A stretch of 64,000 nt of DNA from Umezawaea endophytica (GTDB lineage: Bacteria > Actinomycetota > Actinomycetes > Mycobacteriales > Pseudonocardiaceae): assembly GCF_025061645.1 (NCBI RefSeq), contig NZ_JANYMP010000005.1, positions 343,050 through 407,049 of the forward strand, given 5' to 3'. Shown in pieces: positions 1 through 64,000 of this stretch. Under the pieces are notes generated by a model. It was given only the letters and a program-made list of their open reading frames with translations. It was not told the origin of the DNA and did no database searches. Both the position numbers and the translations under genes were made by a program. Within the stretch, counting starts at the first letter, position 1. The number at the start of each line of letters is the position of its first letter.

Positions 1-1
1 A

Positions 2-820
2 CCGGTGCCGGGCGAGTACGTCGACGCGACGGTCGACGCGGTCCTCGACCCCTACTCCCTCGCCCACCCGGCACTCGGGCAGGCCACGCGCCCTCCCGCG
101 ACCATGCTGGTGCGTCCGACCAAGGCCGGTGACGGCGTGGACCTGGTCCTGTCGTTCACGGACAGCGCCAGCGGACGGCCGGTCGACGACCTCCTCGTGC
201 ACGACAGCGCGTTCGTGCACCTGCTCGTCGTCACGCCGTCCCTGGGGTTGCGGCACCTCCACCCGGTCCGCGTCGGGCCGGGCGAGTACCGGGTGCACGT
301 GGCGGACACCGAACCGGGGCACTACGCGCTGGCCGCCGAGGTGTCCCGGCGCGGCGGTGGCGTGCAACTCCTGCGCTCACCGACCGGCTTCGACGTCGAC
401 GGCCAAGCCCCACCTGTTCAGGACGCCGCGGCCACCCAGGTCGACGTGTCGAACGCGCGGTCCGGCGAGCCGACCACGATCGTCGCGCGGTTCGGCGATC
501 GAGCGGACCTCCAGCCCTGGCTGGGCATGGTCGGGCACCTGATCGCCGTCGGTCCCCTGCCGGACGACGCGTCCACCGCTGCGGTGGAACGGGCCCCGCT
601 GTGGGCGCACGTGCACGCGATGGCGCCGGCCAGGCGCTCCGCGGACCGGGAAGCGCCTGACGAGACGGTGGCGGCGTACGGACCGGAGGCGTCGTTCACG
701 CACACGTTCCCGCTGCCCGGCCGCTACCGGGTGTGGGTGCAGGCGCAGCGCGACTACGAACTGCTGACCGTGCCGGTGTGGGTGGACGTCGCCGCCGGAA
801 CCACCGCGAGCGGGCGATGA
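2..820 (+). CDS. FixH/YtkA-like envelope protein (5' end outside window)
   Basis: The reading frame is open to the left edge, so the true start is probably upstream; the first start codon inside is GTG at 5. About 270 residues are visible. They contain two beta-sandwich stretches in which a carboxylate/His-rich segment (LRHLHPVRVGPGEY near residue 80, then AHVHAMAP near 200) sits beside Gly-Tyr-Arg-Val strand motifs. This pattern is typical of extracytoplasmic FixH/YtkA-like or copper-resistance accessory domains. The stop overlaps the next start (ATGA at 817-820), so this is the first visible member of a four-gene operon. Function is inferred only: an envelope protein, possibly handling copper or another metal. 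No signal peptide can be judged because the N-terminus is missing. Confidence 0.6.
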   Translation, partial: PVPGEYVDATVDAVLDPYSLAHPALGQATRPPATMLVRPTKAGDGVDLVLSFTDSASGRPVDDLLVHDSAFVHLLVVTPSLGLRHLHPVRVGPGEYRVHVADTEPGHYALAAEVSRRGGGVQLLRSPTGFDVDGQAPPVQDAAATQVDVSNARSGEPTTIVARFGDRADLQPWLGMVGHLIAVGPLPDDASTAAVERAPLWAHVHAMAPARRSADREAPDETVAAYGPEASFTHTFPLPGRYRVWVQAQRDYELLTVPVWVDVAAGTTASGR

Positions 821-1218
821 CGAAGCGGGGACGGGTCGTGCTCGCGACCGCGGTCGTCGTCGCGGTCATCGGCGGCGCGCTGGCGATGACGTGGGCCGGA
901 ACGACCAAAGGCCAAGCGGTGCTGGAGGGCGGCACCTCGCGGCACACCGTTCGCGTGGTGGTGGAGCCGGCCGCGGTCGGGACCACCGTCGTGCGGATCG
1001 AGGTGGGCGCGGCGAGCGGGGTGGTCGGGGTCCGTCTCGAACCGGCGATGGCGCACATGGGCCACGCGCTCGCGCCCCTCGCCGCCGCGCTCGAAGGCCC
1101 CGGCCGCTACCGCGTCGACACGACCTTCGACATGCCGGGCCCGTGGGAGTTGACCGTCGCCGTCGAGGACGGGCTCGGGACCCAGCGGGTCGCGCTCCCG
1201 CTCGTCATCACCGGATGA
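817..1218 (+). CDS. Small FixH/YtkA-like membrane-anchored protein
   Basis: 133 residues starting at the ATG inside the ATGA overlap. An earlier in-frame start at 733 would lie inside the upstream gene and is rejected. Residues 5-27 form one hydrophobic helix after MTKRGR, acting as a signal anchor. The rest is a single beta-sandwich domain with the YtkA/FixH-like pattern of Val-rich strands, a Met/His patch (AMAHMGHA) and the GPGRYRV and MPGPWELTV turns. In this family the His/Met residues are often thought to meet copper. Its position directly after a related larger protein suggests the two act together outside the membrane. The exact role is unknown. Confidence 0.65.
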   Translation: MTKRGRVVLATAVVVAVIGGALAMTWAGTTKGQAVLEGGTSRHTVRVVVEPAAVGTTVVRIEVGAASGVVGVRLEPAMAHMGHALAPLAAALEGPGRYRVDTTFDMPGPWELTVAVEDGLGTQRVALPLVITG

Positions 1219-1231
1219 GGGAAGGGAACTG

Positions 1232-2395
1232 ATGAGCACCAACGATTCCGAAGAGGACCGGACGGCACGCCCGCCCGCGCGGCTGCTGCCCGCGGTCGCC
1301 GTGTTCGCGGGAACGCTGCTGTCGCTGGTCGGCTGGAGCTGGGACATCCAGTGGCACACCGACGTCGGCCCCGACACGTTCTTCACGATGCCGCACCTGT
1401 TCCTGTACGCGGGGAGCGCGCTGTGCGGGATCACCGCGCTCGTCGTCGTGCTGCGCACCACCTCGGCGCAGCGCGCGGGCCGGCACGTGGACCCCACCGT
1501 CGGCGGCCGGTCCGTCCGGGTGTTCGGCGGCCGGTTCACCGCGCCCGTCGCCTACCTGGTGACCGGGACGGCCGCGGCGGCGTTCCTGTTCTACGGGCTG
1601 TGGGACCAGTGGTGGCACGGCCTCTACGGCTTCGACGCCACGCTCAACTCCCCGCCGCACGTCGGTCTGCTGCTCGGCAACGTCGCCACCATCATCGGGG
1701 CGGCGATGGCGTTCACCGCGCTGCGCGCCGAGCGGTGGGGCCGGATCGGCGTGTTCGCCTCCTTCGGCGTGCTGGTGGCGTTCCTCCCCATCCCGGCGGA
1801 CGTGTTCCAGCAGGTCGAAGGTCCGGTCGACTGGGGAGCGGTGTGCCTGGCGTGCCTGACGGCGCTGCTGCTACTCCTGGCGACGGCGTTCTTCCGACGG
1901 CCGGGTTCCGCGCTGCTGGTCGCGGTGTCGGTGGCCGTCGTGCAGGGCGTGCTGTGGCTGTTCACGCCGTGGGCGACCGTGCTGTACGCGGACGCGGTCG
2001 GGCTGCCGATGCGCGAGGTCGTGTCCCCCGCGCCGATCATGCCCACCTGGATCCCGATGAGCGTGGTCGCCGCGGCGCTGGTCGTCGAGGCCGTGCTGGC
2101 ACTGGCCCGCGCCCGGCACTGGTCGTCCCGCGTCGTCGCGGTGCTCGGCGGCGCGTTCGCCGCCGCCGTCCTCGCCGCTCTCGTTCCCCTGCAACGGGCC
2201 CTGCTCTTCGACGTTCCCCTGCCCCCGTTCACGGAGGTCTTGCTGTACCTCGCGCCCGGCTGCGTGGCGGCGCTCGCGTTCGGCGCGCTCGCCGGTGTCG
2301 TGGCGTGGCGCTTCGGACTGGTGCTGCGCCTGCTCGACCAGCCGTCGGCGGCCGCCCACGGCTCCCGGACCACCACGTCGGGAGCCACCGCGTGA
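1232..2395 (+). CDS. Multi-pass membrane protein of unknown function
   Basis: 387 residues with about ten predicted transmembrane helices, starting 13 nt after the previous gene and preceded by a GGGAAGGGAA ribosome binding site. The N-terminal part carries a conserved-looking WSWDIQWHTDVG stretch followed by FFTMPHLFLY, with further Trp/His pairs (DQWWHG) near residue 130. Such aromatic and His clusters on the outer face suggest metal or quinone contact, but I do not recognise a characterised family. It lies between the two FixH-like proteins and a secreted anchored protein, so it is probably the integral membrane part of the same envelope system. Its stop overlaps the next start (GTGA at 2392-2395). 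Confidence 0.6.
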   Translation: MSTNDSEEDRTARPPARLLPAVAVFAGTLLSLVGWSWDIQWHTDVGPDTFFTMPHLFLYAGSALCGITALVVVLRTTSAQRAGRHVDPTVGGRSVRVFGGRFTAPVAYLVTGTAAAAFLFYGLWDQWWHGLYGFDATLNSPPHVGLLLGNVATIIGAAMAFTALRAERWGRIGVFASFGVLVAFLPIPADVFQQVEGPVDWGAVCLACLTALLLLLATAFFRRPGSALLVAVSVAVVQGVLWLFTPWATVLYADAVGLPMREVVSPAPIMPTWIPMSVVAAALVVEAVLALARARHWSSRVVAVLGGAFAAAVLAALVPLQRALLFDVPLPPFTEVLLYLAPGCVAALAFGALAGVVAWRFGLVLRLLDQPSAAAHGSRTTTSGATA

Positions 2396-2928
2396 AGCGC
2401 GCCCTGACCACCGTCCTGTCCGTCGCCGCCCTGCTCCTGCTGAGCGCGTCCCCGTCGTGGGCCTACGAACCCGTCACGATCGTGCACACCGAACGAGTCG
2501 AGGCCGGTCCCTACGGCATCACGGTCGGCTTCGGCCGGTGGCCGATCCGCGCCATGCAGTCGCTCGACTTCACCTTCACGCCCGACGGCGGGCGCGAGGG
2601 CAAGTCCGGCGTGGTCGAGGCGTCGCTGCCCGACGGGGTGGCGGGCGAGCAGTGGCCGCTGGCCCGTCACCCCCGCAAGCCCGAGGTCTGGGGCCTCGAC
2701 ATCCAGGCACTCGGCGGCGATGGACAGTGGACGTTCCGCTTCACCGTCGACGGCCCGGACGGGCGGGGTGTCGGCGAGTTGGCGGGTGTCACCGTCCTCG
2801 CCCAACCCGGCCCACCGCTCGCGCTGAGCTGGTCCGTCGCCGGGATCCCGCTGCTCGCGCTGTTCGGCTTCCTCGTCGTCGCGTGGCGCCGGGTCCGCGT
2901 GCCCCGCGAACAGCTCACCGCGGTATGA
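2392..2928 (+). CDS. Secreted protein with C-terminal membrane anchor
   Basis: 178 residues. The GTG start at 2392 lies in a GTGA overlap with the preceding gene, and a classical signal peptide (KRALTTVLSVAALLLLSAS, cleavage after SWA) begins right there. The mature part is one beta-sandwich of about 115 residues, followed by a transmembrane helix near residues 143-163 and a short basic tail. The layout (signal peptide, Ig-like fold, anchor) resembles CopC/YcnI-like proteins. The metal-binding His of CopC is not evident, so copper handling is a guess from context. It is the last gene of the operon and is followed by a strong hairpin. Confidence 0.6.
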   Translation: MKRALTTVLSVAALLLLSASPSWAYEPVTIVHTERVEAGPYGITVGFGRWPIRAMQSLDFTFTPDGGREGKSGVVEASLPDGVAGEQWPLARHPRKPEVWGLDIQALGGDGQWTFRFTVDGPDGRGVGELAGVTVLAQPGPPLALSWSVAGIPLLALFGFLVVAWRRVRVPREQLTAV

Positions 2929-2932
2929 GCCG

Positions 2933-2967
2933 GTCCGGCCGGTGGTCGACCCGACCACCGGCCGGAC
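2933..2967. terminator. Bidirectional hairpin terminator
   Basis: A perfect 16-bp inverted repeat (2933-2948 and 2952-2967) with a 3-nt loop sits between the convergent genes ending at 2928 and 2999. It is GC-rich and lacks a U tract, as is common for actinobacterial terminators, so it could stop transcription from both sides. Confidence 0.7.
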
Positions 2968-2998
2968 ACCGGTCACCCGCCGCCGGACTCCTAACGCG

Positions 2999-5900
2999 TC
3001 AACAGGTTCCGGTGATCCGGTAGGCGTGGACGACCGTCACCTCGCCGGTGTTGCCCGCCGCGTCGACCGTCCTGGCGCGCAGCGACGCGAACGCCGCGCC
3101 CTCCGGGTGCCGGACGAGCGCCGCGCCGTCGACGATCGGCGCGTCGCGCCACGTCGTGCCGTCGTCGAACGACACCTCGACCTCCGTGCTGGTCACCGAC
3201 GGTGTGCCGGGCCGCTGGTCGACCCGCACCGGCACCGACCGCTCCCCACCGCAGGAGGCGTTGTCCCCGTTGAGCTTCGGCAGGAACCGGACGACGGACA
3301 TCGGCAACGGCCGGTCGACGGCGCGGGCCGAGCGGAACGTCCACACCCCGCTGGTCCTGGTGGACAGGTCCGACTCGGCGTGGGTCGACTCGACCTCGAC
3401 CCGGTAGCCCGCCTCGGACTCCGGCACCCGGAAGTCGGCGGCGAGCTTGGTCTCCTCGCCGATCTTCACGCCGTCCCGGAAGAGCGCGATCCGGCTCGAC
3501 GCGAACGGGCGGGAGCCTTCGCCGCCATTGGCGTCGGCGTGCGTCGGGACCCGCACGCCGATGTCGTCACCGCGCCGGACGAGAGCCCGGTCCGATGTGG
3601 ACGGACCGAACACCGCGGCGTTGAGCGTCTGGTCGTAGGCGTGACCGGGCTCGACCTCGCGGGCGGGCGGGACCAGCACGACCTCCGTCCGCTGGTCCGC
3701 CGACCACTGCTCGAACGCCCACCGCCACCCGACGCCGTCGCCCGCGGTGACCAGGTCCACCGACGGGCCCGCGGGCGTCGGGGACGACAGCCCGCCCTGC
3801 ATCCCCGACGGGGTCACGGTGAGCCGGTACTGCTTGTCCGCCCCGCCGGACCGGACGACGGTGGTCATCTCGGCCAGTTCGGACGGGGTCGCGGTGCGCT
3901 CGTAGCCGACCGGTACCCGGCCGGGCTCGGACCAGTGCAGCCGGTAGGTCACCGGCGTCGTCCCCCTCGGCGCGCCGGTGAACTGGGCGCCGAACGACGT
4001 GGTGAGGTCGGGCGCGTCCGGCCCGACCCGCCCGGTGAACAGGGTGCCCGAGGAGAACCAGGTCGTGAACGCCACGGGCTTGCCGCCGTCGATCCCGGTG
4101 AACGCCGCGTACCCCGCGTGCTGCCGCGCCGCCGGGTCCGGGGTGACCAGTGTGACCGGCTTGGCCTCGCGCATGTCGAACACCGCCCGCGTGTCCTGGG
4201 TCAGCGAGAGCTTCGGCTGCGCGATCAGCACGCGCTCGCGGTTCGGACCGGTCAGGCTCGCGTACACCCGGTACTCGCCTCGGGGCAGGCGCACCGTGGT
4301 CGACCCCGTGCCGCCGTTCACCAGCCGCGTCCGCCCGGTGGCCACGTCGACCAGCGTGGTCCGGACGTAGGGCACCGGGTTCCCGGCGAAGTCCAGGTTG
4401 GTGATCGTGTAGTCGTGGTGCTCGGCCTCGCGGGTGACGGTGACCAGCGTGCGCAGGTCCGCGCCGCCCGACGCGACCAGCGCGCCCGCGTACCGCCCGT
4501 CCGCCGCGGGCACGGTCGTGTCCGCGACGACCGTCGCCCCGGCCTCACCACCCGCGGGCACCGTCAGCCTCGACGGCGACACGGTGATCAGGTCCGCGGG
4601 GGCTTCGCCCGCCGGGCCGGTGACGGCGAGCGCGAGGTCCAGCACCACGGGCTCGGTGCCCGAGTTGCGGTAGACCACGTCCCGGACGATCTTCTCGTCG
4701 TCCTCGTGCGGCCACCGCTGGAGACCGAGGTCGAGGTTCGCCGGTTCGGCGACCACCCGCTGGGCCAGCGCCCGCGGCACGTCGACCCGGCCGAAGCCCT
4801 GGTCGGTCACCGGCACCGCCGGGGTGGCCACGGCCGACGCGGTGATCGTCGCCTTGATCCGCTCACCCGACCAGTCCGGGTGCTGCTGCTTGAGCAGCGC
4901 GGCGACGCCCACCACGTGCGGGGTCGCCATCGACGTGCCGGTCATGGCGCGGTGGCCGGTGGTACCGGCCTTGGCGGCCATGATGTCCACGCCCGGCGCG
5001 GTCACGTCCGGCTTCACGCCGCCCGTGGCCGTCGGGCCGCGTCCGGAGAACGGGGCGACGACGTCGGAGCGGTCCACCGCGCCGACGGACAACGCCCGTT
5101 GCGCGCTTCCCGGCGAGGAGATCGACCCTTCGGCGGGCCCGTCGTTCCCGGCGGCGGCCACGAACAACATGCCCTTCTCCCGGGAAAGCCGGTCGACCGC
5201 CTCCTCCAGCGGATCGGTCTCCGGCGTGTCGGTGTCGCCCAGGCTCAGGTTGACCACCTGCGCGCCCTCGTCGGCCGCCCACTGCATCCCGGCGAGGATC
5301 GCCGAGTCGGAGCAGCCGCCGAACGCGCCGACGCAGACCTTGCCGTCGAGCAGCCGGGCGTCCGGCGCGACACCGCGGTACCGCTCGCCCCGCCCGGCGA
5401 TGATGGACGCGACGTGCGTGCCGTGCCCGGCCGTGTCGGTGGGGTCCGGGTCGTCGGTGAAGTTCCGCTCCGCGATCTGGCTGCCCGCCAGGTCGGGGTG
5501 TTTCTCGTCGATCCCGGTGTCGAGCACCGCGACCGTCACGCCCCTGCCCGTCAGCCCCGCCTGCCAGGCCACCGGCGCGCCGATCTGCCGGGTGCTGCGG
5601 TCCAGCGAGAGTTCACGCTTCCCGTCCAGCCACACCTTCTCCACCGCGCCGCCGCGCAGCGACTCCCACGCGCCACCGGTCTTGTCCACGGCTCCCGCGA
5701 CCGCGCCCACCGCGTCCAGCCGCGCTCCGACGGCAAGCGCGCCGACCTCCGCCCGCGCGCCCGCCGCCGGTCGCACGATCACGGGCACCGTCGAGCGCCG
5801 CGCGTCGTCGTAACCGAACTCCACCAACGAGGTCACGTCGAACAGCCGGTGGTCCACCTTGCCCTGGGCGACCAGCGCCGCGGCGTCCTGGGGAACGACG

Positions 5901-6151
5901 TGCAGGTGCCCGCCGTCCTGGTAGGAGTCGACGGAAACCCCCTCGCGGCCCGGTCCCGGCTCGTAGGACACGACCCGGTCCCCCGCCACCACCACCCGGT
6001 CACCGGTGATCAACGTGACGCCGGTGTGCGGCACACCCTGTCCCGACACCTCCGCGCCCGCCGTCCGCGCGGGCGCGGCGCCCACGACCACCAGACCGGC
6101 CGACACGACGAGCGCGATGATCCCCCCGAGCCTCGGAATCCTTTGCCTCAC
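2999..6151 (-). CDS. Secreted S8 subtilisin-like serine peptidase
   Basis: 1050 residues from GTG at 6151, chosen because GGGAGGT lies 6 nt upstream and a signal peptide (RQRIPRLGG then a hydrophobic core, AxA-type cleavage near residue 33) follows. The catalytic triad is complete: Asp near 211 (VLDTGIDEKHPD), His near 243 (GHGTHVAS), Ser near 407 (GTSMATPH), with the oxyanion Asn near 336 (AAAGNDG). Residues 40-190 look like an inhibitor-type propeptide. The roughly 550 residues after the catalytic domain are beta-rich and probably bind substrate or the cell surface. Expected role is extracellular proteolysis. The sigma/anti-sigma pair upstream on the same strand may control it, which is an inference from position. 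Confidence 0.93.
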   Translation of the reverse strand: MRQRIPRLGGIIALVVSAGLVVVGAAPARTAGAEVSGQGVPHTGVTLITGDRVVVAGDRVVSYEPGPGREGVSVDSYQDGGHLHVVPQDAAALVAQGKVDHRLFDVTSLVEFGYDDARRSTVPVIVRPAAGARAEVGALAVGARLDAVGAVAGAVDKTGGAWESLRGGAVEKVWLDGKRELSLDRSTRQIGAPVAWQAGLTGRGVTVAVLDTGIDEKHPDLAGSQIAERNFTDDPDPTDTAGHGTHVASIIAGRGERYRGVAPDARLLDGKVCVGAFGGCSDSAILAGMQWAADEGAQVVNLSLGDTDTPETDPLEEAVDRLSREKGMLFVAAAGNDGPAEGSISSPGSAQRALSVGAVDRSDVVAPFSGRGPTATGGVKPDVTAPGVDIMAAKAGTTGHRAMTGTSMATPHVVGVAALLKQQHPDWSGERIKATITASAVATPAVPVTDQGFGRVDVPRALAQRVVAEPANLDLGLQRWPHEDDEKIVRDVVYRNSGTEPVVLDLALAVTGPAGEAPADLITVSPSRLTVPAGGEAGATVVADTTVPAADGRYAGALVASGGADLRTLVTVTREAEHHDYTITNLDFAGNPVPYVRTTLVDVATGRTRLVNGGTGSTTVRLPRGEYRVYASLTGPNRERVLIAQPKLSLTQDTRAVFDMREAKPVTLVTPDPAARQHAGYAAFTGIDGGKPVAFTTWFSSGTLFTGRVGPDAPDLTTSFGAQFTGAPRGTTPVTYRLHWSEPGRVPVGYERTATPSELAEMTTVVRSGGADKQYRLTVTPSGMQGGLSSPTPAGPSVDLVTAGDGVGWRWAFEQWSADQRTEVVLVPPAREVEPGHAYDQTLNAAVFGPSTSDRALVRRGDDIGVRVPTHADANGGEGSRPFASSRIALFRDGVKIGEETKLAADFRVPESEAGYRVEVESTHAESDLSTRTSGVWTFRSARAVDRPLPMSVVRFLPKLNGDNASCGGERSVPVRVDQRPGTPSVTSTEVEVSFDDGTTWRDAPIVDGAALVRHPEGAAFASLRARTVDAAGNTGEVTVVHAYRITGTC

Positions 6152-6325
6152 CCAAGTACCTCCCTGTCCTCGTGATGACGGGAGCGACCGTAGTGGCGGT
6201 CGGAGGTGGCGCTCTTCGGTCAACAGGCCGGAAGATCCCCGCCGCGGATCGTCCGGAGGTGCGAGGGCGGCCGACTGGTCGACCGAGGCCGAGCGGCCCA
6301 CCAGCCGACGCGCGCCTCCGCCGCG

Positions 6326-6913
6326 TCAGGGATTCGTTCGGGGCGAGCGGTACTCGGGGTCGTCCGCCGGGTCGAGCACGCAGGACGGCGCGGGATTCCT
6401 CACCGGCGCGGTGTAGCCCAGCCCCGTGCCCCGGTTCGGGTACTTCGACACGGACACCAGAACGCTGTGGCCTTCGGGGATCCTGCGGCTGAACGTGACC
6501 GAGTCCCCGGATGCCCGCGGGTAGCCCTTCGTCGTGTAGTCCGTGCCCCGGTAGACCCTGTCCTCCCACTTCTCGGTGCAGTCCGACGTCATGGGAACGG
6601 CCGTGATCCGCACACCGAGCTCGCGGAGCTGCTCGTTCGCCGGGTCGATCGCCGCGATGTCCTTGATGGACACCGTGACGGTGCCGTCGGGGTTCTCCGT
6701 CACCGCGTACGCGGCCGAGCCGCCGCCCAGCAGCGTGAGCCCGGCGACGAAGGCGCCCGTCACGGTGAGGACTCCCGCCGCCACCCAGCCCGTCCTGGCA
6801 CGACGGCCACTCGCGGGCGTGGCGCTCCGCAGTGCTGCCAGCACCTCCTGCTCCCCCACCCTGCGGTCGGAGTACTCGACGAGTGCGTCCCTCAACACGT
6901 TCTGATCGGTCAT
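6326..6913 (-). CDS. Membrane anti-sigma-like partner of the adjacent sigma factor
   Basis: 195 residues. The first 45 residues are a charged cytoplasmic segment of the length usual for sigma-binding regions. A single transmembrane helix follows (residues 43-65, GWVAAGVLTVTGAF...), then an extracytoplasmic domain of about 130 residues containing two cysteines. The start codon lies 1 nt after the stop of the sigma gene, so the two are translationally coupled. There is no zinc-binding HxxxCxxC motif, so it is not a ZAS-type anti-sigma factor; the assignment rests on topology and coupling. The outer domain presumably senses an envelope signal. Confidence 0.6.
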   Translation of the reverse strand: MTDQNVLRDALVEYSDRRVGEQEVLAALRSATPASGRRARTGWVAAGVLTVTGAFVAGLTLLGGGSAAYAVTENPDGTVTVSIKDIAAIDPANEQLRELGVRITAVPMTSDCTEKWEDRVYRGTDYTTKGYPRASGDSVTFSRRIPEGHSVLVSVSKYPNRGTGLGYTAPVRNPAPSCVLDPADDPEYRSPRTNP

Positions 6914-6914
6914 G

Positions 6915-7436
6915 TCAGTTCTGCTCCTTCACCAGTGAAAGCGGGCTTTCCTCGACCGGGCGGTGTGATCGGATCCGCAGCGCGGCCAGTCCCCGTGAGA
7001 TGAGGCTGCGCACCGTGCCCTGACGGCAGTCGAGCACCAGCGCGATCTCGGCGTCGTCACAGCCCTCGTAGAAGCGCAGCACTATCGCGGCGCGTTGACG
7101 GCGCGGCAGGGTCGCGAGGCGGGCCATCATGTCCTCGCGTTCGGCGTAGCCGGACGTCTGATCGGGCGTAGGCGGCCCGAGCTCGTCCAGCGCGCACAGC
7201 GAGGCGCTCACCTCGTGGTTGACCAACCGGCGGCGCCAGGACAGGAACTCGTTGGTGACCATGCGCTTCACGTACGACGCGGGGGAACCTGCCTGCTCGA
7301 TCCGCGGCCACTGCTGCTGCGCCCTCAACAGCACTTCCTGCACGACGTCCTTGGCCAGGTGAGGATCGCAGCAGAGCACCGTGGCGTACCGGAGCAACGG
7401 ATCGAGCCGCTCCTCCACGAAGTCATCGAAGGTCAT
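6915..7436 (-). CDS. ECF sigma factor, SigE-family type
   Basis: 173 residues. It has region 2 (FVEERLDPLLRYATVL, then DVVQEVLLRAQQQWPRI, SYVKRMVTNEFLSWRRR) and region 4 (LPRRQRAAIVLRFYEG, then a helix-turn-helix over DAEIALVLDCRQGTVRSLISRGL). The length and the FxxFVxxR-type N-terminus fit the small actinobacterial SigE-family ECF group. GTG at 7442 and ATG at 7436 are both possible; GAGG lies 5 nt before the ATG and would overlap the GTG, so the ATG is preferred. It is coupled to the membrane protein that follows and probably drives its own operon. The downstream secreted protease is a plausible target. Confidence 0.88.
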   Translation of the reverse strand: MTFDDFVEERLDPLLRYATVLCCDPHLAKDVVQEVLLRAQQQWPRIEQAGSPASYVKRMVTNEFLSWRRRLVNHEVSASLCALDELGPPTPDQTSGYAEREDMMARLATLPRRQRAAIVLRFYEGCDDAEIALVLDCRQGTVRSLISRGLAALRIRSHRPVEESPLSLVKEQN

Positions 7437-7784
7437 GCGCACCTCGGATCGGTCGTCTCGTCTCTGATGGGGTCATGCCCCTAGGACGCCTGGAGGTGGA
7501 GATCTGTTGCAGTCGTCGCCGAGGCGCCTGGGACGACAGGCACGTCACTGCGCGCGTGGTGCTCGCCCCCGGAAGTGGACTCACCGTCCACATCGGACAA
7601 GACGACGGGTCGGCCGGTCGGCGCACGAGTCGCCGGACCGTGAGCACGGCGGGGCGACGCCTGCCTGCACGGCGATCAGGATCTCCGACAGCGGCGAGGT
7701 GCTGGTCGACACCAAGTCGTCCGGCTGACCGCGAACCCGCCCCCCGGAGATGCGGGTGCCGATGATCACCTGCACTATCGGGGT
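7437..7784. other. Intergenic stretch with no convincing gene
   Basis: About 350 bases between divergent genes. Short overlapping frames exist on both strands but have poor codon bias and no ribosome binding sites. The end of one plus-strand frame (7660-7728, reading CTAIRISDSGEVLVDTK) faintly resembles the end of DUF397 proteins, so this could be a decayed gene remnant. Promoters for the sigma operon (leftward) and the AIM24-like gene (rightward) must lie here, but I cannot place them with confidence. Confidence 0.35.
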
Positions 7785-8456
7785 ATGCGCAGCTCACTGT
7801 TCAACCACGCCGAACGGGCCGTCGAGCCCGGCAGTTTCCAGCTCCAGAACGACCGCATGCTCAAGGTGGACCTCACCGGCAGCGGCGGGTTCTTCTTCGC
7901 CAAGCAGGGGTCCATGGTCGCCTACCAGGGTGATGTCGACTTCGCCTACGAGGGCAGCGGCGGACTCGGCAAGCTGTTCAAGAAGGCCTTCACCGGTGAG
8001 GGCATGTCGCTGATGAAGGTGTCCGGCAGCGGTGACGTGTTCCTCGCCCAGGACGCCGACGAGGTGTTCGTGCTCTACCTGGAGAACGAGGGCGTCACGG
8101 TCAACGGCAAGAACGTCCTCGCGTTCGACAGCACCCTCACGTGGGACATCAACCGCACCGAGGGCGCGTCGATGCTCAGCGGCGGACTGTTCAACACCAC
8201 GTTCAAGGGCACCGGCGCGCTCGCCGTCACCGCCTACGGCACGCCGGTCGTGCTGAACGTGGACACGCCGACGTTCGTCGACATGCAGTCCGCCGTCCTG
8301 TGGTCCACCTCGCTCCAGTCCTCGATCCGCAAGACCGCGAAGCTCGGCGCCGTCATCGGCCGCGGCTCGGGCGAGGCCTACCAGCTCGCGCTGACGGGCC
8401 AGGGCATCGTCGTCGTGCAGGCCTCCGAGGGCCACCCCGTGCCGACCGCGCAGTAG
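7785..8456 (+). CDS. AIM24 family protein
   Basis: 223 residues covering essentially one AIM24/TRAP-like beta-sandwich domain, the usual length for bacterial members. Features include the N-terminal FQLQNDRMLKVDL strand, Gly-rich turns (GSGGFFFAKQGSMVAYQG) and the GTGALAVTAYGTPVVL and GSGEAYQLALTGQGIVVVQ segments typical of the family. The yeast namesake is mitochondrial; bacterial members are cytoplasmic and of unknown function. No signal peptide or membrane segment is present. It stands alone, followed by a strong hairpin, so it is probably monocistronic. Confidence 0.85.
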   Translation: MRSSLFNHAERAVEPGSFQLQNDRMLKVDLTGSGGFFFAKQGSMVAYQGDVDFAYEGSGGLGKLFKKAFTGEGMSLMKVSGSGDVFLAQDADEVFVLYLENEGVTVNGKNVLAFDSTLTWDINRTEGASMLSGGLFNTTFKGTGALAVTAYGTPVVLNVDTPTFVDMQSAVLWSTSLQSSIRKTAKLGAVIGRGSGEAYQLALTGQGIVVVQASEGHPVPTAQ

Positions 8457-8463
8457 CGGCCTC

Positions 8464-8512
8464 CGCCGTCACGGTCGAGGCACGGCACAGCCGTGCCTCG
8501 ACCGTGACGGCG
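8464..8512. terminator. Long perfect hairpin between convergent genes
   Basis: Arms of 22 nt (8464-8485 and 8491-8512) are exact reverse complements around a 5-nt loop (CACAG). It begins 8 nt after the stop of the AIM24-like gene and ends 5 nt before the stop of the opposing dehydrogenase gene, so it can serve both. There is no U tract on either side. Confidence 0.8.
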
Positions 8513-8516
8513 TCGG

Positions 8517-9203
8517 CTACCAGGGCAGCTCCCCCGTCTCGTCCTGGAGGGTCCCCGTCGGGCCGTCCGCGTCGAGCGTCGCCAGCCGCACGACGACCGC
8601 GGCGCTCTCCGCGGGCGACCTGCCGATCCCGAACGCCGCGGTCATGTCGGTGGCGGTGGTGCCCGGCTCGACCGCGTTGAACCTGATGCCCGGCTGGGAC
8701 TTGGCGTACTGGACGGTCAGCATCGTGGCGGCCGACTTGGACGCGGAGTACAGCGCCAGCGGCAGCCCGAACTCCGGCCGGTCGGGGTTGGTCACCGCCC
8801 AGAACGACCCGGCGCTGCTCGACACGGTCACCACCGTCGGGTTGGCGGACCGGCGCAGCAGCGGGAGCGCCGCCTCCGTGACGCGCACGATCCCCACGAC
8901 GTTGGTGTCGAACACGCGCAGCGCCGTGGGACCGTCGAGGTCCCCGTCCCCGAGCACGCCCGCGTTGTGCACCAGCACGTCCAGCACGCCCTCGGCCGCG
9001 CCGATCGTCGCCAGCGCGTCGGCCACCGACTCGTCGTCGGTCACGTCGAGCCGCACGAACCGCGCGCCCAGGTCCGCCGCGGCCTTCTCCCCCCGTTCGA
9101 CGTCCCGCGCCCCGACGTAGACGACGTGCCCCAGCGCCAGTAGCTGCCTGGCGGTCTCGAAACCGATGCCCTTGTTGGCCCCGGTGATCAGTGCGACGGT
9201 CAT
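8517..9203 (-). CDS. Short-chain dehydrogenase/reductase (SDR)
   Basis: 228 residues, a classical SDR of normal length. It shows the cofactor motif TGANKGIG (residues 7-14), an Asp after strand 3 for adenine binding (RLDVTDD), NAG near residue 85, a Ser in VSSSAGSF and the catalytic YSASK near 150. Arg at the end of strand 2 (GARDVERG) suggests NADP(H) preference. The substrate is not predictable. A SnoaL-like gene lies just upstream on the same strand and may be co-transcribed. Confidence 0.85.
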   Translation of the reverse strand: MTVALITGANKGIGFETARQLLALGHVVYVGARDVERGEKAAADLGARFVRLDVTDDESVADALATIGAAEGVLDVLVHNAGVLGDGDLDGPTALRVFDTNVVGIVRVTEAALPLLRRSANPTVVTVSSSAGSFWAVTNPDRPEFGLPLALYSASKSAATMLTVQYAKSQPGIRFNAVEPGTTATDMTAAFGIGRSPAESAAVVVRLATLDADGPTGTLQDETGELPW

Positions 9204-9218
9204 GCTCTTCCTCTCGGA

Positions 9219-9620
9219 TCAGGTGGTCGCGGAGGTCAACTGCCGGAGCAGTTCCCCCGCGTCGTGCAACGCCGTCATGTGCACGAACCGCCCGTCACGC
9301 ACCTGGTAGACGGCGAACTCGACGATCTCGAACGAGGCGCCGGTGGGAGCCACACCGAGCCACTCCCGCACCGGTGTGCCGGTGTTGACCAGGCGCGCGG
9401 CGAGGCGGTCGCCGTCGAAGAGCAGCTCCTTGAGTTCCCAGTGCAGGTCCGGGACCGCGTCCACGTCGGCCCGCTGGACCGCGAGGAGGTCGTCGCGGGT
9501 GGCGGGCTCGCCGTTCAACGTGGTCCGGTCGTCGATGAACTCGTCCATCCGGTCGAACCGGTGGGCGTTGAGCTCCGCGAGGTAGCGCAGGTAGAACTCG
9601 CGCAGGTCGTGGTCAGGCAT
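9219..9620 (-). CDS. SnoaL-like / NTF2-fold protein
   Basis: 133 residues with the alpha+beta cone pattern of the SnoaL/ester-cyclase group: an N-terminal helix ([20 protein letters not shown]), an acidic [11 protein letters not shown] segment, a mid [17 protein letters not shown] strand pair and a C-terminal [16 protein letters not shown] hairpin. The start is ATG at 9620 with AGGGGC upstream. Such proteins are small cyclases, isomerases or binding proteins; which one cannot be said here. Only 15 nt separate it from the dehydrogenase downstream, which suggests one transcript. Confidence 0.7.
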
Positions 9621-9650
9621 CGGACGCCCCTTCCGTCGAGTTCCGCAGCA

Positions 9651-9689
9651 ATCGATGCACAACTCGACGGTAGCACGTTCCGCATCGAT
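9651..9689. promoter_or_regulatory. Inverted repeat upstream of the SnoaL-like gene
   Basis: ATCGATGC (9651-9658) and GCATCGAT (9682-9689) form an 8-bp inverted repeat spaced by 23 nt, 31 to 69 nt upstream of the start at 9620. It could be a regulator binding site. No dedicated regulator can be assigned. Confidence 0.3.
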
Positions 9690-9706
9690 CACTACAGAAG
9701 TCGGCG

Positions 9707-10495
9707 TCAGGCCTTGGCGCGCGTCACGACGTCGCGGACGACGGCGAGGGTCTCGTCGGGGTGGTCGAGGTGCACGCTGTGGGTCGCGCCCGGCCAGCAC
9801 ACGACGGACCCGCCGAACGCGGCGGCCAGGCGCGTGTGGGAGCGCCGGACGACGGAGTCCTGCGCGCGGTCGGCGGTGACCACCACGGCCGGGACCTGCG
9901 GCAGCGCGTCCTCCCGGAGCCCTTGGGACAGCGCGGTGATGCCGCGGACCGCCCTGGCCAGCCGCGGGAGGTCGGCGCCGCCGGTCCTGATCATCGCGGC
10001 CTCGCAGTCCGCTCGGAGCCGCGCCCGCAGCGCGGCCCGCCGGGTGGCGGCCCGCATGGCGGCCGACAGCAGCCCACCAGGCCCCGGAACCGCCGCGAGC
10101 GCCCCGAGCACGCGCATCGCCCGTTCCAGCCGGGCGCAGACGCGCGCGTCGTTGATCGGCGTCGGGTCGAGCAGGACCACGCCCGCCACCTTCTCGGGGT
10201 GCGCGGCGGCGAAGAGGACGGCCACCGCGCCGCCGAGGCTCTGCCCGGCCAGCACCACGGGACCCGCGCCGATCTCGTCGACCAGCGAGTTCAGGTGGGA
10301 CGCGGCTCCGGCCAGGGACCCGTCCGCGGTGGAGATGCCGGTGCCGGGACGGTCGTGCAGGACCACCTGGCAGCCGGGGTCGGCGACGAGGCCTTCCGGC
10401 AGGCCGGGGAAGAAGCCCTCGCAGGACTCGGCACCGCCGGGCAGCAGGAGTACGGGAAGTCCGGTGCCCTGCGTCCGGACGTCGTCGATCGGCAT
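9707..10495 (-). CDS. Alpha/beta hydrolase
   Basis: 262 residues from ATG 10495, chosen because GAGGAG lies 5 nt upstream. An upstream in-frame start at 10582 would cover the regulatory region and is rejected. The alpha/beta-hydrolase hallmarks are present: oxyanion loop [15 protein letters not shown], nucleophile elbow GQSLGG (Ser near residue 97), an Asp candidate in [11 protein letters not shown] and the terminal His in [11 protein letters not shown]. The substrate is unknown. It is divergent from a GntR-family gene, with two matching operators between them, so it is very likely that regulator's target. Confidence 0.85.
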
Positions 10496-10549
10496 CGTCG
10501 CTCCTCGGTGCCTGGCCGAGCCGAGCCCGGCCACCATGGTCGGCTGAAC

Positions 10550-10560
10550 TTGTCCAACAA
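10550..10560. promoter_or_regulatory. GntR operator candidate 1
   Basis: TTGTCCAACAA reads TTGT-N3-ACAA, matching the GntR-family TNGT-N(0-3)-ACNA scheme. It sits between the divergent hydrolase and GntR genes. Confidence 0.6.
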
Positions 10561-10571
10561 TACTGTCGATT

Positions 10572-10582
10572 TTGTAGCACAA
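10572..10582. promoter_or_regulatory. GntR operator candidate 2
   Basis: TTGTAGCACAA has the same TTGT-N3-ACAA arms as the site at 10550, exactly 22 bp away centre to centre. This is two helical turns, so two dimers could bind the same face of the DNA. Confidence 0.6.
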
Positions 10583-10618
10583 TCCTGGCGTGTATCGTCA
10601 TCACGGGTGGAGGCACGC

Positions 10619-11332
10619 GTGGGGATGAGGGAGGCCGTGGCCCGGTCGGCCGTGGTTTCGAGCGGTGCGCGCACCGCTCCGGAACGAGTGGCGGAGGCGC
10701 TGCGGGACGAGCTGCTCGACGGCGCGCACCCGGTCGGCACCCGCTTCCGCGAGGAGGAGCTGGCCGAGCGCTTCGACGTCGGCAGGCACACGATCCGCGC
10801 GGGGCTGCGCCTGCTCGTCGACCGCGGGCTGGTCGTCCACGAGCGCCACCGCGGTGCCGTCGTCGCCCCCTTGAGCAAGCAGCGCATCGACGAGGTGTTC
10901 GATTACCGCAAGCTGCTGGAACTCGGCGCGCTGCGGATGGCGCTGGCCGCGGGCGCGGACCTCCGCCCGGTGCTGGCCGAGGTGGAACGGCTGGAAGCGC
11001 TGGCGGACCGGTCGCCGAGCCCGTCCTGGCGGGAGCTGACGCGGGCGCACAGCGCCATCCACCGCGCGATCGTCGCCGCGGCGGGCAACGCCCACGTGCT
11101 GGAGAGCTACCAGCGCTGCGAGGACGAGATCCGCCTGCTGCTCACCTTCGTCCGACCGGACTTCGACGCCCGGCACTTCGCCGTGGTGCACCGCGAACTG
11201 GTCGAGAAGCTGGAGGTGGGCGGCGAGGTCGCGGCGGAAGCCCTCACCGAGGACATCGACCAGTCAGGCCGGGCCGCGCTGTTGGCCGCGCTGCGGCGGG
11301 CCGAGGAGAGCGCGCGCTTGCTCGGTCACTGA
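10619..11332 (+). CDS. GntR family regulator, FCD subfamily
   Basis: 237 residues. GTG 10619 is preferred over ATG 10625 because GGTGGAGG lies 5 nt upstream. The N-terminal winged helix (residues about 18-80) contains [21 protein letters not shown], the recognition region. The C-terminal all-helical FCD domain carries the metal-binding pattern Asp ([11 protein letters not shown]), His ([10 protein letters not shown]) and two further His residues ([10 protein letters not shown]). FCD proteins usually bind a small carboxylate. It probably represses the divergent hydrolase and itself through the TTGT-N3-ACAA pair. Its 3' end overlaps the convergent TetR gene by 7 nt. Confidence 0.9.
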
Positions 11333-11919
11333 CCGACCGGCCCCAGCAGGTGGTCGAGGCAGAGGCTCAGCACGGCTTCCAGGTGGTCGACGGAGCCGGT
11401 GGAGAGCAGGACGCTGACCCCGCCCTGGATGGCGGTGATCACGGCCGCGGCCGTGCGGTCGGCGTCCAGCGCCGGGTCGGCCTCGCCCGCCGCCTGCGTG
11501 GCCTCGATGCCGGTCCGGACGGCGTCCTGCCACCGCCGGATCAACTGGGTCGTGACGGCCTGGGCCGCCGGGCTGTAGCGGCCCACGTCGGCGATCAGCA
11601 CCCCGAGCGGGCAGTGCGGCCCCTGCCTGCGGCAGGTGTCGACGATGACGTCCCGCCACTGCTCCCACGCCGCGCGCGACACGAGGTCGTCCAGGTACGG
11701 CTGCTGGTCGTCGAACACGTGCCGGGCTTCGAACTCGGTGACCGCGAGCAGCAGTTGCTCCCGGCCTTCGGGGAAGTAGTGGAACATCTGGCTCTTGCCC
11801 GTACCGCTGCGGCGGCACACGTCGTCGAGCGTGGTGGCGAGCGTGCCGCGTTCCCGGATCTCGGCCGCGGCGGCTTCGACGATGCGCTGACGGGTGGCGA
11901 TGCCCTTCGCGGTGGTCAC
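11326..11919 (-). CDS. TetR family regulator
   Basis: 197 residues. The N-terminal helix-turn-helix (TTLDDVCRRSGTGKSQMFHYF) is typical of TetR regulators; the C-terminal ligand domain is of the TetR_C_6-like kind, with a Cys pair (DTCRRQGPHCPLG). There is no ribosome binding site. A TACAAT -10 box ends 6 nt before GTG 11919, so the mRNA is probably leaderless and that GTG is the start; the GTG at 11922 is the alternative. It is divergent from a quinone-reductase gene, the usual arrangement for a regulator of a redox or xenobiotic-responsive enzyme. Confidence 0.88.
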   Translation of the reverse strand: MTTAKGIATRQRIVEAAAAEIRERGTLATTLDDVCRRSGTGKSQMFHYFPEGREQLLLAVTEFEARHVFDDQQPYLDDLVSRAAWEQWRDVIVDTCRRQGPHCPLGVLIADVGRYSPAAQAVTTQLIRRWQDAVRTGIEATQAAGEADPALDADRTAAAVITAIQGGVSVLLSTGSVDHLEAVLSLCLDHLLGPVGQ

Positions 11920-11925
11920 CACCGG

Positions 11926-11961
11926 ATTGTACTTGCGGGTACATTTTGCCGAAAATACCTT
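11926..11961. promoter_or_regulatory. Divergent leaderless promoters with TetR operator
   Basis: TGTAC-TTGCGG-GTACA (11928-11943) is a perfect 5-bp inverted repeat. It overlaps TACAAT (minus strand, 11926-11931), the -10 of the TetR gene. Its spacer TTGCGG (11933-11938) serves as -35 for a plus-strand promoter with -10 TACCTT (11956-11961, 17-nt spacing). Each -10 ends 6 nt before a start codon. One bound repressor would block both promoters. Confidence 0.65.
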
Positions 11962-11967
11962 GGCCGC

Positions 11968-12921
11968 ATGAGAGCGATCGTGATCGACGGAGCAGGCGGA
12001 CCGGACGTGCTGGAGCTGCGCGAGCGGCCCACACCCGTTGCCGGACCGGGAGAAGTCCTCGTGGACGTCCGCGCGGCGGGGGTGAACTTCTTCGACACCG
12101 CCATCCGCACCTCGGCCTCGGCCGAGGTGCCGGGCTTGGAAGGCGCGGGCGTGGTCGCGGAGGTGGGCGACGGCGTGCGCGGGGTCACGCCGGGTGACCG
12201 CGTCGCGTGGATGACCATGAACCACGGCAGTTACGCCGAACAGGTCGTGGTCCCGGAGAACTGGGTGGTCGCGGTGCCCGACGCCGTCGACGACGAGACG
12301 GCCGCGGCCCTGGTCGTCCAAGGGCTGTCGGCGCACCACTTCACCACCGTCTCCCACCAGGTGCGGTCCGGGGAGGTCGTGCTCGTGCACGCCGCCGCGG
12401 GCGGGGTCGGGCTGCTCATCACCCAGCTCGCCAAGGCGCAGGGCGCCACCGTGATCGGGCTGGTGTCGCGGCCGGAGAAGGTCGGGATCGCCGCCACCGC
12501 GGGCGCCGACCACGTCCTGGTCTCCACCGGCGGCGCGTTCGCCGACCCGGTGCTGGAGCTGACCGGCGGCGAGGGCGTGCACGCGGTATTCGACGGCGCG
12601 GGCGCGACCACGTTCGACGCCTCGCTCCAGGTGCTGCGCACGCACGGCACGCTGGTGTTCTACGGGCCGCTGATCGGCGACGTACCGACCATTCGGATGA
12701 ACCGGCTGCCCCGCAGCGTCCGGGTCACCTACCCCACGACCGAGGACCACGTCCGCGCCCCTGGGGACTTCGCGGCCCGCACCACCGAACTGTTCGCGCT
12801 CGTCGAGAAGGGTGACCTGGCCGTCCGGATCGGTGCCCGCTACCCGCTGGCCGAGGCGGCACGTGCCCACACCGACATCGAATCGCGCGCCACCACGGGA
12901 AAGCTGCTGCTGATCCCGTGA
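11968..12921 (+). CDS. Zinc-free quinone oxidoreductase (MDR family)
   Basis: 317 residues from ATG 11968, which has no ribosome binding site and is probably leaderless. It is a medium-chain dehydrogenase/reductase without the catalytic zinc ligands. The N-terminal GroES-like part has the quinone-reductase ordering (VRAAGVNFFDTAIR, PGLEGAGVVAEVGDGV), followed by a Rossmann fold with AAAGGVG near residue 145 for NADPH. The family reduces quinones and related enones. It is divergent from a TetR regulator with an operator overlapping both promoters. An inverted repeat follows the stop. Confidence 0.88.
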   Translation: MRAIVIDGAGGPDVLELRERPTPVAGPGEVLVDVRAAGVNFFDTAIRTSASAEVPGLEGAGVVAEVGDGVRGVTPGDRVAWMTMNHGSYAEQVVVPENWVVAVPDAVDDETAAALVVQGLSAHHFTTVSHQVRSGEVVLVHAAAGGVGLLITQLAKAQGATVIGLVSRPEKVGIAATAGADHVLVSTGGAFADPVLELTGGEGVHAVFDGAGATTFDASLQVLRTHGTLVFYGPLIGDVPTIRMNRLPRSVRVTYPTTEDHVRAPGDFAARTTELFALVEKGDLAVRIGARYPLAEAARAHTDIESRATTGKLLLIP

Positions 12922-12928
12922 CCGTCGT

Positions 12929-12965
12929 GGACGGCGTGCCCCTCGTCGGTGTGGGCACGCCGTCC
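12929..12965. terminator. Hairpin terminator after quinone reductase
   Basis: 13-nt perfect arms (12929-12941 and 12953-12965) around an 11-nt loop, 7 nt after the stop codon, before the next plus-strand gene. No U tract. Confidence 0.6.
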
Positions 12966-12976
12966 GCGGGTGGGGG

Positions 12977-14122
12977 ATGATCACGCGCATGACGGCGTCA
13001 CGGCTCCTGGTGCGGCGGACCGAGCAGTGGTTCGTCCGGCAGGGCGCGCCGACGATGATCGAGGGCTACGGGTTCCTCTCGCACGTGCTGCTCCGGATGC
13101 TGCCGACGCTCGCGTTCGTCGCGATCTCCAGCCTGGTCTGGCTGGTGCCGCTGGGCGCCGCGGGCTACGGGCGGTGGGTGCTGCTCGCCGTGGTCCTGAC
13201 GAGCACGGTGGTCGTGTCGACGCTGCTGTCGCTGTTCGTGCGGCGGATGCCCGTGTTCACCCGCAACCGCACGATCGCGGTCCTCGTCGGCTACGCGCTG
13301 GTGCCGGTCGTGGTGCCGGTGCTGCAAGAGGCCGTCGAGGACACCCCGGACAGCGATCCCGTGCAGTTGGCCCTCTTCTTCGCCGGGATCTTCGCCGCGA
13401 CGTGGCTCGCCGTCACCTACGGGCTGCCGTCGCTGCTGAAGGCCGCCATCCGGCACACGCTGGAGGACCTGCGGCACAGCGTGACCCTGTTGGGCCGGGC
13501 GTTGCCGCCGCTGCTGTTCGTGACGCTCTTCCTGTTCTTCACCGGCGAGCTGTGGCAGGCGATGAACCGGCTCGGCTGGTCCCGGCTCGGTCTGATCGTC
13601 GCGCTGTTCGTGGCGATCACGGTGCTCGCCGCGGCCGCCCGCCTGCGCGAGGAGATCGGCAGGGTGGAGCACGACCTGAGCCCGTCGGTGCTGTCCGCAG
13701 CGTGCCGGGGCACCCCGCTGGCCGAGGTGTCGTTGGACGAGCCGGTGGAAGCGCGCAAGCTCACCGGCGCCCAGTTGCGCAACCTGCTGCTGATGCTCGC
13801 GATGCGCCAGCTCGTGCAGGCGGCGGTGGTCGGTCTCGCGCTGTTCGGCTTCTTCGTGGTGCTCGGCCTGATCGTGGTGCTGCCGGAGACCGCGGAGCAG
13901 TGGATCGGCGGGCCGGTGGCGTACGCGAGGTGGCTGCCGGACGTGCCGGTGGCGCTGCTGCGCAACGCGACCCTGTTCGCGGCGTTCGGCAGCATGTACT
14001 TCGCGGTGATCTCGATGAGCGACGCCGAGCACCGTCAGCAGTTCTTCGCGCCCGTGGTCGAGCAGGTGGAGCGCACGCTCGCCGTTCGGGCCGTGTACCT
14101 CGCCGTGCGGTCACGCCCGTAG
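12977..14122 (+). CDS. Multi-pass membrane protein of unknown function
   Basis: 381 residues with about eight hydrophobic segments, arranged as an N-terminal group of three, a pair in the middle (residues 125-220), a cytoplasmic stretch rich in charged residues (220-270) and two or three further helices. I recognise no catalytic motif. ATG at 12977 and ATG at 12989 are both possible; the only purine-rich stretch (GGGTGGGGG) ends one base before the first, which makes it a poor ribosome binding site for 12977 and a distant one for 12989. It is flanked by a terminator and a convergent gene, so it stands alone. Confidence 0.6.
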   Translation: MITRMTASRLLVRRTEQWFVRQGAPTMIEGYGFLSHVLLRMLPTLAFVAISSLVWLVPLGAAGYGRWVLLAVVLTSTVVVSTLLSLFVRRMPVFTRNRTIAVLVGYALVPVVVPVLQEAVEDTPDSDPVQLALFFAGIFAATWLAVTYGLPSLLKAAIRHTLEDLRHSVTLLGRALPPLLFVTLFLFFTGELWQAMNRLGWSRLGLIVALFVAITVLAAAARLREEIGRVEHDLSPSVLSAACRGTPLAEVSLDEPVEARKLTGAQLRNLLLMLAMRQLVQAAVVGLALFGFFVVLGLIVVLPETAEQWIGGPVAYARWLPDVPVALLRNATLFAAFGSMYFAVISMSDAEHRQQFFAPVVEQVERTLAVRAVYLAVRSRP

Positions 14123-14127
14123 CGCCA

Positions 14128-14727
14128 CTAGGCGAGCGGGGTCTCCGGGATGATGCCCGTGCCGAGCGCCAGCGGCCCGTCGGCGGACTCCAGCACGCCG
14201 TCCGACCAGGCGGCGCGCAACGCCTCCGGCCCGGCCGCCGTGACGCGGACGCCGAACGGGGCCACCTCGGTCGCCAGGGACAGCATGATGCCCACCAGCG
14301 CGAACTTGCTGCCGTGGTAGGACGACGTCGCTTCGGGGGTCACGACGACGACGGTCCCGGCGCGCCGCAGCCGCATACCGGGCAGGACGGCCTTCACGAC
14401 CGCGACCGTCCCGAACACGTCGATGTCGCGCTGCCTGCGGAGGTCGTCCACCGTGGCCTGCCCGTGGTCCGTGCCCGCGACCAGGACGTCGATCGGCGCG
14501 ATGTCCTCCTCGACGGACCTGATCGCGGGTTCGATCCCGGTCGCCGACCCGATGTCCAGCACGCGCGCGAACGCCAGACCGGGACCCAGCGCCTCGAACT
14601 CCGCGACCTGCTCGGGCCTGCGGACGACGCCCACGACGCGGTGGCCGACGCTCAGGGCCCGCTCGGCGAACGCCAGTCCGAGACCACCACCCACCCCGGC
14701 GATCAGGAAGGTCTTCCTCCCCGTCAC
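14128..14727 (-). CDS. Short SDR-like oxidoreductase
   Basis: 199 residues, shorter than a classical SDR (about 250). The N-terminal GVGGGLG nucleotide loop and Arg pair after strand 2 (VVRRPEQV) suggest NADP(H), and YHGSK near residue 140 supplies the Tyr-x-x-x-Lys pair. The usual NAG motif is replaced by AGTDHG, and the serine normally found in the VSS segment is missing (VTPEATS). Its catalytic competence is therefore uncertain. It ends 5 nt from the convergent membrane-protein gene. Confidence 0.65.
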   Translation of the reverse strand: MTGRKTFLIAGVGGGLGLAFAERALSVGHRVVGVVRRPEQVAEFEALGPGLAFARVLDIGSATGIEPAIRSVEEDIAPIDVLVAGTDHGQATVDDLRRQRDIDVFGTVAVVKAVLPGMRLRRAGTVVVVTPEATSSYHGSKFALVGIMLSLATEVAPFGVRVTAAGPEALRAAWSDGVLESADGPLALGTGIIPETPLA

Positions 14728-14897
14728 GGCCCCACCTCCGAACCCTCGGCGACGACGCCCTGAACCCTAGACACCACCGGGGGCAGGCGCGTCGCGGAGG
14801 TGGCGGGCGAACGCTTGACCGTTCGGCCCGGTACCGGATGATGGTCGCCGACGACCGGGCCCCCCGCGACCGGTGCGCGAGGCTGTGAGGAGAACCG

Positions 14898-15716
14898 GTG
14901 AGCGACGTGCGGAGGCCCGCCTGGGCACCCGAGAGCATCGACCCCACCCGGCCGAGCGTGGCGCGGGTGTACGACTACTGGCTCGGTGGCGCCCACAACT
15001 TCGAGGCCGACCGGGTGGCGGCCGACGCGGCGCTGGCGGTGATGCCGATGCTGCGGCAGGTGAGCGCGGCCAACCGCGGCTTCCTCCGCAAGGCGGTGCG
15101 CTACCTGCTCGGCGTCGGCGTGCGGCAGTTCCTCGACCTGGGTTCGGGCATCCCCACGGTGGGCAACGTGCACGAGATCGTCCGGCAGGTCGACCCGACC
15201 GCGCGGGTGGTCTACGTCGACATCGACCCGGTCGCCGTCGCGCACAGCCGCGCCATCCTCGACGGCGACCAGCGGGTGCGGGTGCTGCTGGCCGACGTGC
15301 GCGAGCCCGCGGAGGTGCTGGCCGCGCCGGAGGTGCGCGACCACCTGGACTTCACCGAGCCGATCGGCCTGCTCTCGGTGGCGCTGCTGCACTTCGTCGC
15401 GGACTCCGACCAGCCAGGCGCGATCCTGGCCCACTACCGCGACCACCTCCCCTCCGGCAGCTACCTCGCGGTGTCGCACGCCGGGTTCGACCCGGAGGAC
15501 CGGCCCGGCTTCGACTGGTCGCGCACCAACTACGACAGCAACGTCACGCCGATGAACTTCCGCAGCCGGGCGGAGGTCACCGCGCTGTTCGACGGTTTCG
15601 ACCTGGTCGAGCCGGGCGTGCAGCGCCTGCCGCTGTGGCGGCCGGACTCGGTGGACGACCTGGAGGACGACGCCGACCGGTTCCCCGGTTTCGGTGCCGT
15701 GGGGCGCAAACCCTGA
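14898..15716 (+). CDS. SAM-dependent methyltransferase, DUF574 family
   Basis: 272 residues from GTG 14898 with GAGGAG 5 nt upstream. The conserved start (STRPSVARVYDYWLGGxHNFxxDR pattern; here PTRPSVARVYDYWLGG) is diagnostic of the actinobacterial S-adenosyl methyltransferase family (PF04672). The SAM-binding loop is LDLGSGIPTVGN near residue 82, with the acidic VYVDIDPVAV motif near 110. The family is often multi-copy in actinomycetes and its substrates are unknown. It ends 13 nt from the convergent isomerase gene. Confidence 0.9.
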   Translation: MSDVRRPAWAPESIDPTRPSVARVYDYWLGGAHNFEADRVAADAALAVMPMLRQVSAANRGFLRKAVRYLLGVGVRQFLDLGSGIPTVGNVHEIVRQVDPTARVVYVDIDPVAVAHSRAILDGDQRVRVLLADVREPAEVLAAPEVRDHLDFTEPIGLLSVALLHFVADSDQPGAILAHYRDHLPSGSYLAVSHAGFDPEDRPGFDWSRTNYDSNVTPMNFRSRAEVTALFDGFDLVEPGVQRLPLWRPDSVDDLEDDADRFPGFGAVGRKP

Positions 15717-15729
15717 CCCTGCCGGGGGA

Positions 15730-17175
15730 TCACGGTTGGACGACCGTCAACTCCACCCCGAGGAGGTCGGCGACGGCGGTCAGGTCCGCCACCCGGTGCC
15801 CGGTGCCCAGCGCCCAGTGGTGGGAGGCGCCGGAGGCGGACCACTCGTCGACCCAGTCGGCGGGGTCGCAGCCGAAGTCCACCCTGGAGGTGGTGTTGCC
15901 GATCCGCAGCAGCGGACCGGGGACGACGGTGCCCTCCGACGCGATCATGGTGAACGTGCCGTCCCGGTCCTGGCCGAGCCCGAACGTGGTGACCGGGCCG
16001 TGCGTGACGTCGAACTCGACCGACACGCCCCAGCCCCGCTTGCCGTGCAGGACGTCCAGCCCGCGCAGCAGCGGTCTGCCCTCGCTGATGGCCAGGTGCG
16101 CCGGTCCGTCGTGCCCCATCTCCACGACGCCGTCCCGGAAGTTCAGCGCCTGGAGTTCCGTGAACGAGCCGCCGACCCCGAGCCGGTCCATGACCAGCAT
16201 GGCCAGCGACGTGCGCAGCTCGTACTCGCCGCAGGCAGGAACACCGCGGGCGGTCAGCAGGGACGATCCCAGGATCAGGCCCGCGCCGACGCGTTCGTGC
16301 GTCTCCCCGTCGAGGCCGCGGTGGTAGTAGGCCAGCGAGTCCAGCGAGAAGTCGGCGACCAGCCGGTCGAGCGCGACCGACACCCTGGCCGCCCAGTCGA
16401 GGTCCTCCGCCACGACCGAGGAGTCCACGGTGAACACCTCGCGGGCGAGCGCGGCACGGGCCTCGGTCTCGGCGTCGGTGACCTGCTCGACCCTGACCCG
16501 CACGTCGTCGATCTCCAGCACCTCCACGTGCCCGCCGAACTGGGCGCTCACCAGGGTCGGGTCGGTGGCGACGTCCATCATGCCGGGGTAGAGGTGGCCG
16601 AGCAGGCCGTGCCTGCCGTGCCGCAACGCCGCTCGCACGCCCGCGGCCCTGATCCACCGCCCGATCTTCGTCCAGGCCCGCTCGTCGGCCAGGTGTCCCG
16701 ACACCGAGCGGAACTCCACGCCGCAGCGCCGGAACGCGTTGGCCATCTCGGGCAGCGGGCACGCCCCGCAGTAGGCCAGCCACGCCCCGGTGTCGAAGGT
16801 CGCGTGGTCCATCACCTCGGTGGGCTGGAGGTTGATCAGCAGCACCGGGGAACCGGACCGCTGGGCGACCGGCACCAGCATCGACGCGGTCATGTACGTG
16901 GTGAGGAAGCCGATGATCAGGTCGCAGTCGGCCACCCGCAGCCGGTCGGCCGCCGCGGCGCCGTCCCGTTCGTCGGAGATGAAGCCGACGTCGACGACCT
17001 CGCAGTCCATCCCGCCGAGCCGCGCGGACACCTCGGCCGCGGACCGCCGCAGCCCCGGCAGCAGGTCGGGGAACTGCGGCCAGTACGCGCCGAGCCCACC
17101 GGAGACCAGCCCGACCCTGGTCCGGCGCGTGGTGATCCGGTCGAGCCCGGCGGGCACCTCGAGCGCTTCGGTCAC
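15730..17175 (-). CDS. L-fucose/L-arabinose isomerase family protein
   Basis: 481 residues from GTG 17175, preceded by AAAGGAC at 6 nt. The N-terminal domain starts with a VGLVSGGLGAYWPQFPDL strand-helix. The middle domain (DCDLIIGFLTTYMTASMLVPVAQRSG, then LLINLQPTEVMDH) is typical of the arabinose/fucose isomerase fold. Glu and His metal-ligand candidates are present (GEYELRTSLAML; GHDGPAHLAI), as is a C-terminal TTSRVDFG barrel. The reaction should be aldose-ketose isomerisation of a deoxy or pentose sugar. It follows a rhamnose-binding protein and a GH106-like gene on the same strand, so rhamnose or a related sugar is the likely substrate. Confidence 0.8.
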   Translation of the reverse strand: MTEALEVPAGLDRITTRRTRVGLVSGGLGAYWPQFPDLLPGLRRSAAEVSARLGGMDCEVVDVGFISDERDGAAAADRLRVADCDLIIGFLTTYMTASMLVPVAQRSGSPVLLINLQPTEVMDHATFDTGAWLAYCGACPLPEMANAFRRCGVEFRSVSGHLADERAWTKIGRWIRAAGVRAALRHGRHGLLGHLYPGMMDVATDPTLVSAQFGGHVEVLEIDDVRVRVEQVTDAETEARAALAREVFTVDSSVVAEDLDWAARVSVALDRLVADFSLDSLAYYHRGLDGETHERVGAGLILGSSLLTARGVPACGEYELRTSLAMLVMDRLGVGGSFTELQALNFRDGVVEMGHDGPAHLAISEGRPLLRGLDVLHGKRGWGVSVEFDVTHGPVTTFGLGQDRDGTFTMIASEGTVVPGPLLRIGNTTSRVDFGCDPADWVDEWSASGASHHWALGTGHRVADLTAVADLLGVELTVVQP

Positions 17176-17227
17176 GACAAGTCCTTTCACCGCAGGGAAT
17201 CCACCGTGCACACCGCCGAGCGACCGG

Positions 17228-18292
17228 TCAGAAGTCGAACTTGTCGATGTTCGCGCTGTCGAACACGGTCGGCGGGCCGAGGACGATCTCACCGCTCTCG
17301 CCGATGGTGTACTCGCCGAGCTTGCCCGCGGTGAACTTCTCCCCCTGGGCACCGGTGATCCGCCCCGACTTGAGCGCGACGCCCGCCTGCGCGGCGAGGT
17401 AGCCGATGTCCGCCGGGTTCCACAACGCGAACTGCGTCACCGTGCCGTCCTTGACGTACTCGCGCATCTGGTTCGGCGTGCCGAGACCGGTCAGCGCGAC
17501 CTTGCCCTTGGAGCCCGAGGAGCTGATGTAGCGCGCCGCGGCCGAGATGCCGACGGTGGTCGGCGACACGATCACCTTCAGGTTCGGGTACGACAGCAGC
17601 AGGCCCTGGGTCTCCTGGAACGACTTCAGGTCGTCGTCGTTGCCGTAGGCGATCTTCACCAGCTTCAGCCCGGCGTTCTCCGGCTTGGCGAGACCCGCCT
17701 TCACCACCTCGATCCACGCGTTCTGGTTGGTGGCGTTCGGTGTCGCCGACAGGATCGCGATCTCACCGGACCCACCGGCGAGCTTCGAGACCATCTCCAC
17801 CAGCTTGTCACCGATGCCCTGGGTGGTGGCCTGGTTGATGAACACGTCGCGGCAGTCCTTCGCCGCGTCGGAGTCGAACGCGACGACCTTGACGCCCGAG
17901 GAGCGCGCCCGCTTGAGCGACGGGCACACCGCGTTCGGGTCGTTCGCGGCGATGCCGATGACGTCCTGCTGCTGCTGGACGAGCGTGTTGATGTAGCTGA
18001 CCTGTGACGAGGCGCTGGCGTCGTTGGGGCCGACGAGCTTGTACTCGCCCTTGAGCTCCTGGAGCGCCGCCTCCCCTCCGCCGACCTCGATGTCGGAGTA
18101 CGGGTTGTTCAACTGCTTCGGCAGGAAGGCCATCTTCACGCCCTCCCGCAGCGGCGCGCCGGGGTCGGCTCCCGCGGTGCCCGACGCGGCACCCGGCGCG
18201 GCGTCGCCCGCGTTGTTCTTCGTCGTGCCGCCGCACGCGGTCAGCCCGACCGCGAGGAGGGCGGTGACGGCTGCGGTGAGGATTCGGGACAT
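17228..18292 (-). CDS. rhaS: Rhamnose-type sugar ABC transporter substrate-binding lipoprotein
   Basis: 354 residues. A lipoprotein signal with lipobox LTAC (Cys at 20) is followed by a Ser/Ala/Gly-rich linker and a type-I periplasmic-binding fold. Strings such as FLPKQLNNPYSD, SYINTLVQQQ, VFINQATTQGIGD, ILSATPNATNQNAW and GEYTIGESG match what I remember of actinobacterial and rhizobial RhaS rhamnose-binding proteins very closely. It should capture rhamnose (or a similar 6-deoxyhexose) outside the cell. No permease or ATPase gene is adjacent, so those must be elsewhere. It lies between the glycosidase and isomerase genes, 52 nt before the latter. Confidence 0.85.
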   Translation of the reverse strand: MSRILTAAVTALLAVGLTACGGTTKNNAGDAAPGAASGTAGADPGAPLREGVKMAFLPKQLNNPYSDIEVGGGEAALQELKGEYKLVGPNDASASSQVSYINTLVQQQQDVIGIAANDPNAVCPSLKRARSSGVKVVAFDSDAAKDCRDVFINQATTQGIGDKLVEMVSKLAGGSGEIAILSATPNATNQNAWIEVVKAGLAKPENAGLKLVKIAYGNDDDLKSFQETQGLLLSYPNLKVIVSPTTVGISAAARYISSSGSKGKVALTGLGTPNQMREYVKDGTVTQFALWNPADIGYLAAQAGVALKSGRITGAQGEKFTAGKLGEYTIGESGEIVLGPPTVFDSANIDKFDF

Positions 18293-18351
18293 CGTTGTCG
18301 CCTCTTTCGGTTCTCGGTGTTCCGCGCTGACGCCTTCCGGATGTCCTGCCC

Positions 18352-21300
18352 TCAGCCCTCGGGGGCCAGCGCGATGTCGACGAGCCGTTCCGGGCGCAGG
18401 AGCACCGGGCCGACCAGTCCGGACGGGAGCACCTGGCCACGGGTGTTGGCCCCGGTGTTGGTGACCCGGACGCGCACGAGGTTGGGGCCGGGCCGCAGCA
18501 GCGCCGTGACGTCGACCCGGTACGGCGCCCAGAGCCTCGACCCGACCGCGGAGCCGTTGACCTCGACCTGGGCCACGTCGTGCACCACACCGAGGTCCAG
18601 CGCCCAGCGGCGCCTGGCGAACACCGCGGCGTCGAGCGTGAACTCCCTGTCGTACCAGGCGGAGCCCGAGTGGGCACTGTCCACATCGGTCCAGGAACCC
18701 AGTGGTCGGCGGGTGGTGCCCGCGCCCTCCCGGTCGAAGCGGAACCCCCAGTCACCGTCGAGCGGAACGGGGGTGAGCGGGTCCGTCACGGTCACCGTGC
18801 CCCGGTGCCGACGACGGCCCGCGGTCGCGACGACCGTGACAGGGCCGGGCGCGGTCACCCGCACCGTGGCGCGGACCTTCCCGCCGTCGACGCGCACCCG
18901 TTCCACCGGTGCCGTCGCGGACACGGCGTGCGCCGGTTCCCGCCCCACGCGGAACACCACCAGCAGAGTCGCCTTCGGTTCCAGCCGCAGCACTACCGCG
19001 GTGCCGCCGTCGGGCTCGCCGGTGAACGGAGCCGACCGCCACACGCCCGCCGTCGTCGCGGTGCCGCTGTCCGGGTCCCAGACCTCCGGAACCCCGGTCG
19101 CGGGGAACGTGGCGGTGACGTCGACGGCCGCGTCGCGCTCGTTCATGAGCACGAAGGCGCGCTCGCGGCCACGTTCCAGCCGGAGCACCCGGACGTCCGC
19201 CATCGGCGGGCTCAACGAGACCGCGGCGGCGCCCGCCGCGACCACCGCAGCGGCGGCAGCCATCGGATCGGCCGCGCGGATCGCTTTGCGCGGACCGGTG
19301 AACAGCGCGTCCAGCGCGCGGCGCAGGTCGGCGTGCCGTCCCCCGGCCTCACGGGTGGGCAACTCACCGATGACGACGAGGGTCCCGCCGCCGCGGACGA
19401 ACCGGGTCAACACCGACACCGCGCCCAGGGCCAGCACCGGCGTCCACGGCAGCACGACGACCCGGTAGCGCTGCTTGCCCAGCGCGAGCGCGGACCCGCT
19501 CGGCCGGGCGTGCGCGACGAGCGCGGGGTCCGCGTCCAGCGCGCCCTCGTCGACGAAGTCGAAATCGACCTGGACGTCCTCCAACGCGTGTGCGGCGCCC
19601 GTGAACGCCTCGTCGATCGGCGCGAGCGTCGCGGTGTCCTGGAAGGTCTCGACCGCCCGTTGCGGCTGCACCAGGGCGGTGCGCGCCATCGCGGGCGTGC
19701 GGCACGCCTCCATCAGGCGGCCGATCCAGTCGTTCAGCGGCGCGGAGACGTCCCACCACGGGTTGACCGGCTGGAACGGCGGCGGGTAGACGATCTGGTC
19801 CGAGTCGGTGAACCTGGCGTGCAGCAGCGTGTGGTTCACCCCGCGCACGGCGAACGCCCCGACCACCTCCCGCGTGAACGCCGGGGTGACCTGCCAGCCC
19901 GCCCCGCCCATCGCCTCCAGGTACACCCGTTCCAGGCCGAGCTGGTGCGCGGTGCTCGCGGGCCACCTGGACAGCGTGCGGTGGTGACCGCGCTGGAAGT
20001 GGTCGAAGATCAGATCGGTGCCGGGGACCTGCGCCCACTGGTTGGTGGTGTTCAGGTTGCCCGAACTCCTGACCTGCTCCCCCGGCCCGTACTCGTCCCA
20101 CAGCGGGTTGGAGATGAACCGCAGCCCGTGACCGGCCATCCACTCGCCCTGGCGGCGGTGGTAGGCCGAGGCGAAGCGGTCGGACACGGCACGCCAGAAC
20201 ACCCCGCGCAGCCGCAGGCCGTCCGGTCCCAGCTCGTCGTGCACGGCGGCCAGCGCGATCCCCGGCGTCACACCCGACCGGGACAGCTCGGCGTCCAGCG
20301 ACCGGGACCACGGCACGGCGGCGAAGTGCGCGTCGGCCGAGGCGAGGAACGGTTCGTCGTCGGCGAACCCGCGCAGCACCCCGCCCACGGCCCAGGGGAA
20401 CCTGCGCAGGTACTCGCCGGGCACCACGTCGAGGAACAGGTCCACGGCCTCGTCGTCGAGCAGGTCGAGGTAGGTGTGGCCCGCGTCGCCGCCCAGCGGC
20501 CGGAGGGTGAACAGGTCCACCCGCCACCGGCCCGCCGGGGCGTTCCACACCCCGGCGCCGCGGGCCAGGTCCGTCAGGTCGATGACCGAGGCGACGTCCG
20601 CCGCCCCCTCCGGCCTGGCCGTCGCGGCGACCGGCGGAACGGCGGCGGGCAGGGCGAAGGCGTCCAGGGCGGCAGGCGAGTCGAACCCGTCGGCGAACAG
20701 CGTGCGACCGGCCGCGTCGACGACGGTCAGTCCGTCCCACGACGACCGCTGGTCGGCGACCGCCCGCACGCCGACCCGTCCGGTCGCGTACGTGCCGTCG
20801 ACGACCGCGGGCTGCGCCACGCCGTCCACCGACGGGACGATCCGGTCCCCTCGGACCTCGACCTCCAGCACGTGGTCGACGGCGGGGTCGAACCCCTCGA
20901 CCGGCACGCCCCCGCGCACGAGGGTGAACGCGCCGTCGACCTGCCGCCAGACGTCCACCGCGCCGTCGCGGCGCAGGTCCGCGAGGATCCCGTTCGCCTC
21001 GTCGCGAGCGCGCACCACCAGACCGGCGGTGCCGCGGTCCACCCGGACCTCGGCCACCACGGCGTAGTCCTGCCAGTCCGCGCCCGCGCGGAGCAGCGTG
21101 ATCCCGTTGCGAGCACTCGCGTCCACCAGCAGCCGTCCGTCCGAAACGGACAGTCCTCGGCTGACCAGCGGCACCGGCCCCGCACCCGTCACGACCACGG
21201 TCTCCCGGCCGACGCCCTTGACGCCAAGGTCCGGCCGCGGCGGGTAGACCCGGTCGCCGACCTTCCCACCGTTGACCACGAACCCGCCGCCACGGCCGCT

Positions 21301-21735
21301 GGGGAAGAAGTCGTCGTTGAACAGCCACAGGTGCGTGCCGTGCCGCTGCGCCTCGCGGAGCGTGAACTCGATGAGGGTGAACCAGTCCTCGGTGAAGAAC
21401 CGCGGTCGGAGTGCCGAGGTGTCGAAGGGGAACACCAGCACCTCGAACACGCCCTGCGCGCGCAGGTCGGCGAGTTGGGCGGCCACGAGGTCGGTGGTGA
21501 CGGTGCCGTTCCAGAACCAGAGGACCGTCGGTCGGCTGTCCGGACGCGGATCGGTGAACCGAGCGGCCGGGAACCCTTCCCCCGCCTCGGGAGCGGCGCT
21601 CGCGGTCGACCGCCCACCCGCCGCCGACACCCCGGCGACCAGCGCCGCCGCGGCGGTGAGCGCGAGCACGCGACGCCGTGGAAGCCGTAGCTCACCGGCG
21701 GTCGTCACGACGCGGACCTGATGTGGATCCTGCAT
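18352..21735 (-). CDS. Secreted GH106-like alpha-L-rhamnosidase
   Basis: 1127 residues from ATG 21735 (GAGGA upstream). The N-terminus has a Tat-type signal (LPRRRVLALTAAAAL). The opening of the mature part (PRPDSRPTVLWFWNGTVTTD followed by LRAQGVFEVLVF) is the GH106 alpha-L-rhamnosidase pattern, and FNDDFFPSG follows. Residues about 200-370 look like an inserted jelly-roll module (DWQDYAVVAEVRVDRG ... ADGFDSP). The C-terminal quarter is a galactose-binding-like sandwich (LDGDWGFRF ... WYDREFTL). It should remove rhamnose from plant polysaccharides or glycosides outside the cell and feed the RhaS-like protein and isomerase encoded next. LacI-type operators lie upstream. Confidence 0.8.
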   Translation of the reverse strand: MQDPHQVRVVTTAGELRLPRRRVLALTAAAALVAGVSAAGGRSTASAAPEAGEGFPAARFTDPRPDSRPTVLWFWNGTVTTDLVAAQLADLRAQGVFEVLVFPFDTSALRPRFFTEDWFTLIEFTLREAQRHGTHLWLFNDDFFPSGRGGGFVVNGGKVGDRVYPPRPDLGVKGVGRETVVVTGAGPVPLVSRGLSVSDGRLLVDASARNGITLLRAGADWQDYAVVAEVRVDRGTAGLVVRARDEANGILADLRRDGAVDVWRQVDGAFTLVRGGVPVEGFDPAVDHVLEVEVRGDRIVPSVDGVAQPAVVDGTYATGRVGVRAVADQRSSWDGLTVVDAAGRTLFADGFDSPAALDAFALPAAVPPVAATARPEGAADVASVIDLTDLARGAGVWNAPAGRWRVDLFTLRPLGGDAGHTYLDLLDDEAVDLFLDVVPGEYLRRFPWAVGGVLRGFADDEPFLASADAHFAAVPWSRSLDAELSRSGVTPGIALAAVHDELGPDGLRLRGVFWRAVSDRFASAYHRRQGEWMAGHGLRFISNPLWDEYGPGEQVRSSGNLNTTNQWAQVPGTDLIFDHFQRGHHRTLSRWPASTAHQLGLERVYLEAMGGAGWQVTPAFTREVVGAFAVRGVNHTLLHARFTDSDQIVYPPPFQPVNPWWDVSAPLNDWIGRLMEACRTPAMARTALVQPQRAVETFQDTATLAPIDEAFTGAAHALEDVQVDFDFVDEGALDADPALVAHARPSGSALALGKQRYRVVVLPWTPVLALGAVSVLTRFVRGGGTLVVIGELPTREAGGRHADLRRALDALFTGPRKAIRAADPMAAAAAVVAAGAAAVSLSPPMADVRVLRLERGRERAFVLMNERDAAVDVTATFPATGVPEVWDPDSGTATTAGVWRSAPFTGEPDGGTAVVLRLEPKATLLVVFRVGREPAHAVSATAPVERVRVDGGKVRATVRVTAPGPVTVVATAGRRRHRGTVTVTDPLTPVPLDGDWGFRFDREGAGTTRRPLGSWTDVDSAHSGSAWYDREFTLDAAVFARRRWALDLGVVHDVAQVEVNGSAVGSRLWAPYRVDVTALLRPGPNLVRVRVTNTGANTRGQVLPSGLVGPVLLRPERLVDIALAPEG

Positions 21736-21805
21736 GGTTCCTCGACTCCCGCGTGGACAGTTCTGGAATCAGGGGGAACGGACACCTACGGTCGCCAAGA
21801 TCGAT

Positions 21806-21817
21806 TGAAACGATTCA
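21806..21817. promoter_or_regulatory. LacI-type operator, imperfect
   Basis: TGAAACGATTCA is a near-palindrome centred on CG, one mismatch from symmetric, about 70 nt upstream of the rhamnosidase start. It matches the TGAAACG core of the site at 21947. Confidence 0.5.
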
Positions 21818-21946
21818 TTCGCTGACCCGGCCACGGTATATGACCTGCGTCACTCGGGTCAAGATTGTTGACCGAAACCTGCGGACACACCACGTATCAG
21901 CCGAGGTGGCAGCACCCCCACCTTGTCGCGACTGCCGCCAAGAGTC

Positions 21947-21960
21947 CTGAAACGTTTCAG
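21947..21960. promoter_or_regulatory. LacI-type operator, perfect palindrome
   Basis: CTGAAACGTTTCAG is a perfect 14-bp palindrome with the central CG typical of LacI-family operators. It is 212 nt upstream of the rhamnosidase gene and 186 nt upstream of the divergent oxidoreductase gene, so it could act on either. The regulator is not encoded next to it. Confidence 0.6.
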
Positions 21961-22063
21961 CGCATGACGAACCCGCCAGCGCGCGGAGCTGATCAACCGG
22001 CGCCGCAGCGCTCGACCCAACGACTCGTGCCGCCACGCAGGCCGCCGCCACCCGAGCAACGGG

Positions 22064-22093
22064 TTGACACACCATGACACATCGCCGCATAGT
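22064..22093 (+). promoter_or_regulatory. Promoter of the oxidoreductase gene
   Basis: TTGACA (22064-22069) and CATAGT (22088-22093) with an 18-nt spacer, about 50 nt before the start codon. This is a good housekeeping-type promoter match. Confidence 0.55.
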
Positions 22094-22145
22094 TACGACC
22101 ATTAACAGAGCGACGCACCGTCGCCCACTGCCCGAGGAGCCGACC

Positions 22146-23204
22146 ATGCCCGACACCACCACCATCACCACGACCGAGATCGTGCTGCCCGGCAAGGTCG
22201 CCCCCAGCGGACTGCGCCCCACCCAACGCCCCCTGCCCCCGCCCGGCATCGGCCAGGCCCTGGTCCGCGTCGAAGCGACCGCGGTCTCGTTCGCCGAGAG
22301 CGCCATGCGCCGTGGCCGCTACTTCGGCCAACCCGCGTTCCCGTTCGTCCCCGGCTACGACCTCGTCGGCACCGTCCAGGCCGTCGGCCCCGGTGGGGAC
22401 ACCACGCTGATCGGCAGGCGCGTCGCCGCGCTGACCAAGACCGGTGCCTGGGCCACCGCCGTCCTGCTCCCCGCCGCCGACCTGGTCCCCGTGCCCGACG
22501 GGGTCAGCGCCGAGGACGCCGAGACGGTCACCGTCAACGGGCTCACCGCCTACCAGATGCTCCACCACGTGGCCAAGGTCCAGGCCGGGCAGACCGTGCT
22601 CGTCACCGGCGTCAGCGGCGGCGTCGGCACCCTGCTCGCCCAACTCGCCCGCCACGTGGGCGCCCGCGTCATCGGCACGGCGAGCCCACGCCACCACGAA
22701 GCACTGCGCGCACTGGGCGTCGACCCCGTCGACTACCACGACCCCGACCTGTCCGCCCGCGTCCGCGAACTCGCCCCCGACGGTGTCGACGCCGTCTTCG
22801 ACCACCTCGGCGGCGCCAACACCGCCCCCTCCTACCGACTGCTCAACAGCACCGGAACCCTGATCTGCTACAGCATCGCCAGCAAGCTCGACGACACCAC
22901 CCCCGTGGTCCTCAGCTTCCTCAACGTGCTGACCAAGCTCGCGTTCTGGAACTACCTCCCCACCAAGAAGCACGCGAGCTTCTACGACGTCTGGTCGGGC
23001 TCCGGCAAGCCCGACTCCCCCAAGCGCGACGCGTTCCGCGCACGGGTCCACACCGACCTCACCCACGTCTTCACCCTGCTGCGCGACGGCGTCCTCACCG
23101 CGAAGATCGCCGCCCGCTACCCCCTCACTGACACGGCGGCCGCCATGGCACTCTCCGAGTCCTCCACCCGAACCACCCTCGGCAAGATCATCCTCGTGCC
23201 CTGA
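22146..23204 (+). CDS. Zinc-free quinone oxidoreductase (MDR family)
   Basis: 352 residues from ATG 22146 with GAGGAG 5 nt upstream. The zinc-independent medium-chain reductase layout is present: a GroES-like N-terminal domain (VEATAVSFAESAMRRG, PGYDLVGTVQAVG) and a Rossmann domain with TGVSGGVG near residue 160 for NADPH. An extra segment of about 40 residues (LSFLNVLTKLAFWNYLPTKK) is longer than in the paralogue at 11968 and may contact a membrane or bulky substrate. The substrate is unknown. It is convergent with the GH43-like gene, with only 12 nt between stops. Confidence 0.85.
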   Translation: MPDTTTITTTEIVLPGKVAPSGLRPTQRPLPPPGIGQALVRVEATAVSFAESAMRRGRYFGQPAFPFVPGYDLVGTVQAVGPGGDTTLIGRRVAALTKTGAWATAVLLPAADLVPVPDGVSAEDAETVTVNGLTAYQMLHHVAKVQAGQTVLVTGVSGGVGTLLAQLARHVGARVIGTASPRHHEALRALGVDPVDYHDPDLSARVRELAPDGVDAVFDHLGGANTAPSYRLLNSTGTLICYSIASKLDDTTPVVLSFLNVLTKLAFWNYLPTKKHASFYDVWSGSGKPDSPKRDAFRARVHTDLTHVFTLLRDGVLTAKIAARYPLTDTAAAMALSESSTRTTLGKIILVP

Positions 23205-23216
23205 GGACGCCCCGGC

Positions 23217-25304
23217 CTAGCGGATCTCGGCCTCCAGGTGCAGCGTTCGGCCGGGTTCGGTCTGCCAGCTCGCGCCCGAGTCCCGGCTGATCAGCGCCTT
23301 ACCACCGGCGTACGGCTCGGTGTCGGTGTAAGCGAGGCCGTACGAGCCCTTCGTGGCCGTGGTCCGGACCACCAGGGCGAACTGCTCACCGGGCCGCACC
23401 GCGAGCGGGGTGAGGAGGCGCAGTGGTACCCAGCGCGCCGCCCAGGACACCTGGTCGCGAGGGACCTGCGTCGACGCCACCGTCTCGGCGGGCGAACCGT
23501 CGCGCACCCGTTTCAGCTCCAGCACCAGACCGGCGTCCGGGTAGTCGGTCTGGAAGCTGGTGAACCGGACCTCGGTCAGCCGTCCGGCCTTCGGCACCGT
23601 GAAGGTCTGCGCCCTGGCCAGCCCGCCGCTGACGTCCCAGTGCGTGCGGTACCCGTTGTGCCCGGTGGACACGGCGGGCGTGCGCGGGGGCGTCGACCGT
23701 CCTACCGGGACGGTGACGTTGTAGGAGGCGCCGCACTCGATCGGCCGGATCGCTCCAGCCTCGTCGAACGACAGCGGCTGCCAGTAGTGCTTGGCGAGCG
23801 ACTCGTTCGCCTTGCCGTCCATCCACACGTCCGACTGGTACAGGAACACCGGGCCGGACCGGGTGGCGATCCGCAGCACGTCGGTCGGCTGCCCGCCGCA
23901 CGACGTGGTCGTGATGTTGGTGCCGGTGATCAGCGCGCCGGGGGTGTCCCACCGGGCGAGGTCGCCGGAGAAGTCGTCGCTCAGCAGCACCTGCCCGTCC
24001 GGGGCGACCACCGAGATGGCGTCCACGCTCGCGCGTTCGCCGTCGTACTGGCGGAAGCCGACGCGTCCGGTGGCGCTCGTCGAGTCCGTGGTGGTGTCGA
24101 CCAGCCGTCCGTCGATCCACGTCCTGATCGTGGGGCCTTCGACCTCGATCCTGACCTCGTACCGCTGACCGGTGGTGATCGCCATCGGGAGCGGCACCGT
24201 CACGGCGGGCTTGCCCGGCACGAGCTTGGTCAGGTTGCCGCCGGTCGCGCCCGCGTGCGGGTAGTTGCCGATCAGCCACCGGTAGTCGCCCGCGGTCGAC
24301 GAGCGCACGACGAGGCCCACCTGCCCGTAGTTCCCACCGCGGGCCGGTTCGGGCGTGACCGTCGCGGTGACCGCGTAGTCCCGCCACGACTCGCCGTCCC
24401 GGCTCAGCCCCACGTCACCGCCGTCGATCCGCAGCGCGCCGCCGGAGGCGGACCAAGCGTCCGGCACGACGCCCTTGCCGGTCCACGGCCCGAGCGGGTT
24501 CGCCGCGGTGACGAACCCCGTGCCGGTGGTCCGGTAGCCCCGGTTCGGATCGGAGTAGGTGAGGTAGTAGCGGCCGTCCCGCTTGAAGATCGTCGGCGCC
24601 TCGGTGCCGCGGATGCCCACGCGGCTCCACCGCCCGGTGCCCGTGGTGTAGGTGGGGTCCAGTTCCTCGACGACCAGGTCGCCACCGCGCCGCCAGTCCG
24701 TGAACGCCAGGTACGCCGAACCGTCGTCGTCCACGAAGACCTGGTGGTCGCCGTAGTTCACGCCGCCCGCGGGCCCTTCCGCCGGGCCGAGGTCCGGCAC
24801 GGCGACCTCGGTGAACCCCGACGTCGGGCTGGTCGAGGTGAAGACCCGGTAGCCGACGCCGTTGTCGTAGGTGTTGATCCACAGCACGTACCGGCCGGTC
24901 GCGCTGTTGCGCACGACGTGCGGGCGGAAGCAGCCGTAGGTCCCGCCGTCGCACCGGGTCTGCCAGACCTCGCCCCGCGCGTCGAACAGCGGGCCGCGCG
25001 GGGTCCACGTCACCAGGTCCGGGGAGGAGTACGACACGAACCCGCAGAACGGCGCGCTCGGGGTGTTCCACTCGAAACCGCAGCCGTAGGACGTGCCGTA
25101 GAGGTAGTAGGTGTCGCCGAACCGCTGGACCTGACCGTCGTGGGCGTCGATCGCGTCGCCGTTCACGTCGAACCGGATCGCCGCGTTCCCGGCCCGGTCC
25201 TGGTTGACCAGGGTCACCGCCCGCTCCCCCGCCGGTCCCGCGTGCGCGGGAGCGAGGCCCGCCAGCAGGGCTCCGACCAACGCCAACGCGCCGAGGGCTT
25301 TCAT
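23217..25304 (-). CDS. Secreted GH43-like glycosidase
   Basis: 695 residues with a Sec signal peptide (KALGALALVGALLAGLAPAHA). The five-bladed-propeller hydrolase signature of clan GH-F is visible: DAHDGQVQRFGDTYYLYGTS, SSPDLVTWTPRGPLF, RPHVVRNSATGRYVLW, GTEAPTIFKRDGRYYLTYS, with Asp and Glu positions fitting general base and acid. Residues 290-440 hold a jelly-roll insertion (DYAVTATVTPEPARGG ... YEVRIEVEGPTIRTWIDG). The C-terminal part resembles a carbohydrate-binding sandwich. Expected substrates are arabinan, xylan or galactan side chains. The start has only a weak GAGTGG site. It complements the rhamnosidase locus in breaking down plant cell wall. Confidence 0.82.
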   Translation of the reverse strand: MKALGALALVGALLAGLAPAHAGPAGERAVTLVNQDRAGNAAIRFDVNGDAIDAHDGQVQRFGDTYYLYGTSYGCGFEWNTPSAPFCGFVSYSSPDLVTWTPRGPLFDARGEVWQTRCDGGTYGCFRPHVVRNSATGRYVLWINTYDNGVGYRVFTSTSPTSGFTEVAVPDLGPAEGPAGGVNYGDHQVFVDDDGSAYLAFTDWRRGGDLVVEELDPTYTTGTGRWSRVGIRGTEAPTIFKRDGRYYLTYSDPNRGYRTTGTGFVTAANPLGPWTGKGVVPDAWSASGGALRIDGGDVGLSRDGESWRDYAVTATVTPEPARGGNYGQVGLVVRSSTAGDYRWLIGNYPHAGATGGNLTKLVPGKPAVTVPLPMAITTGQRYEVRIEVEGPTIRTWIDGRLVDTTTDSTSATGRVGFRQYDGERASVDAISVVAPDGQVLLSDDFSGDLARWDTPGALITGTNITTTSCGGQPTDVLRIATRSGPVFLYQSDVWMDGKANESLAKHYWQPLSFDEAGAIRPIECGASYNVTVPVGRSTPPRTPAVSTGHNGYRTHWDVSGGLARAQTFTVPKAGRLTEVRFTSFQTDYPDAGLVLELKRVRDGSPAETVASTQVPRDQVSWAARWVPLRLLTPLAVRPGEQFALVVRTTATKGSYGLAYTDTEPYAGGKALISRDSGASWQTEPGRTLHLEAEIR

Positions 25305-25711
25305 CGTCCACTCAGGACGGGACGAGGGCGGGAAGTGGTCGTTTCGCTTCTCACGGCACTCCCTTGTGCGCAGGCGGAAATAAAACGTTCCAACTCAGCG
25401 TCAACCACCACTCGACCGCCGTCAAGGATTACTCTCCGCACACCATCCAGCAAAGCGCGAAGAAGACAAAATTCGCTAAACATCAACATTCACACCAAGA
25501 GGACAGAACCGGACAGCCGCGTGACGTGGGACGTCAATCGACCATCACCGATACGCAGTGTCACTTATTCGCCACTATTTCCTCGGCGCCGGTTGTGGCT
25601 TGACGCTCCACACCCCTATCCATAGGCTCCGAATTTGAATCGTTTTACCCCCCACAGCCGATCGGCTGACGCGGATCCGCGTGCCCGCTGCCGATCGACA
25701 AGAGGACACCG
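25305..25711. other. Divergent intergenic region
   Basis: About 400 bases of lower GC between the GH43-like gene and the P450 gene. It contains a GGAA-N8-TTCC imperfect repeat at 25376-25391 near the GH43-like gene and a promoter before the P450 gene. No coding frame here is convincing. Confidence 0.55.
25600..25628 (+). promoter_or_regulatory. Promoter of the terpenoid operon
   Basis: TTGACG (25600-25605), 17-nt spacer, TAGGCT (25623-25628); the -10 is of the TAGGNT kind common in actinomycetes. It lies about 84 nt upstream of the P450 start. Confidence 0.5.
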
Positions 25712-27055
25712 ATGTCGAGCACCGAGATCCCCCGCGCCCCAGGGGCCGTCCCCCTGCTGGGGCACAGCGGCGCGCTGCTCCGCGACCCGCTGCTGTTCCT
25801 GAGGTCGACGGCGAACGCGGGCGATCTGCTGAGGGTGGACCTCGGACCGTTCAAGACCATCGCCGTCTGCGACCCGGAACTCGCCAGGCACGTGTTCCGC
25901 CACGATCGCGTCTTCGACAAGGGCGGCCCGATGTTCGACCTCATCAAGGAGGTCACCGGGCACCGGTCGATGGTCGTCATGGACCGGGACAGCCACCGCA
26001 CGCGTCGGCGGATGGTCCAGCCCGCGTTCCACTCCGCCCGCTTCCCGGAGTACACCAGGGTGATCCTGGACCAGGTCGACACCGTGATGGACTCCTGGCA
26101 CGACGGCGACCGGATCGACCTCTACGAGCAGATGAAGCTGGTCACGGCCCGCGTCGGCCTGCTGACGATGTTCTCCCACATGCAGCCCGAGTGGATCATC
26201 AGCCGCACCCTGCGCGACTCGATAACGATCATGAACGGGGTGTTCCGGCGCATCGTCACCCCGTCCGCCCTGAACAGGCTGCCCACCGCCGGGAACCTCC
26301 GCTACCAGCGGGCGAACGCCCGGCTGCGGGTGGTCGTCGACCGGATCGTCGACGAGTACCGGCGGCACGGCGTGAACCGCGGCGACCTGCTCTCGGTGCT
26401 GCTCAACGCGGAGTCCGACGGGACGCCGGACGGGACGTCCCCGCCGATCACCAACACCGACGTGCACGACGAGGTCACCGTCTTCTTCCTGGCGGCCATG
26501 GACACCACCGCGGCCTCGCTGGCCTGGACCATGACGGAGCTGATGCGCCGCCCCGAGGTCTACCGCCGGGTGCGGGAGGAGATGGACGTCGTGCTCGCAG
26601 GCAGGCGGGCGAGCGCCGACGACCTGCCGCGCCTGCGGTACACCGGCCAGGTCATCGCCGAGAGCCTGCGGCTGCACCCTCCCGTGTGGCTGCTGACCAG
26701 GAACGCCACCGTGGACACCGAACTCGCGGGCCACCCGGTCGAGGCGGGTTCCGCGATCCTGCTCAGCCCCTACCTCCTGCACCAGCGGGAGGACGCGTTC
26801 CCGGAGGCGGGGTCGTTCGACCCGGACCGCTGGGCGGAGCAGGCCAAACAGGACCGGGACTCGTTGCTGGCGTTCGGTTTCGGGCCGCGCAAGTGCATCG
26901 GCGACGTGTTCGCGGTGACCGAGATGACCCTCGCACTGGCCCGGATCATCCCGACCTGGGACCTGGAACCCGACCACTGCGTGGAGGTCCGGTCGTCGGC
27001 CTCCTTCGTCCTGAGCCCGCGGAGGTCGACGGCCACCCTGAAGCGGATCGGGTGA
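25712..27055 (+). CDS. Cytochrome P450
   Basis: 447 residues from ATG 25712 (AAGAGGA upstream). All P450 landmarks are present: WxxxR-like DSHRTRRR helix C, I-helix AAMDTT near 261-266 (Gly of the usual A-G-x-D/E-T replaced by Ala), ExxR at 317-320 (ESLR), FDPDRW, and the heme loop FGFGPRKCIG with Cys 395. The order HPP after ExxR and the long H-bonded C-terminal part resemble bacterial terpene hydroxylases such as the CYP183-like group. A soluble ferredoxin-dependent enzyme is expected, but no ferredoxin gene is adjacent. It heads a three-gene operon with a cyclase-like protein and a terpene synthase, so it probably oxidises their product. Confidence 0.9.
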   Translation: MSSTEIPRAPGAVPLLGHSGALLRDPLLFLRSTANAGDLLRVDLGPFKTIAVCDPELARHVFRHDRVFDKGGPMFDLIKEVTGHRSMVVMDRDSHRTRRRMVQPAFHSARFPEYTRVILDQVDTVMDSWHDGDRIDLYEQMKLVTARVGLLTMFSHMQPEWIISRTLRDSITIMNGVFRRIVTPSALNRLPTAGNLRYQRANARLRVVVDRIVDEYRRHGVNRGDLLSVLLNAESDGTPDGTSPPITNTDVHDEVTVFFLAAMDTTAASLAWTMTELMRRPEVYRRVREEMDVVLAGRRASADDLPRLRYTGQVIAESLRLHPPVWLLTRNATVDTELAGHPVEAGSAILLSPYLLHQREDAFPEAGSFDPDRWAEQAKQDRDSLLAFGFGPRKCIGDVFAVTEMTLALARIIPTWDLEPDHCVEVRSSASFVLSPRRSTATLKRIG

Positions 27056-27064
27056 CCCACCTCA

Positions 27065-28144
27065 GTGGAACTGTCGACGTCAGCCCCTGCTTCCCTGTCC
27101 CTGAAACGAGCGCGCGCCTACCTGGAGGAGGTGGCGGACAGCCCGGCCGACCACCTCTCGGTGCTGGCGTCGCCGGACGCCGGGTTCCGCCACGTCGTCC
27201 CCCGGTCGGCGGTGCGGGCGCACCTCCGGCGGACCGTCGGCGTCGACCCCGGTTTCGACCTCGGGGCCGACGCGTTCGCCGCCATGATCGGCCTGGCGCT
27301 GGCCGACCGGCGGGACCCGGTGGTGCCCGCCGAACTCCTCGACCTGTTCGCGGAGAGGATCGCGCTGTGCCGTCGGCGGAACAGGTACGGCTACTTCGTG
27401 GACGTCCCGGAGTTCGCCGCCGACACCGACTGCACCGCGCTGTCGGCCGCGGGCCTGTACGAGCACGGCAGGCAGTCCAGGGCGGACCTGGCCGAGGCCG
27501 CGAGGGAACTCGTGCGGGCCGCGGCCCCGCCGTCGGCCGCTCGGGAGGGGCTCCGGCCGAACGTCGTCCTGGTGTACTGGGACGACGCCGTGGAACCCTC
27601 GGCGCCGCGGCGCGGCCTCAAGCACGACGCCGTGGTGTGCGCCAACGCCCTGTACACCCTTTCCCTGGCACGGGAATCCGGCGCCTGGGACGAGGGCGCC
27701 GACGTCCTGGAGGCCACCGCGCGCCACGTCGGCGCGCACCTCGGCTCGTCCGAGCCCCTGGGCGGAACGCGCTACTACCCCGACCCCACCGCGTTCCTCT
27801 TCGCCGTCTCCCGGCTCTGCGACGGGTTCGAGCCCCACGCCCGGTCGTTCCGCGGTGCTCTCGCCCGCCGGATCGCGACAGCGCGGACACCCGACAACCC
27901 GCTGTCCCTGGCGCTGGCGCTGATCGCCGGGCGGGCCGCGGGAGCCCCTGCCGACCAACTCGACGAGTGGGGGCGGGCGCTCGTGCGCGGTCAACGGGAC
28001 GACGGCTCCTGGCCCGCCGCCCCGTACTACCGGATGGGCAGGTTCGACCTCTGCTTCGGCTCGCCGCTGATCACCACTTTGTTCGCCGTCCGGGCCCTGC
28101 TGGGGGCTCCGGTTCGAGGCACCGCGCTCGGAGGAACCGCTTGA
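27065..28144 (+). CDS. Terpene cyclase-like protein with DTDCTA motif
   Basis: 359 residues from GTG 27065, 9 nt after the P450 stop. It is helical. A mid-segment VPEFAADTDCTALSAAGLYEHG carries DTDCTA at 120-125, in the place and context of the DxDD/DxDTT general-acid motif of class II terpene and squalene-type cyclases. A C-terminal QW-like repeat (GQRDDGSWPAAPYYRMG, then FGSPLITTLFAVRALLG) fits the beta domain of prenyltransferase/squalene-oxidase-repeat proteins. It is much shorter than a full two-domain class II cyclase (about 500 residues), so it may be a single barrel plus partial partner. A protonation-initiated cyclisation is possible, and a non-catalytic partner role is also possible. 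Confidence 0.55.
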   Translation: MELSTSAPASLSLKRARAYLEEVADSPADHLSVLASPDAGFRHVVPRSAVRAHLRRTVGVDPGFDLGADAFAAMIGLALADRRDPVVPAELLDLFAERIALCRRRNRYGYFVDVPEFAADTDCTALSAAGLYEHGRQSRADLAEAARELVRAAAPPSAAREGLRPNVVLVYWDDAVEPSAPRRGLKHDAVVCANALYTLSLARESGAWDEGADVLEATARHVGAHLGSSEPLGGTRYYPDPTAFLFAVSRLCDGFEPHARSFRGALARRIATARTPDNPLSLALALIAGRAAGAPADQLDEWGRALVRGQRDDGSWPAAPYYRMGRFDLCFGSPLITTLFAVRALLGAPVRGTALGGTA

Positions 28145-29049
28145 GACCCGTCGAATCCCGCTTCGCCGACAACGCCCACAGCGTCCTGTTCGACCACCTG
28201 GTCCGGTGGTCGACCGCCCACTGCACCTGTCCGACAGGGCCGGGCGAGCACATCGGCCAGAGCTTCGCCGCGGCCACCTTCAGCGCGTTCTGCGCACCGC
28301 CCCACGCGTCGGACGAGCAGGCGCTCGTGGCGGCCAAGTGCTGCCTGCTGTTCTTCCTCGTCGACGACGGCCCGGCCGAGCGGCTCGACGACCTCGTCCG
28401 CTTCCTCGACACGGGCGAGGGGGCCGTCGGCAACGAGGCGGCCGCCTGCTGGACGTCCCTGCTCGCGGACCTCGACAAACTCGGCTGCGACGTCGACGAC
28501 CTCGTCCCGGCGCTCCGCGCGTGGGCGGACAGCACGCGCCGGGAGCAGGACGTCGACGTACGGACGCTCACCCCGGAGGGCTACCACGCGCTCCGCAAGG
28601 ACACGATCTTCGTCTCGTGCCTGGTGTTCTGCTGGCTGTCGCTGCTGGGCGCCCGCGTCCCTGAGACCGCGAGCGAGGACCTGCTGGACCTCGCGATCCG
28701 CGTCGTCGTCCTCGCCAACGACCTGGGCTCGCTGCGTGCAGACGGCACACCTCCCGACTCCCCCGACGCCCTGGTCGACATCAACACCGTCGTGCTCGCG
28801 CACGACGGCACGGGCTCGGTGGAGGAGGCCGTCCACCAGGCCGTCCTCGACCACAACGCGCTCGTGCTGAGGTTCCGCGCCGCCGAACGCGACCTGGTCG
28901 AGCACGCGGGTCCCGACGACGAGCGGACGTCCGCGTTCCTCTCGGTGGTGCGCCACGTCGTCAACGGCAACCTGCGCGGCACCCGCTACCTGACCGCGGA
29001 GCGCTACCCCGGTTCGGCGGAAACGCTGGGGCGCCTCGACCTCGTGTAG
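28141..29049 (+). CDS. Class I terpene synthase-like protein
   Basis: 302 residues. The TTG at 28141 is the start because it overlaps the previous stop (TTGA) and has GGAGGA 5 nt upstream. The metal-binding motifs are DDGPAE (75-80), a DDxxxE variant of the Asp-rich motif, and NDLGSLRAD (193-201), a full NSE triad N-x3-S-x3-D. Arg 152 (HALRKD) fits the diphosphate sensor, and an RY pair occurs in the C-terminal LRGTRYLTAERY. The family ionises a prenyl diphosphate with Mg2+ and cyclises it. It is somewhat shorter than usual bacterial synthases (320-360). It acts with the cyclase-like protein and P450 before it. Confidence 0.75.
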   Translation: MRPVESRFADNAHSVLFDHLVRWSTAHCTCPTGPGEHIGQSFAAATFSAFCAPPHASDEQALVAAKCCLLFFLVDDGPAERLDDLVRFLDTGEGAVGNEAAACWTSLLADLDKLGCDVDDLVPALRAWADSTRREQDVDVRTLTPEGYHALRKDTIFVSCLVFCWLSLLGARVPETASEDLLDLAIRVVVLANDLGSLRADGTPPDSPDALVDINTVVLAHDGTGSVEEAVHQAVLDHNALVLRFRAAERDLVEHAGPDDERTSAFLSVVRHVVNGNLRGTRYLTAERYPGSAETLGRLDLV

Positions 29050-29211
29050 CCGCGGCGGGCGACGGGGTATGCACCCATCCGGGTGGAGCGCGTTGACCTG
29101 CATGAAGAGGATCACCGGCGGTGATATGACTGGTGTCCGGTGCGATTGAGCAGCCAACCGTGGCCGACCGGTCGTCTCAGCCGACGTCATCAGGAGCGAC
29201 GGGGGGCCGCC

Positions 29212-30918
29212 GTGCTGCACGTGGACCTGTCGGTGAGTCCCGGCGCCGAAGTCGTGGTGGCGGTGGCGGGTGAGGTGGGTCCGGCCGCGGTCCGCCTCCT
29301 CACCGAGAGCCTGCGCCGCGCTCACCGGCTGGTGGCGGAGCCGAGCGCCATCGTGGTGGACCTGACCGGTGCACGGCTGCTGACCGCCGCGGGCGTCACG
29401 GCGCTGCTGGCGTTCGGCCAGGAGTGCCGACGGCGCGGCGTCCCGCTGCGGCTGGTCACCTCCTCCGTGGGGCGCCACGACGCCGGGACGGCCCCGGAGG
29501 GCGGCCTGGCGGGTGGAGTCGTGGGTCAGGCCCTGGCGGTGCTCATGACGGACCTGGGGCTCGACCAGGAGCGGGCGCGGACGCGGCTGGCCGACCTGGC
29601 CCGGCGCTCCGGCCTCGACGTGGTCGACGTGTCCGCCGAGATCGTCTCCCGGCTGCCCGCCCGGCCGACCACCGCGAACCCGCGCGCCGGGCCGTCCGGG
29701 GCGCGCGCGGAGCCGCGGGCGCTGGAGATCGACTTCGTCGCCGCGTCGTGGGAGGTGGAGTCGGCGGAGTACCGGACCCACATCGCCGATCTCGCGGCCG
29801 CGTTGAGCCGCTCGGGTCACGCGGTCACGCTCCACGTCCGCCGCGACTCCCCCGACCTGCCCGTGGTGGCGCGCACCCGGCGCGGGTACCGGCTCTCGCG
29901 CGTGCCCGCCGGGCCACCCGTCCCGCTGGCGCGGGAGGCGCTGCCGTCCTGCCTGGACGAGTTCGCGTCCTACCTCGACCGCCAGTGGGACGACCACGCC
30001 CCCGACGTCGTCCACCTCCACTCGTGGCTGTCGGGCTTGGCGGTCCACGAGTGCCGCGCGCCGCTCGTGCAGTCCTTCCACGGGCTCAAGGTCGTCGAGC
30101 GGCACGGCCTCCACGCCGTCGAGCGCGAGAGCGGCCAGGGCGGCGGGCGGGCGAACCTGGAGCTGCTGATGGCTCTCGCCGCCGACCACGTCATCGCGGC
30201 CAGCGGCGACGAGAGGAGGGGGCTCGTGCGCAACCGGGTGCCCGCGACGAAGGTGTCGCTGGTGCCCTGGGGCGTCGACACCGACAGGTTCGGCCCCGAC
30301 GGTCCCGTGGCGCGCCGCGGCACCCTGCGCCGGGCCATCGCGCTGGGCGATCTGCTGCCTCACAACGGTTTCCACACCGTCGTCGAGGCCGTGGCCGGTG
30401 TCCCCGACGTCGAACTGCTGTTCGTCGGCCCCTTCCGCTCACCGACCCCGCACGGCGTCCCCGAGTTGCGGCGGCTCGTCCGCCACGCGCGCCGCCACCG
30501 CGTGGCGGACCGGACCCGGTTCCTCGGCCGGGTCGAGCGGGACGACCTGCCCGCGCTGCTGCGCTCCTGCGACGTCGCCGTGCACGTGCCGCGGCACGAA
30601 CCGTCGGGCGTCGCCGCCCTGCGGGCCATGGCGTGCGGCGTCCCGGTGATCGCGTCCGCGGTGGACGCGCTGGCCGACATCGTCGTGGACGGGCTCACCG
30701 GCAGCCTCGTCCCGCCCGGCGCGCCGGTCACGCTCGGCCGCGCGCTGCGGCACCTGCTCGACGACCCGACGCGGCGGGAGTTCTACTCGGCGACGGGCGT
30801 CGACCGCGTGCGGGACCGCTACTCCTGGGACCGGGTCACCGCGGCGGTGGTCGACACCTACCGGCTGGCCGTCGGCACGACCGGCAGGCAGGACCGCCGC
30901 GGGCGTGAGCGGAGGTGA
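29212..30918 (+). CDS. STAS-ANTAR-GT4 glycosyltransferase fusion
   Basis: 568 residues from GTG 29212 (GGGGGG 5 nt upstream, STAS strand starts at once); GTG 29140 is an in-frame alternative adding 24 Arg/Ser-rich residues. Residues 1-90 form a STAS fold (HVDLSVSPGAEVVVAVAGEV, VVDLTGARLLTAAGVTALLAF), with TAAG where the phosphorylated Ser (DSSG) usually lies. Residues 100-150 are an ANTAR RNA-binding domain (VVGQALAVLMTDLGLDQERA ... DVSAEIVSRL). After a Pro/Arg-rich linker, residues 172-565 are a GT-B glycosyltransferase of family 4 (PDVVHLHSWLSGL, LVPWGVDTDRFG, RFLGRVERDDLPALLRSCDV, HEPSGVAALRAMACGVPVIA). In the E-x7-E donor motif the second Glu is Arg (EPSGVAALR). I know of no characterised protein with this domain order. 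Confidence 0.75.
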   Translation: MLHVDLSVSPGAEVVVAVAGEVGPAAVRLLTESLRRAHRLVAEPSAIVVDLTGARLLTAAGVTALLAFGQECRRRGVPLRLVTSSVGRHDAGTAPEGGLAGGVVGQALAVLMTDLGLDQERARTRLADLARRSGLDVVDVSAEIVSRLPARPTTANPRAGPSGARAEPRALEIDFVAASWEVESAEYRTHIADLAAALSRSGHAVTLHVRRDSPDLPVVARTRRGYRLSRVPAGPPVPLAREALPSCLDEFASYLDRQWDDHAPDVVHLHSWLSGLAVHECRAPLVQSFHGLKVVERHGLHAVERESGQGGGRANLELLMALAADHVIAASGDERRGLVRNRVPATKVSLVPWGVDTDRFGPDGPVARRGTLRRAIALGDLLPHNGFHTVVEAVAGVPDVELLFVGPFRSPTPHGVPELRRLVRHARRHRVADRTRFLGRVERDDLPALLRSCDVAVHVPRHEPSGVAALRAMACGVPVIASAVDALADIVVDGLTGSLVPPGAPVTLGRALRHLLDDPTRREFYSATGVDRVRDRYSWDRVTAAVVDTYRLAVGTTGRQDRRGRERR

Positions 30919-31000
30919 CCTCGACACCGGTGCGCCCGTTCTCGTGCCACGACGGGAGAAGCGCGTCGACCTGGCGGGCGGGCCGTGGCACCCTGGAACG

Positions 31001-33550
31001 ATGGTGGACCACGATCGCGTCCGCAACACCGTCGGGGGGCGGGTCGAGAACTCCGTCATCGTGCAGGCCGGGCGGATCGAGGGCGGGTTGCACCTGCACC
31101 TGCCGCCGGGGCCGCCCGCGGTCGTGACGCCTCTCGCGGGGCTGGGCGAGGCGGCGCCGGAGCTGTTCGTCGGCCGCGTCGACGAACAGGCCAGGCTGCT
31201 GCGCGAACTGGAGGCGGAGCGGTCCGGCGAGGTGGTCGTGGTGTCGGCCGTGGCGGGCATGGGCGGTGTCGGCAAGACCGCGCTGGGCAAGCGGGTCGGC
31301 GCCGTCGCGGTGGACCGGGGCTGGTTCACCGGCGGCGCGTTCCTGGTCGACCTGCGCGGTTACGACCCCGACGGCCACCGGGTCGCCGCGCACACCCTGT
31401 TCGGGCCGCTCCTGCGGGCGTTGGGCGTGCGCGACGACACCGTGCCCGCCACCGAGCCCGAGCAGGCCGCCGCCTACCACCGGGTGCTCGACGGGCTCGC
31501 CCACCAGGGCAGGCGCGTGCTCCTGGTGCTGGACAACGCTTCCAGCGGCGACCAGGTCCGCGACCTGCTGCCCCGCCACCGCGCGCACCGGGCCGTCGTC
31601 ACCACGCGCGAGACGTTCGCGCTGCCGGGTGCGCGCACGCTCGAACTGGACCTGTTCACCGACGCCGACGCGCTCGCGCTGCTGGAGCGGTCGATCGCCG
31701 CGCGCTGCCCCGGCGACACCCGCGTCACCGCCGAGCCAGAGCGGGCGGCCAGGCTGGTGGCGCTGTGCGGGCGGCTGCCGCTCGCCGTGGAGATCACCGC
31801 CGCGCTGCTGGCCGACGACCCCGACCAGCCGCTCGCCGAACTGGCCGACGAGCTGGAGCGGGCCGCGTCGACCGTGACCGTGCTGCGCCGCGGTGAACAG
31901 GCGGTCGCGGCCACGTTCGACCTGTCCTGGGGGCGTCTCCTCAACCGCGACCCCCTCGCGGCGCGGCTGCTGGGCCTGCTGACCCTCAACCCCGGCCCCG
32001 ACCTGAGCACGGAGGCGGCCGTCGCGCTCGCCGAGGACGAGGCGGTTCGCCCGCGGCTGCGCACGCTGCGCCACACGCACCTGCTCCAGCGGGTGAACGG
32101 GCGCTGGGTGCTGCACGACCTGATCCGCGACTACGTGCGCCACCGCGTTCCCGACGACGACGCGGCGCGCACGCGGTTGCTGGAGCACTACGCCCGAGCC
32201 GCCACCGACGCCGACCACCACTGGCTCGACGCCGAGCGCGCGAACCTGCTGACGGCCGTCCCGCTCGCCGCTGGCGCGGGCCGCCACCCCGTGGTGCTGG
32301 CGCTGGCGACGGCGCTCGACCCATTCCTCTCGGCCCGCCACCACACCACCGAGCGGGTGGCCGTCGCCGAGCATGGACTCACGGCGGCCCGCGGGCTCGG
32401 CGACGCCGCGGCCGAGGTGGCGGCGCTGACCCGCGTCGGCCACGCGCTGTGCTCCACGGGCCGGACCGACGCGGGAATCGTGGCGCTGCAACGGGTGGTG
32501 GAGCTGCGCCCGGACGTCGACGGCCTGATCACGCTGGGCATCGCGTTGCGGAGCGCGAAGCGCTGGGACGAGGCGTTCGCGACGTTCGACGAAGCACAGC
32601 GGGCCTGCCACGACGACCGCGGTGTCGCACAGGTGCGGATGAGCCGCGCCATCGCGTTGCTGGGTGCCGCGCGGACCGCCGAGGCGGTCGTCGAGACGCG
32701 TGCCGCGGTGGAGCTGTGGCGCGGGCTCGACGAGGCCGAGCTGTGCGTGGCCCTGTCGACCCTCGGCTACGTCCTGTTGGCCGCGAACCACCTGCTCGAC
32801 GCGACGGAGGCCCTGCGGGAGGCCGTCGAACGGGCCCACGGGCTCGGGCTGGCGGACGTGGAAGCCGGTGCGCTGGTCAACGTCGCCGTGGCGACGGCGA
32901 TGCTGGGTCGTCCGCGCGCGGCGGCCGCGGCGTACGGGGCGGCGATCTCGGTCTACCGCTCCCACGGTCACGAGGACGACGCCGCCAGGACCGAGGTCGG
33001 GTACGCGTACTTCCTGGCGTGGCGCGGGCGGCTCGACGCCGCGATCACCCTGCTCGGCCGCACGATCGACGATTTCGCCGCACGGGGCGACCGGCAGGGC
33101 GAGGGTGACGCCAGGATGGTGCGCAACCGCGTCCACGTCTGGGCCCGACGCCACGCCGAGGCCGCGCTCGACCGGGAACGCGCGCTCGACCTGTTCCGCG
33201 CGGCGGGCGACCCGCACCGGGAACGGCTGGCCTCCGGGGAGTCCGGGAGGTCGGTCTACGAGGCGGACCTCCCGCCCCGGTACACGTCGAACACCCCGCG
33301 CGAACCGGAGCGCGTGTCGTGGCGCGGCGGCGTGTGGGCGACCGGTCTGCTGGTGGTGCTGGGCGTGATCGCGTACTCGGTCGGGCCGTGGTGGGCGTTG
33401 GCCGTCGCGTGCGCCTTCGGTGTCGTGGTCCTGGTCGTGGTCGCGAAGGGGCTGCGCGAGGCGATGCCCGCGATCGTCGACCAGGTCGCCCAGCGCGAAC
33501 GCGAGGTGGTCGCCCACCGGATCGGGGCGCTCGGCCCGGAGGTGCCGTGA
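31001..33550 (+). CDS. NB-ARC STAND ATPase with TPR repeats and C-terminal membrane segments
   Basis: 849 residues from ATG 31001. GTG 30905 would add 32 residues unlike the family, whose members begin near VRNTVGGRVENSVIVQAG. This N-terminal stretch (N-x-V-x-G-x-V, then VQAGRIEGG) is common in actinobacterial STAND proteins. The ATPase has a P-loop GMGGVGKT (86-93), Walker B RVLLVLDNAS near 170 and TTRE sensor. A winged-helix-like region (TFDLSWGRL ... LLQRVNGRWVLHDLIRDYVR) and about eight TPR-like helical pairs (450-740) follow. Two hydrophobic helices (about 775-820) end the protein, which is unusual for the group. The role is probably ligand-triggered oligomeric signalling. Confidence 0.8.
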   Translation: MVDHDRVRNTVGGRVENSVIVQAGRIEGGLHLHLPPGPPAVVTPLAGLGEAAPELFVGRVDEQARLLRELEAERSGEVVVVSAVAGMGGVGKTALGKRVGAVAVDRGWFTGGAFLVDLRGYDPDGHRVAAHTLFGPLLRALGVRDDTVPATEPEQAAAYHRVLDGLAHQGRRVLLVLDNASSGDQVRDLLPRHRAHRAVVTTRETFALPGARTLELDLFTDADALALLERSIAARCPGDTRVTAEPERAARLVALCGRLPLAVEITAALLADDPDQPLAELADELERAASTVTVLRRGEQAVAATFDLSWGRLLNRDPLAARLLGLLTLNPGPDLSTEAAVALAEDEAVRPRLRTLRHTHLLQRVNGRWVLHDLIRDYVRHRVPDDDAARTRLLEHYARAATDADHHWLDAERANLLTAVPLAAGAGRHPVVLALATALDPFLSARHHTTERVAVAEHGLTAARGLGDAAAEVAALTRVGHALCSTGRTDAGIVALQRVVELRPDVDGLITLGIALRSAKRWDEAFATFDEAQRACHDDRGVAQVRMSRAIALLGAARTAEAVVETRAAVELWRGLDEAELCVALSTLGYVLLAANHLLDATEALREAVERAHGLGLADVEAGALVNVAVATAMLGRPRAAAAAYGAAISVYRSHGHEDDAARTEVGYAYFLAWRGRLDAAITLLGRTIDDFAARGDRQGEGDARMVRNRVHVWARRHAEAALDRERALDLFRAAGDPHRERLASGESGRSVYEADLPPRYTSNTPREPERVSWRGGVWATGLLVVLGVIAYSVGPWWALAVACAFGVVVLVVVAKGLREAMPAIVDQVAQREREVVAHRIGALGPEVP

Positions 33551-33927
33551 ACGAGGACGAGATGCGGGAGGAGGCGTTGCGGGGGCTGGAGGACGGCCCT
33601 CCCCGCGTGCGGACGGAGATGGGCGCCAACGTCGGCTGCGTCCAGGTGCCGTGGCTCACCGTGGGCTGCTCGTCGGTGCTCGCGGTCCTGGGTGCCGCCG
33701 CCACCCTGCTCGCGCACGGCCCGTGGTGGCTGCTGGCCGCGTTCGCCCTGCTGTTCGCCTTCGGGTTCGGCGGGCTGCCGCGCTTCCTGGTCTACGCGGC
33801 GGCCACGGCGTGGATCGGGTACCGCACCTGGGGTTCCTGGTGGTTCGCGATCCCCGTGGCGCTCGTCCTGGTCGCCCTCCTCACCGGGAACCGGTTGTTC
33901 AGGCCGCGCCTCCGCGTCGTCGGCTAG
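33547..33927 (+). CDS. Small membrane protein coupled to the NB-ARC gene
   Basis: 126 residues. GTG 33547 lies in a GTGA overlap with the NB-ARC gene. About 40 hydrophilic residues (MNEDEMREEALRGLEDGPP) precede three or four hydrophobic helices rich in Trp (ATAWIGYRTWGSWWFAIP). Translational coupling and the shared membrane location suggest a partner of the C-terminal membrane part of the NB-ARC protein. The function is unknown. Its stop overlaps the convergent dioxygenase stop. Confidence 0.6.
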   Translation: MNEDEMREEALRGLEDGPPRVRTEMGANVGCVQVPWLTVGCSSVLAVLGAAATLLAHGPWWLLAAFALLFAFGFGGLPRFLVYAAATAWIGYRTWGSWWFAIPVALVLVALLTGNRLFRPRLRVVG

Positions 33928-34772
33928 TCGGACGCGCCCATCACCAGGCCCTCGATGGTGTGCTTCTGGGTGATGGGCCGGAGGGTGTCCACGATCGGGC
34001 AGTCGAGGTGGGCGCGCACCGCTTCCGGTAGTGCCGCCCAGAACTCGCGGGTCACGGCGGTGTCGTGGCGGGCGCCGTTGTCCGCGCCCGGCCCGTCGAG
34101 GCCCAGTACGAGGACGGGGCGGCTCTTCGCGGAGTGGTTCGCGGTGCCGCGGTGGACGGTCAGCGCCGAGCGGATCGAGATGTCGCCCATCCGCGGGAAC
34201 TTGCGCACGGCGAGGTCGTGGTAGCGCCGGTAGGCCTCGCGGGGCGGGAACATGCCGTGCTCGAACCCGGCGCCGTCGTCCCAGTGCGTGCCGGGCGCGA
34301 TCTCGAACGGCCCCATGTCCGGTTCGGTGTCGACGGCGGTCACGTTGACCGCGAGCGAGTTCAGCCTCCGGTGGCGGGAGGTCTCCTCGGGCATCGGGAA
34401 GTCGCGGTGCCACGGCTGGTCGACCGCGCCCGCGAGCGGGACGTCGAAACCGACCTCGACGATCCGGTACTCCGCGCCCAGCACGGCCTCGGCGACGGCG
34501 GTGATCCACGGGTGGGACACCAGGTCGACGAACCCCCTCACCTGCTCGGGGTGGATCTCGACGTAGTAGCGGTTCGGCCCGCGGCCCACCGCGCCGCCCT
34601 CGCGCCCCCGCGCGTCGGCGAACGCCGTGGCGATGTCCTCGTCCAACCGCCGGACCCACTCGCGGGTGAACGCCTGGGGCAGCCCGATGACGCCGTCCTG
34701 GTGGAGGCGGCCGGTCAGCGCCGCGAGTTCCTCGGCGGGTAGCGGGGCGGGAGCGGTTCGGTGCGCGGTCAT
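33924..34772 (-). CDS. Phytanoyl-CoA dioxygenase family oxygenase
   Basis: 282 residues from ATG 34772 with GGAGG 5 nt upstream. The Fe(II)/2-oxoglutarate site is visible: His 122 and Asp 124 in PWHRDFPM, distal His 207 in TVHRGT, and Arg 218 (SRPV) for 2-oxoglutarate. The length is normal for the PhyH family. Members hydroxylate varied small molecules, so the substrate is open. It is divergent from a LacI regulator with three operator-like sites between, which suggests control by a sugar or related ligand. The stop codon overlaps that of the convergent small membrane protein. Confidence 0.85.
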   Translation of the reverse strand: MTAHRTAPAPLPAEELAALTGRLHQDGVIGLPQAFTREWVRRLDEDIATAFADARGREGGAVGRGPNRYYVEIHPEQVRGFVDLVSHPWITAVAEAVLGAEYRIVEVGFDVPLAGAVDQPWHRDFPMPEETSRHRRLNSLAVNVTAVDTEPDMGPFEIAPGTHWDDGAGFEHGMFPPREAYRRYHDLAVRKFPRMGDISIRSALTVHRGTANHSAKSRPVLVLGLDGPGADNGARHDTAVTREFWAALPEAVRAHLDCPIVDTLRPITQKHTIEGLVMGASD

Positions 34773-34793
34773 CTCAGCCTCCGTACGGCGATT

Positions 34794-34838
34794 TGCAACG
34801 TGGCAAACCCAGTGTGCAACGTGGCATGCCACGTTGCA
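34794..34838. promoter_or_regulatory. Triple LacI-type operator region
   Basis: TGCAACGTGGCA occurs at 34794-34805 and 34815-34826, and its reverse complement TGCCACGTTGCA at 34827-34838. The last two abut to give a perfect 24-bp palindrome (34815-34838). Each 12-mer is itself a near-palindrome centred on CG, as expected for a LacI-family dimer. Centres are 21 and 12 bp apart. The sites lie between the two divergent start codons and should control both genes. Confidence 0.75.
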
Positions 34839-34871
34839 AGGGTTATGCTCCAACGGACCGGGAGGAGCGGG

Positions 34872-35858
34872 ATGAACCCGAAGCTGCGGGACGTGGCCGA
34901 GCACGCCGGGGTGTCGGTGCGCACCGTCTCGAACGTGGTCAACGAGTTCCGCTACGTCGCGCCCGCGACCCGCGAACGGGTGCGGGCGAGCATCGAGGCC
35001 CTCGGCTACCGGCCGAACATGGCCGCCCGGACGCTGCGGCGCGGCCGGACCGGGCTGGTGGCGCTGGTGATCCCGGAGATCGACTCGCCGTACTACGCCG
35101 AACTCGCCGCGCGGACGGTGCGCGTCGCCGGGGCGCGGGGGCTGACGGTGCTCATCGACCAGACCGACGGCGACGCCGAGCGCGAGACCCACCTGCTGCA
35201 CGGCAGGCGCAGCCAGTTGGTCGACGGCGTCCTGTTCAGCCCGTGGGCGGTGGCCCCGGCGGAACTGGCCGCCCGCACCGACACCGTCCCGCTGGTGCTG
35301 CTCGGGGAGCACGACGGCACCGCGGGCGTCGACCACGTCGCGATCGACAACGTCACGGCCGCCCGTGAGGCCACCGAACACCTGCTGGCGCGCGGCAGGA
35401 GGCGGATCGCCGCGATGGGCATCCAGCCGCAGTCGCGGTACGCGACCACCCGCCAACGGCTCACCGGGTACCGGGCGGCGCTGGCCGGAGCGGGACTGCC
35501 CGCCGACCCGGACCTCGAGGTGGCGGTGCGGAGCCTGCACCGCGCCGACGGCCACGAGGCGATGCTGCGGCTGCTGGACTCGCCCCGGCCGCCGGACGCG
35601 GTGTTCTGCTTCACCGACGAGCTGGCGCTCGGTGCGCTGCGGGCGGCGGCCGATCGCGGCGTCGCGGTGCCGGAATCGCTGGCGCTGGTGGGCTTCGACG
35701 ACGTCGAGGACGGCCGGTTCAGCGTTCCGTCGCTCACGACGGTCGCCCCGGACAAGGACCGCATCGCCGAACTGGCCCTGGACCTCCTGGCCGACCAGTC
35801 GGCGGCCCCGCGCTCCATCACCGCCCCCCACCGGCTGGTGGTGCGCGAGACGAGTTGA
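34872..35858 (+). CDS. LacI family transcriptional regulator
   Basis: 328 residues from ATG 34872 with GGAGGAG upstream. The N-terminal LacI helix-turn-helix (LRDVAEHAGVSVRTVSNVVN) and hinge helix (NMAARTLRRGRTG) precede a periplasmic-binding-like ligand domain (LVIPEIDSPYYAELA, VDGVLFSPWAV, HVAIDNVTAAREAT, FCFTDELALGALRAA, VVGFDD-type VGFDDVEDG). It probably represses itself and the divergent dioxygenase gene through the triple site at 34794-34838. The inducer is unknown. Confidence 0.92.
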   Translation: MNPKLRDVAEHAGVSVRTVSNVVNEFRYVAPATRERVRASIEALGYRPNMAARTLRRGRTGLVALVIPEIDSPYYAELAARTVRVAGARGLTVLIDQTDGDAERETHLLHGRRSQLVDGVLFSPWAVAPAELAARTDTVPLVLLGEHDGTAGVDHVAIDNVTAAREATEHLLARGRRRIAAMGIQPQSRYATTRQRLTGYRAALAGAGLPADPDLEVAVRSLHRADGHEAMLRLLDSPRPPDAVFCFTDELALGALRAAADRGVAVPESLALVGFDDVEDGRFSVPSLTTVAPDKDRIAELALDLLADQSAAPRSITAPHRLVVRETS

Positions 35859-35864
35859 CCCGGT

Positions 35865-36083
35865 GACGCCCGCGGCGGTCCGGCGACCGACCGCAAACGC
35901 GTCCCACCCGCGCACCAGGTTCGTCACGCGGCCGAGCTACCGGACCCGATCCGCGCCAGGCCGTCGAGCACGACGCCCGCAGCGGTCCGTCTCGCGGCAA
36001 CCGACCGGAAACGCGTCCCACCCGCGCGCACCAGGCCCGTCACGCGGCCGAACTACCGGAACTCGGCCAGGCCGTCGAGCGCC
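35865..36083. repeat. Imperfect tandem duplication of about 107 bp
   Basis: Two adjacent copies (35865-35971 and 35972 to about 36083) share GACGCCCGC at the start, AAACGCGTCCCACCCGCGC in the middle, GTCACGCGGCCGA and CCAGGCCGTCGAGC at the end. Small indels and substitutions separate them. They lie between the convergent LacI gene and the end of the large minus-strand operon. No gene is evident; they may be remnants of duplicated coding ends. Confidence 0.65.
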
Positions 36084-36129
36084 GCGTCCGCGTCGGTCGG
36101 CAAGCGCTCGCGGGGACCCGGTGGTCCGG

Positions 36130-37923
36130 TCAGTCGGTCGGGATCGGCGTGCTGGTGAGCAGGTCGAAGACGAGACCGCTCGACCCCTCCCCCCGGCCTT
36201 CGCCCCGGTGGGCGGTCAACCAGACCACGGCCCGGCCGTCGCGCCAGCGGGTGCGGTTGTACGCGACGGACAGCCGGGTGCCCGCCTGCGGCACCTCCTC
36301 CTCGTTGACGAAGTACTGCTGCCCCCGGTCGAAACCCTCGCGCAGCAACGTGGTCCTCGGGCGGACGGGTTCGCCGTCGACCGCGCCGGGCATCGCCGCG
36401 CGCTGGAGCTGCACCTCGCGGTTGTCGCCGGGGACGCGCACGGGGATGAACGGGATCCAGTGCTCCGGGATGGTGTTCATCGCGGCGTAGGAGAGTGCGG
36501 CGCGCGGTGGGTCAGGGACGGGCGGCGTGGTCGTCCGGCGGCGGTAGGCCAGGACTTCCGCCGCCGCTTCGGCGCCCCGGTGCGGTTCGCCGGTGGGCAG
36601 GCGGACGGTCTGCTCGATGCCCCACACCAGGTTCGCGTTCTCGTCGCGGATCAGCAGGACCTCCTCCAGCGGCGGGCCGACGGCCACCTTCGGCACGCTC
36701 GGCGGGAGGAGCAGGTCGGTGTCCGCGGGCACGTCGTCGCTGCCGATGGTGTCGAGGGTGAACATCGACCAGCGCTGCCAGTCCTCGTCGGACCCGGCGC
36801 CCGCCGGGGTGATCCACTGCCGGTGGCCGAACACGTCGGTCACGACCAGGCCGCGGATCCTCGCGACGGTGCCCACCGGGAGGTCGCACGGCAACTGGTA
36901 CCAGTCGTTGCTGAACACCAGCGCGAACTCCAGGAACACCAGCCGCGCCAGGTCGGTGCTGTCCGGGCGGACGGCGGCGAAGTTGGTCTTCCCGTCCTCC
37001 AGCGCCCACCAGCGCGGCAGCGGCATCCCCGAGTAGCGGACCGGCGCCGGGAACACCGTGCGCGCCAGCGCGGGCTCCGGCGGTTTCGCGCCGCCGAGCG
37101 GCGGGCCGGGGTCCACGGAGAACGCGTGCCAGTCCAGCTCGCCGCCGGGGTACTCCCGCGCGGTCAGGGTCTTCTCCGCGCCGCCCGGCATCGACGCGGC
37201 CACCGAGAACCGGTGCTCCAGCCTGCGCGGGTCCCAGGTGGCGTCGCCGTCCGGGTCCGCCTGCGTGACACCGGTCGGCTGGTCGATCAGCCCGTCGAAC
37301 CAGGCGACGAGCCGCTTGCCCGCGTTGACCAGCGGGGTGTGGTGCAGCAGCCGGATGGTGTCGATGCCGTCGTCGGCCTCACCGCCGCCCTTCACGTGCA
37401 GGTACAGCTCGTAGCCGTCCATGCGGCGGCCCGCGACCGCCTGCATCGTGGCCCACACCGCCGGGTTGGCGCGCTGCGTGACATCAGCCGCCGTGGGCAG
37501 CTTGATCGGGTACTTCTTCGCGTACTGCTCCTCGTACTTGCGCACGTGGCCGAGCAGCCCCACCTGGTCCAGCAGCTTGAACCACCGGTGGCCGATCGCC
37601 AGCCGCAGGTCGAAGCCGATCTTCTCGGCGCCGTAGGCGAACGTGAGCCGCCGCCGTTCCGCGACCGTCTCCAGTGGACGGTTGGTCGGCAGGTCCTCCG
37701 GCGGGCCGCCGAACGGCCGGAACCGGGTGGGCCGCGACCGCGCGACCGAGTACGTGGCGGTCACCGGCGAACCGCCGTCGGTGCCGTGGAACTCGCCGAG
37801 CTGCCACTGCCGGGTGAGCAGCCACAGCGGGTCCCGGACCTCCGCGCGCAGGGCGCGGTCGAACTCGGTGGTCCGCGGACGGCCCGCGAGCTGGTTCAGC
37901 GCCTGGGCACCGGGATCGGTCAT
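36130..37923 (-). CDS. Large conserved-looking protein of unknown function, operon gene 6
   Basis: 597 residues. ATG 37923 lies in an ATGA overlap with the preceding gene. I cannot assign a function. The N-terminal third has a distinctive EVRDPLWLLTRQWQLGEFHG stretch, followed by TDGGSPVTATY; I remember similar strings in uncharacterised proteins of other bacteria but no role. The rest alternates beta-rich segments (FLEFALVFSNDWYQLPCDLP, ARIRGLVVTDVFGHRQWI) and loops rich in Pro and Gly. No signal peptide, membrane helix, or nucleotide-binding motif is visible. The C-terminal part (NEEEVPQAGTRLSVAYNRTR) is also beta-rich. It is the last gene of a six-gene operon. Confidence 0.7.
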   Translation of the reverse strand: MTDPGAQALNQLAGRPRTTEFDRALRAEVRDPLWLLTRQWQLGEFHGTDGGSPVTATYSVARSRPTRFRPFGGPPEDLPTNRPLETVAERRRLTFAYGAEKIGFDLRLAIGHRWFKLLDQVGLLGHVRKYEEQYAKKYPIKLPTAADVTQRANPAVWATMQAVAGRRMDGYELYLHVKGGGEADDGIDTIRLLHHTPLVNAGKRLVAWFDGLIDQPTGVTQADPDGDATWDPRRLEHRFSVAASMPGGAEKTLTAREYPGGELDWHAFSVDPGPPLGGAKPPEPALARTVFPAPVRYSGMPLPRWWALEDGKTNFAAVRPDSTDLARLVFLEFALVFSNDWYQLPCDLPVGTVARIRGLVVTDVFGHRQWITPAGAGSDEDWQRWSMFTLDTIGSDDVPADTDLLLPPSVPKVAVGPPLEEVLLIRDENANLVWGIEQTVRLPTGEPHRGAEAAAEVLAYRRRTTTPPVPDPPRAALSYAAMNTIPEHWIPFIPVRVPGDNREVQLQRAAMPGAVDGEPVRPRTTLLREGFDRGQQYFVNEEEVPQAGTRLSVAYNRTRWRDGRAVVWLTAHRGEGRGEGSSGLVFDLLTSTPIPTD

Positions 37924-40900
37924 CGGTCGTCCTCCCAGTACGCCGCGGGCAGCAGGTGCGCGAGCGCCGTCGCGGCGAGGTGCGCCGGTTCGACCGCGCG
38001 GGTCTTCGCCATCTCGAACGTCTCCGTGATCGCGTCGAGCAGGTCGGTCGTCGCCCACGCCCCGCCCGCCACCCGGACCGGCGGCACGACCAGGAGCATC
38101 GCCTGCGGCGGTTCGGAGTCCGGTCCGTTGTGGTGCACGGCGATCCCGGTGGTCTCGCGCTCGGCGGGGATCACCTCGGTCCACTCGTCCAGCAGGAGCC
38201 CGCACTGCCGGTCGTCGTCCAGGTTCGACGCGTAGTGCGCGGTGAACAGCAGCCGGTCCTCACCGAGCTGGTCGGGCAGGCCGGGGTCGTTCGCGAACTC
38301 CAGCCCGAGCCAGTGGTCGTGCTGCACGAAGGGAAACTGGACCGGCGACAGCTCGGGTTGGTCCCGGTCGAACCCGCCGGTGCCGAGCAGCCCGTCCGGC
38401 CCGAGCAGCGCGTCGGAGAGCACCACCACCCGCTCCCACAGCCCCGGCACCTCCCGCACCCGCGCCATCCCGTGCAGCCAGTCGTCGATCGGGAAGTCCC
38501 GCGCGGGCTTGAGGTGCTTGACGAGGTCACCGCTGTCGGCCCGACCCTTGCGCCACTGCTGCATGACCGGTCCGGGCGGAGTGAACTCGGGCACCACCAG
38601 GACGTCCTCGCCGAGCAGCGCCTTGAGCGCGTCGGTACCCGCGCGGACCCTGTCCGGTCCGGGAGGCGCCTGGTCGTACGACTGGAGCGCGGTGTTCGCC
38701 GCGGCGCGCCGCGAGGTCAGCTCGTCCGCGAGCTTTCCCGCGCGGGTCAGCAGTTCCGCGCCGAACGCCACGGCGCGGTCCTGGAACGGGGTCAGGTCGA
38801 GGCCCTGCGGGTCGAGGTCGGCGGCAGGCAGCTTCGCGGCGACGTCCTTGAGCAGGTCGCTCAGGGTCTTCCGGTTCGTCCCCGCGAGCTGCTTGAGCCC
38901 GTCGACGTTGTTGGCGACCGAGTTCCGCAGCGAACGGACCCGCGTGCGCATCTTCGACGGGGTGTCGTCCCGCGGCTTCGGCCTGGTTGTGAGCAGCCGC
39001 TCGGCCTTCTCCAGCAACTGGAACCGCTGCGCGTTCGGCGTCGAGTTCGGCAGGTTCTCGTACTGGTCGAGCAGCGCGTTCGCCGCGGCGAGGGCCACCG
39101 CCATCCGGGCCGCCAGCACCGCCACCGCCGCCAGCAGGTCGGCGAACACCCCGCGCCGCCACTGCGCCAGCTCACCCCAGCCACTGCGGACCAGGCCGAA
39201 CCCGCTCGCGGCCACCGCGAGCTTCGCGTACCGGGTCAGGAACGCGTCGATCCCGTTGAGGACGGCGGTCCGCTTCGGCGGCGCGCCGTCGGGGTAGAGC
39301 GGCCGGAGGTCGTCCAGGTAGTCGTCCACGTCGTCGGCCAGGTCGGTCATCGACCCCAGCACGGCGAGCGGTCGGTTCTTCGGCAGCGACACGGCGTCGT
39401 CGGCGGCGCGGTTGACGGCGGCGGAACCCGCGGCGGGCACGAGGTCGCTCTGGCGCAGCGGCCGGGAGGTGGTCAGGAGCGTGCGCACGGCCGCGACCAG
39501 TGGGGACACCTCGAAGAACGTGACCTTCTTGGCGACGCGGGTGGTGTACTCGATGTGCAGCTCGAAGTCCGGCCTGGGCTTCTCGTCGTCGATGACGACG
39601 CCGAGGATCCGGTCGTCCAGGTCGGTCATCGCGGCCTGGTCCGCCGGGCGCAGCGCCCACAGCAGGTCGATCGGCGCGAGACCGGTCTCCGCCTGGGTGA
39701 CCACGCGGCTGTGCGGGTCGCCGTCCTCGTCGTGCCAGGTGACCAGCGCGGCCACGTTCGACGGCTTCGGCAGCACCGACGGCAGCCAGTGGTGGACGGC
39801 GGGCTCGGCCTGCGCCCGCGGCGCGTCGTCGTCATCGGGGTCGAGGTCGGGGGTGAGCTTCAGCGCCAGCCGGTGCGTGAGGGTGGTCCCGCTGCGCGGG
39901 GTCTCCACCACCGACGGCGCGGGCGGGAGCCCTTCCTTGGCGTAGGCGTCGAGCGCCGCCGACGCGCGCTCGGTGTTGCCCTGCAACGCCTGGTGGGCTC
40001 CCTCGGCCACCGAGACGTCCGCGACCGCGTCCACGGCGTTGCGCAGCGCGTCGACCTCCGCCCGGAGGTGCGCGACCTGGGCAGCGCTCGCCGGTGGCAG
40101 GTCGGTGAACCCGAACGGGTAGTCGTCCGGGTGGCCGGTGCCCGGCGGCGCACCGTCCCGCAGCGCGTTGGCGTGCCGGAGCAGCGCCAGCCCGTCGACC
40201 ACGTTTCGGGCCTCGACCTGCTCGATGCTCGTCGGCGCCGCCGGGTCGTCCGGCGCGAGCGCGGTGTCGTCGATCTTGTTGGCGCGCAACGGGAACTTCA
40301 GCCGCAGCCCGGCGATGAACCGGTCCAGCCCGGCGTCGCGGTCGTGCAGCCCGCGCTCGAAGCGGTAGCCGAGCAGCGCCCCGAGCGACTGGCCCTGGCG
40401 CATCCCGTCCGCGATGGTCAGCGCGAGCCGGACGCGCTCCGAGCTGAGGTTCACCGCGAACGCGGTGGCCTTCACCGGATCGGCGTTCGCCAGGTAGCCC
40501 GCCCGCAGCACGGCGGCGGTGCGCGCGTGGGCGGGTGACGGGGTGTGGACGTACCCGGCGTTGCCCCGGTCGTGCGGGATCGGGGCGGTGCCGAACACCG
40601 GTGTGAGGTCGGCGGGCACGGTGACCAGGTCGACCGGGTCGGTGTTCCTGGTGACGTGCTCCAGCCATCCGTAGGCGCCGAGGTGCAGGCCCCGCACCGG
40701 TTGCCCGGTGCCGTCGGGGCCGTACCGCATCTCGGCCAGCCGCTCGGTGACCAGCCCGAGCCGCCACGCGTCCAACCGGTACGACACGCAGTCGAGGTGC
40801 TCGGCGAACACCCGCTCCAGCTTCGCGGTGGGCAGTCCGGCCAGGATGGTCAGCGCCTGGTCCAGTTCCGGCGACGGCGCCAGCAGGACCGCCTGCCGCG

Positions 40901-42686
40901 CGAGCAGGTACAGCAGCGCGGAAGGCGGCACGTCGTCGGCGAAGCCGTGCTCGCCGCTGACCGTGGCCGGGTCGCTCTCGGCGAGCCAGGTCAGGTAGTC
41001 GCGGCCGTCGGTCGTGTACGGCCGGATCAGCCGCTCCTCGGACAGCGGCCGGTCGTCGACCACGGGCGTGGCCAGCGGGTGCGCCGGGTCGCCAAGCAGG
41101 TGGTGCTCGACCGAGGTCGGGTGCAGCGCCAGGATGTCGAGCAGGGTCTGGTGCGGGTCGGGGCCCGGCTCGTCGAGGTCGGCGACGTGCGCGAGCGCGG
41201 CGCGCCACTGCTGCGCCGCCGTGCGCAGCGCCGCGTCGAGCGCGGCCCGGTGCGTCGCGGCGGCCGGGAAGGCGAGCCGGGAGAACACGGTCGTCGGCAG
41301 GATCCCGTAGGGCTGGCGGCCGAACTTCACCGCGGGCAGCGGACCCCGGCCGGACGCGTTGGCGAGGAAGAACGACCGGGTCTGCTCGGCCTGGCCGACG
41401 GTCAGCAGCGACGGCAGGAAGTAGCCCGTCGTGGCGGGCCACAGGGCGGTGTGCGCGGCCCGCGCGTCCCGTCGGTCGGTGCCCTCCGCGTTCGGCACGC
41501 CCGCCAGCACGGCCGGGTCGAGCCCGAGCAGTTCGGCGAACCACTGGCCGTCGGTCTTGGTGGTCCAGTCGGTCGCCGCGGCGGCGAAACCGGCGGCCGT
41601 GGACAGCGCCGCGTCCGCCTCGGCCGTCGGGTCCTGGCCCGCGGACCGCTCCTCGGAGTTGTTGGTGGGCGTGCCCTGCGGCAGCAGGCTGAACCCGGCC
41701 GGGCTGCGCGACTGGTCGGTGAGCAGGGCGCCGAACGCGGTCGCGGCCTGCGCCGGCGTCGCCTGTTCGCGCAGGCCGAGCACGACGAGCCGGTCGACGC
41801 CGTGGCGGAAGGAGTCCTGCAACGGGATCCGCAGGCCCACGCCCGCCGTGACGGCCTCGTCGAAGCTGGTCAGCCAGCGCAGCGCGGGCGGCACGACCAG
41901 CGCGCCGGTGGTCTCGTCGATCCTGAGCTGGGTCGCGGACGGCTCGTTCGGGTCGGGGCTCACCGCCAGCCCCTGGCGCACGGGCTGACCCGTCTTCGAG
42001 AACACGACGGCGCCGCCGACGTACCCGGTCGCGGTGAACCGGTCGGGCAGCAGCGCGGCGGTGGCGGCCACGGTCCAGGACTGCGGCGCGACCTGCTCCG
42101 CGGCCAGGGTCGGCAGCACGAGGAACGCCACCACGACGGCGTCACCGGGAGCGCTCGGCGCACCGTCCACACCGGACGGACGCCGGGCCTTGACCGCGGC
42201 GGCCCTGGTCTGGTTCTGGCCGACCGCGGCGAGCAGCGCGACCTCGGCGTTCCGCAGCTTCGCGCGATCACCGTGCGCGCGCCACACGGCCGTCCAGTAC
42301 TCGACCGTCGGCTGCCGGTCGTTGGCGGCGACCGGCTGCGGGCTCACGACCACGAGCACGGCGGTGCCCGCGGGCACGCCGAGCGGGCGGTCGGCCGGGT
42401 TCGCGGGCCGGCGGCTTTGCAGCAACCACCCGGCACGCCCGGCCGGGATCCGGGCGATCAGCTCGTGCCAGGCGGCCCGCTCCCCCACCGGCGAGCCGCC
42501 GGAGGCCCACAGCGCGGCCCAGTACGCGTCCAGCGCGGCGAGTTCGGCACGGGTCGGGCGCGGCTCCAGCTTGGTCACCGACCACTCGTCGGGGAACACG
42601 CGGACCAGCAGCTCGGTCTGGGTGAAGCGGGTCTCGACCCGCACCGGGCCCAGCAGCACCGGGAAGTCAAGGCTGAGCGGGGGCAT
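37920..42686 (-). CDS. Very large protein of unknown function, operon gene 5
   Basis: 1588 residues. ATG 42686 lies 20 nt inside the end of the previous gene, with GGAGA 8 nt upstream. The N-terminal block (LDFPVLLGPVRVETRFTQ, LLVRVFPDEWSVTKLEPRPT, then AYWAALWASGG) looks like a conserved domain that I associate with uncharacterised bacterial proteins. The middle (residues 480-900) is largely helical; residues 1150-1380 contain long heptad-like helices (VAVLAARMAVALAAANALLDQ) that could form coiled coils. The C-terminal 220 residues return to beta structure (VQFPFVQHDHWLGLEF). There is no signal peptide, P-loop, or known catalytic motif. It is probably a structural or scaffold part of the complex made by this operon. 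Confidence 0.7.
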   Translation of the reverse strand: MPPLSLDFPVLLGPVRVETRFTQTELLVRVFPDEWSVTKLEPRPTRAELAALDAYWAALWASGGSPVGERAAWHELIARIPAGRAGWLLQSRRPANPADRPLGVPAGTAVLVVVSPQPVAANDRQPTVEYWTAVWRAHGDRAKLRNAEVALLAAVGQNQTRAAAVKARRPSGVDGAPSAPGDAVVVAFLVLPTLAAEQVAPQSWTVAATAALLPDRFTATGYVGGAVVFSKTGQPVRQGLAVSPDPNEPSATQLRIDETTGALVVPPALRWLTSFDEAVTAGVGLRIPLQDSFRHGVDRLVVLGLREQATPAQAATAFGALLTDQSRSPAGFSLLPQGTPTNNSEERSAGQDPTAEADAALSTAAGFAAAATDWTTKTDGQWFAELLGLDPAVLAGVPNAEGTDRRDARAAHTALWPATTGYFLPSLLTVGQAEQTRSFFLANASGRGPLPAVKFGRQPYGILPTTVFSRLAFPAAATHRAALDAALRTAAQQWRAALAHVADLDEPGPDPHQTLLDILALHPTSVEHHLLGDPAHPLATPVVDDRPLSEERLIRPYTTDGRDYLTWLAESDPATVSGEHGFADDVPPSALLYLLARQAVLLAPSPELDQALTILAGLPTAKLERVFAEHLDCVSYRLDAWRLGLVTERLAEMRYGPDGTGQPVRGLHLGAYGWLEHVTRNTDPVDLVTVPADLTPVFGTAPIPHDRGNAGYVHTPSPAHARTAAVLRAGYLANADPVKATAFAVNLSSERVRLALTIADGMRQGQSLGALLGYRFERGLHDRDAGLDRFIAGLRLKFPLRANKIDDTALAPDDPAAPTSIEQVEARNVVDGLALLRHANALRDGAPPGTGHPDDYPFGFTDLPPASAAQVAHLRAEVDALRNAVDAVADVSVAEGAHQALQGNTERASAALDAYAKEGLPPAPSVVETPRSGTTLTHRLALKLTPDLDPDDDDAPRAQAEPAVHHWLPSVLPKPSNVAALVTWHDEDGDPHSRVVTQAETGLAPIDLLWALRPADQAAMTDLDDRILGVVIDDEKPRPDFELHIEYTTRVAKKVTFFEVSPLVAAVRTLLTTSRPLRQSDLVPAAGSAAVNRAADDAVSLPKNRPLAVLGSMTDLADDVDDYLDDLRPLYPDGAPPKRTAVLNGIDAFLTRYAKLAVAASGFGLVRSGWGELAQWRRGVFADLLAAVAVLAARMAVALAAANALLDQYENLPNSTPNAQRFQLLEKAERLLTTRPKPRDDTPSKMRTRVRSLRNSVANNVDGLKQLAGTNRKTLSDLLKDVAAKLPAADLDPQGLDLTPFQDRAVAFGAELLTRAGKLADELTSRRAAANTALQSYDQAPPGPDRVRAGTDALKALLGEDVLVVPEFTPPGPVMQQWRKGRADSGDLVKHLKPARDFPIDDWLHGMARVREVPGLWERVVVLSDALLGPDGLLGTGGFDRDQPELSPVQFPFVQHDHWLGLEFANDPGLPDQLGEDRLLFTAHYASNLDDDRQCGLLLDEWTEVIPAERETTGIAVHHNGPDSEPPQAMLLVVPPVRVAGGAWATTDLLDAITETFEMAKTRAVEPAHLAATALAHLLPAAYWEDDR

Positions 42687-45600
42687 CCGGCACCATCTCC
42701 TGTGCGTGGACGGCGACCAGTACCGGGGCCTGGAAGAGGATGTAGGCGGCGTCCGCGGCGCTGACGTCCGGCGCCCACGCCGTGACCTGCACGTCGTCGG
42801 CGCGCTGCTCGTCCTTCTCCTGGTCGTCCTCGTCGTGGTTGAACGGGTCGAGCGAGACGGTGACACCGCCGTCGAAGCGGATGAAGCCGTGCCCGGCCGG
42901 GTCGACCCGGCCCCAGGACAGGTCGTTCCACACCTCGACCGGCGTCGGCCCGCCCGGCTGGTCCTCGTCGAGCCCGAACCTCGGGTCGCCGGGGCGTTCC
43001 TTCAGCACGAAGAACCAGCCGAGGTCGCCGCCCGTGCCGCGGGCGGTGTCGGCGTCCAGGTCGAAGCCGAGCAGGTAGATGTCCGGATCGGCCTTGGCCT
43101 CGTAGATGGGCAGCCGGACGAGCCTCCTCGGCGGGTCCTCGCCCGGTGGCAGCGCGGCGAGCGTCCGCTCACCGCTCTTGTCCGGCACGCCGGGCTGCCC
43201 CTTCTTGTCGGGCCACTCGGCCTTGTGCGCGTACACCGCCGCGGTCGGGTACTTGCGCAGCAGCTCGCCCCGGATCACCAGCACGAGCGTGACGGCGGGC
43301 GGCGGATCACCGGGTTTCGGCCTGGGGTTGGGGTTCTCGCCGAGCCGGGCGGCGGTGCCCCACTCGTGCAGCGGCGGGATGTCGTAGAGGCGTTCACGCC
43401 GCTGGTCCGCCGTCTCGTCCGGCCGGGCCGGTGCCGTGCGCGGGTCCCAGAACTGGCGGAACGGCGTGCCGCGCTGGTCGGTCGGGTAGTCCCGCCAGAG
43501 CAGCTCGCGGGCCATCTCGTGGTTGAGGCCGACCAGGTAGGACTCGATGAACCTGGCGTTGGGCTCCAGCAGGGTGATCGAGTTCGGCGGGAGCAGCCCG
43601 AGGTTGGGCACGAAGGTGTCCGTCGACATCTTCAGCAGCTCGGTGTACATCGGCACGTCGAACCTCGGGTAGGCCATCACCTCGGTCAGCTCGCCGCCCT
43701 TGGGCGCCAGCCGCGCGGGCAGGTCGACCGCCGCGACGATGTCGTCGAAGACCGTCGTGTTCGCGTCGAGACCGGTGACGACGACGGCGGTGGTGCTCGC
43801 GACGTCGAGCCGCGGCCGGTCGTCGGCGACGGCCGTGGTGCGCGGCGCCATCCTGCCGGGCACGACGAGTCCCGGCGGTGGCTCCAGTGGTGGGGCGGCG
43901 GCGACCTGCCGTTCGTCGATGCGGGCGACGAGCGTGTCCAGCGAGGTGCCCAGCGTCCTCATCAGCCTGCTGCCCGGCCGGGTGAGGCGGCGCATCGTGG
44001 GTGACACCGGGGCCGTCGCGACCCGGCTCCGCGACACCTTGAAGCCGACGGCGAACACCTCGCCGGACGCCGCCGAGGCCGTGGCGGCGGGACGGTCGAG
44101 CACCTTGGGGTGGGCGGGCGCGGTGATCGTCAGCGCCCGGCCGGACGGCAGCGGCTCCGCGTCGGCGACCTGCGCGGGACCGGTCCGGGGCTCGATGTGC
44201 TTGCCGTGCAGGACGTCGCCGACCTCCCTGGCGAGCTGGGCGGTCCTGATCCACGCGTTCGCCCGCCGCGTCTCGCCGAGCTGCTCCCAAGCGGCGGCCA
44301 TCAGCTCCTCCTGCCGCGCCTGGACCACCTTGGTGCCGAAGTGCGCGGCGATCCGGAAGCGCGGGTCGAGGTTGAGCCGGTGCACCCAGTTCCGGACCTC
44401 GGCGTCGGGCAGCGGCGTGCCCTCCGGTGTGCTCAGCAGCTTCGGCGTGAGCGCGTGCCACCGCCCGTACAGCGGCGGGGTGATCACCGGGTCGACCTCG
44501 CCCGCGAGGTCGGGTATCTGGGGCACCAGCGCGGTGTTGGCGGAGGCGGCCGTCTGGTGCTGGTAGGCCTCGGCGAGGTTGATCAGCCCGGCCAGCGCGC
44601 GCTGCCACTGGTTGGGGTACGGCGGGGCGGGCGGGTTCTGCGTCCCGTAGTAGTTGTCCCAGTCCTCGAACTGATCGATGACCTTGTCGGAGTCGGGGAG
44701 CTGGAGCGCTCCGCCGAGCCGCAGGACACCGTTCGGCTGCGTGGGTGTGGTGAGGCCGGGGAGGCCGAAACCGGGTGAGCGGTGCGCGTCCACGTCGCGT
44801 CGGCCCACCGGCTCCTTCGCCTCGACGGGCTTCAACAGCCGCACCAGGAACTCGAAGTCGCCCGCCGGGCTCGTGGTGAACTGCCAGCGGTGGTAGACCG
44901 GCAGCCTGCCGGGCGCGGGCACGCCCGAGACGCCCCAGCTCGGGGTGGTCGCCGCGATCTGCCCCGGCTCGATGCCGAGCCCGGCCCGCCTGCCGGTCTC
45001 GAACGCGGGCACCACGAACGCGTGGTAGGTGGTGGTGGGCTTGAGGTGCCGGGGGCACAGCAGCCGCGAGCAGGCGCTGTCCGGCGCGTCCCGCAGCACG
45101 GTGGCGAGGGTCGACAGCACTCCCCCCATGCCGCCGGGGGTCGCGTCGTCCACGTCGAGCCTGCCCGCCAGCGAACCGTTGACGTGGACGTGCGCGAACG
45201 CGCCCAGCTCCCCCGCGGGCGGCAACGCGTTCGGGGCCGTGACGGTGATGAACGGCAGCGGCCCGCCGCCCACCTCGCCCTCCTCGAACTCCGCGGGCCC
45301 CGCCCCGTCACCTGCGGCGAGCACGATCAGCGCGAGCCACGGGGCGAGCCGCCGGGTGGCGGCGTTCGGCGCGGCCGGGCTGTAGCGCCAGGCGAAGTCC
45401 TCCTCGTAGAACTCGACGTGCGCCAGGTAGTTCGGCTCGAAGTTGGTGGTGAACGGCGGCGGCTCCATCCGCGAGACGACCCTGGGGTCGATCCCGACGA
45501 CGTCGCCGGGGCCGTAGAGCTGCACCGGCTGTTCGACCAGCTTGTGCGGCGCCGGGCCCGTGCCCAGCGCGTCCCCGTTCAGCTCCAGCCGGACCTGGAC

Positions 45601-45690
45601 GGTCGCGCGCCCGTTCCCCGGTTCGCCGCCGATCCTGGTGGTGAGCCCGGTCCGCAGCCAGGGCAGGAAGGAGTAGGCGCCGTCGGTCAC
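42667..45690 (-). CDS. Large protein of unknown function, operon gene 4
   Basis: 1007 residues. GTG 45690 lies in a GTGA overlap with the upstream Kelch gene. The N-terminal third has YSFLPWLRTGLTTRI, then LYGPGDVVGIDPRVVSR, NFEPNYLAHVEFYEEDFAWR and PWLALIVLA. These read as one conserved beta-rich domain that I cannot match to a named family. The middle is a helical segment (GLINLAEAYQHQTAAS, LMAAAWEQLGETRRANAWI). The C-terminal third is again beta-rich and ends with a Glu/Asp-rich patch (NHDEDDQEKDEQRADDV). No export signal is visible. Position and coupling imply a stoichiometric partner of the neighbouring proteins. Confidence 0.7.
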   Translation of the reverse strand: MTDGAYSFLPWLRTGLTTRIGGEPGNGRATVQVRLELNGDALGTGPAPHKLVEQPVQLYGPGDVVGIDPRVVSRMEPPPFTTNFEPNYLAHVEFYEEDFAWRYSPAAPNAATRRLAPWLALIVLAAGDGAGPAEFEEGEVGGGPLPFITVTAPNALPPAGELGAFAHVHVNGSLAGRLDVDDATPGGMGGVLSTLATVLRDAPDSACSRLLCPRHLKPTTTYHAFVVPAFETGRRAGLGIEPGQIAATTPSWGVSGVPAPGRLPVYHRWQFTTSPAGDFEFLVRLLKPVEAKEPVGRRDVDAHRSPGFGLPGLTTPTQPNGVLRLGGALQLPDSDKVIDQFEDWDNYYGTQNPPAPPYPNQWQRALAGLINLAEAYQHQTAASANTALVPQIPDLAGEVDPVITPPLYGRWHALTPKLLSTPEGTPLPDAEVRNWVHRLNLDPRFRIAAHFGTKVVQARQEELMAAAWEQLGETRRANAWIRTAQLAREVGDVLHGKHIEPRTGPAQVADAEPLPSGRALTITAPAHPKVLDRPAATASAASGEVFAVGFKVSRSRVATAPVSPTMRRLTRPGSRLMRTLGTSLDTLVARIDERQVAAAPPLEPPPGLVVPGRMAPRTTAVADDRPRLDVASTTAVVVTGLDANTTVFDDIVAAVDLPARLAPKGGELTEVMAYPRFDVPMYTELLKMSTDTFVPNLGLLPPNSITLLEPNARFIESYLVGLNHEMARELLWRDYPTDQRGTPFRQFWDPRTAPARPDETADQRRERLYDIPPLHEWGTAARLGENPNPRPKPGDPPPAVTLVLVIRGELLRKYPTAAVYAHKAEWPDKKGQPGVPDKSGERTLAALPPGEDPPRRLVRLPIYEAKADPDIYLLGFDLDADTARGTGGDLGWFFVLKERPGDPRFGLDEDQPGGPTPVEVWNDLSWGRVDPAGHGFIRFDGGVTVSLDPFNHDEDDQEKDEQRADDVQVTAWAPDVSAADAAYILFQAPVLVAVHAQEMVPDAPAQP

Positions 45691-46829
45691 GTGCCGCTCC
45701 GTTCGGCGGACGCGGTGAGTTCGACGGGCGTGGCGGCGGCCGCGAGCCCGGTCCTGGTCACGCCGCCCACGACGAGCACCTTCGTGCCCGACGACGCCGC
45801 CGCGAACGCCCACCGGCCCTCGTCCAGGCCTGCGAACGGTGTCCACGCGCCCGCCGAGAAGTGGAGCGCGCCCCGGTAGCCGGTCTCGTTGTCGACGTGG
45901 TCGGCACCGCCGATCACCAGCACCTTGCCCGACCCCAGCGGGACCGCGCGGTGGAACGCCCGTCCGGCGGGCATCGGGGCCACGTCCTGCCACGTGCCCG
46001 CGGCGAGGTCGTACAGCTCGGCCGTGGCGCGGGCGAAGGGGTCGAACCCGTCACCGGACGCCCCCGGCGCGCGGCCTCCGGCGACCAGGACCGTGGTGGC
46101 CGACAGGGCGGTCGCGGAGTGCGCGCGGCGCGGGTGGCGCATGCTCCCGGTCGGCGTCCAGGTCCCGGTGGCCGTGTCGTACAGCTCGCAGAACGCCAGG
46201 TCCGCGTCCTCCCCCGCGCCGACGGGCACGCTGCCGCCGCAGACCAGCACCTTCTGCCCGTTCTGGAGCGGGATCGCGGTGTGGCCGGTGCGGGCGTCGG
46301 TCATGTCGTGCCCGACCGCCTCCCAGGTGCCGTCGGCGGGGTTGAACAGCTCCGCCGAGCGCAGCGCCACCAGCCCGCCGCCCGCTCGCTGCCCGCTGCC
46401 GCCCGCGACGAGGACGAGCCCGTTCGCCAGCGTGGTCGCGCTGTGCCCGACACGGCCGACCACCAGGTCGTGCGGGGTCGCCTGCCAGGTGTTCGCGGCG
46501 GGGTCGAAGACCTCGGCCGTGCGCAGCGGCGTGCCCGCCGCGCCGCTGGTGCCGCCGGTGGCCAGCACCTTCCCGTTGGGCAGGAGTGCCAGCGCGTGCG
46601 CCTGCCGGGCGGTGCCGAGCAGGGCGGTCGGCGACCACTCGTCCTGGGCGAAGTCGTACACCGCGCTCTGCCGCAGTCCCGCGCCCGCGGCGTCCGCGCC
46701 GCCCGCGATCAGGACCTTCGCGCCCGCCGCGAGCACGACGGCGTTGTCGTGCTGTCCGCGCCAGCACGCGGCGACGGCGTGGTCGGGTGCGGCCGACCAC
46801 GCGTCGGTCGCGAGGATGCCGGTGGTCAT
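45687..46829 (-). CDS. Kelch-type beta-propeller protein, operon gene 3
   Basis: 380 residues made almost entirely of Kelch repeats. Six full repeats with the GG doublet and distal Trp (VLIAGGADAAG ... DFAQDEWSP; VLATGGTSG ... ANTWQ; VLVAGGSGQ ... GTWEA; VLVCGG ... GTWTP; VLVAGGRAPG ... GTWQD; VLVIGGADH ... GAWTP) are followed by a seventh half (VLVVGGVTRTG). An N-terminal strand (DAWSAAPDH) can close this as blade seven. It has no signal peptide. Propellers of this type usually bind proteins or, as in galactose oxidase, hold an active site; no oxidase Tyr-Cys site is seen. A near-twin propeller ends the next upstream gene product. Confidence 0.85.
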   Translation of the reverse strand: MTTGILATDAWSAAPDHAVAACWRGQHDNAVVLAAGAKVLIAGGADAAGAGLRQSAVYDFAQDEWSPTALLGTARQAHALALLPNGKVLATGGTSGAAGTPLRTAEVFDPAANTWQATPHDLVVGRVGHSATTLANGLVLVAGGSGQRAGGGLVALRSAELFNPADGTWEAVGHDMTDARTGHTAIPLQNGQKVLVCGGSVPVGAGEDADLAFCELYDTATGTWTPTGSMRHPRRAHSATALSATTVLVAGGRAPGASGDGFDPFARATAELYDLAAGTWQDVAPMPAGRAFHRAVPLGSGKVLVIGGADHVDNETGYRGALHFSAGAWTPFAGLDEGRWAFAAASSGTKVLVVGGVTRTGLAAAATPVELTASAERSGT

Positions 46830-46851
46830 CGTCTGGTTCCTCCGACTCTGG

Positions 46852-49800
46852 TCATGGCAGGTACGTCTCCGCTGTCGGCGCGAGCAGTCCGGAGCCCGGT
46901 GCGGCGGGCCCGGTCAACGCCCGGCCGCCCACGACGAGCACGCGGCCGTCCGCGAGGTCCACCGCGGGGAAGTCCCACCGGCCGGTGGTCAGCGCGCCGG
47001 TCGCCGTCCAGGAGCCGGTGGCCGGGTCGAAGGCCACGACGTCCCGGAACCCGGCCGTCGCGCGCGGCCTGCCGACCCCACCGATCACGAGGGCGCCACG
47101 GGCCGTGCGGACGCACCGGTGCCCGCTGCGACCTCCGCCCGGCAGGTCGTCGACCCGCGTCCAAGCGCCGGTCGTCGGGTCGTACACCTCGACCGCGGCG
47201 AGGCTGTCGACGCGGTACGGGATGGCGGGCACGGCGTCGCCGCCCGTGACCAGCACCCGGCCGTCGGGCAGCAGCGTCGCCTGGTGGCCCTTGCGCGGCA
47301 CGGTGAGGCCGCCGGTCGGGGTCCACGTGCCCGTCGCGGGGTCGTACAGCTCGCAGGACGCGAGCGCGCGCTCCCCCTCGCCGGTCTGCACGGCGCCCCC
47401 GACGACCAGGACCTTCCCGGTGCCGAGCACGACGGCCGCGGGCCCGGTCCGCGCCTCGACCATCGGTCCGACGGCGGTCCAGGCCAGGGTGGCCGGGTCG
47501 AGCAGTTCGGCGGACGCGAGCGCGGCGCCCCGCGCGCTCGTACCACCCGCCACCAGCAGCTTCCGGTCCACGACCACGGCCGAGTGCCCGGAACGGGCGG
47601 TAGCGAGCCCGGCGGTCGGCGCGGACCAGGTCCCTGCCGCCGGGGCGAACACCTCGACACCCGCCAGCGCTCCGCCCGCGCCGTCGAGGCCGCCCGCGAC
47701 GACGACCCGCCCGTCGCCGAGCCTCGTCGTGGTGTGCCGCCGCCGGGCCGTCGCGAGCGCGGCGGTCGCGGTCGCCCAGGTGCGGGCGATCGGGTCGAAC
47801 ACCGCCGCGACGGCCACCGGCGCCCCGGTGGCGTCCACGCCACCCGCGACGAGCACCTGGCCGGTGGTCAGCCGCACCGCGTCGGCCTCCGCGACGGCGG
47901 CGGGCGGCGACCCCGCCGCCGACCAGACGCCCGGTTCGGCGAGCACACCGCCGAGCACCTCGGACTGGCGCAGGACGTGCACCTGCCCCGCCAGGGACGG
48001 ATCCGCGCGGATCCAGTCGGCCATGGCGTCCTCGGCCGTCGCCGCGCTGCGGAAGCTCGACGTCGTGGCGCTCGCGGTGGCGGGCGGGAACGCCTGGTGG
48101 TTGTTGCGCAGGTAGGCCACGACGTACCGGCCGCCGGTGACCCGCACGGTCTCGTTCGCGGGGAACGGCTGCCGCTGCCGGGCGTCCTGCCGCGACAGCG
48201 GTGACCGCGCCGTGCTGCTGCCCGTCAGGAGCTGCCCGAACACCGCGCGCGGCGGGGTGTAGAGGCGCGAGGCGCTCCGCACGGCCGTCACGCGCACGGC
48301 GGCGGGCTCCGACGGGGCCTCGCTGTCGATGACGTGCAGCTCGTAGCGGGCGCTGCGGCGCACCACGCGGGGCGAGGCGATGGCGCCGCCGGCGGCGACC
48401 AGCTCCAGTCCGGCGTCCTGGGTCTCGTAGGCCGGGCGGGACAGCTTGGCCGCGTCGTCCATGTCCTGGAACTGGGCCATGGCGAACTTGTCGCCGGTGA
48501 CGGACCGCGCGACCAGCCCGCTGTCCTGCGCGGGCGCGATGGTGAACCGCTTGCCATCGCTGGGGCGCTGCGCGCCGACCCGGTCGATCCGGACGTCGAG
48601 CGGGATGGCCCGCTGCTGGACGACCAGCGTGCCGAGCGGGTGCAGCACCAGGTCGTCGCCGGGCGGCAACCGGCGGAGGGTGACCATCGGGTTGAACCCG
48701 CCTGCGGGCAGCCGGGTCTGCCAGCCCTCGACCTTGCGGACCTCCGCCTCCAGCAGGGCGAGCACCGCGACCGGCGGCAGCGTGGTGGTGCGCTCCTCGC
48801 CCCAGGTGATGTCGAAGTCGGCGGAGATCTCGAAGAACAGCAGGGAGATGGACCCGCGTCCGTGCGCCCGCCATGGCGCGGGCCCCTCCAGGGTGAAGTC
48901 CAGGTCGATGCCGAACAGCCCGACGCCGAACGCCTTGAGCGAGACCCCGGCGGAGACGTGGACGACGAACGAGAACGGCGAGAACCGGAACAGCGCGTCG
49001 AAGCCGAGGTGGCCCTCGACCCCGAAGCCGCCGAAGCCGAGCCGCAGTTCGGCCTTCGCGCCGAACTGGACGGTGTTGCTGGTGACGGCGAAGTAGCCGG
49101 ACACCCGGATGAGCTGCCCCGGCGAGTTCAGGATGTCGACGGAGATCCGCGGCGGCACCGGGAACGGCAGCGGCGGCGGGGTGTACGCGGGGTGGAAGCC
49201 GCCGACGGACAGCACGAAGTCGGGGTTGTCCCCCCAGGCCACGAGCAGCCCCATCCCGCCCTCGATGGTCATGGTGAGGACGCGGGAGTCGAAGAGCCGC
49301 GCGAAGAACCAGAGCCTGGACCTGTCGACCTCCAGCGCGCCCACGAAGCTGACCCGCAGCACCAGCAGCGCGACGTCCTCGCTGGGCAGGAGGCATTCGA
49401 GCAGGCCGAGGACGGCGATGTTGCCCGGCGGGATCTCGACGACCACCCCGAGGGAGACGCTGACCAGGGTCGGTGTGCCCCAGCCGATCTTCGCCATCGG
49501 GCCGACGAGGAACGTGCCGTCGTCGGGCGGGAAGAACCTGCGCAGGTCGCTGAGGATGCGCGGCGCGTTGGCCACCACGTCCCGCGGGAACATGACCGAC
49601 TGGATCGACCCGGTGACGACCCCCTCGACCAGCGCGTCGAGGTCCATCCTGCGGTTGAGGCCGAGGATCCCGCCGACGCCGATCAGCTTGAACCCGAACC
49701 CGAGTTGGATGCCCGCCTGGCCGAACTCGGCGGTGAGCACGATCAGCAGCGAGAAGCCGCGGCTGCCGTCCGGCATCCGGGTGGAGATCAACCCGATCGC

Positions 49801-51429
49801 CTTGACGTCGATGAAACCCGCGAACTCCAGCTCCAGCGCGCCCGCGTACTCGCCCCGCGCCTCGTCGAACGACAGGAACCCGCCGCCCGCGACGATGCCC
49901 GCGTCGACGGCCAGCCCGACACCGGTCGGCGGCTTGAACCGGAACGCGAGGTCGGCCACGCCGAGGTTGCCGCCGCCCGCGGGGAAGGACAGGTCGGCGA
50001 CCACGCCGACCCGCTCGACGGCCGCGCTGATCGGGCCGAGCGCCGCCGTGAAGCCGCCGGAGACCTCGATCGGCACCCGGCCGTCCGCGCCGAGCGCCAC
50101 GCCGAGGTGCAGCGCGGTGATCTCGATCGGTCCCAGTTCCACGTGCAGCGGCAGTTCGAGGTCGAGCCCGCCGCTGCCCTCCAGCCTCAACCCGGTCGAC
50201 GGCGTCCAGGTCCCGGTGATCTCGAACGCCGACTCGATCCTCGCGCCGCCCGCGACCGTGCCGATGAAGCCGTCCGCCCCCGAGAGGTCGATCAGCACGT
50301 GCCCGCCGGACAGCTCGACCCGCGCGGACGGCTCCGCGGTGACGGTGCCGCCCGTGTCGGCGGTGGCCCGCAGGCCGAGGGCGAGGGCGAACCGGCCGAC
50401 CTCCAGCCGTGAGGCCCCGGTCTGGCCGATCAGCACGATGGGCGTGCCACCCCGCTCCGCGACCGCGCCCGCGGCCACGTCCAGCCCCAGCGAACCGGTC
50501 GGCGGTGCCAGCTCGACGTCGAACGGGGGCCGCACGCGGGCGTCCAGCCCCGCCTCGAACCGGGCCGCCACCGCGAGGGTCAGCTTCCACAGCGATCCGA
50601 GCGGGATGGTCACCTGGACGTCCCGCTGCGCGGGCACCCGCAGCCGCGCGGTGAGCGCGGGCGGGCTCGTGGCCGGGTCCACACTGAGCCGGAACAGGTA
50701 AGCCTCCAGCACCGGCGGCGCGCCGGGGGGCGTGAGGAGCACGAAGTCCATGTCCCGCCCGGCGAGCAGGGCGGAGACCCGCGGCCACAGCAGGGACCCG
50801 TCGAAGCCGGGTGTGCCGAACCCGAACGTGTCGCCCAGCCAGCGCGCGGGGTCGGTCAGGATGGTGAGGAAGCGGTCGACGTGCAGCCGCCTGCGCCGTC
50901 CGGGAATCGTGTCCGGGTCTTGCGGGTCGCTCACCGCGCTGTCGTCGACGATCCCGAGGAGCGTGAGCAGTTCGACGGCCGCGAGGCCCTTGCCCTCGAC
51001 GTAGGAGATCACCGCGAACTCGACGAGCCGCTGGGGCATCAGCGCCGCCTCGGCCAGCAGGCGGGTGCGCTGCGGCGCGGTCAGGCCGGTGGACCCGTTC
51101 ACGGCGGTGGTCAGCGCGGGCGCCAGCGCGTCGAGGGCGGTGAGGGTCTCCGTGACGCCGCGGAGCAGCGCCAGTCCTTCCTGGACGATCGCCGCGTCGT
51201 CGCCCGCGGCGATGGCCTGCGTGAGCCGCGTGATGATCGGCGCGGCGGCACCGACCTGCCTGGTGACGGTCGACAGCGCTTCGCCCGCCGCCCCGAGGCC
51301 CCCCGGCAGGCGGAACCCGAGTCCGGCGAAGAACGCGTCGCGCTTGTCCGCGGCGAGGTTCTGCTCCAGCGGCAGCAGGGCGTTCGCGATCTCCCTGGCC
51401 AGCAGCTCCAGGGTGCCCGCGCCGCTCAC
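46852..51429 (-). CDS. DUF6603-like beta-rich protein with C-terminal Kelch propeller, operon gene 2
   Basis: 1525 residues. GTG 51429 lies in a GTGA overlap with the subtilase gene. Residues 1-200 are helical. Residues about 300-1050 are a long series of amphipathic strands with Gly turns (LGFGFKLIGVGGILGLNRRM, then DLDALVEGVVTGSIQSVMFP, ILSDLRRFFPPDDGTFLVGP and MAKIGWGTPTLVSVSLGVVV) matching what I remember of DUF6603 proteins. Residues about 1230-1525 form a seven-bladed Kelch propeller built like the separate 380-residue gene product. There is no export signal. The alternating hydrophobic strands could line a lipid- or ligand-holding groove or form a fibre; this is inference only. Confidence 0.75.
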   Translation of the reverse strand: MSGAGTLELLAREIANALLPLEQNLAADKRDAFFAGLGFRLPGGLGAAGEALSTVTRQVGAAAPIITRLTQAIAAGDDAAIVQEGLALLRGVTETLTALDALAPALTTAVNGSTGLTAPQRTRLLAEAALMPQRLVEFAVISYVEGKGLAAVELLTLLGIVDDSAVSDPQDPDTIPGRRRRLHVDRFLTILTDPARWLGDTFGFGTPGFDGSLLWPRVSALLAGRDMDFVLLTPPGAPPVLEAYLFRLSVDPATSPPALTARLRVPAQRDVQVTIPLGSLWKLTLAVAARFEAGLDARVRPPFDVELAPPTGSLGLDVAAGAVAERGGTPIVLIGQTGASRLEVGRFALALGLRATADTGGTVTAEPSARVELSGGHVLIDLSGADGFIGTVAGGARIESAFEITGTWTPSTGLRLEGSGGLDLELPLHVELGPIEITALHLGVALGADGRVPIEVSGGFTAALGPISAAVERVGVVADLSFPAGGGNLGVADLAFRFKPPTGVGLAVDAGIVAGGGFLSFDEARGEYAGALELEFAGFIDVKAIGLISTRMPDGSRGFSLLIVLTAEFGQAGIQLGFGFKLIGVGGILGLNRRMDLDALVEGVVTGSIQSVMFPRDVVANAPRILSDLRRFFPPDDGTFLVGPMAKIGWGTPTLVSVSLGVVVEIPPGNIAVLGLLECLLPSEDVALLVLRVSFVGALEVDRSRLWFFARLFDSRVLTMTIEGGMGLLVAWGDNPDFVLSVGGFHPAYTPPPLPFPVPPRISVDILNSPGQLIRVSGYFAVTSNTVQFGAKAELRLGFGGFGVEGHLGFDALFRFSPFSFVVHVSAGVSLKAFGVGLFGIDLDFTLEGPAPWRAHGRGSISLLFFEISADFDITWGEERTTTLPPVAVLALLEAEVRKVEGWQTRLPAGGFNPMVTLRRLPPGDDLVLHPLGTLVVQQRAIPLDVRIDRVGAQRPSDGKRFTIAPAQDSGLVARSVTGDKFAMAQFQDMDDAAKLSRPAYETQDAGLELVAAGGAIASPRVVRRSARYELHVIDSEAPSEPAAVRVTAVRSASRLYTPPRAVFGQLLTGSSTARSPLSRQDARQRQPFPANETVRVTGGRYVVAYLRNNHQAFPPATASATTSSFRSAATAEDAMADWIRADPSLAGQVHVLRQSEVLGGVLAEPGVWSAAGSPPAAVAEADAVRLTTGQVLVAGGVDATGAPVAVAAVFDPIARTWATATAALATARRRHTTTRLGDGRVVVAGGLDGAGGALAGVEVFAPAAGTWSAPTAGLATARSGHSAVVVDRKLLVAGGTSARGAALASAELLDPATLAWTAVGPMVEARTGPAAVVLGTGKVLVVGGAVQTGEGERALASCELYDPATGTWTPTGGLTVPRKGHQATLLPDGRVLVTGGDAVPAIPYRVDSLAAVEVYDPTTGAWTRVDDLPGGGRSGHRCVRTARGALVIGGVGRPRATAGFRDVVAFDPATGSWTATGALTTGRWDFPAVDLADGRVLVVGGRALTGPAAPGSGLLAPTAETYLP

Positions 51430-53828
51430 CGGTCGGTCCCGTGCGCGAGCGCGGCCTCGTCGAGCCGGTCCAGGCTCGCGCCGGGCCACAGCTTGGCGAA
51501 GTCGGCGAACCGGGTGAGGTCGGCCTGCAGCCGTGGACCCGCGAACCGGTCCAGGACGGCGAGGAATCCCGAGACCAGCTCGGCGAGGTCGAGGCCGTCG
51601 ACCGCCTCGGGCAGCAGCGCGTCGTTCGGGGTGGGGCCGTGCAGCAGCCGCCGCACCACCTGCGGACCGCCGAGCCGCCGCCAGACCACGAGCACCCTGC
51701 GGTTGGTGTTGACCAGGCGCAGCACCTCGTCCACGTGCTCGCTCACCAGCGCGGCGAAGAGCTGGAGACCCGGCCGGGGGCCGAACCGCCGCTGGAGGTC
51801 GGCGAGGCGGGACCGGAGGGTGTGCGGCGTCAGGCCGATCTCGTCGGGGGCGAACGCCAGCGGCCGCGAGCCCCCGCCGCCACTGGCGGCGACGGTGGTG
51901 GCGACCGGTATCCCCGCCAGCGCCGCCGCGGCGTCGACCTTGCCGGAACCCCACAGGTGGTTGCCCCGGATGCCGGTCGCGGGCTCGATCGGCGGCGGGA
52001 CCTCGGCGGCCGGGATGCCGTCGGTGCGGCAGCTCTTCTGGAGGTGCCCGCGGACCTGGTCGAAGGTCAGGTTCCGGTTCTTCTGGAACATGAGCGCCAC
52101 CAGCCCGGCCACGTGCGGCGTCGCCATGCTGGTGCCGGACTTGTCGACCACGAGCTGGTCGCAGCAGGACGAGTTGCTGTCCTTGTCGTCACGACCGCGC
52201 GGAGCGGCGACCGACACGCCGGGCGCGGCGACCGTCGGTTTGATCTCGCCCGCCGGGGCGACGGGCTGGTTCGGCACCCCGCGCGAGGAGAACACCGCGA
52301 GCGTCCCGTCGCCGTCGTCGTAGGCGGCGACGGTGATCGCGTTGCGCGAGGCGGCGGGCGAGATGATCGTGTTCAGCCGCCGCTTCTCGACCCGGTCGTC
52401 CTCCGTCGGCAGGCGGAACGTCGGGAAGTCGTCGTCGTTCTCGATCCGGAACCACGCGTTCCAGTCGGCGGCGACCGCGGTCGTGTTGGTGAACTCGAGC
52501 TGCCACACCCCGGAGCGGACCGCCGTGCTCGCGGGCACCGAGATCGTGATGTCGATCAGCTTCAGCGCCGGGTGCGCGGGGTGCGGCGTGGTGCTGGAGA
52601 AGACGTCCAGGGTCATCAGCCCGATCGGGTAGGTCCCCGCGGGCTGACCGGGAGCGCCGGGGGCGCCGGGCGGGATGGCGCCGGTCGTGACCGGACCGGG
52701 CCTCGCCGGGTTCACCGGCGCGGTGATCTCGACGGTCAGCGCCGCCGCGCTGGAGTACCAGACGGCGAGGCTATCGGCCTTCTCCGAGTTCTCCGGGACG
52801 TGGAAGGAGACGGTCGCCGAGCCGTTGGGCGCGACCGTCCCGCTCTCGTGCGTCTCGTCCCTGGCCTCGTTGCCCGCCGCCGCCACGATGGCGACGCCCG
52901 CGGGAGTGACCGCCGGGGCCGCGGGACGCAGGATCCCGTCGACGACGAGGTCGAGTTCGTCCCGGCCGTCGTGCGCCCCGAGGCTCCTGCCGAAGCTGCA
53001 GTTGATCACGACGGGTCGCGGGACCGGCGGGTTGCCCACCTTGTGCCGGTCCCCGGCCTGGGCGCACCACTGGAGGGCGTCCGCCTCGTTGTTGGTCGAC
53101 ACCCCGATCGCCTTCACCACGACGAGGTCCGCCTCCGGCGCCACGCCGGTGTACCGGCCGGGGGAACTGCACCGGTCGTCCTGGCTGCCGTCCCCGGCGG
53201 CGATGCCCGCGACGTGGGTGCCGTGGCCGACGGTGTCGACGCTGCCGAACGACGACCCGGCCTTCAGCGCGGGGTTGATGTGCTGCGGCAGGAAGAGCCG
53301 ACCGATCTGCTGGAAGCCCGTCGGCGGTGGCAGGCCGCCGTCCGACGCCTTCGCGCCCTGGTCCCACAGCTCCAGGATCCGGGTCGTCTTGTCGGCGTCG
53401 GTGTTCCGGAAGGACTCGTGGAAGACGTCGATCCCGGTGTCGATCACCGCGATGATCACGCCCGCGCCGCGTCCCGGCCACGGGGTGGTCGGCGGGACCT
53501 TCCACGGCACCCGCAGTTCCTCGACCGTGTTGTCCAGTGCGGGCCTCGACGGCGTCAGCAGCGCGACGGACTCGACCCCAGGCACCGCGTCGAGCTGTTC
53601 CAGGTCCGCCAGCGCGATGATGCCGGAGACCGTCCCGCCGCTGTCGTACCCGGTGTCCAGCCCTGCTCGCCGCAACGCGTCGACGTCACCCGAGTACCGC
53701 ACGAGGACGGTGACCCGCCTGCTCGTGACCTCCGACGCGCTGAGCCGGGGGTGATCACCCGCCGACGCGTAGCCGAGTTCGGTTCGCCACACCGCCATGG
53801 CGTGCTCCAACGCGGGTTCCAGCTTCAT
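51426..53828 (-). CDS. Cytoplasmic-looking S8 subtilase with helical C-terminal domain, operon gene 1
   Basis: 800 residues from ATG 53828, which has AGGGGA at a workable distance; ATG 53837 is an in-frame alternative whose ribosome site would touch it. The triad is complete: Asp near 130 (VIDTGIDVFH), His near 202 (GHGTHVAG), Ser near 567 (GTSMATPH), with Asn near 320 (AAAGNE). A beta-sandwich insertion of about 180 residues lies between Asn and Ser. The first 95 residues look like an inhibitor propeptide, but there is no signal peptide, unlike the protease at 2999-6151. Residues 660-800 are a helical extension. It heads the operon, so it may mature or activate the other products. Confidence 0.85.
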   Translation of the reverse strand: MKLEPALEHAMAVWRTELGYASAGDHPRLSASEVTSRRVTVLVRYSGDVDALRRAGLDTGYDSGGTVSGIIALADLEQLDAVPGVESVALLTPSRPALDNTVEELRVPWKVPPTTPWPGRGAGVIIAVIDTGIDVFHESFRNTDADKTTRILELWDQGAKASDGGLPPPTGFQQIGRLFLPQHINPALKAGSSFGSVDTVGHGTHVAGIAAGDGSQDDRCSSPGRYTGVAPEADLVVVKAIGVSTNNEADALQWCAQAGDRHKVGNPPVPRPVVINCSFGRSLGAHDGRDELDLVVDGILRPAAPAVTPAGVAIVAAAGNEARDETHESGTVAPNGSATVSFHVPENSEKADSLAVWYSSAAALTVEITAPVNPARPGPVTTGAIPPGAPGAPGQPAGTYPIGLMTLDVFSSTTPHPAHPALKLIDITISVPASTAVRSGVWQLEFTNTTAVAADWNAWFRIENDDDFPTFRLPTEDDRVEKRRLNTIISPAASRNAITVAAYDDGDGTLAVFSSRGVPNQPVAPAGEIKPTVAAPGVSVAAPRGRDDKDSNSSCCDQLVVDKSGTSMATPHVAGLVALMFQKNRNLTFDQVRGHLQKSCRTDGIPAAEVPPPIEPATGIRGNHLWGSGKVDAAAALAGIPVATTVAASGGGGSRPLAFAPDEIGLTPHTLRSRLADLQRRFGPRPGLQLFAALVSEHVDEVLRLVNTNRRVLVVWRRLGGPQVVRRLLHGPTPNDALLPEAVDGLDLAELVSGFLAVLDRFAGPRLQADLTRFADFAKLWPGASLDRLDEAALAHGTDR

Positions 53829-53837
53829 CGCAGTCAT

Positions 53838-54279
53838 TCCCCTGGGCGCGCGAATCCCTCGCCGAAGGCTAAATCCGCCCGCCCACCACGACTACCGCTG
53901 ATCGGCCGGTCGCGGAGTAGCCCGCAAGGCGGCTTTCACCGCCCAAGTGCGGTGTTCCACCGATGGACGAAACGGGCACAGCGCCCCTTTCTTGGCACTG
54001 TCGGCGGAACGGGCACCGCAGGCCCTCCCACCTCGTCGGAGGAGCACCGCGACGGTGATCCGACACCGGAACCGCTCCCGCGGCAATGATCTCCCCGCCC
54101 GGTCTCCCGCCCAGGAAGAACGCCGAATATATCGACGCTCGACATTTTCGATTCGACTTTCCAAAATTACCACGAGCCTTTTGTCGGAACAACGGTCCGT
54201 CCGCGCACCCTATTCCGAATCGGACCGCCAAAGGGCATGATGTCGACGGTCGGGTGAATGACGGAGAACGGGCGGAACC
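53838..54279. other. Lower-GC promoter region of the six-gene operon
   Basis: About 440 bases between divergent genes with distinctly AT-richer stretches (54115-54190) in an otherwise GC-rich window. A minus-strand TATATT near 54124-54129 could be the -10 of the operon. Partial direct repeats with the core GAACGGGCACCGC / GAAACGGGCACAGC occur about 38 bp apart (53969 and 54006). No coding frame here has a believable start or codon use. Confidence 0.45.
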
Positions 54280-55020
54280 TTGCTGATCACGACGGTGGCC
54301 GAGCGGCCCGATCTGCTGGAACCGGCGCTGGCGCTGGGTGACATCGGGGCCGAGTTCCTGCGGCACGACCCGGTCGCGGCGCTGACGAGGGCTCGACGGC
54401 TCGCCGCCCGGTGGCCCGAGCACTTCCTGCTGGTCCTCGACGACGGGGTCCCGGTCGCCCGTGCCGTGAGCGTGCCGCTGGTGTTCCCGGACGCCGACCG
54501 GGCGGAGTTGCCGGACCACGGCTGGGACGGGGTGATCGTCTGGGCGGTCGAGGACGCCCTGGACGGGCGGACGCCGACGTGCGCGGCGGCGCTCGACGTG
54601 CAGGTGGCGCCCGACCGGCGCGGCCGGGGCATCGCGGCCGAGGCGGTGACGGCCCTGCGGGAGTCCGCCCGCGAGCGCGGCTTGAACCGCCTCGTCGCGC
54701 CGGTCCGCCCCACGACGAAGGACCGGTTCCCGACGACGTCGATGGAGGACTTCCTCGCGCGGCGGCGCCCGGACGGCCTGTCGGTGGATCCGTGGGTGCG
54801 CGTCCACGAGCGCCTGGGTGGCCGGGTCGTGAAGGTGGCGCCGTTCTCCATGACCGTCGTCGGCACCCTGGACCAGTGGCGGTCGTGGACGGGCGACTCG
54901 CTGGTCGAGGGGGCGAACGTGATCCGCGACGGCCTGGTGCCGGTGCTGGTCTCGACCGCGTTGGACGTCGGTGTCTACGTGGAGCCCAACGTCTGGGTCG
55001 AGCACGCGCTCGACGGCTGA
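54280..55020 (+). CDS. GNAT-type N-acetyltransferase-like protein
   Basis: 246 residues from TTG 54280; no ATG or GTG fits the frame better, and only a weak GGCGG precedes it. The GNAT acetyl-CoA loop is visible as DVQVAPDRRGRGIAAEAVTALR near residues 108-130 (R/Q-x-x-G-x-G/A), followed by the RLVAPVRPTTKDRFP strand. The rest of the fold is long, with a C-terminal half (VHERLGGRVVKVAPFSMTVVG ... LVSTALDVGVYVEPNVW) found in some actinobacterial members. It should acetylate an amine of unknown identity. It is convergent with the amidohydrolase gene. Confidence 0.75.
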   Translation: MLITTVAERPDLLEPALALGDIGAEFLRHDPVAALTRARRLAARWPEHFLLVLDDGVPVARAVSVPLVFPDADRAELPDHGWDGVIVWAVEDALDGRTPTCAAALDVQVAPDRRGRGIAAEAVTALRESARERGLNRLVAPVRPTTKDRFPTTSMEDFLARRRPDGLSVDPWVRVHERLGGRVVKVAPFSMTVVGTLDQWRSWTGDSLVEGANVIRDGLVPVLVSTALDVGVYVEPNVWVEHALDG

Positions 55021-55039
55021 TCGCGGACCCCGCCCGCCG

Positions 55040-56515
55040 TCACCGGGGTTCGCCCCGCACGGCCCTGCCGGGGAGCGCCGTCGGGTCGAGCACCCCGTCG
55101 CGGACCACCAGCGCGCCGCCCACCACCAGGTGCCGCACCCCGGACGAGGGGCGCACCGAGTCGAAGTAGGTGGCGTTGTCCGTGATCGACTCCGGGTCCA
55201 GCACGACGACGTCGGCGTCCGATCCGGGCGCGAGCCTGCCCTTCGCGCGCATCGCGGGAGCCACGTCGTCCAGGACGCGGGCCGGGAGGTAGGAGCACCG
55301 CCGGAACGCCTCCGACCAGGTCCAGGTCGCCGTCTCGCGGACCATGAGCCGCAACGACTTCGCGAACGTGCCCGCCGTCCTCGGGTGGGTGCTCCCGCCC
55401 GCGGGCAAGGGCCATTCGAGGCTCTCGCTGGTCCCGTCCGGCCACACGACCGGCATGGCGTCGCTGGCCACGACCGCGTCCGGGAACGCCAGGGAGTGCA
55501 GCAGCAGCTCCCGGTCGACGGCCTTGTCCTCGTCGAGGTACTCGACGATGCACGCGGCGCCGGGGTCGGTGGCGCGCAGCTCCCGGAGCCTCGACTCGTC
55601 GGCGATCCGCTCGCCCGTCCGCAGGATCGTGAGGTTGCTCGGGGTCATGCCCCAGCGGACGAGCCGTTCCGGGTCCAGGAAGTACGCCCCGACGCCGGTG
55701 CTGCCCGCGCCGTACGGGTAGGCCTCCACGGTGACCCGCGAGCCCTCGGAGCGGGCCCGGTCGAGGGTCGCCAACACCCGGTCGACGTGCCGCCGGGACG
55801 TGCTGTTCACGTGGCAGTGGTGCATGGCCGCACCCGTCTCGGCCGCCACGACCGCGATCTCCTCGCTGCCGTCGATCGGGATCGACGGGTCCGCCTCCAC
55901 GATCTCCCGGACGTGGGTGAAGGTGGGCACGCCCGCGCGGGCGGCCAACCGGGCCACCGCGGTGAACTCGGCCGGGTCGGAGTGGGGGGCGTACCCCATC
56001 AGCACCCCGATGCCCAGCCCGCCGTCGGCCAGTTCCTCCTCCAGCACGCCGAGCCACCGGTCGAGCTGGCCGGGCGTGGAGGTCACCTGCCACTCGGGCA
56101 CCCCCAGCACGGACAGCATCCCGCCGACGGTCGCGTCCGGCTCGATCCCGGCCAGGACGCGCGCTCGGGCACCGGCCCAGGACGCCGAGAACCCGTAGTT
56201 CAGCGGGCGCCCGTCCGCCGCCGCGTCGGCGTACGCGCGCCGCAGCGGCATGAGCCCCGCCTCGAGGTCGAGAGCGGTCGTGACGCCGTCCATCGCCTGG
56301 AGCCGGTGCCCGGCCACGGAGTGCACGTGGCTGTGCAGGTCGACGAAACCAGGCCCGACCACGAGCCCTTCCGCGTCGATCTCGGTCGCGCCCTCGACCG
56401 GGCCGACCACACCCACCGCCTCGACACGGCCGTCGCGGACGTGCACGTCCGCGACGGCGTCGTGCCCGGAACCGGGGTCCACGACCCGACCGCGGCGGAA
56501 GACGATGTCGGTCAT
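55040..56515 (-). CDS. N-acyl-D-amino-acid deacylase-like amidohydrolase
   Basis: 491 residues from ATG 56515. It is a TIM-barrel amidohydrolase with an N-terminal beta-sandwich (RGRVVDPGSGHDAVADVHVRDG), the metal motif DLHSHVHS, second-site His in MHHCHVNS, and Asp in ASDAMPVVW near residue 350. A C-terminal GRLAPGSDADVVVLDPE segment completes the composite domain. The length and the DNATYFD ending fit D-aminoacylase-type enzymes, which cleave N-acyl-D-amino acids. The exact acyl and amino-acid specificity is not visible. It is divergent from the small gene at 56717. Confidence 0.82.
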   Translation of the reverse strand: MTDIVFRRGRVVDPGSGHDAVADVHVRDGRVEAVGVVGPVEGATEIDAEGLVVGPGFVDLHSHVHSVAGHRLQAMDGVTTALDLEAGLMPLRRAYADAAADGRPLNYGFSASWAGARARVLAGIEPDATVGGMLSVLGVPEWQVTSTPGQLDRWLGVLEEELADGGLGIGVLMGYAPHSDPAEFTAVARLAARAGVPTFTHVREIVEADPSIPIDGSEEIAVVAAETGAAMHHCHVNSTSRRHVDRVLATLDRARSEGSRVTVEAYPYGAGSTGVGAYFLDPERLVRWGMTPSNLTILRTGERIADESRLRELRATDPGAACIVEYLDEDKAVDRELLLHSLAFPDAVVASDAMPVVWPDGTSESLEWPLPAGGSTHPRTAGTFAKSLRLMVRETATWTWSEAFRRCSYLPARVLDDVAPAMRAKGRLAPGSDADVVVLDPESITDNATYFDSVRPSSGVRHLVVGGALVVRDGVLDPTALPGRAVRGEPR

Positions 56516-56716
56516 GTGCGTGCCTTTCGCGGGCTCGACCTCGCGGACGCGGCGGTGGACCGGCGCACCGTCGGGTCAGCGGCTGACCGACGACGAGCGC
56601 GCGAGCACGCTGCGGACGAGACCAAGGGGCGGATCCTGGTGCTCGGACGGTACTTCGGCGCCGCGGAGCGCGTGCCGCCGGGCGGCCCCTCCGTCCGGGC
56701 TGCGAGGATCGCGGGC

Positions 56717-57151
56717 GTGGAACGGGATGAGGGTGGGACTCCGGGAAGGCGTATCGGCGTCGAGCAGCTCGTGGAGCCGCTGGAGCGGAACGCGGCGAAG
56801 GCCGGTGACCACAGCTTCGAGAGCGTCCGCAAGCTGGGCAACGCCGTTCCCCTGCTGGTGGAGAACAGCGGCGACCAGCTCATGGAGCTGTGGCTCGAAC
56901 CGACCGGGCAGGACTACTGGCTCCGGCCCGGCGAGGTCGTCGTGGTCACCTCGTACGGCGAGTGGGTTGATCACCCGTTCGAGGTCGCCCACGAACCGGA
57001 CCGCGTCACGGTCTGGTGCACCTCCTGGTTCGCCACCGTGACCGACCGCCAGGATCAAGAGGTGCCCGGCGCCCACCAGCGACCGGCGGGCCTGCCCCGC
57101 TTCGCCGGACAGCCGCACCCCGACTCCGGGGCTCGGGCAGGCAACACCTGA
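56717..57151 (+). CDS. Small protein of unknown function
   Basis: 144 residues from GTG 56717. The central part (ENSGDQLMELWLEPTGQDYW, then LRPGEVVVVTSYGEWVDHPF and RVTVWCTSWFATVTD) reads as a compact beta-sandwich with good codon bias, unlike the neighbouring frames. I do not recognise the family. No signal peptide or membrane helix is present. It lies 65 nt before the natural-product operon on the same strand and could be unrelated to it. Confidence 0.55.
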   Translation: MERDEGGTPGRRIGVEQLVEPLERNAAKAGDHSFESVRKLGNAVPLLVENSGDQLMELWLEPTGQDYWLRPGEVVVVTSYGEWVDHPFEVAHEPDRVTVWCTSWFATVTDRQDQEVPGAHQRPAGLPRFAGQPHPDSGARAGNT

Positions 57152-57204
57152 GTTCGTCGCCAACCACGTACAAACAGGGAGTGGTTGGCGTCGGACGGGC
57201 CTCT

Positions 57205-57210
57205 TACGGT
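57205..57210 (+). promoter_or_regulatory. -10 box of a probable leaderless transcript
   Basis: TACGGT ends 6 nt before GTG 57217. With no ribosome binding site in front of that start, transcription and translation probably begin at the same base, as is common in actinobacteria. The -35 region is weak (around 57182-57187). Confidence 0.45.
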
Positions 57211-57216
57211 CGGTCC

Positions 57217-58554
57217 GTGCGTGAAGCCATCTCCGGAGACGAAGCGCGGACGGTCGACCGGTTCCTCGACGACAACGCGATAGAGACCGTCGAACTGGCC
57301 GTCGTCGACCTGATGGGCGCGATCCGGGGCAAGCGGATCCCCGCGCAGGTCTTCCGGCGGAGCACGGAGTTCGCGCTCTCGTCCGGGATGTACTGCGTCG
57401 ACTACGGCCTCGACGTGCTGCCGCCAGGGGGCGGGTACGGCTGGGCCAGCGGCTACCCGGACGTCTTCCTGGTCCCCGACCCGACGACCCTGCGGCTGGT
57501 GCCGTGGCGCCCGGCGACGGCGCTGGTGTTCTGCGACGTCGTCGACCGGACGGGTCGGCCCCTGCCGCTCGACGCGCGGCAGATCCTCCGCCGCGCGCAG
57601 GAGGGCGTCCAGCGGGCCGGGTTCGACGCGAGCGTCGGCCTGGAGACCGAGTTCTACCTGCTCGACCCGGACAGCCTGCGGCCCCGCCACTCGCGCGTCC
57701 CCCTCTACAGCCTGCACGACGACTCCTACCTGTGGCCGGTGATCCGGGACGTCCAGGCGGCCCTGCACGCGGTCGGCGTCGTGGTGGAGGCCAGCGGGGC
57801 GGAGTACGGCGCGGGCCAGGTGGAGATCAACCTCGGCCACTCCTCACCGCTGACCGCCGCCGACGACCTGCTGTTCTTCCGCTACGCGGTCAAGCAGACC
57901 GCGGCGGCGCACGGCTACCTGGCGACGTTCATGGCCAAGCCGTGCGCGGAGTCGTCCGGGAGCGGCCTGCACGTGCACCAGAGCCTGCGCAGCCGCGAAA
58001 CGGGCCGCAACGCCTTCTGGGACGGGGAGAACGACGAGCTGAGCGGCCGGGGCCGGTCCTACCTCGCCGGTCTGCTGCGCCACGCCGCCGAGACGTGCCA
58101 CGTCGCCGTCCCGACCCCCAACGGGTACAAGCGGTCGGTGGGCTACTCGTTCGCGCCGACCCGTGTCGCGTGGGGGTTCGACCACCGCTCGGTCGCGGTG
58201 CGGGCGCTCGTGCACGGGGACGGTGGAACGCGGCTGGAGCACCGGGTGGCCACGGCGGACGCCAACCCGCACCTGCTGGTCGCGACCCAGTTGCTGGCGG
58301 GCCTCGCCGGTCTGGAGGAGGAGCTGGAACCGCCGCCCCCCACGACGACCGACGTCTACGCGGACGACGACGCCGAACCGCTGCCGCGCGGCGTCGCGGA
58401 GGCCGTGACCCTGTTCGACGGCAGCAAGTTCGCGCGCTCGGCACTGGGTGACGAGGTGACGGAGGCGCTGTGCCTGCTCGGACGCGCGGAGCAGGCGGTG
58501 GCCGACGCCGAGGTGTCCGACTGGGAACGGCGACGCTACCTCGAATCGGTCTGA
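57217..58554 (+). CDS. Glutamine synthetase-like amide ligase
   Basis: 445 residues from GTG 57217, probably leaderless. The glutamine synthetase fold is clear: an N-terminal beta-grasp (VDLMGAIRGKRIP, DVFLVPDPTTLRLVPW) and a catalytic part with metal-binding ETEFYL, EYGAGQVEIN, the GSGLHVHQSL signature and RVATADANPHLL. It is shorter than GlnA (about 470) and lacks the adenylation-loop Tyr region, as in the gamma-glutamylpolyamine or specialised amide-ligase groups. It should activate a carboxylate as acyl phosphate and join it to an amine or ammonia. It opens the operon at the end of the window, so it probably serves natural-product assembly rather than nitrogen assimilation. Confidence 0.85.
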   Translation: MREAISGDEARTVDRFLDDNAIETVELAVVDLMGAIRGKRIPAQVFRRSTEFALSSGMYCVDYGLDVLPPGGGYGWASGYPDVFLVPDPTTLRLVPWRPATALVFCDVVDRTGRPLPLDARQILRRAQEGVQRAGFDASVGLETEFYLLDPDSLRPRHSRVPLYSLHDDSYLWPVIRDVQAALHAVGVVVEASGAEYGAGQVEINLGHSSPLTAADDLLFFRYAVKQTAAAHGYLATFMAKPCAESSGSGLHVHQSLRSRETGRNAFWDGENDELSGRGRSYLAGLLRHAAETCHVAVPTPNGYKRSVGYSFAPTRVAWGFDHRSVAVRALVHGDGGTRLEHRVATADANPHLLVATQLLAGLAGLEEELEPPPPTTTDVYADDDAEPLPRGVAEAVTLFDGSKFARSALGDEVTEALCLLGRAEQAVADAEVSDWERRRYLESV

Positions 58555-58593
58555 GTTCCACCCGTCCATCACTCGACAAGGTGGGGTACGCCC

Positions 58594-60597
58594 ATGTGCG
58601 GTGTCGTCGGTTTCGTCAACAGCGGCAAGCTGAAGGAGGACCGGATCACGAGCCTGCGCCGCGGTGTCCGCGCCATCGCCCACCGCGGGCCGGACGAGGT
58701 CGGGATCTACGACGACGAGGCGTTCAGCCTCGGGACGGTCCGGCTGTCGGTCATCGACCCGCTGCTCGGCAAGCAGCCGATGGTCACGGCCGACGAGCGG
58801 TACGTGCTGGGCTTCAACGGGGAGATCTTCAACTACCTGGAGCTGAGGCGGGAGCTGGAGGCCGAGGGGGTCGCGTTCGTCACGAGGTCCGACACGGAGG
58901 TGCTGCTCCACAGCCTCGCGGTCTGGGGTGAACGGGCACTCGACCGGCTCAACGGCCAGTTCGCCTTCGCGTTCTACGACCGCCGACGGCGCGAACTGCT
59001 GCTGGGGCGCGACCCGTTCGGGGAGAGGCCGCTGTTCTACACCGACCAGGGCGGCACCTTCCACTTCGCCTCGGAGATCAAGGGTCTCTTCGCGTTCCCG
59101 GAGGTGCGCCGCGAGCTGTCGGCCGCGGGGGTCCGGGCGAACGGCCGCTACTGGACGCCGGTGCCGGGTGAGTCGTGCTTCGCCGGTGTGCGCAGCCTCC
59201 CGCCGGGACACGTGCTCCGGGTCGGGCCGAACGGGGTGGCGCTCTCGCGCTACTTCGAGGTGCCGATCGACCGGGGCGTCCCCGCCCGACCGGACCTGAC
59301 CTTCGAGGACGCGAAGGCGGAACTGCGCGACAGGCTGGAGGAAGCGGTCCGGTTCCGGCTGCGCGGGGACTACCCGCTCGGCGCGTTCCTCAGCGGTGGC
59401 CTGGATTCGAGCGTCATCGCGTCCATCGTCCGCGAGAACACGACCGGCCCGCTGCCCACGTTCTCCATCACGGTGCCGGGCTCGTGGGCGGACGAGTCGG
59501 CCTACCAGCGGATCATCGCGGAGAAGCTGGGGACCGAGCACACGTCCGTCGTGGTCACCGGCCGGGACATCCGCGAGCGGTTCCCGAACCTGGTCCGCAA
59601 GTGCGAGGCGCTCCTGCACTTCTGCGCGCCGGTCGCGTCCGAGATGCTCGCCGAACGCGTGGGGCAGGCCGGTGTCCGGATCGTGCTGGGCGGCGAGGGC
59701 GCCGACGAGTCGTTCTTCGGCTACGACATCCTCAAGGAGGCGACCGTCCTGGACTCCTGCCTGGCCGGTGGCTTCACGGCGGAGCGGGAGCGGGAACTGG
59801 CCACCGGCCTGAACGACGTCCTGCACACCGATCCGATGACGCCCGCCGACATCCTGCGCTTCTTCCGCGAGCGGGCGGGCGACGGCAGCCCGGTACTGGG
59901 CGCGCACCTCCGCCGGTTCGACGCCGAACCGCTGCCCGGCCTGCTGGCGGCGGCGGACGGCGTCGCCGACGACGACCGGCGGCTGGCCGAGTTCGCGCGC
60001 GCCCAGGTGACCGGCTTCGACGACCTGGACGTGGTCGGCCGGTCCCAGCTCTTCGACTTCCTGACCCTGTTGTGCGGGTACGGGATGACCTGCCTGGCCG
60101 ACCGCCCCGGCGCGGGCTGCCGGATCGAGGCGCGGTACCCCTTCGTGGACAGGTCGGTCGTCGCCTTCGCGGCCGGCTTGCCGCGCGAGTGGAAGCTGAG
60201 CGGGTTGACCCGCGAGAAGCACATCCTCCGCGAGGCGTACGCGGACGTCCTGCCCGCCGAGATCCGCGACCGGCCGAAGTTCGGGATGCGGGTTCCGGGG
60301 GCGGAGCACCTGCTGCCGACGGGCACGGGCGACTGGGTGGACGAACTGCTCTCGCCGCGCTCGGTGCGGAACTGCGACGTGCTCGACGCGGACGGCGTGC
60401 GACGCCTGGTCGAGCACGTCGGGTCCTTTAGGGACGGACAGGTCCCGTTCCCGCACAACCACGCCTACCTCCAGGTGCTCAGCACCCTGCTCCTCCAGGA
60501 CAGCCTCGTCGACGACTTCCGGGTGCCCGACGTGGACGTCGACCGCGTGCTCCTGCGGGAGTACGACGGCACGGGCGGGGCGCTGGTCCTGCGATGA
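58594..60597 (+). CDS. asnB: AsnB-type glutamine-dependent amidotransferase
   Basis: 667 residues. Cys 2 of the start MCGVVGFV is the class II glutaminase nucleophile, with HRGPDE, GFNGEIFNYLELR and RSDTEVLLHS completing that domain (about 1-210). The synthetase domain has the ATP-pyrophosphatase loop SGGLDSS near 265 and the GGEGADE motif near 372. It is longer than asparagine synthetase B (about 555). Such enzymes make an amide (or, in specialised clusters, a lactam) from a carboxylate, using glutamine nitrogen and ATP. A ribosome site (AAGGTGGGG) precedes it 40 nt after the ligase gene. The next gene overlaps its stop. Confidence 0.88.
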   Translation: MCGVVGFVNSGKLKEDRITSLRRGVRAIAHRGPDEVGIYDDEAFSLGTVRLSVIDPLLGKQPMVTADERYVLGFNGEIFNYLELRRELEAEGVAFVTRSDTEVLLHSLAVWGERALDRLNGQFAFAFYDRRRRELLLGRDPFGERPLFYTDQGGTFHFASEIKGLFAFPEVRRELSAAGVRANGRYWTPVPGESCFAGVRSLPPGHVLRVGPNGVALSRYFEVPIDRGVPARPDLTFEDAKAELRDRLEEAVRFRLRGDYPLGAFLSGGLDSSVIASIVRENTTGPLPTFSITVPGSWADESAYQRIIAEKLGTEHTSVVVTGRDIRERFPNLVRKCEALLHFCAPVASEMLAERVGQAGVRIVLGGEGADESFFGYDILKEATVLDSCLAGGFTAERERELATGLNDVLHTDPMTPADILRFFRERAGDGSPVLGAHLRRFDAEPLPGLLAAADGVADDDRRLAEFARAQVTGFDDLDVVGRSQLFDFLTLLCGYGMTCLADRPGAGCRIEARYPFVDRSVVAFAAGLPREWKLSGLTREKHILREAYADVLPAEIRDRPKFGMRVPGAEHLLPTGTGDWVDELLSPRSVRNCDVLDADGVRRLVEHVGSFRDGQVPFPHNHAYLQVLSTLLLQDSLVDDFRVPDVDVDRVLLREYDGTGGALVLR

Positions 60598-61325
60598 CGG
60601 AGCAGTACGACGCGATCGGCGCCCGGTTCGAGGAGTCGAAGTCCACCGCGGCCTTCTCCGCGGCGGACACGTTCACCCTGTCCGGCGCGCTCGGCGACGT
60701 CACCGGGCTGTCCGCGCTCGACCTCGCCTGCGGGTACGGCTACAACACCAGGCTGCTGGCCGAACGCGGCGCGGGCCCGGTGGTGGGCGTCGACGTGTCG
60801 GTAGAGATGGTCCGGCTGGCGCAGAAGTACGAGGCGAGGTCACCGACGGGCGTGGACTACGTCATCGCCGACGTGACCGACCTGCCGCCGCTGCCGCACC
60901 GCTTCGACCTGGCCACCGCGGTCTACCTGTTCAACTACGCGTCCAGCCGGGCAGCGCTGCGCTCGATGTTCCGCGGCATCCACGCCGCGCTCGCCGACCA
61001 CGGCCGCCTGCTGGCGATCGTGCCGAACCCCACGCCCTTCCCGGAGGGCAACTACGAGGAGTTCGGCCTGCGCATCCTCGAACGCGTCCCCGGCGAGGAG
61101 GTTCCGCTGATCCGCCAGGAGTTCACCACCGACCCGCCCACCCCGCTGGAGGACTACGAGTGGCAGCTCGCCGACTACGAGTTGGCCGCGACGCAGGCGG
61201 GTTTCCCCACCGTCCGGTGGTCCCCCATCCGCACGCCGCCACCCGACGGCGTTCGTGACGAGAAGTTCTGGCAGCGGTACCGGGACCACCCGGTCAGCCG
61301 CCTGATGACCTGCGACCGGAGGTGA
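60594..61325 (+). CDS. SAM-dependent methyltransferase
   Basis: 243 residues. ATG 60594 lies in an ATGA overlap with the amidotransferase gene. Class I methyltransferase motifs are present: motif I ALDLACGYGYNTRLLAERG near 41-60, the acidic GVDVSVEMVR, and DVTDLPPLPHRFDLATAVYLFNY. The substrate is a small molecule of the pathway, probably O-, N- or C-methylated; it cannot be told which. A normal length and intact motifs suggest activity. Confidence 0.85.
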   Translation: MTEQYDAIGARFEESKSTAAFSAADTFTLSGALGDVTGLSALDLACGYGYNTRLLAERGAGPVVGVDVSVEMVRLAQKYEARSPTGVDYVIADVTDLPPLPHRFDLATAVYLFNYASSRAALRSMFRGIHAALADHGRLLAIVPNPTPFPEGNYEEFGLRILERVPGEEVPLIRQEFTTDPPTPLEDYEWQLADYELAATQAGFPTVRWSPIRTPPPDGVRDEKFWQRYRDHPVSRLMTCDRR

Positions 61326-61328
61326 CCG

Positions 61329-62186
61329 TTGTCCAGAAGCGCCCTTGTCCGCTCCGTCGCGGAACTGGCCGAGGTGGTCGACCGAGGACGAGGGCCCGTG
61401 GCCCTCGTGATGACCATGGGGGCCCTGCACGCCGGGCACGCCGAGCTGATCCGCGCGGCCCGGCGCGAGGCGGCCACCGTCGTGGTCAGCGTCTTCGTCA
61501 ACCCGCTCCAGTTCGGTGCCGCCGAGGACTTCGACCGCTACCCGCGCGACCTCGACGACGACCTGGAGCTGTGCTCCGCGGAGGAGGCGGACGTGGTGTT
61601 CGCGCCGACCGCGGACGAGGTCTACCCGGCGGGTGAGCCGATGGTCCGCCTCGACCCCGGTCCGGTGGCCCGCACGCACGAGGGCGCGCTGCGGCCGGAC
61701 CTGTTCCCCGGCATCCTCACCGTCGTCACCAAGTTCTTCCACCTCGTGCGGCCCGACGTGGCCGTGTTCGGGGAGAAGGACGCCCAGCAGCTCGCGCTCG
61801 TCCGGCGGATGGTCGCCGACCTGAACTTCCCGGTCCGGATCGTCGGCGTGCCCACCGTCCGCGAACCCGACGGGGTGGCCATGTCCAGCCGCAACGCTTA
61901 CCTCTCCCCCGCGGAGCGGGTCACCGCCCGTTCCCTGTCCCGAGCGTTGCGCGCGGCGCGGGACCACCGGGACACGACGGCGAACGCGCTCGCCGCGGCC
62001 ACCGGGGAACTGGAGGCCGCGACCCGGCTCGACCCGCCGCTGCTCGTCAAGTCGCTGACCATCGTGGACGCCGAGACCTTCGCCGTCGCCCCGGAGGACT
62101 TCCGCGGCGCCGCGGTGCTGGGCGTGATCGCCAGGGTGGGTGACACGCACCTGGTCGACCACCTGCCCGTCGTCATCGGCGACTGA
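61329..62186 (+). CDS. panC: Pantoate-beta-alanine ligase-like amide synthetase
   Basis: 285 residues from TTG 61329 with GGAGGTGA 3 nt upstream. It keeps the canonical pantothenate synthetase motifs: MGALHAGH (HIGH-like ATP site), FVNPLQFG, GEKDAQQL and MSSRNAYLSP (KMSKS-like). These include the residues that hold pantoate and adenylate in characterised PanC enzymes. The reaction is adenylation of a pantoate-like acid and transfer to an amine, normally beta-alanine. Its place inside a cluster with an aminomutase suggests that it joins a hydroxy acid to a beta-amino acid made there. A second housekeeping PanC elsewhere in the genome would be expected. Confidence 0.85.
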   Translation: MSRSALVRSVAELAEVVDRGRGPVALVMTMGALHAGHAELIRAARREAATVVVSVFVNPLQFGAAEDFDRYPRDLDDDLELCSAEEADVVFAPTADEVYPAGEPMVRLDPGPVARTHEGALRPDLFPGILTVVTKFFHLVRPDVAVFGEKDAQQLALVRRMVADLNFPVRIVGVPTVREPDGVAMSSRNAYLSPAERVTARSLSRALRAARDHRDTTANALAAATGELEAATRLDPPLLVKSLTIVDAETFAVAPEDFRGAAVLGVIARVGDTHLVDHLPVVIGD

Positions 62187-62208
62187 TCCCCGAAGAGGTG
62201 GCTGCTCG

Positions 62209-63498
62209 ATGCCGAACACCCTGGAGGGCACGCGGTTCCACGCGTACGGCCCGCGGCACCTCGACGCGATCGCGCGGCGCTACGGCCTGCCGGCGGACGT
62301 CCGCGAGTCCATGCGGCGGGTTTCCCTGGTGCTCCCGTTCCGCGTCAACGACTACGTGCTCGACAACCTCGTCGACTGGCGGTCCGTGCCGGACGACCCG
62401 ATCTTCCAGTTGACCTTCCCCCAGCCGGGGATGCTGTCCACCGAGGACGAGCGGCGGCTGGGCTCGGTGACCGGCGCCGCGCTGCGGGAGGTGGTCGCCG
62501 ACATCCGGGGCGGGCTCAACCCGCACCCGTCCGCGCAGTGGTCGAACGTGCCCGTGCAGGGCGGTGCGGCGGTGCCGGGGTTGCAGCACAAGTACCGGGA
62601 GACGGTCCTCTACTTCCCCCGCCAGGGCCAGACCTGCCACGCCTACTGCGCCTACTGCTTCCGGTGGGCCCAGTTCATCGGCGATCCCGAACTGCGGTTC
62701 GCCGCCCCGGACCCGTCCGGTCTGGTCTCCTACCTCCACGCGCACCCCGAGGTGCACGACGTCCTGGTCACCGGCGGCGATCCGATGGTGATGTCCGCCG
62801 AACGGCTCCGCGACCACCTGGTGCCGCTGCTGTCCGTCGACACCGTGCGCACGATCCGCGTCGGCACCAAGTCGGTCGCCTACTGGCCGCAGCGCTTCAC
62901 CACCGACGACGACGCCGACGAGGTGTGCCGCCTGTTCGAGGACGTCGTCGCCTCCGGCAGGCAACTGGCCGTCATGGCGCACTTCAGCCACCCCCGCGAG
63001 CTGGGGACCGACGTGGCGCGGCACGCGTTGCGGCGGATTCGCGCCACCGGCGCGGTGGTCTACTGCCAGGCCCCGCTGATCGCCCACGTCAACGACGACG
63101 CCGCGGTGGTGGGCGAGCTGTGGCGGTCGGAGCTGTCGGCGGGTGCCGTGCCCTACTACCTGTTCGTGGCACGGGACACCGGGCCCCACGGGTACTTCAA
63201 GGTGCCGCTGGCGAGGGCGGTGGACATCTTCCGGACGGCGTACCGGACGGCGCCGGGACTCGCCCGCACGGTTCGCGGTCCGGTGATGTCGGCCGCGGCG
63301 GGCAAGGTCATCGTGGACGGCGTCGAGGACGGGCACTTCCAGTTGCGGATGGCGCAGGCCCGCGACCCGGCCCTGGTCGGCAGGCCGTTCCGCGCCCGCT
63401 ACTCGGCCACCGCCGCCTGGCTCGACGAACTCGACCTCGCGCCCACCACACCACCGGACCTCGCCGCGGCGTGCCGTGGGACGGAGAGCGCCCCATGA
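62209..63498 (+). CDS. KamA-like radical SAM 2,3-aminomutase, substrate not lysine
   Basis: 429 residues from ATG 62209 (GAAGAGG upstream; the in-frame start at 62140 lies in the preceding gene). The radical SAM cluster motif CxxxCxxC is at 143-150 (CHAYCAYC), the SAM-binding TGGDPMVM near 188, and the PLP Lys in SAAAGKV (Lys 366). By alignment to lysine 2,3-aminomutase, Asp 293 falls on Arg 322 (PYYLFVARD) and Asp 330 on a neutral residue (Val 359 or Ser 361). These two aspartates grip the lysine side-chain amine, so a different substrate is expected, possibly acidic. The product would be a beta-amino acid for the cluster. Confidence 0.82.
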   Translation: MPNTLEGTRFHAYGPRHLDAIARRYGLPADVRESMRRVSLVLPFRVNDYVLDNLVDWRSVPDDPIFQLTFPQPGMLSTEDERRLGSVTGAALREVVADIRGGLNPHPSAQWSNVPVQGGAAVPGLQHKYRETVLYFPRQGQTCHAYCAYCFRWAQFIGDPELRFAAPDPSGLVSYLHAHPEVHDVLVTGGDPMVMSAERLRDHLVPLLSVDTVRTIRVGTKSVAYWPQRFTTDDDADEVCRLFEDVVASGRQLAVMAHFSHPRELGTDVARHALRRIRATGAVVYCQAPLIAHVNDDAAVVGELWRSELSAGAVPYYLFVARDTGPHGYFKVPLARAVDIFRTAYRTAPGLARTVRGPVMSAAAGKVIVDGVEDGHFQLRMAQARDPALVGRPFRARYSATAAWLDELDLAPTTPPDLAAACRGTESAP

Positions 63499-64000
63499 CC
63501 GTGTCGCCGAACCTCGCGCTCAACCAGTTGGTCGACCAGCGCCGCGCCAACGGGGAATCCCTGGTGCACCTGGCTTTCGGGGAGGCCCGGCTGCCCGTGC
63601 TGCCGGAACTGGCGCGGCAGCTCGCCGAGGGAGCCCGCCGGACCGCGTACGGACCGATCGCGGGCGGCGAGTCCGCCCGCGCCGCCGTGGCGGGCTACTT
63701 CAGCCGACGGCGGCTGCCCACGAGCGCGGACCAGGTCGTGCTCGCGCCGGGGAGCAAGGCGCTGCTGATGGCACTGCAACTCGCCGTGCCCGGCGACGTG
63801 GTGCTGCCGCGGCCCGCGTGGAACAGCTACGCCGCCCAGGCGGGGTACGCGGGCAAGCAGGTCATCGGGGTGCCGATCCCGGCCGCGTGCGGTGGTGTGC
63901 CGGACCCCGCAGCGCTGCGGCGCGCCGTCCGCGCGGCCAGGGCCCGTGGCCGTGATCCGCGGTTGCTGGTGCTCACCCTCCCGGACAACCCGACCGGCAC
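63495..64000 (+). CDS. PLP-dependent aminotransferase, class I/II (3' end outside window)
   Basis: The first 168 residues are visible from ATG 63495, which overlaps the aminomutase stop (ATGA). The frame stays open to the window end. The N-terminal part (HLAFGEARLPVLPEL, AYGPIAGGESARAAVAGYF) and the cofactor-domain start (LAPGSKALLMALQLAV, LPRPAWNSYAAQAGY, LTLPDNPTGT) follow fold-type I aminotransferases of the aspartate aminotransferase group; the PDNPTG string is the conserved loop. The PLP lysine lies beyond the window. It probably adds or removes an amino group on a cluster intermediate. Confidence 0.85.
   Translation, partial: MTVSPNLALNQLVDQRRANGESLVHLAFGEARLPVLPELARQLAEGARRTAYGPIAGGESARAAVAGYFSRRRLPTSADQVVLAPGSKALLMALQLAVPGDVVLPRPAWNSYAAQAGYAGKQVIGVPIPAACGGVPDPAALRRAVRAARARGRDPRLLVLTLPDNPTG

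What the first reader, a model, noticed from the sequence alone, without database searches (positions are those of the whole stretch)
36130..53837. Six-gene, 17.7-kb operon of giant proteins with no known function
Five of the six genes overlap the one upstream: 51426-51429, 45687-45690, 42667-42686 and 37920-37923 are stop-start overlaps, and 46852/46829 are 22 nt apart. The products are a subtilase without signal peptide, a DUF6603-like protein fused to a Kelch propeller, a separate Kelch propeller and three proteins of 1007, 1588 and 597 residues that I cannot assign. None shows an export signal, P-loop or transport motif. Overlaps over this length imply one assembly made in fixed ratios, perhaps matured by the protease. 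This is the strongest candidate in the window for an undescribed system.
Basis: partly seen in the sequence, partly recalled or inferred. Interest (0 to 1): 0.88.

Follow-up and report, generated by a model that had tools for sequence, protein, structure and literature searches.

The report
Giant-protein platform with exchangeable digestive enzyme
A block of four large proteins of unknown function is kept together in very different bacteria and in salt-loving archaea, while the digestive enzyme encoded beside it is repeatedly exchanged for an unrelated one, which points to an undescribed machine that works with interchangeable enzymes.

Summary
The operon is real: six genes, four overlapping junctions, one 22-nt gap. 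Four genes form the conserved unit: B (DUF6603), D, E, F stand in that order in 31 of 34 loci tabulated, from Actinomycetota, Bacteroidota, Gemmatimonadota, Proteobacteria and Halobacteria. D, E, F have no significant Pfam, NCBIfam or PADLOC match. The subtilase is one of several enzymes at that place: subtilase, trypsin-like, M64, PhoD-like and, weakly supported, wall hydrolases. Most subtilase and trypsin-like versions share a C-terminal domain. On the core tree 17 labelled loci need at least 9 enzyme changes. In nine close loci B's N-terminal part follows the enzyme type (3 of 5000 label shuffles reach the observed excess); B's body does not (916 of 5000): B's N-terminus is the likely docking site, though linkage is not excluded. 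I infer a fixed platform with an exchangeable enzyme, probably a conflict system; outward or inward action is undecided. Maturation by the protease is not supported: it is replaced or absent elsewhere. DUF6603 occurs in no paper of the library searched.

The parts
51426..53837 (-). Gene A: subtilase (S8), the exchangeable enzyme; the Asp, His, Asn and Ser motifs of the active site start at residues 131, 204, 320 and 568
   Evidence: PF00082 E 5.5e-39; motif scan; nearest solved structures are clostridial germination proteases, best E 7.3e-23
51429..51824 (-). C-terminal domain (CTD, about 125 aa) of A, shared with trypsin-like proteins in the same place at other loci
   Evidence: HMM from 4 seeds matches 9 of 22 slot proteins, the 4 seeds included; all 9 are S8 or trypsin-like by Pfam, motif or similarity; alignments A8, A9
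46852..51429 (-). Gene B: N-terminal part, DUF6603, C-terminal Kelch propeller (1525 aa)
   Evidence: PF20248 E 3.5e-129 at residues 428-993; Kelch families between about 1189 and 1503
50140..51429 (-). N-terminal part of B (residues 1-430) that follows the type of enzyme: proposed docking site
   Evidence: over residues 1-355 same-type pairs exceed different-type pairs by 22.7 points of identity, against 1.2 points over residues 430-1000; DNA similarity with L017 (81%) stops at 50357
48451..50148 (-). DUF6603 domain (residues 428-993): long run of strands in a low-confidence model
   Evidence: AlphaFold2 model with mean pLDDT 47
46900..47865 (-). Kelch propeller fused to B
45687..46829 (-). 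Gene C: separate Kelch propeller (380 aa), variable part
   Evidence: not found beside the core of L021 and of the other distant loci
42667..45690 (-). Gene D: core protein of unknown fold (1007 aa)
   Evidence: no Pfam, NCBIfam, PADLOC or PHROGs hit at the limits used; present in the same order in 31 of 34 loci
37920..42686 (-). Gene E: core protein (1588 aa), fused to F in L054
   Evidence: no hit; one weak PHROG match, E 0.022; order
36130..37923 (-). Gene F: core protein (597 aa); 22 invariant columns in 24 sequences
   Evidence: no Pfam, PADLOC or PHROGs hit, one insignificant NCBIfam match E 0.039

Best explanation
The body of B, with D, E and F, makes up the fixed part of one large protein platform. 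One degradative enzyme (or a tandem pair) is made with it and docks on the N-terminal part of B; most subtilase and trypsin-like enzymes also carry a common C-terminal domain that takes part in the docking or in holding the enzyme silent. Beta-propellers (Kelch here, FG-GAP or WD40 elsewhere) are add-on recognition parts. Evolution exchanges the enzyme together with its docking part of B and keeps the platform. The most likely use, I think, is conflict with other cells: the platform brings a protein- or envelope-degrading enzyme to a target. Shown: conserved core and order, co-inheritance, repeated exchange of the enzyme, shared CTD, covariation of B's N-terminus with the enzyme. Inferred: that the four proteins form one particle, that B's N-terminus binds the enzyme, that the target is another cell.
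For: Core order B>D>E>F in 31 of 34 loci; 2 of the 3 exceptions are cut by contig ends, 1 is a lone F. Pairwise distances of B, D, E, F correlate 0.86-0.96 over 30 loci, 0 of 2000 permutations as high (shared descent of the hosts contributes). In 396 Actinomycetota genomes F is in 10 and DUF6603 in 12; 8 genomes have both. Recognisable degradative enzyme beside the core in 22 of 34 loci with a readable flank (a partly different set of 34, listed in the full report): S8 6 upstream and 1 downstream, trypsin-like 5, M64 4, PhoD-like 4, lysozyme-like 1, SLT/M23 with peptidoglycan-binding 1. At least 9 changes among 17 labelled loci and 4 within the clade of 7 nearest. CTD: in 100 genomes of the family found in 4, and all 4 also have F: G058, G964, G980 by search, the own genome from the window. 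B's N-terminus covaries with the enzyme. Window and L017 are 81% identical in DNA over 14 kb and yet carry S8 and trypsin-like enzymes.
Against: No physical evidence for a complex. Linkage alone could carry B's N-terminus along with A when the stretch recombines; covariation does not prove binding. No immunity, lysis or export gene in the window's operon and no signal peptide seen: how it would leave the cell is unexplained. In 5 of 34 loci nothing enzyme-like is adjacent, in 5 the neighbour is unassigned, in 1 it is a WD40 propeller, in 1 a divergent oxidase-like gene. The M64, PhoD-like, lysozyme-like and SLT/M23 versions and the downstream S8 of L066 lack the CTD. PhoD-like and several trypsin-like assignments lie below Pfam's cut-off. 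Two genomes with F (G363, G402, F on contigs of 3.2 and 4.9 kb) gave no DUF6603 match. One genome (G743) has a trypsin-like protein with the CTD but no F. Haloarchaea have no peptidoglycan (recalled).
Confidence: 0.45

Rival explanations
1. Inward-acting immune or suicide device: the platform stays in the producer, senses infection or damage (propellers, D, E, F) and releases the protease, phosphatase or wall hydrolase to stop or lyse the own cell.
For: No signal peptide seen and no immunity gene in the window's operon. Patchy: F in 10 of 396 Actinomycetota and 6 of 247 Bacteroidota genomes, the centre genome included in each; 14 plasmid records with F. PADLOC's generic subtilase model matches A, E 3.8e-22. 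Five of six Bacteroidota D proteins carry an internal hydrophobic hairpin, which fits a membrane-bound complex.
Against: B to F match no PADLOC model up to E 1. Of ten further proteins scanned (six flank proteins of L041, L042, L043, L063, two window genes at 29140-33550, two slot enzymes) one, the AbiEii of L041, is a clear defence gene and two give weak matches (E 1e-4 and 7.5e-4). No Walker A motif in the six proteins. Peptidoglycan-binding domains make little sense in the cytosol.
Confidence: 0.25
2. Accessory of contractile injection systems: the platform and its enzyme are loaded on, or work with, an eCIS encoded elsewhere in the genome.
For: Sheath family PF17482 rings in 13 of 21 core-bearing genomes searched, with two places in the own genome that stand in CIS-like clusters by eye. 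PMC12923769 (passages) gives about 2.2% for eCIS among sequenced bacteria and archaea.
Against: 8 of 21 have no sheath match; none lies beside the core (nearest about 25 kb in G747 and 60 kb in G825, there single sheath-like genes). 3 of 14 control genomes ring, so prophages count too. No core-less relatives were searched, so lineage and genome size may explain the excess.
Confidence: 0.1
3. Cell-surface or extracellular degradation complex for feeding (cellulosome-like in logic).
For: The enzymes recognised on the core's strand are hydrolases of polymers or phosphate esters, or a lytic transglycosylase.
Against: No signal peptide by eye in the proteins printed for nine loci; one enzyme or a tandem pair per operon.
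Confidence: 0.1
4. Linkage without function: A merely neighbours an unrelated cluster and moves with it.
For: Covariation of B's N-terminus with A is also what linkage would give.
Against: S8 with CTD directly upstream of B in two phyla; 4-nt overlap in the window; genomes with the CTD have the core in 4 of 4 of the family sample and 2 of 3 of the Bacteroidota sample.
Confidence: 0.07

Closest known systems
Polymorphic toxin systems (PMC3482391; passages seen)
   Same: Fixed part with exchangeable effector; patchy spread
   Different: Here a whole gene plus the N-terminus of B is exchanged and the common domain is C-terminal; no small immunity gene in the window's operon; four large platform proteins; no known trafficking domain found
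Extracellular contractile injection systems
   Same: Cytosolic proteins without signal peptides and exchangeable cargo, in bacteria and haloarchaea (recalled; abstracts in the listings)
   Different: No sheath, tube, baseplate or AAA family in the core proteins; sheath genes lie elsewhere, in 13 of 21 genomes
Tc toxin complexes (recalled; nothing fetched)
   Same: Giant signal-less proteins, propeller, enzyme cargo
   Different: No Pfam or NCBIfam match of B, D, E, F to such components
Csp germination proteases of clostridia
   Same: A is nearest to them among solved structures (best E 7.3e-23)
   Different: A scores 124 bits against a cut-off of 1250 in the NCBIfam CspBA model; no other spore part in the operon
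Pfam DUF6603 (PF20248)
   Same: B matches the full model (432 bits, cut-off 27)
   Different: Function unknown; three genomes have DUF6603 beside other large proteins (L083-L085)

Membership tests
DUF6603 (PF20248) | Match over curated cut-off along the whole model | tested here: met
   432.1 bits, model 1-501 of 502
Peptidase S8 | Asp, His, Ser motifs in order and match over cut-off | tested here: met
   134.6 bits, cut-off 21.8; motifs. Activity not testable here
Polymorphic toxin system | Adjacent small immunity gene | tested here: not met
   Window operon only: no further gene between or directly after the six; other loci not checked systematically
Polymorphic toxin system | Variable toxin domain at the C-terminus of one long protein | tested here: not met
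   Whole gene plus B N-terminus varies; the CTD is the common part
Extracellular contractile injection system | Sheath, tube, baseplate and AAA genes in the cluster | tested here: not met
   No such Pfam family in the six proteins; the own genome's sheath genes lie on contigs C3 and C4, the window on C5
Known anti-phage defence system | Match of system proteins to PADLOC models | tested here: inconclusive
   Only A matches, to generic subtilase and IetS protease models; B to F none. No phage assay possible
Tc toxin complex | TcA, TcB, TcC families | tested here: not met
   No such match in B, D, E, F
Phage or prophage structural module | Homologues in phage collections | tested here: not met
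   Three pattern scans of IMG/VR with F, B and E confirmed no relative (two or three short patterns each); 1 of 50,697 phage records matches F, an unannotated contig labelled UNVERIFIED
Bridge-like lipid transfer or AsmA-type proteins (recalled idea) | Repeating beta-groove fold | tested here: inconclusive
   DUF6603 model has long strands but mean pLDDT 47; Foldseek query TM at most 0.12 in the 50 rows shown

The most novel reading that the evidence does not exclude
An undescribed class of molecular machine, shared by bacteria and archaea: a four-protein carrier (B body, D, E, F) that takes up one of many unrelated degradative enzymes through a dedicated adaptor at the N-terminus of B, with enzyme and adaptor exchanged as a cassette, and that delivers the enzyme to other cells.
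Probability: 0.35. Interest if true: 0.93.

Novelty: categorically new. Interest (0 to 1): 0.82.

Why it matters
It would be a widespread machine (five bacterial and archaeal phyla among the loci seen) with no named core part except a domain of unknown function, and it comes with a built-in experiment: nature has exchanged its enzyme many times and kept the rest, so a docking site can be read from the breakpoint. If it delivers enzymes to cells it adds a class of delivery device; if it acts inward it adds a class of immunity. Either way D, E, F and DUF6603 become testable.

Tried and rejected
Structure: two AlphaFold2 jobs with 6-row alignments. B residues 1-1150 gave mean pLDDT 47, pTM 0.30; D gave pLDDT 31, unusable. 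Foldseek against PDB and viral models gave beta-barrels, apolipoprotein B and tail fibres at query TM of at most 0.12: not used as evidence. PDB sequence profiles: D none, F and E one hit each at E about 0.1, B only helical bundles from E 0.015. Profile comparisons D-F, D-E, E-F: no homology. Viral origin: rejected. Defence-island context: not seen in the six flank proteins scanned, a small sample. Slot proteins of L062 and L097 against PDB: nothing. Papers: eight searches. DUF6603 alone 0 papers; DUF6603, Kelch, subtilase combinations 1 unrelated; eCIS, PhoD, haloarchaea 1; protease families with giant proteins 0; M64, S8, PhoD, Kelch 0; swappable effectors 8, all listed; lamin tail in archaea, 8 listed of 1,962; eCIS cargo loading, 6 listed of 29. 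No listed title or abstract start describes this operon. Only passages were seen of PMC3482391, PMC11297309 and PMC12923769. The clade count was not printed and was rerun; a blastn returned nothing (cause not looked into) and was rerun from stored sequence.
Full report
Observation. The six genes are present as described, all on the - strand of a contig of an 11.0-Mb actinomycete genome (GC of the region 72-78%). Lengths, starts and stops were checked, junctions were read and codon-position GC supports all six. Four junctions overlap and one is a 22-nt gap with a GGAGG. Pfam gives subtilase for A, DUF6603 plus Kelch for B and Kelch for C; D, E and F have no hit in Pfam or PADLOC up to E 1, and in NCBIfam only F has an insignificant one (E 0.039).

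The unit is four genes. A search with D in the genome collection returned five loci, one from a Saprospiraceae (Bacteroidota) genome, and B, D, E and F recurred in order in all five. F was then searched in plasmids (14 records: Streptomyces 6, and one each of Nocardia, Rhizobium, Paraburkholderia, Gemmatirosa and four haloarchaea), phages (one unannotated contig), 396 Actinomycetota genomes (10 with F) and 247 Bacteroidota genomes (6 with F, the centre genome among them). Of the 14 plasmid records 11 were opened; two further Streptomyces longwoodensis plasmids and one of Halalkalicoccus were not, nor the second place in the Natrinema record. Profiles of B, D, E, F were run over 34 loci: 31 show B>D>E>F on one strand, in one of them (L045) with B cut by the contig end; L055 and L056 are cut by contig ends; L039 has F alone near IS5 transposases. 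Left out before this count: L048 (the same locus as L018) and four short contig pieces with parts of F (L058-L061). These loci were found by D or F, so the statement is that where D or F is, the rest is too. The independent test is DUF6603: 12 of 396 Actinomycetota genomes have it, 8 of them among the 10 with F. Of the four with DUF6603 only, one is a short contig with D (L086) and three (L083-L085) have DUF6603 beside other large proteins, a second kind of cluster. The two with F only (G363, G402) have F on contigs of 3.2 and 4.9 kb and no DUF6603 match in the genome; they stand against a strict rule. In L054 E and F are one open frame. Distances of the four proteins correlate at 0.86-0.96 in 30 loci; host descent contributes to that.

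The enzyme place. Directly upstream of B stands a different protein in different loci. I could read the flank in 34 loci: 29 of the 34 above (L039, L045, L051, L055, L056 dropped) plus G964, G980, G420, G300 and G456. A recognisable degradative enzyme stands on the core's strand in 22: S8 upstream in the window, L020, L046, G925, G747, G980 and downstream in L066; trypsin-like, in four loci as a tandem pair or a double protein, in L017, L047, L040, L064, G964; M64 in L018, L019, L057, G420; PhoD-like in L041, L043, G046, L052; lysozyme-like in L050; transglycosylase and M23 pieces with peptidoglycan-binding domains in L053. Five loci have an unassigned neighbour (L021, L062, L065, G931, G300), one a WD40 propeller (L054), one a divergent LodA-like gene (G456), five nothing adjacent (L042, L044, L063, G794, G825). 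The assignments are not equally strong. S8 in the window, G925, G747 and L066 and M64 in all four pass Pfam's cut-off; L020 and L046 rest on similarity and motifs, G980 and G964 on motifs by eye and the CTD. Of the PhoD-like ones only L041 passes (40.5 bits against 27; G046 and L052 score 21.0 and 23.6, L043 is placed by its 320-bit similarity to the G046 protein). Of the trypsin-like ones L064 passes and the others rest on GDSG motifs and mutual similarity. L050 has no Pfam hit and rests on the spacing of the T4-lysozyme catalytic residues (recalled) and E 0.18. The SLT hit is just below its cut-off, the M23 hits further below, the peptidoglycan-binding hits above. L064's second protein lacks the GDSG motif, and the downstream S8 of L066 lacks the motif patterns used. 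No base rate of such enzymes beside random genes was measured.

Exchange. On a tree of the concatenated core, 17 loci labelled S8, S1, M64 or PhoD need at least 9 changes; 300 shuffles of the labels gave 6 to 11 (125 of 300 gave 9 or fewer), so the enzyme is nearly independent of core descent. The tree joins two long branches (L053, L054) and used the simple model; without L053 the count is again 9. Within the seven nearest loci at least 4 changes are needed. The window and Saccharothrix L017 share 81% DNA identity over 36156-50357, from F into B, and then the similarity stops: the window has a subtilase there, L017 a trypsin-like pair.

Docking. First, S8 and trypsin-like enzymes share a C-terminal domain of about 125 residues to which Pfam gave no match; an HMM from four seeds matched 9 of 22 slot proteins, including those of Gemmatirosa and Paraburkholderia, and later the S8 proteins of two Bacteroidota. 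In 100 genomes of the own family the domain occurs in 4 and all 4 have the core; in 298 genomes of the order, sampled separately, there is one strong match (the own genome) and three marginal ones at E 2.7e-4 to 7.6e-4 that I did not follow; in 247 Bacteroidota it occurs in 3, two with the core and one (G743) a lone trypsin-like protein in a genome without F. M64, PhoD-like, lysozyme-like and SLT/M23 versions and the S8 of L066 lack it. Second, and more telling, B's N-terminal part follows the enzyme. In nine loci of the clade (window, L046, L020, G980; L017, G964, L047; L018, L019), pairs with the same enzyme type are 22.7 points more alike over residues 1-355 than pairs with different types (3 of 5000 label shuffles reach this), while over residues 430-1000 the difference is 1.2 points (916 of 5000). 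The loci are related, so the shuffle count is a guide, not a probability. Window B is 48% and 43% identical to the S8-type B of L020 and G980 in the N-terminus but only 29% to that of L017, although the body is 81% identical to L017 and 75% and 74% to L020 and G980. So enzyme and B N-terminus move as one cassette. Outside this clade the trend is weaker: G925 (S8) has 27-34% to the S8 group and 18-22% to the trypsin group, but G747 (S8) is nearest to G794, which has no adjacent enzyme, and the trypsin-type L040 shows no preference. Binding is the simplest reading; mere linkage is not excluded.

Other parts. Propellers recur in different guises: Kelch fused to B and free (window and close relatives), FG-GAP on D (L043), WD40 beside the core (L042 by annotation; L054); lamin-tail domains stand on F in two haloarchaea. 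In the proteins printed for nine loci no signal peptide was seen by eye. Five of six Bacteroidota D proteins examined carry an internal hydrophobic double stretch, read as a two-helix hairpin (mean hydropathy 2.7-3.3 over 19 residues), which the window's D lacks (maximum 1.67). DUF6603 has a beta-type hydrophobic periodicity (moment 1.33 and 1.08 at 170 degrees against 0.61 and 0.68 at 100 degrees in residues 240-430 and 430-900) and a low-confidence model of long strands.

Function. A fixed core with an exchangeable degradative enzyme, spread patchily and also on plasmids across bacteria and archaea, is the logic of conflict systems. Outward action is favoured by the envelope-directed members (peptidoglycan-binding, transglycosylase, lysozyme-like), inward action by the lack of signal peptides and immunity gene and by the hairpin. 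I put outward somewhat ahead. In the PADLOC scan ten proteins were examined: six from flanks of L041, L042, L043 and L063, two genes of the window at 29140-33550, and two slot enzymes; the AbiEii of L041 is the one clear defence gene, with two weak matches besides. A contractile-sheath gene is present in 13 of 21 core-bearing genomes searched, the own genome with two places in CIS-like clusters (by eye); eCIS are reported in about 2.2% of sequenced prokaryotes (PMC12923769, passage), but sheath genes also come from prophages (3 of 14 controls ring) and I could not search core-less relatives, so this is a lead only.

Novelty. DUF6603 occurs in no paper of the library, and in the listings of seven further searches no title or abstract start describes the operon; two of these listed only part of their hits, and most subscription papers and all preprints are outside the library. 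Parts of the logic are known from polymorphic toxins and eCIS, but defining features of both were tested in the window and not met, so I do not file it there. Because no core part was assigned to a known system I rate it categorically new, with the caution that its function is inferred.

Noticed in passing
L021, L096, L097, L098, L099 (D proteins): Internal hydrophobic hairpin in 5 of 6 Bacteroidota D proteins examined (not L100), absent from the window's D.
   Followed up: partly
L083, L084, L085: Second kind of DUF6603 cluster with other large proteins; weak metallo-beta-lactamase-fold match upstream in L083.
   Followed up: partly
L089 7164-11066: LodA-like (lysine epsilon-oxidase) gene divergent from DUF6603.
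   Followed up: no
G743 / L129 9380-10792: Lone trypsin-like protein with the CTD in a genome without F, in a stretch that also holds recombinase-like and patatin-like ORFs by eye.
   Followed up: partly
21 genomes; own genome contigs C3 and C4: Contractile-sheath genes in 13 of 21 core-bearing genomes; two CIS-like clusters in the own genome. No control of core-less relatives.
   Followed up: partly
window 29140-33550: Two adjacent ORFs, the second starting with a stretch containing VQAGRIEGGLHLH; no PADLOC match up to E 0.001.
   Followed up: no
L046 about 9260-10800: D of G058 lies in two reading frames and its C-terminal half is in frame with E; indel or assembly error not distinguished.
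   Followed up: no
L063: Streptomyces plasmid core locus sits among several tyrosine recombinases and a CHAT-domain gene.
   Followed up: no
L039 19944-21749: F alone, 65.5% identical to the window's F, near IS5 transposases on a Streptomyces plasmid.
   Followed up: no
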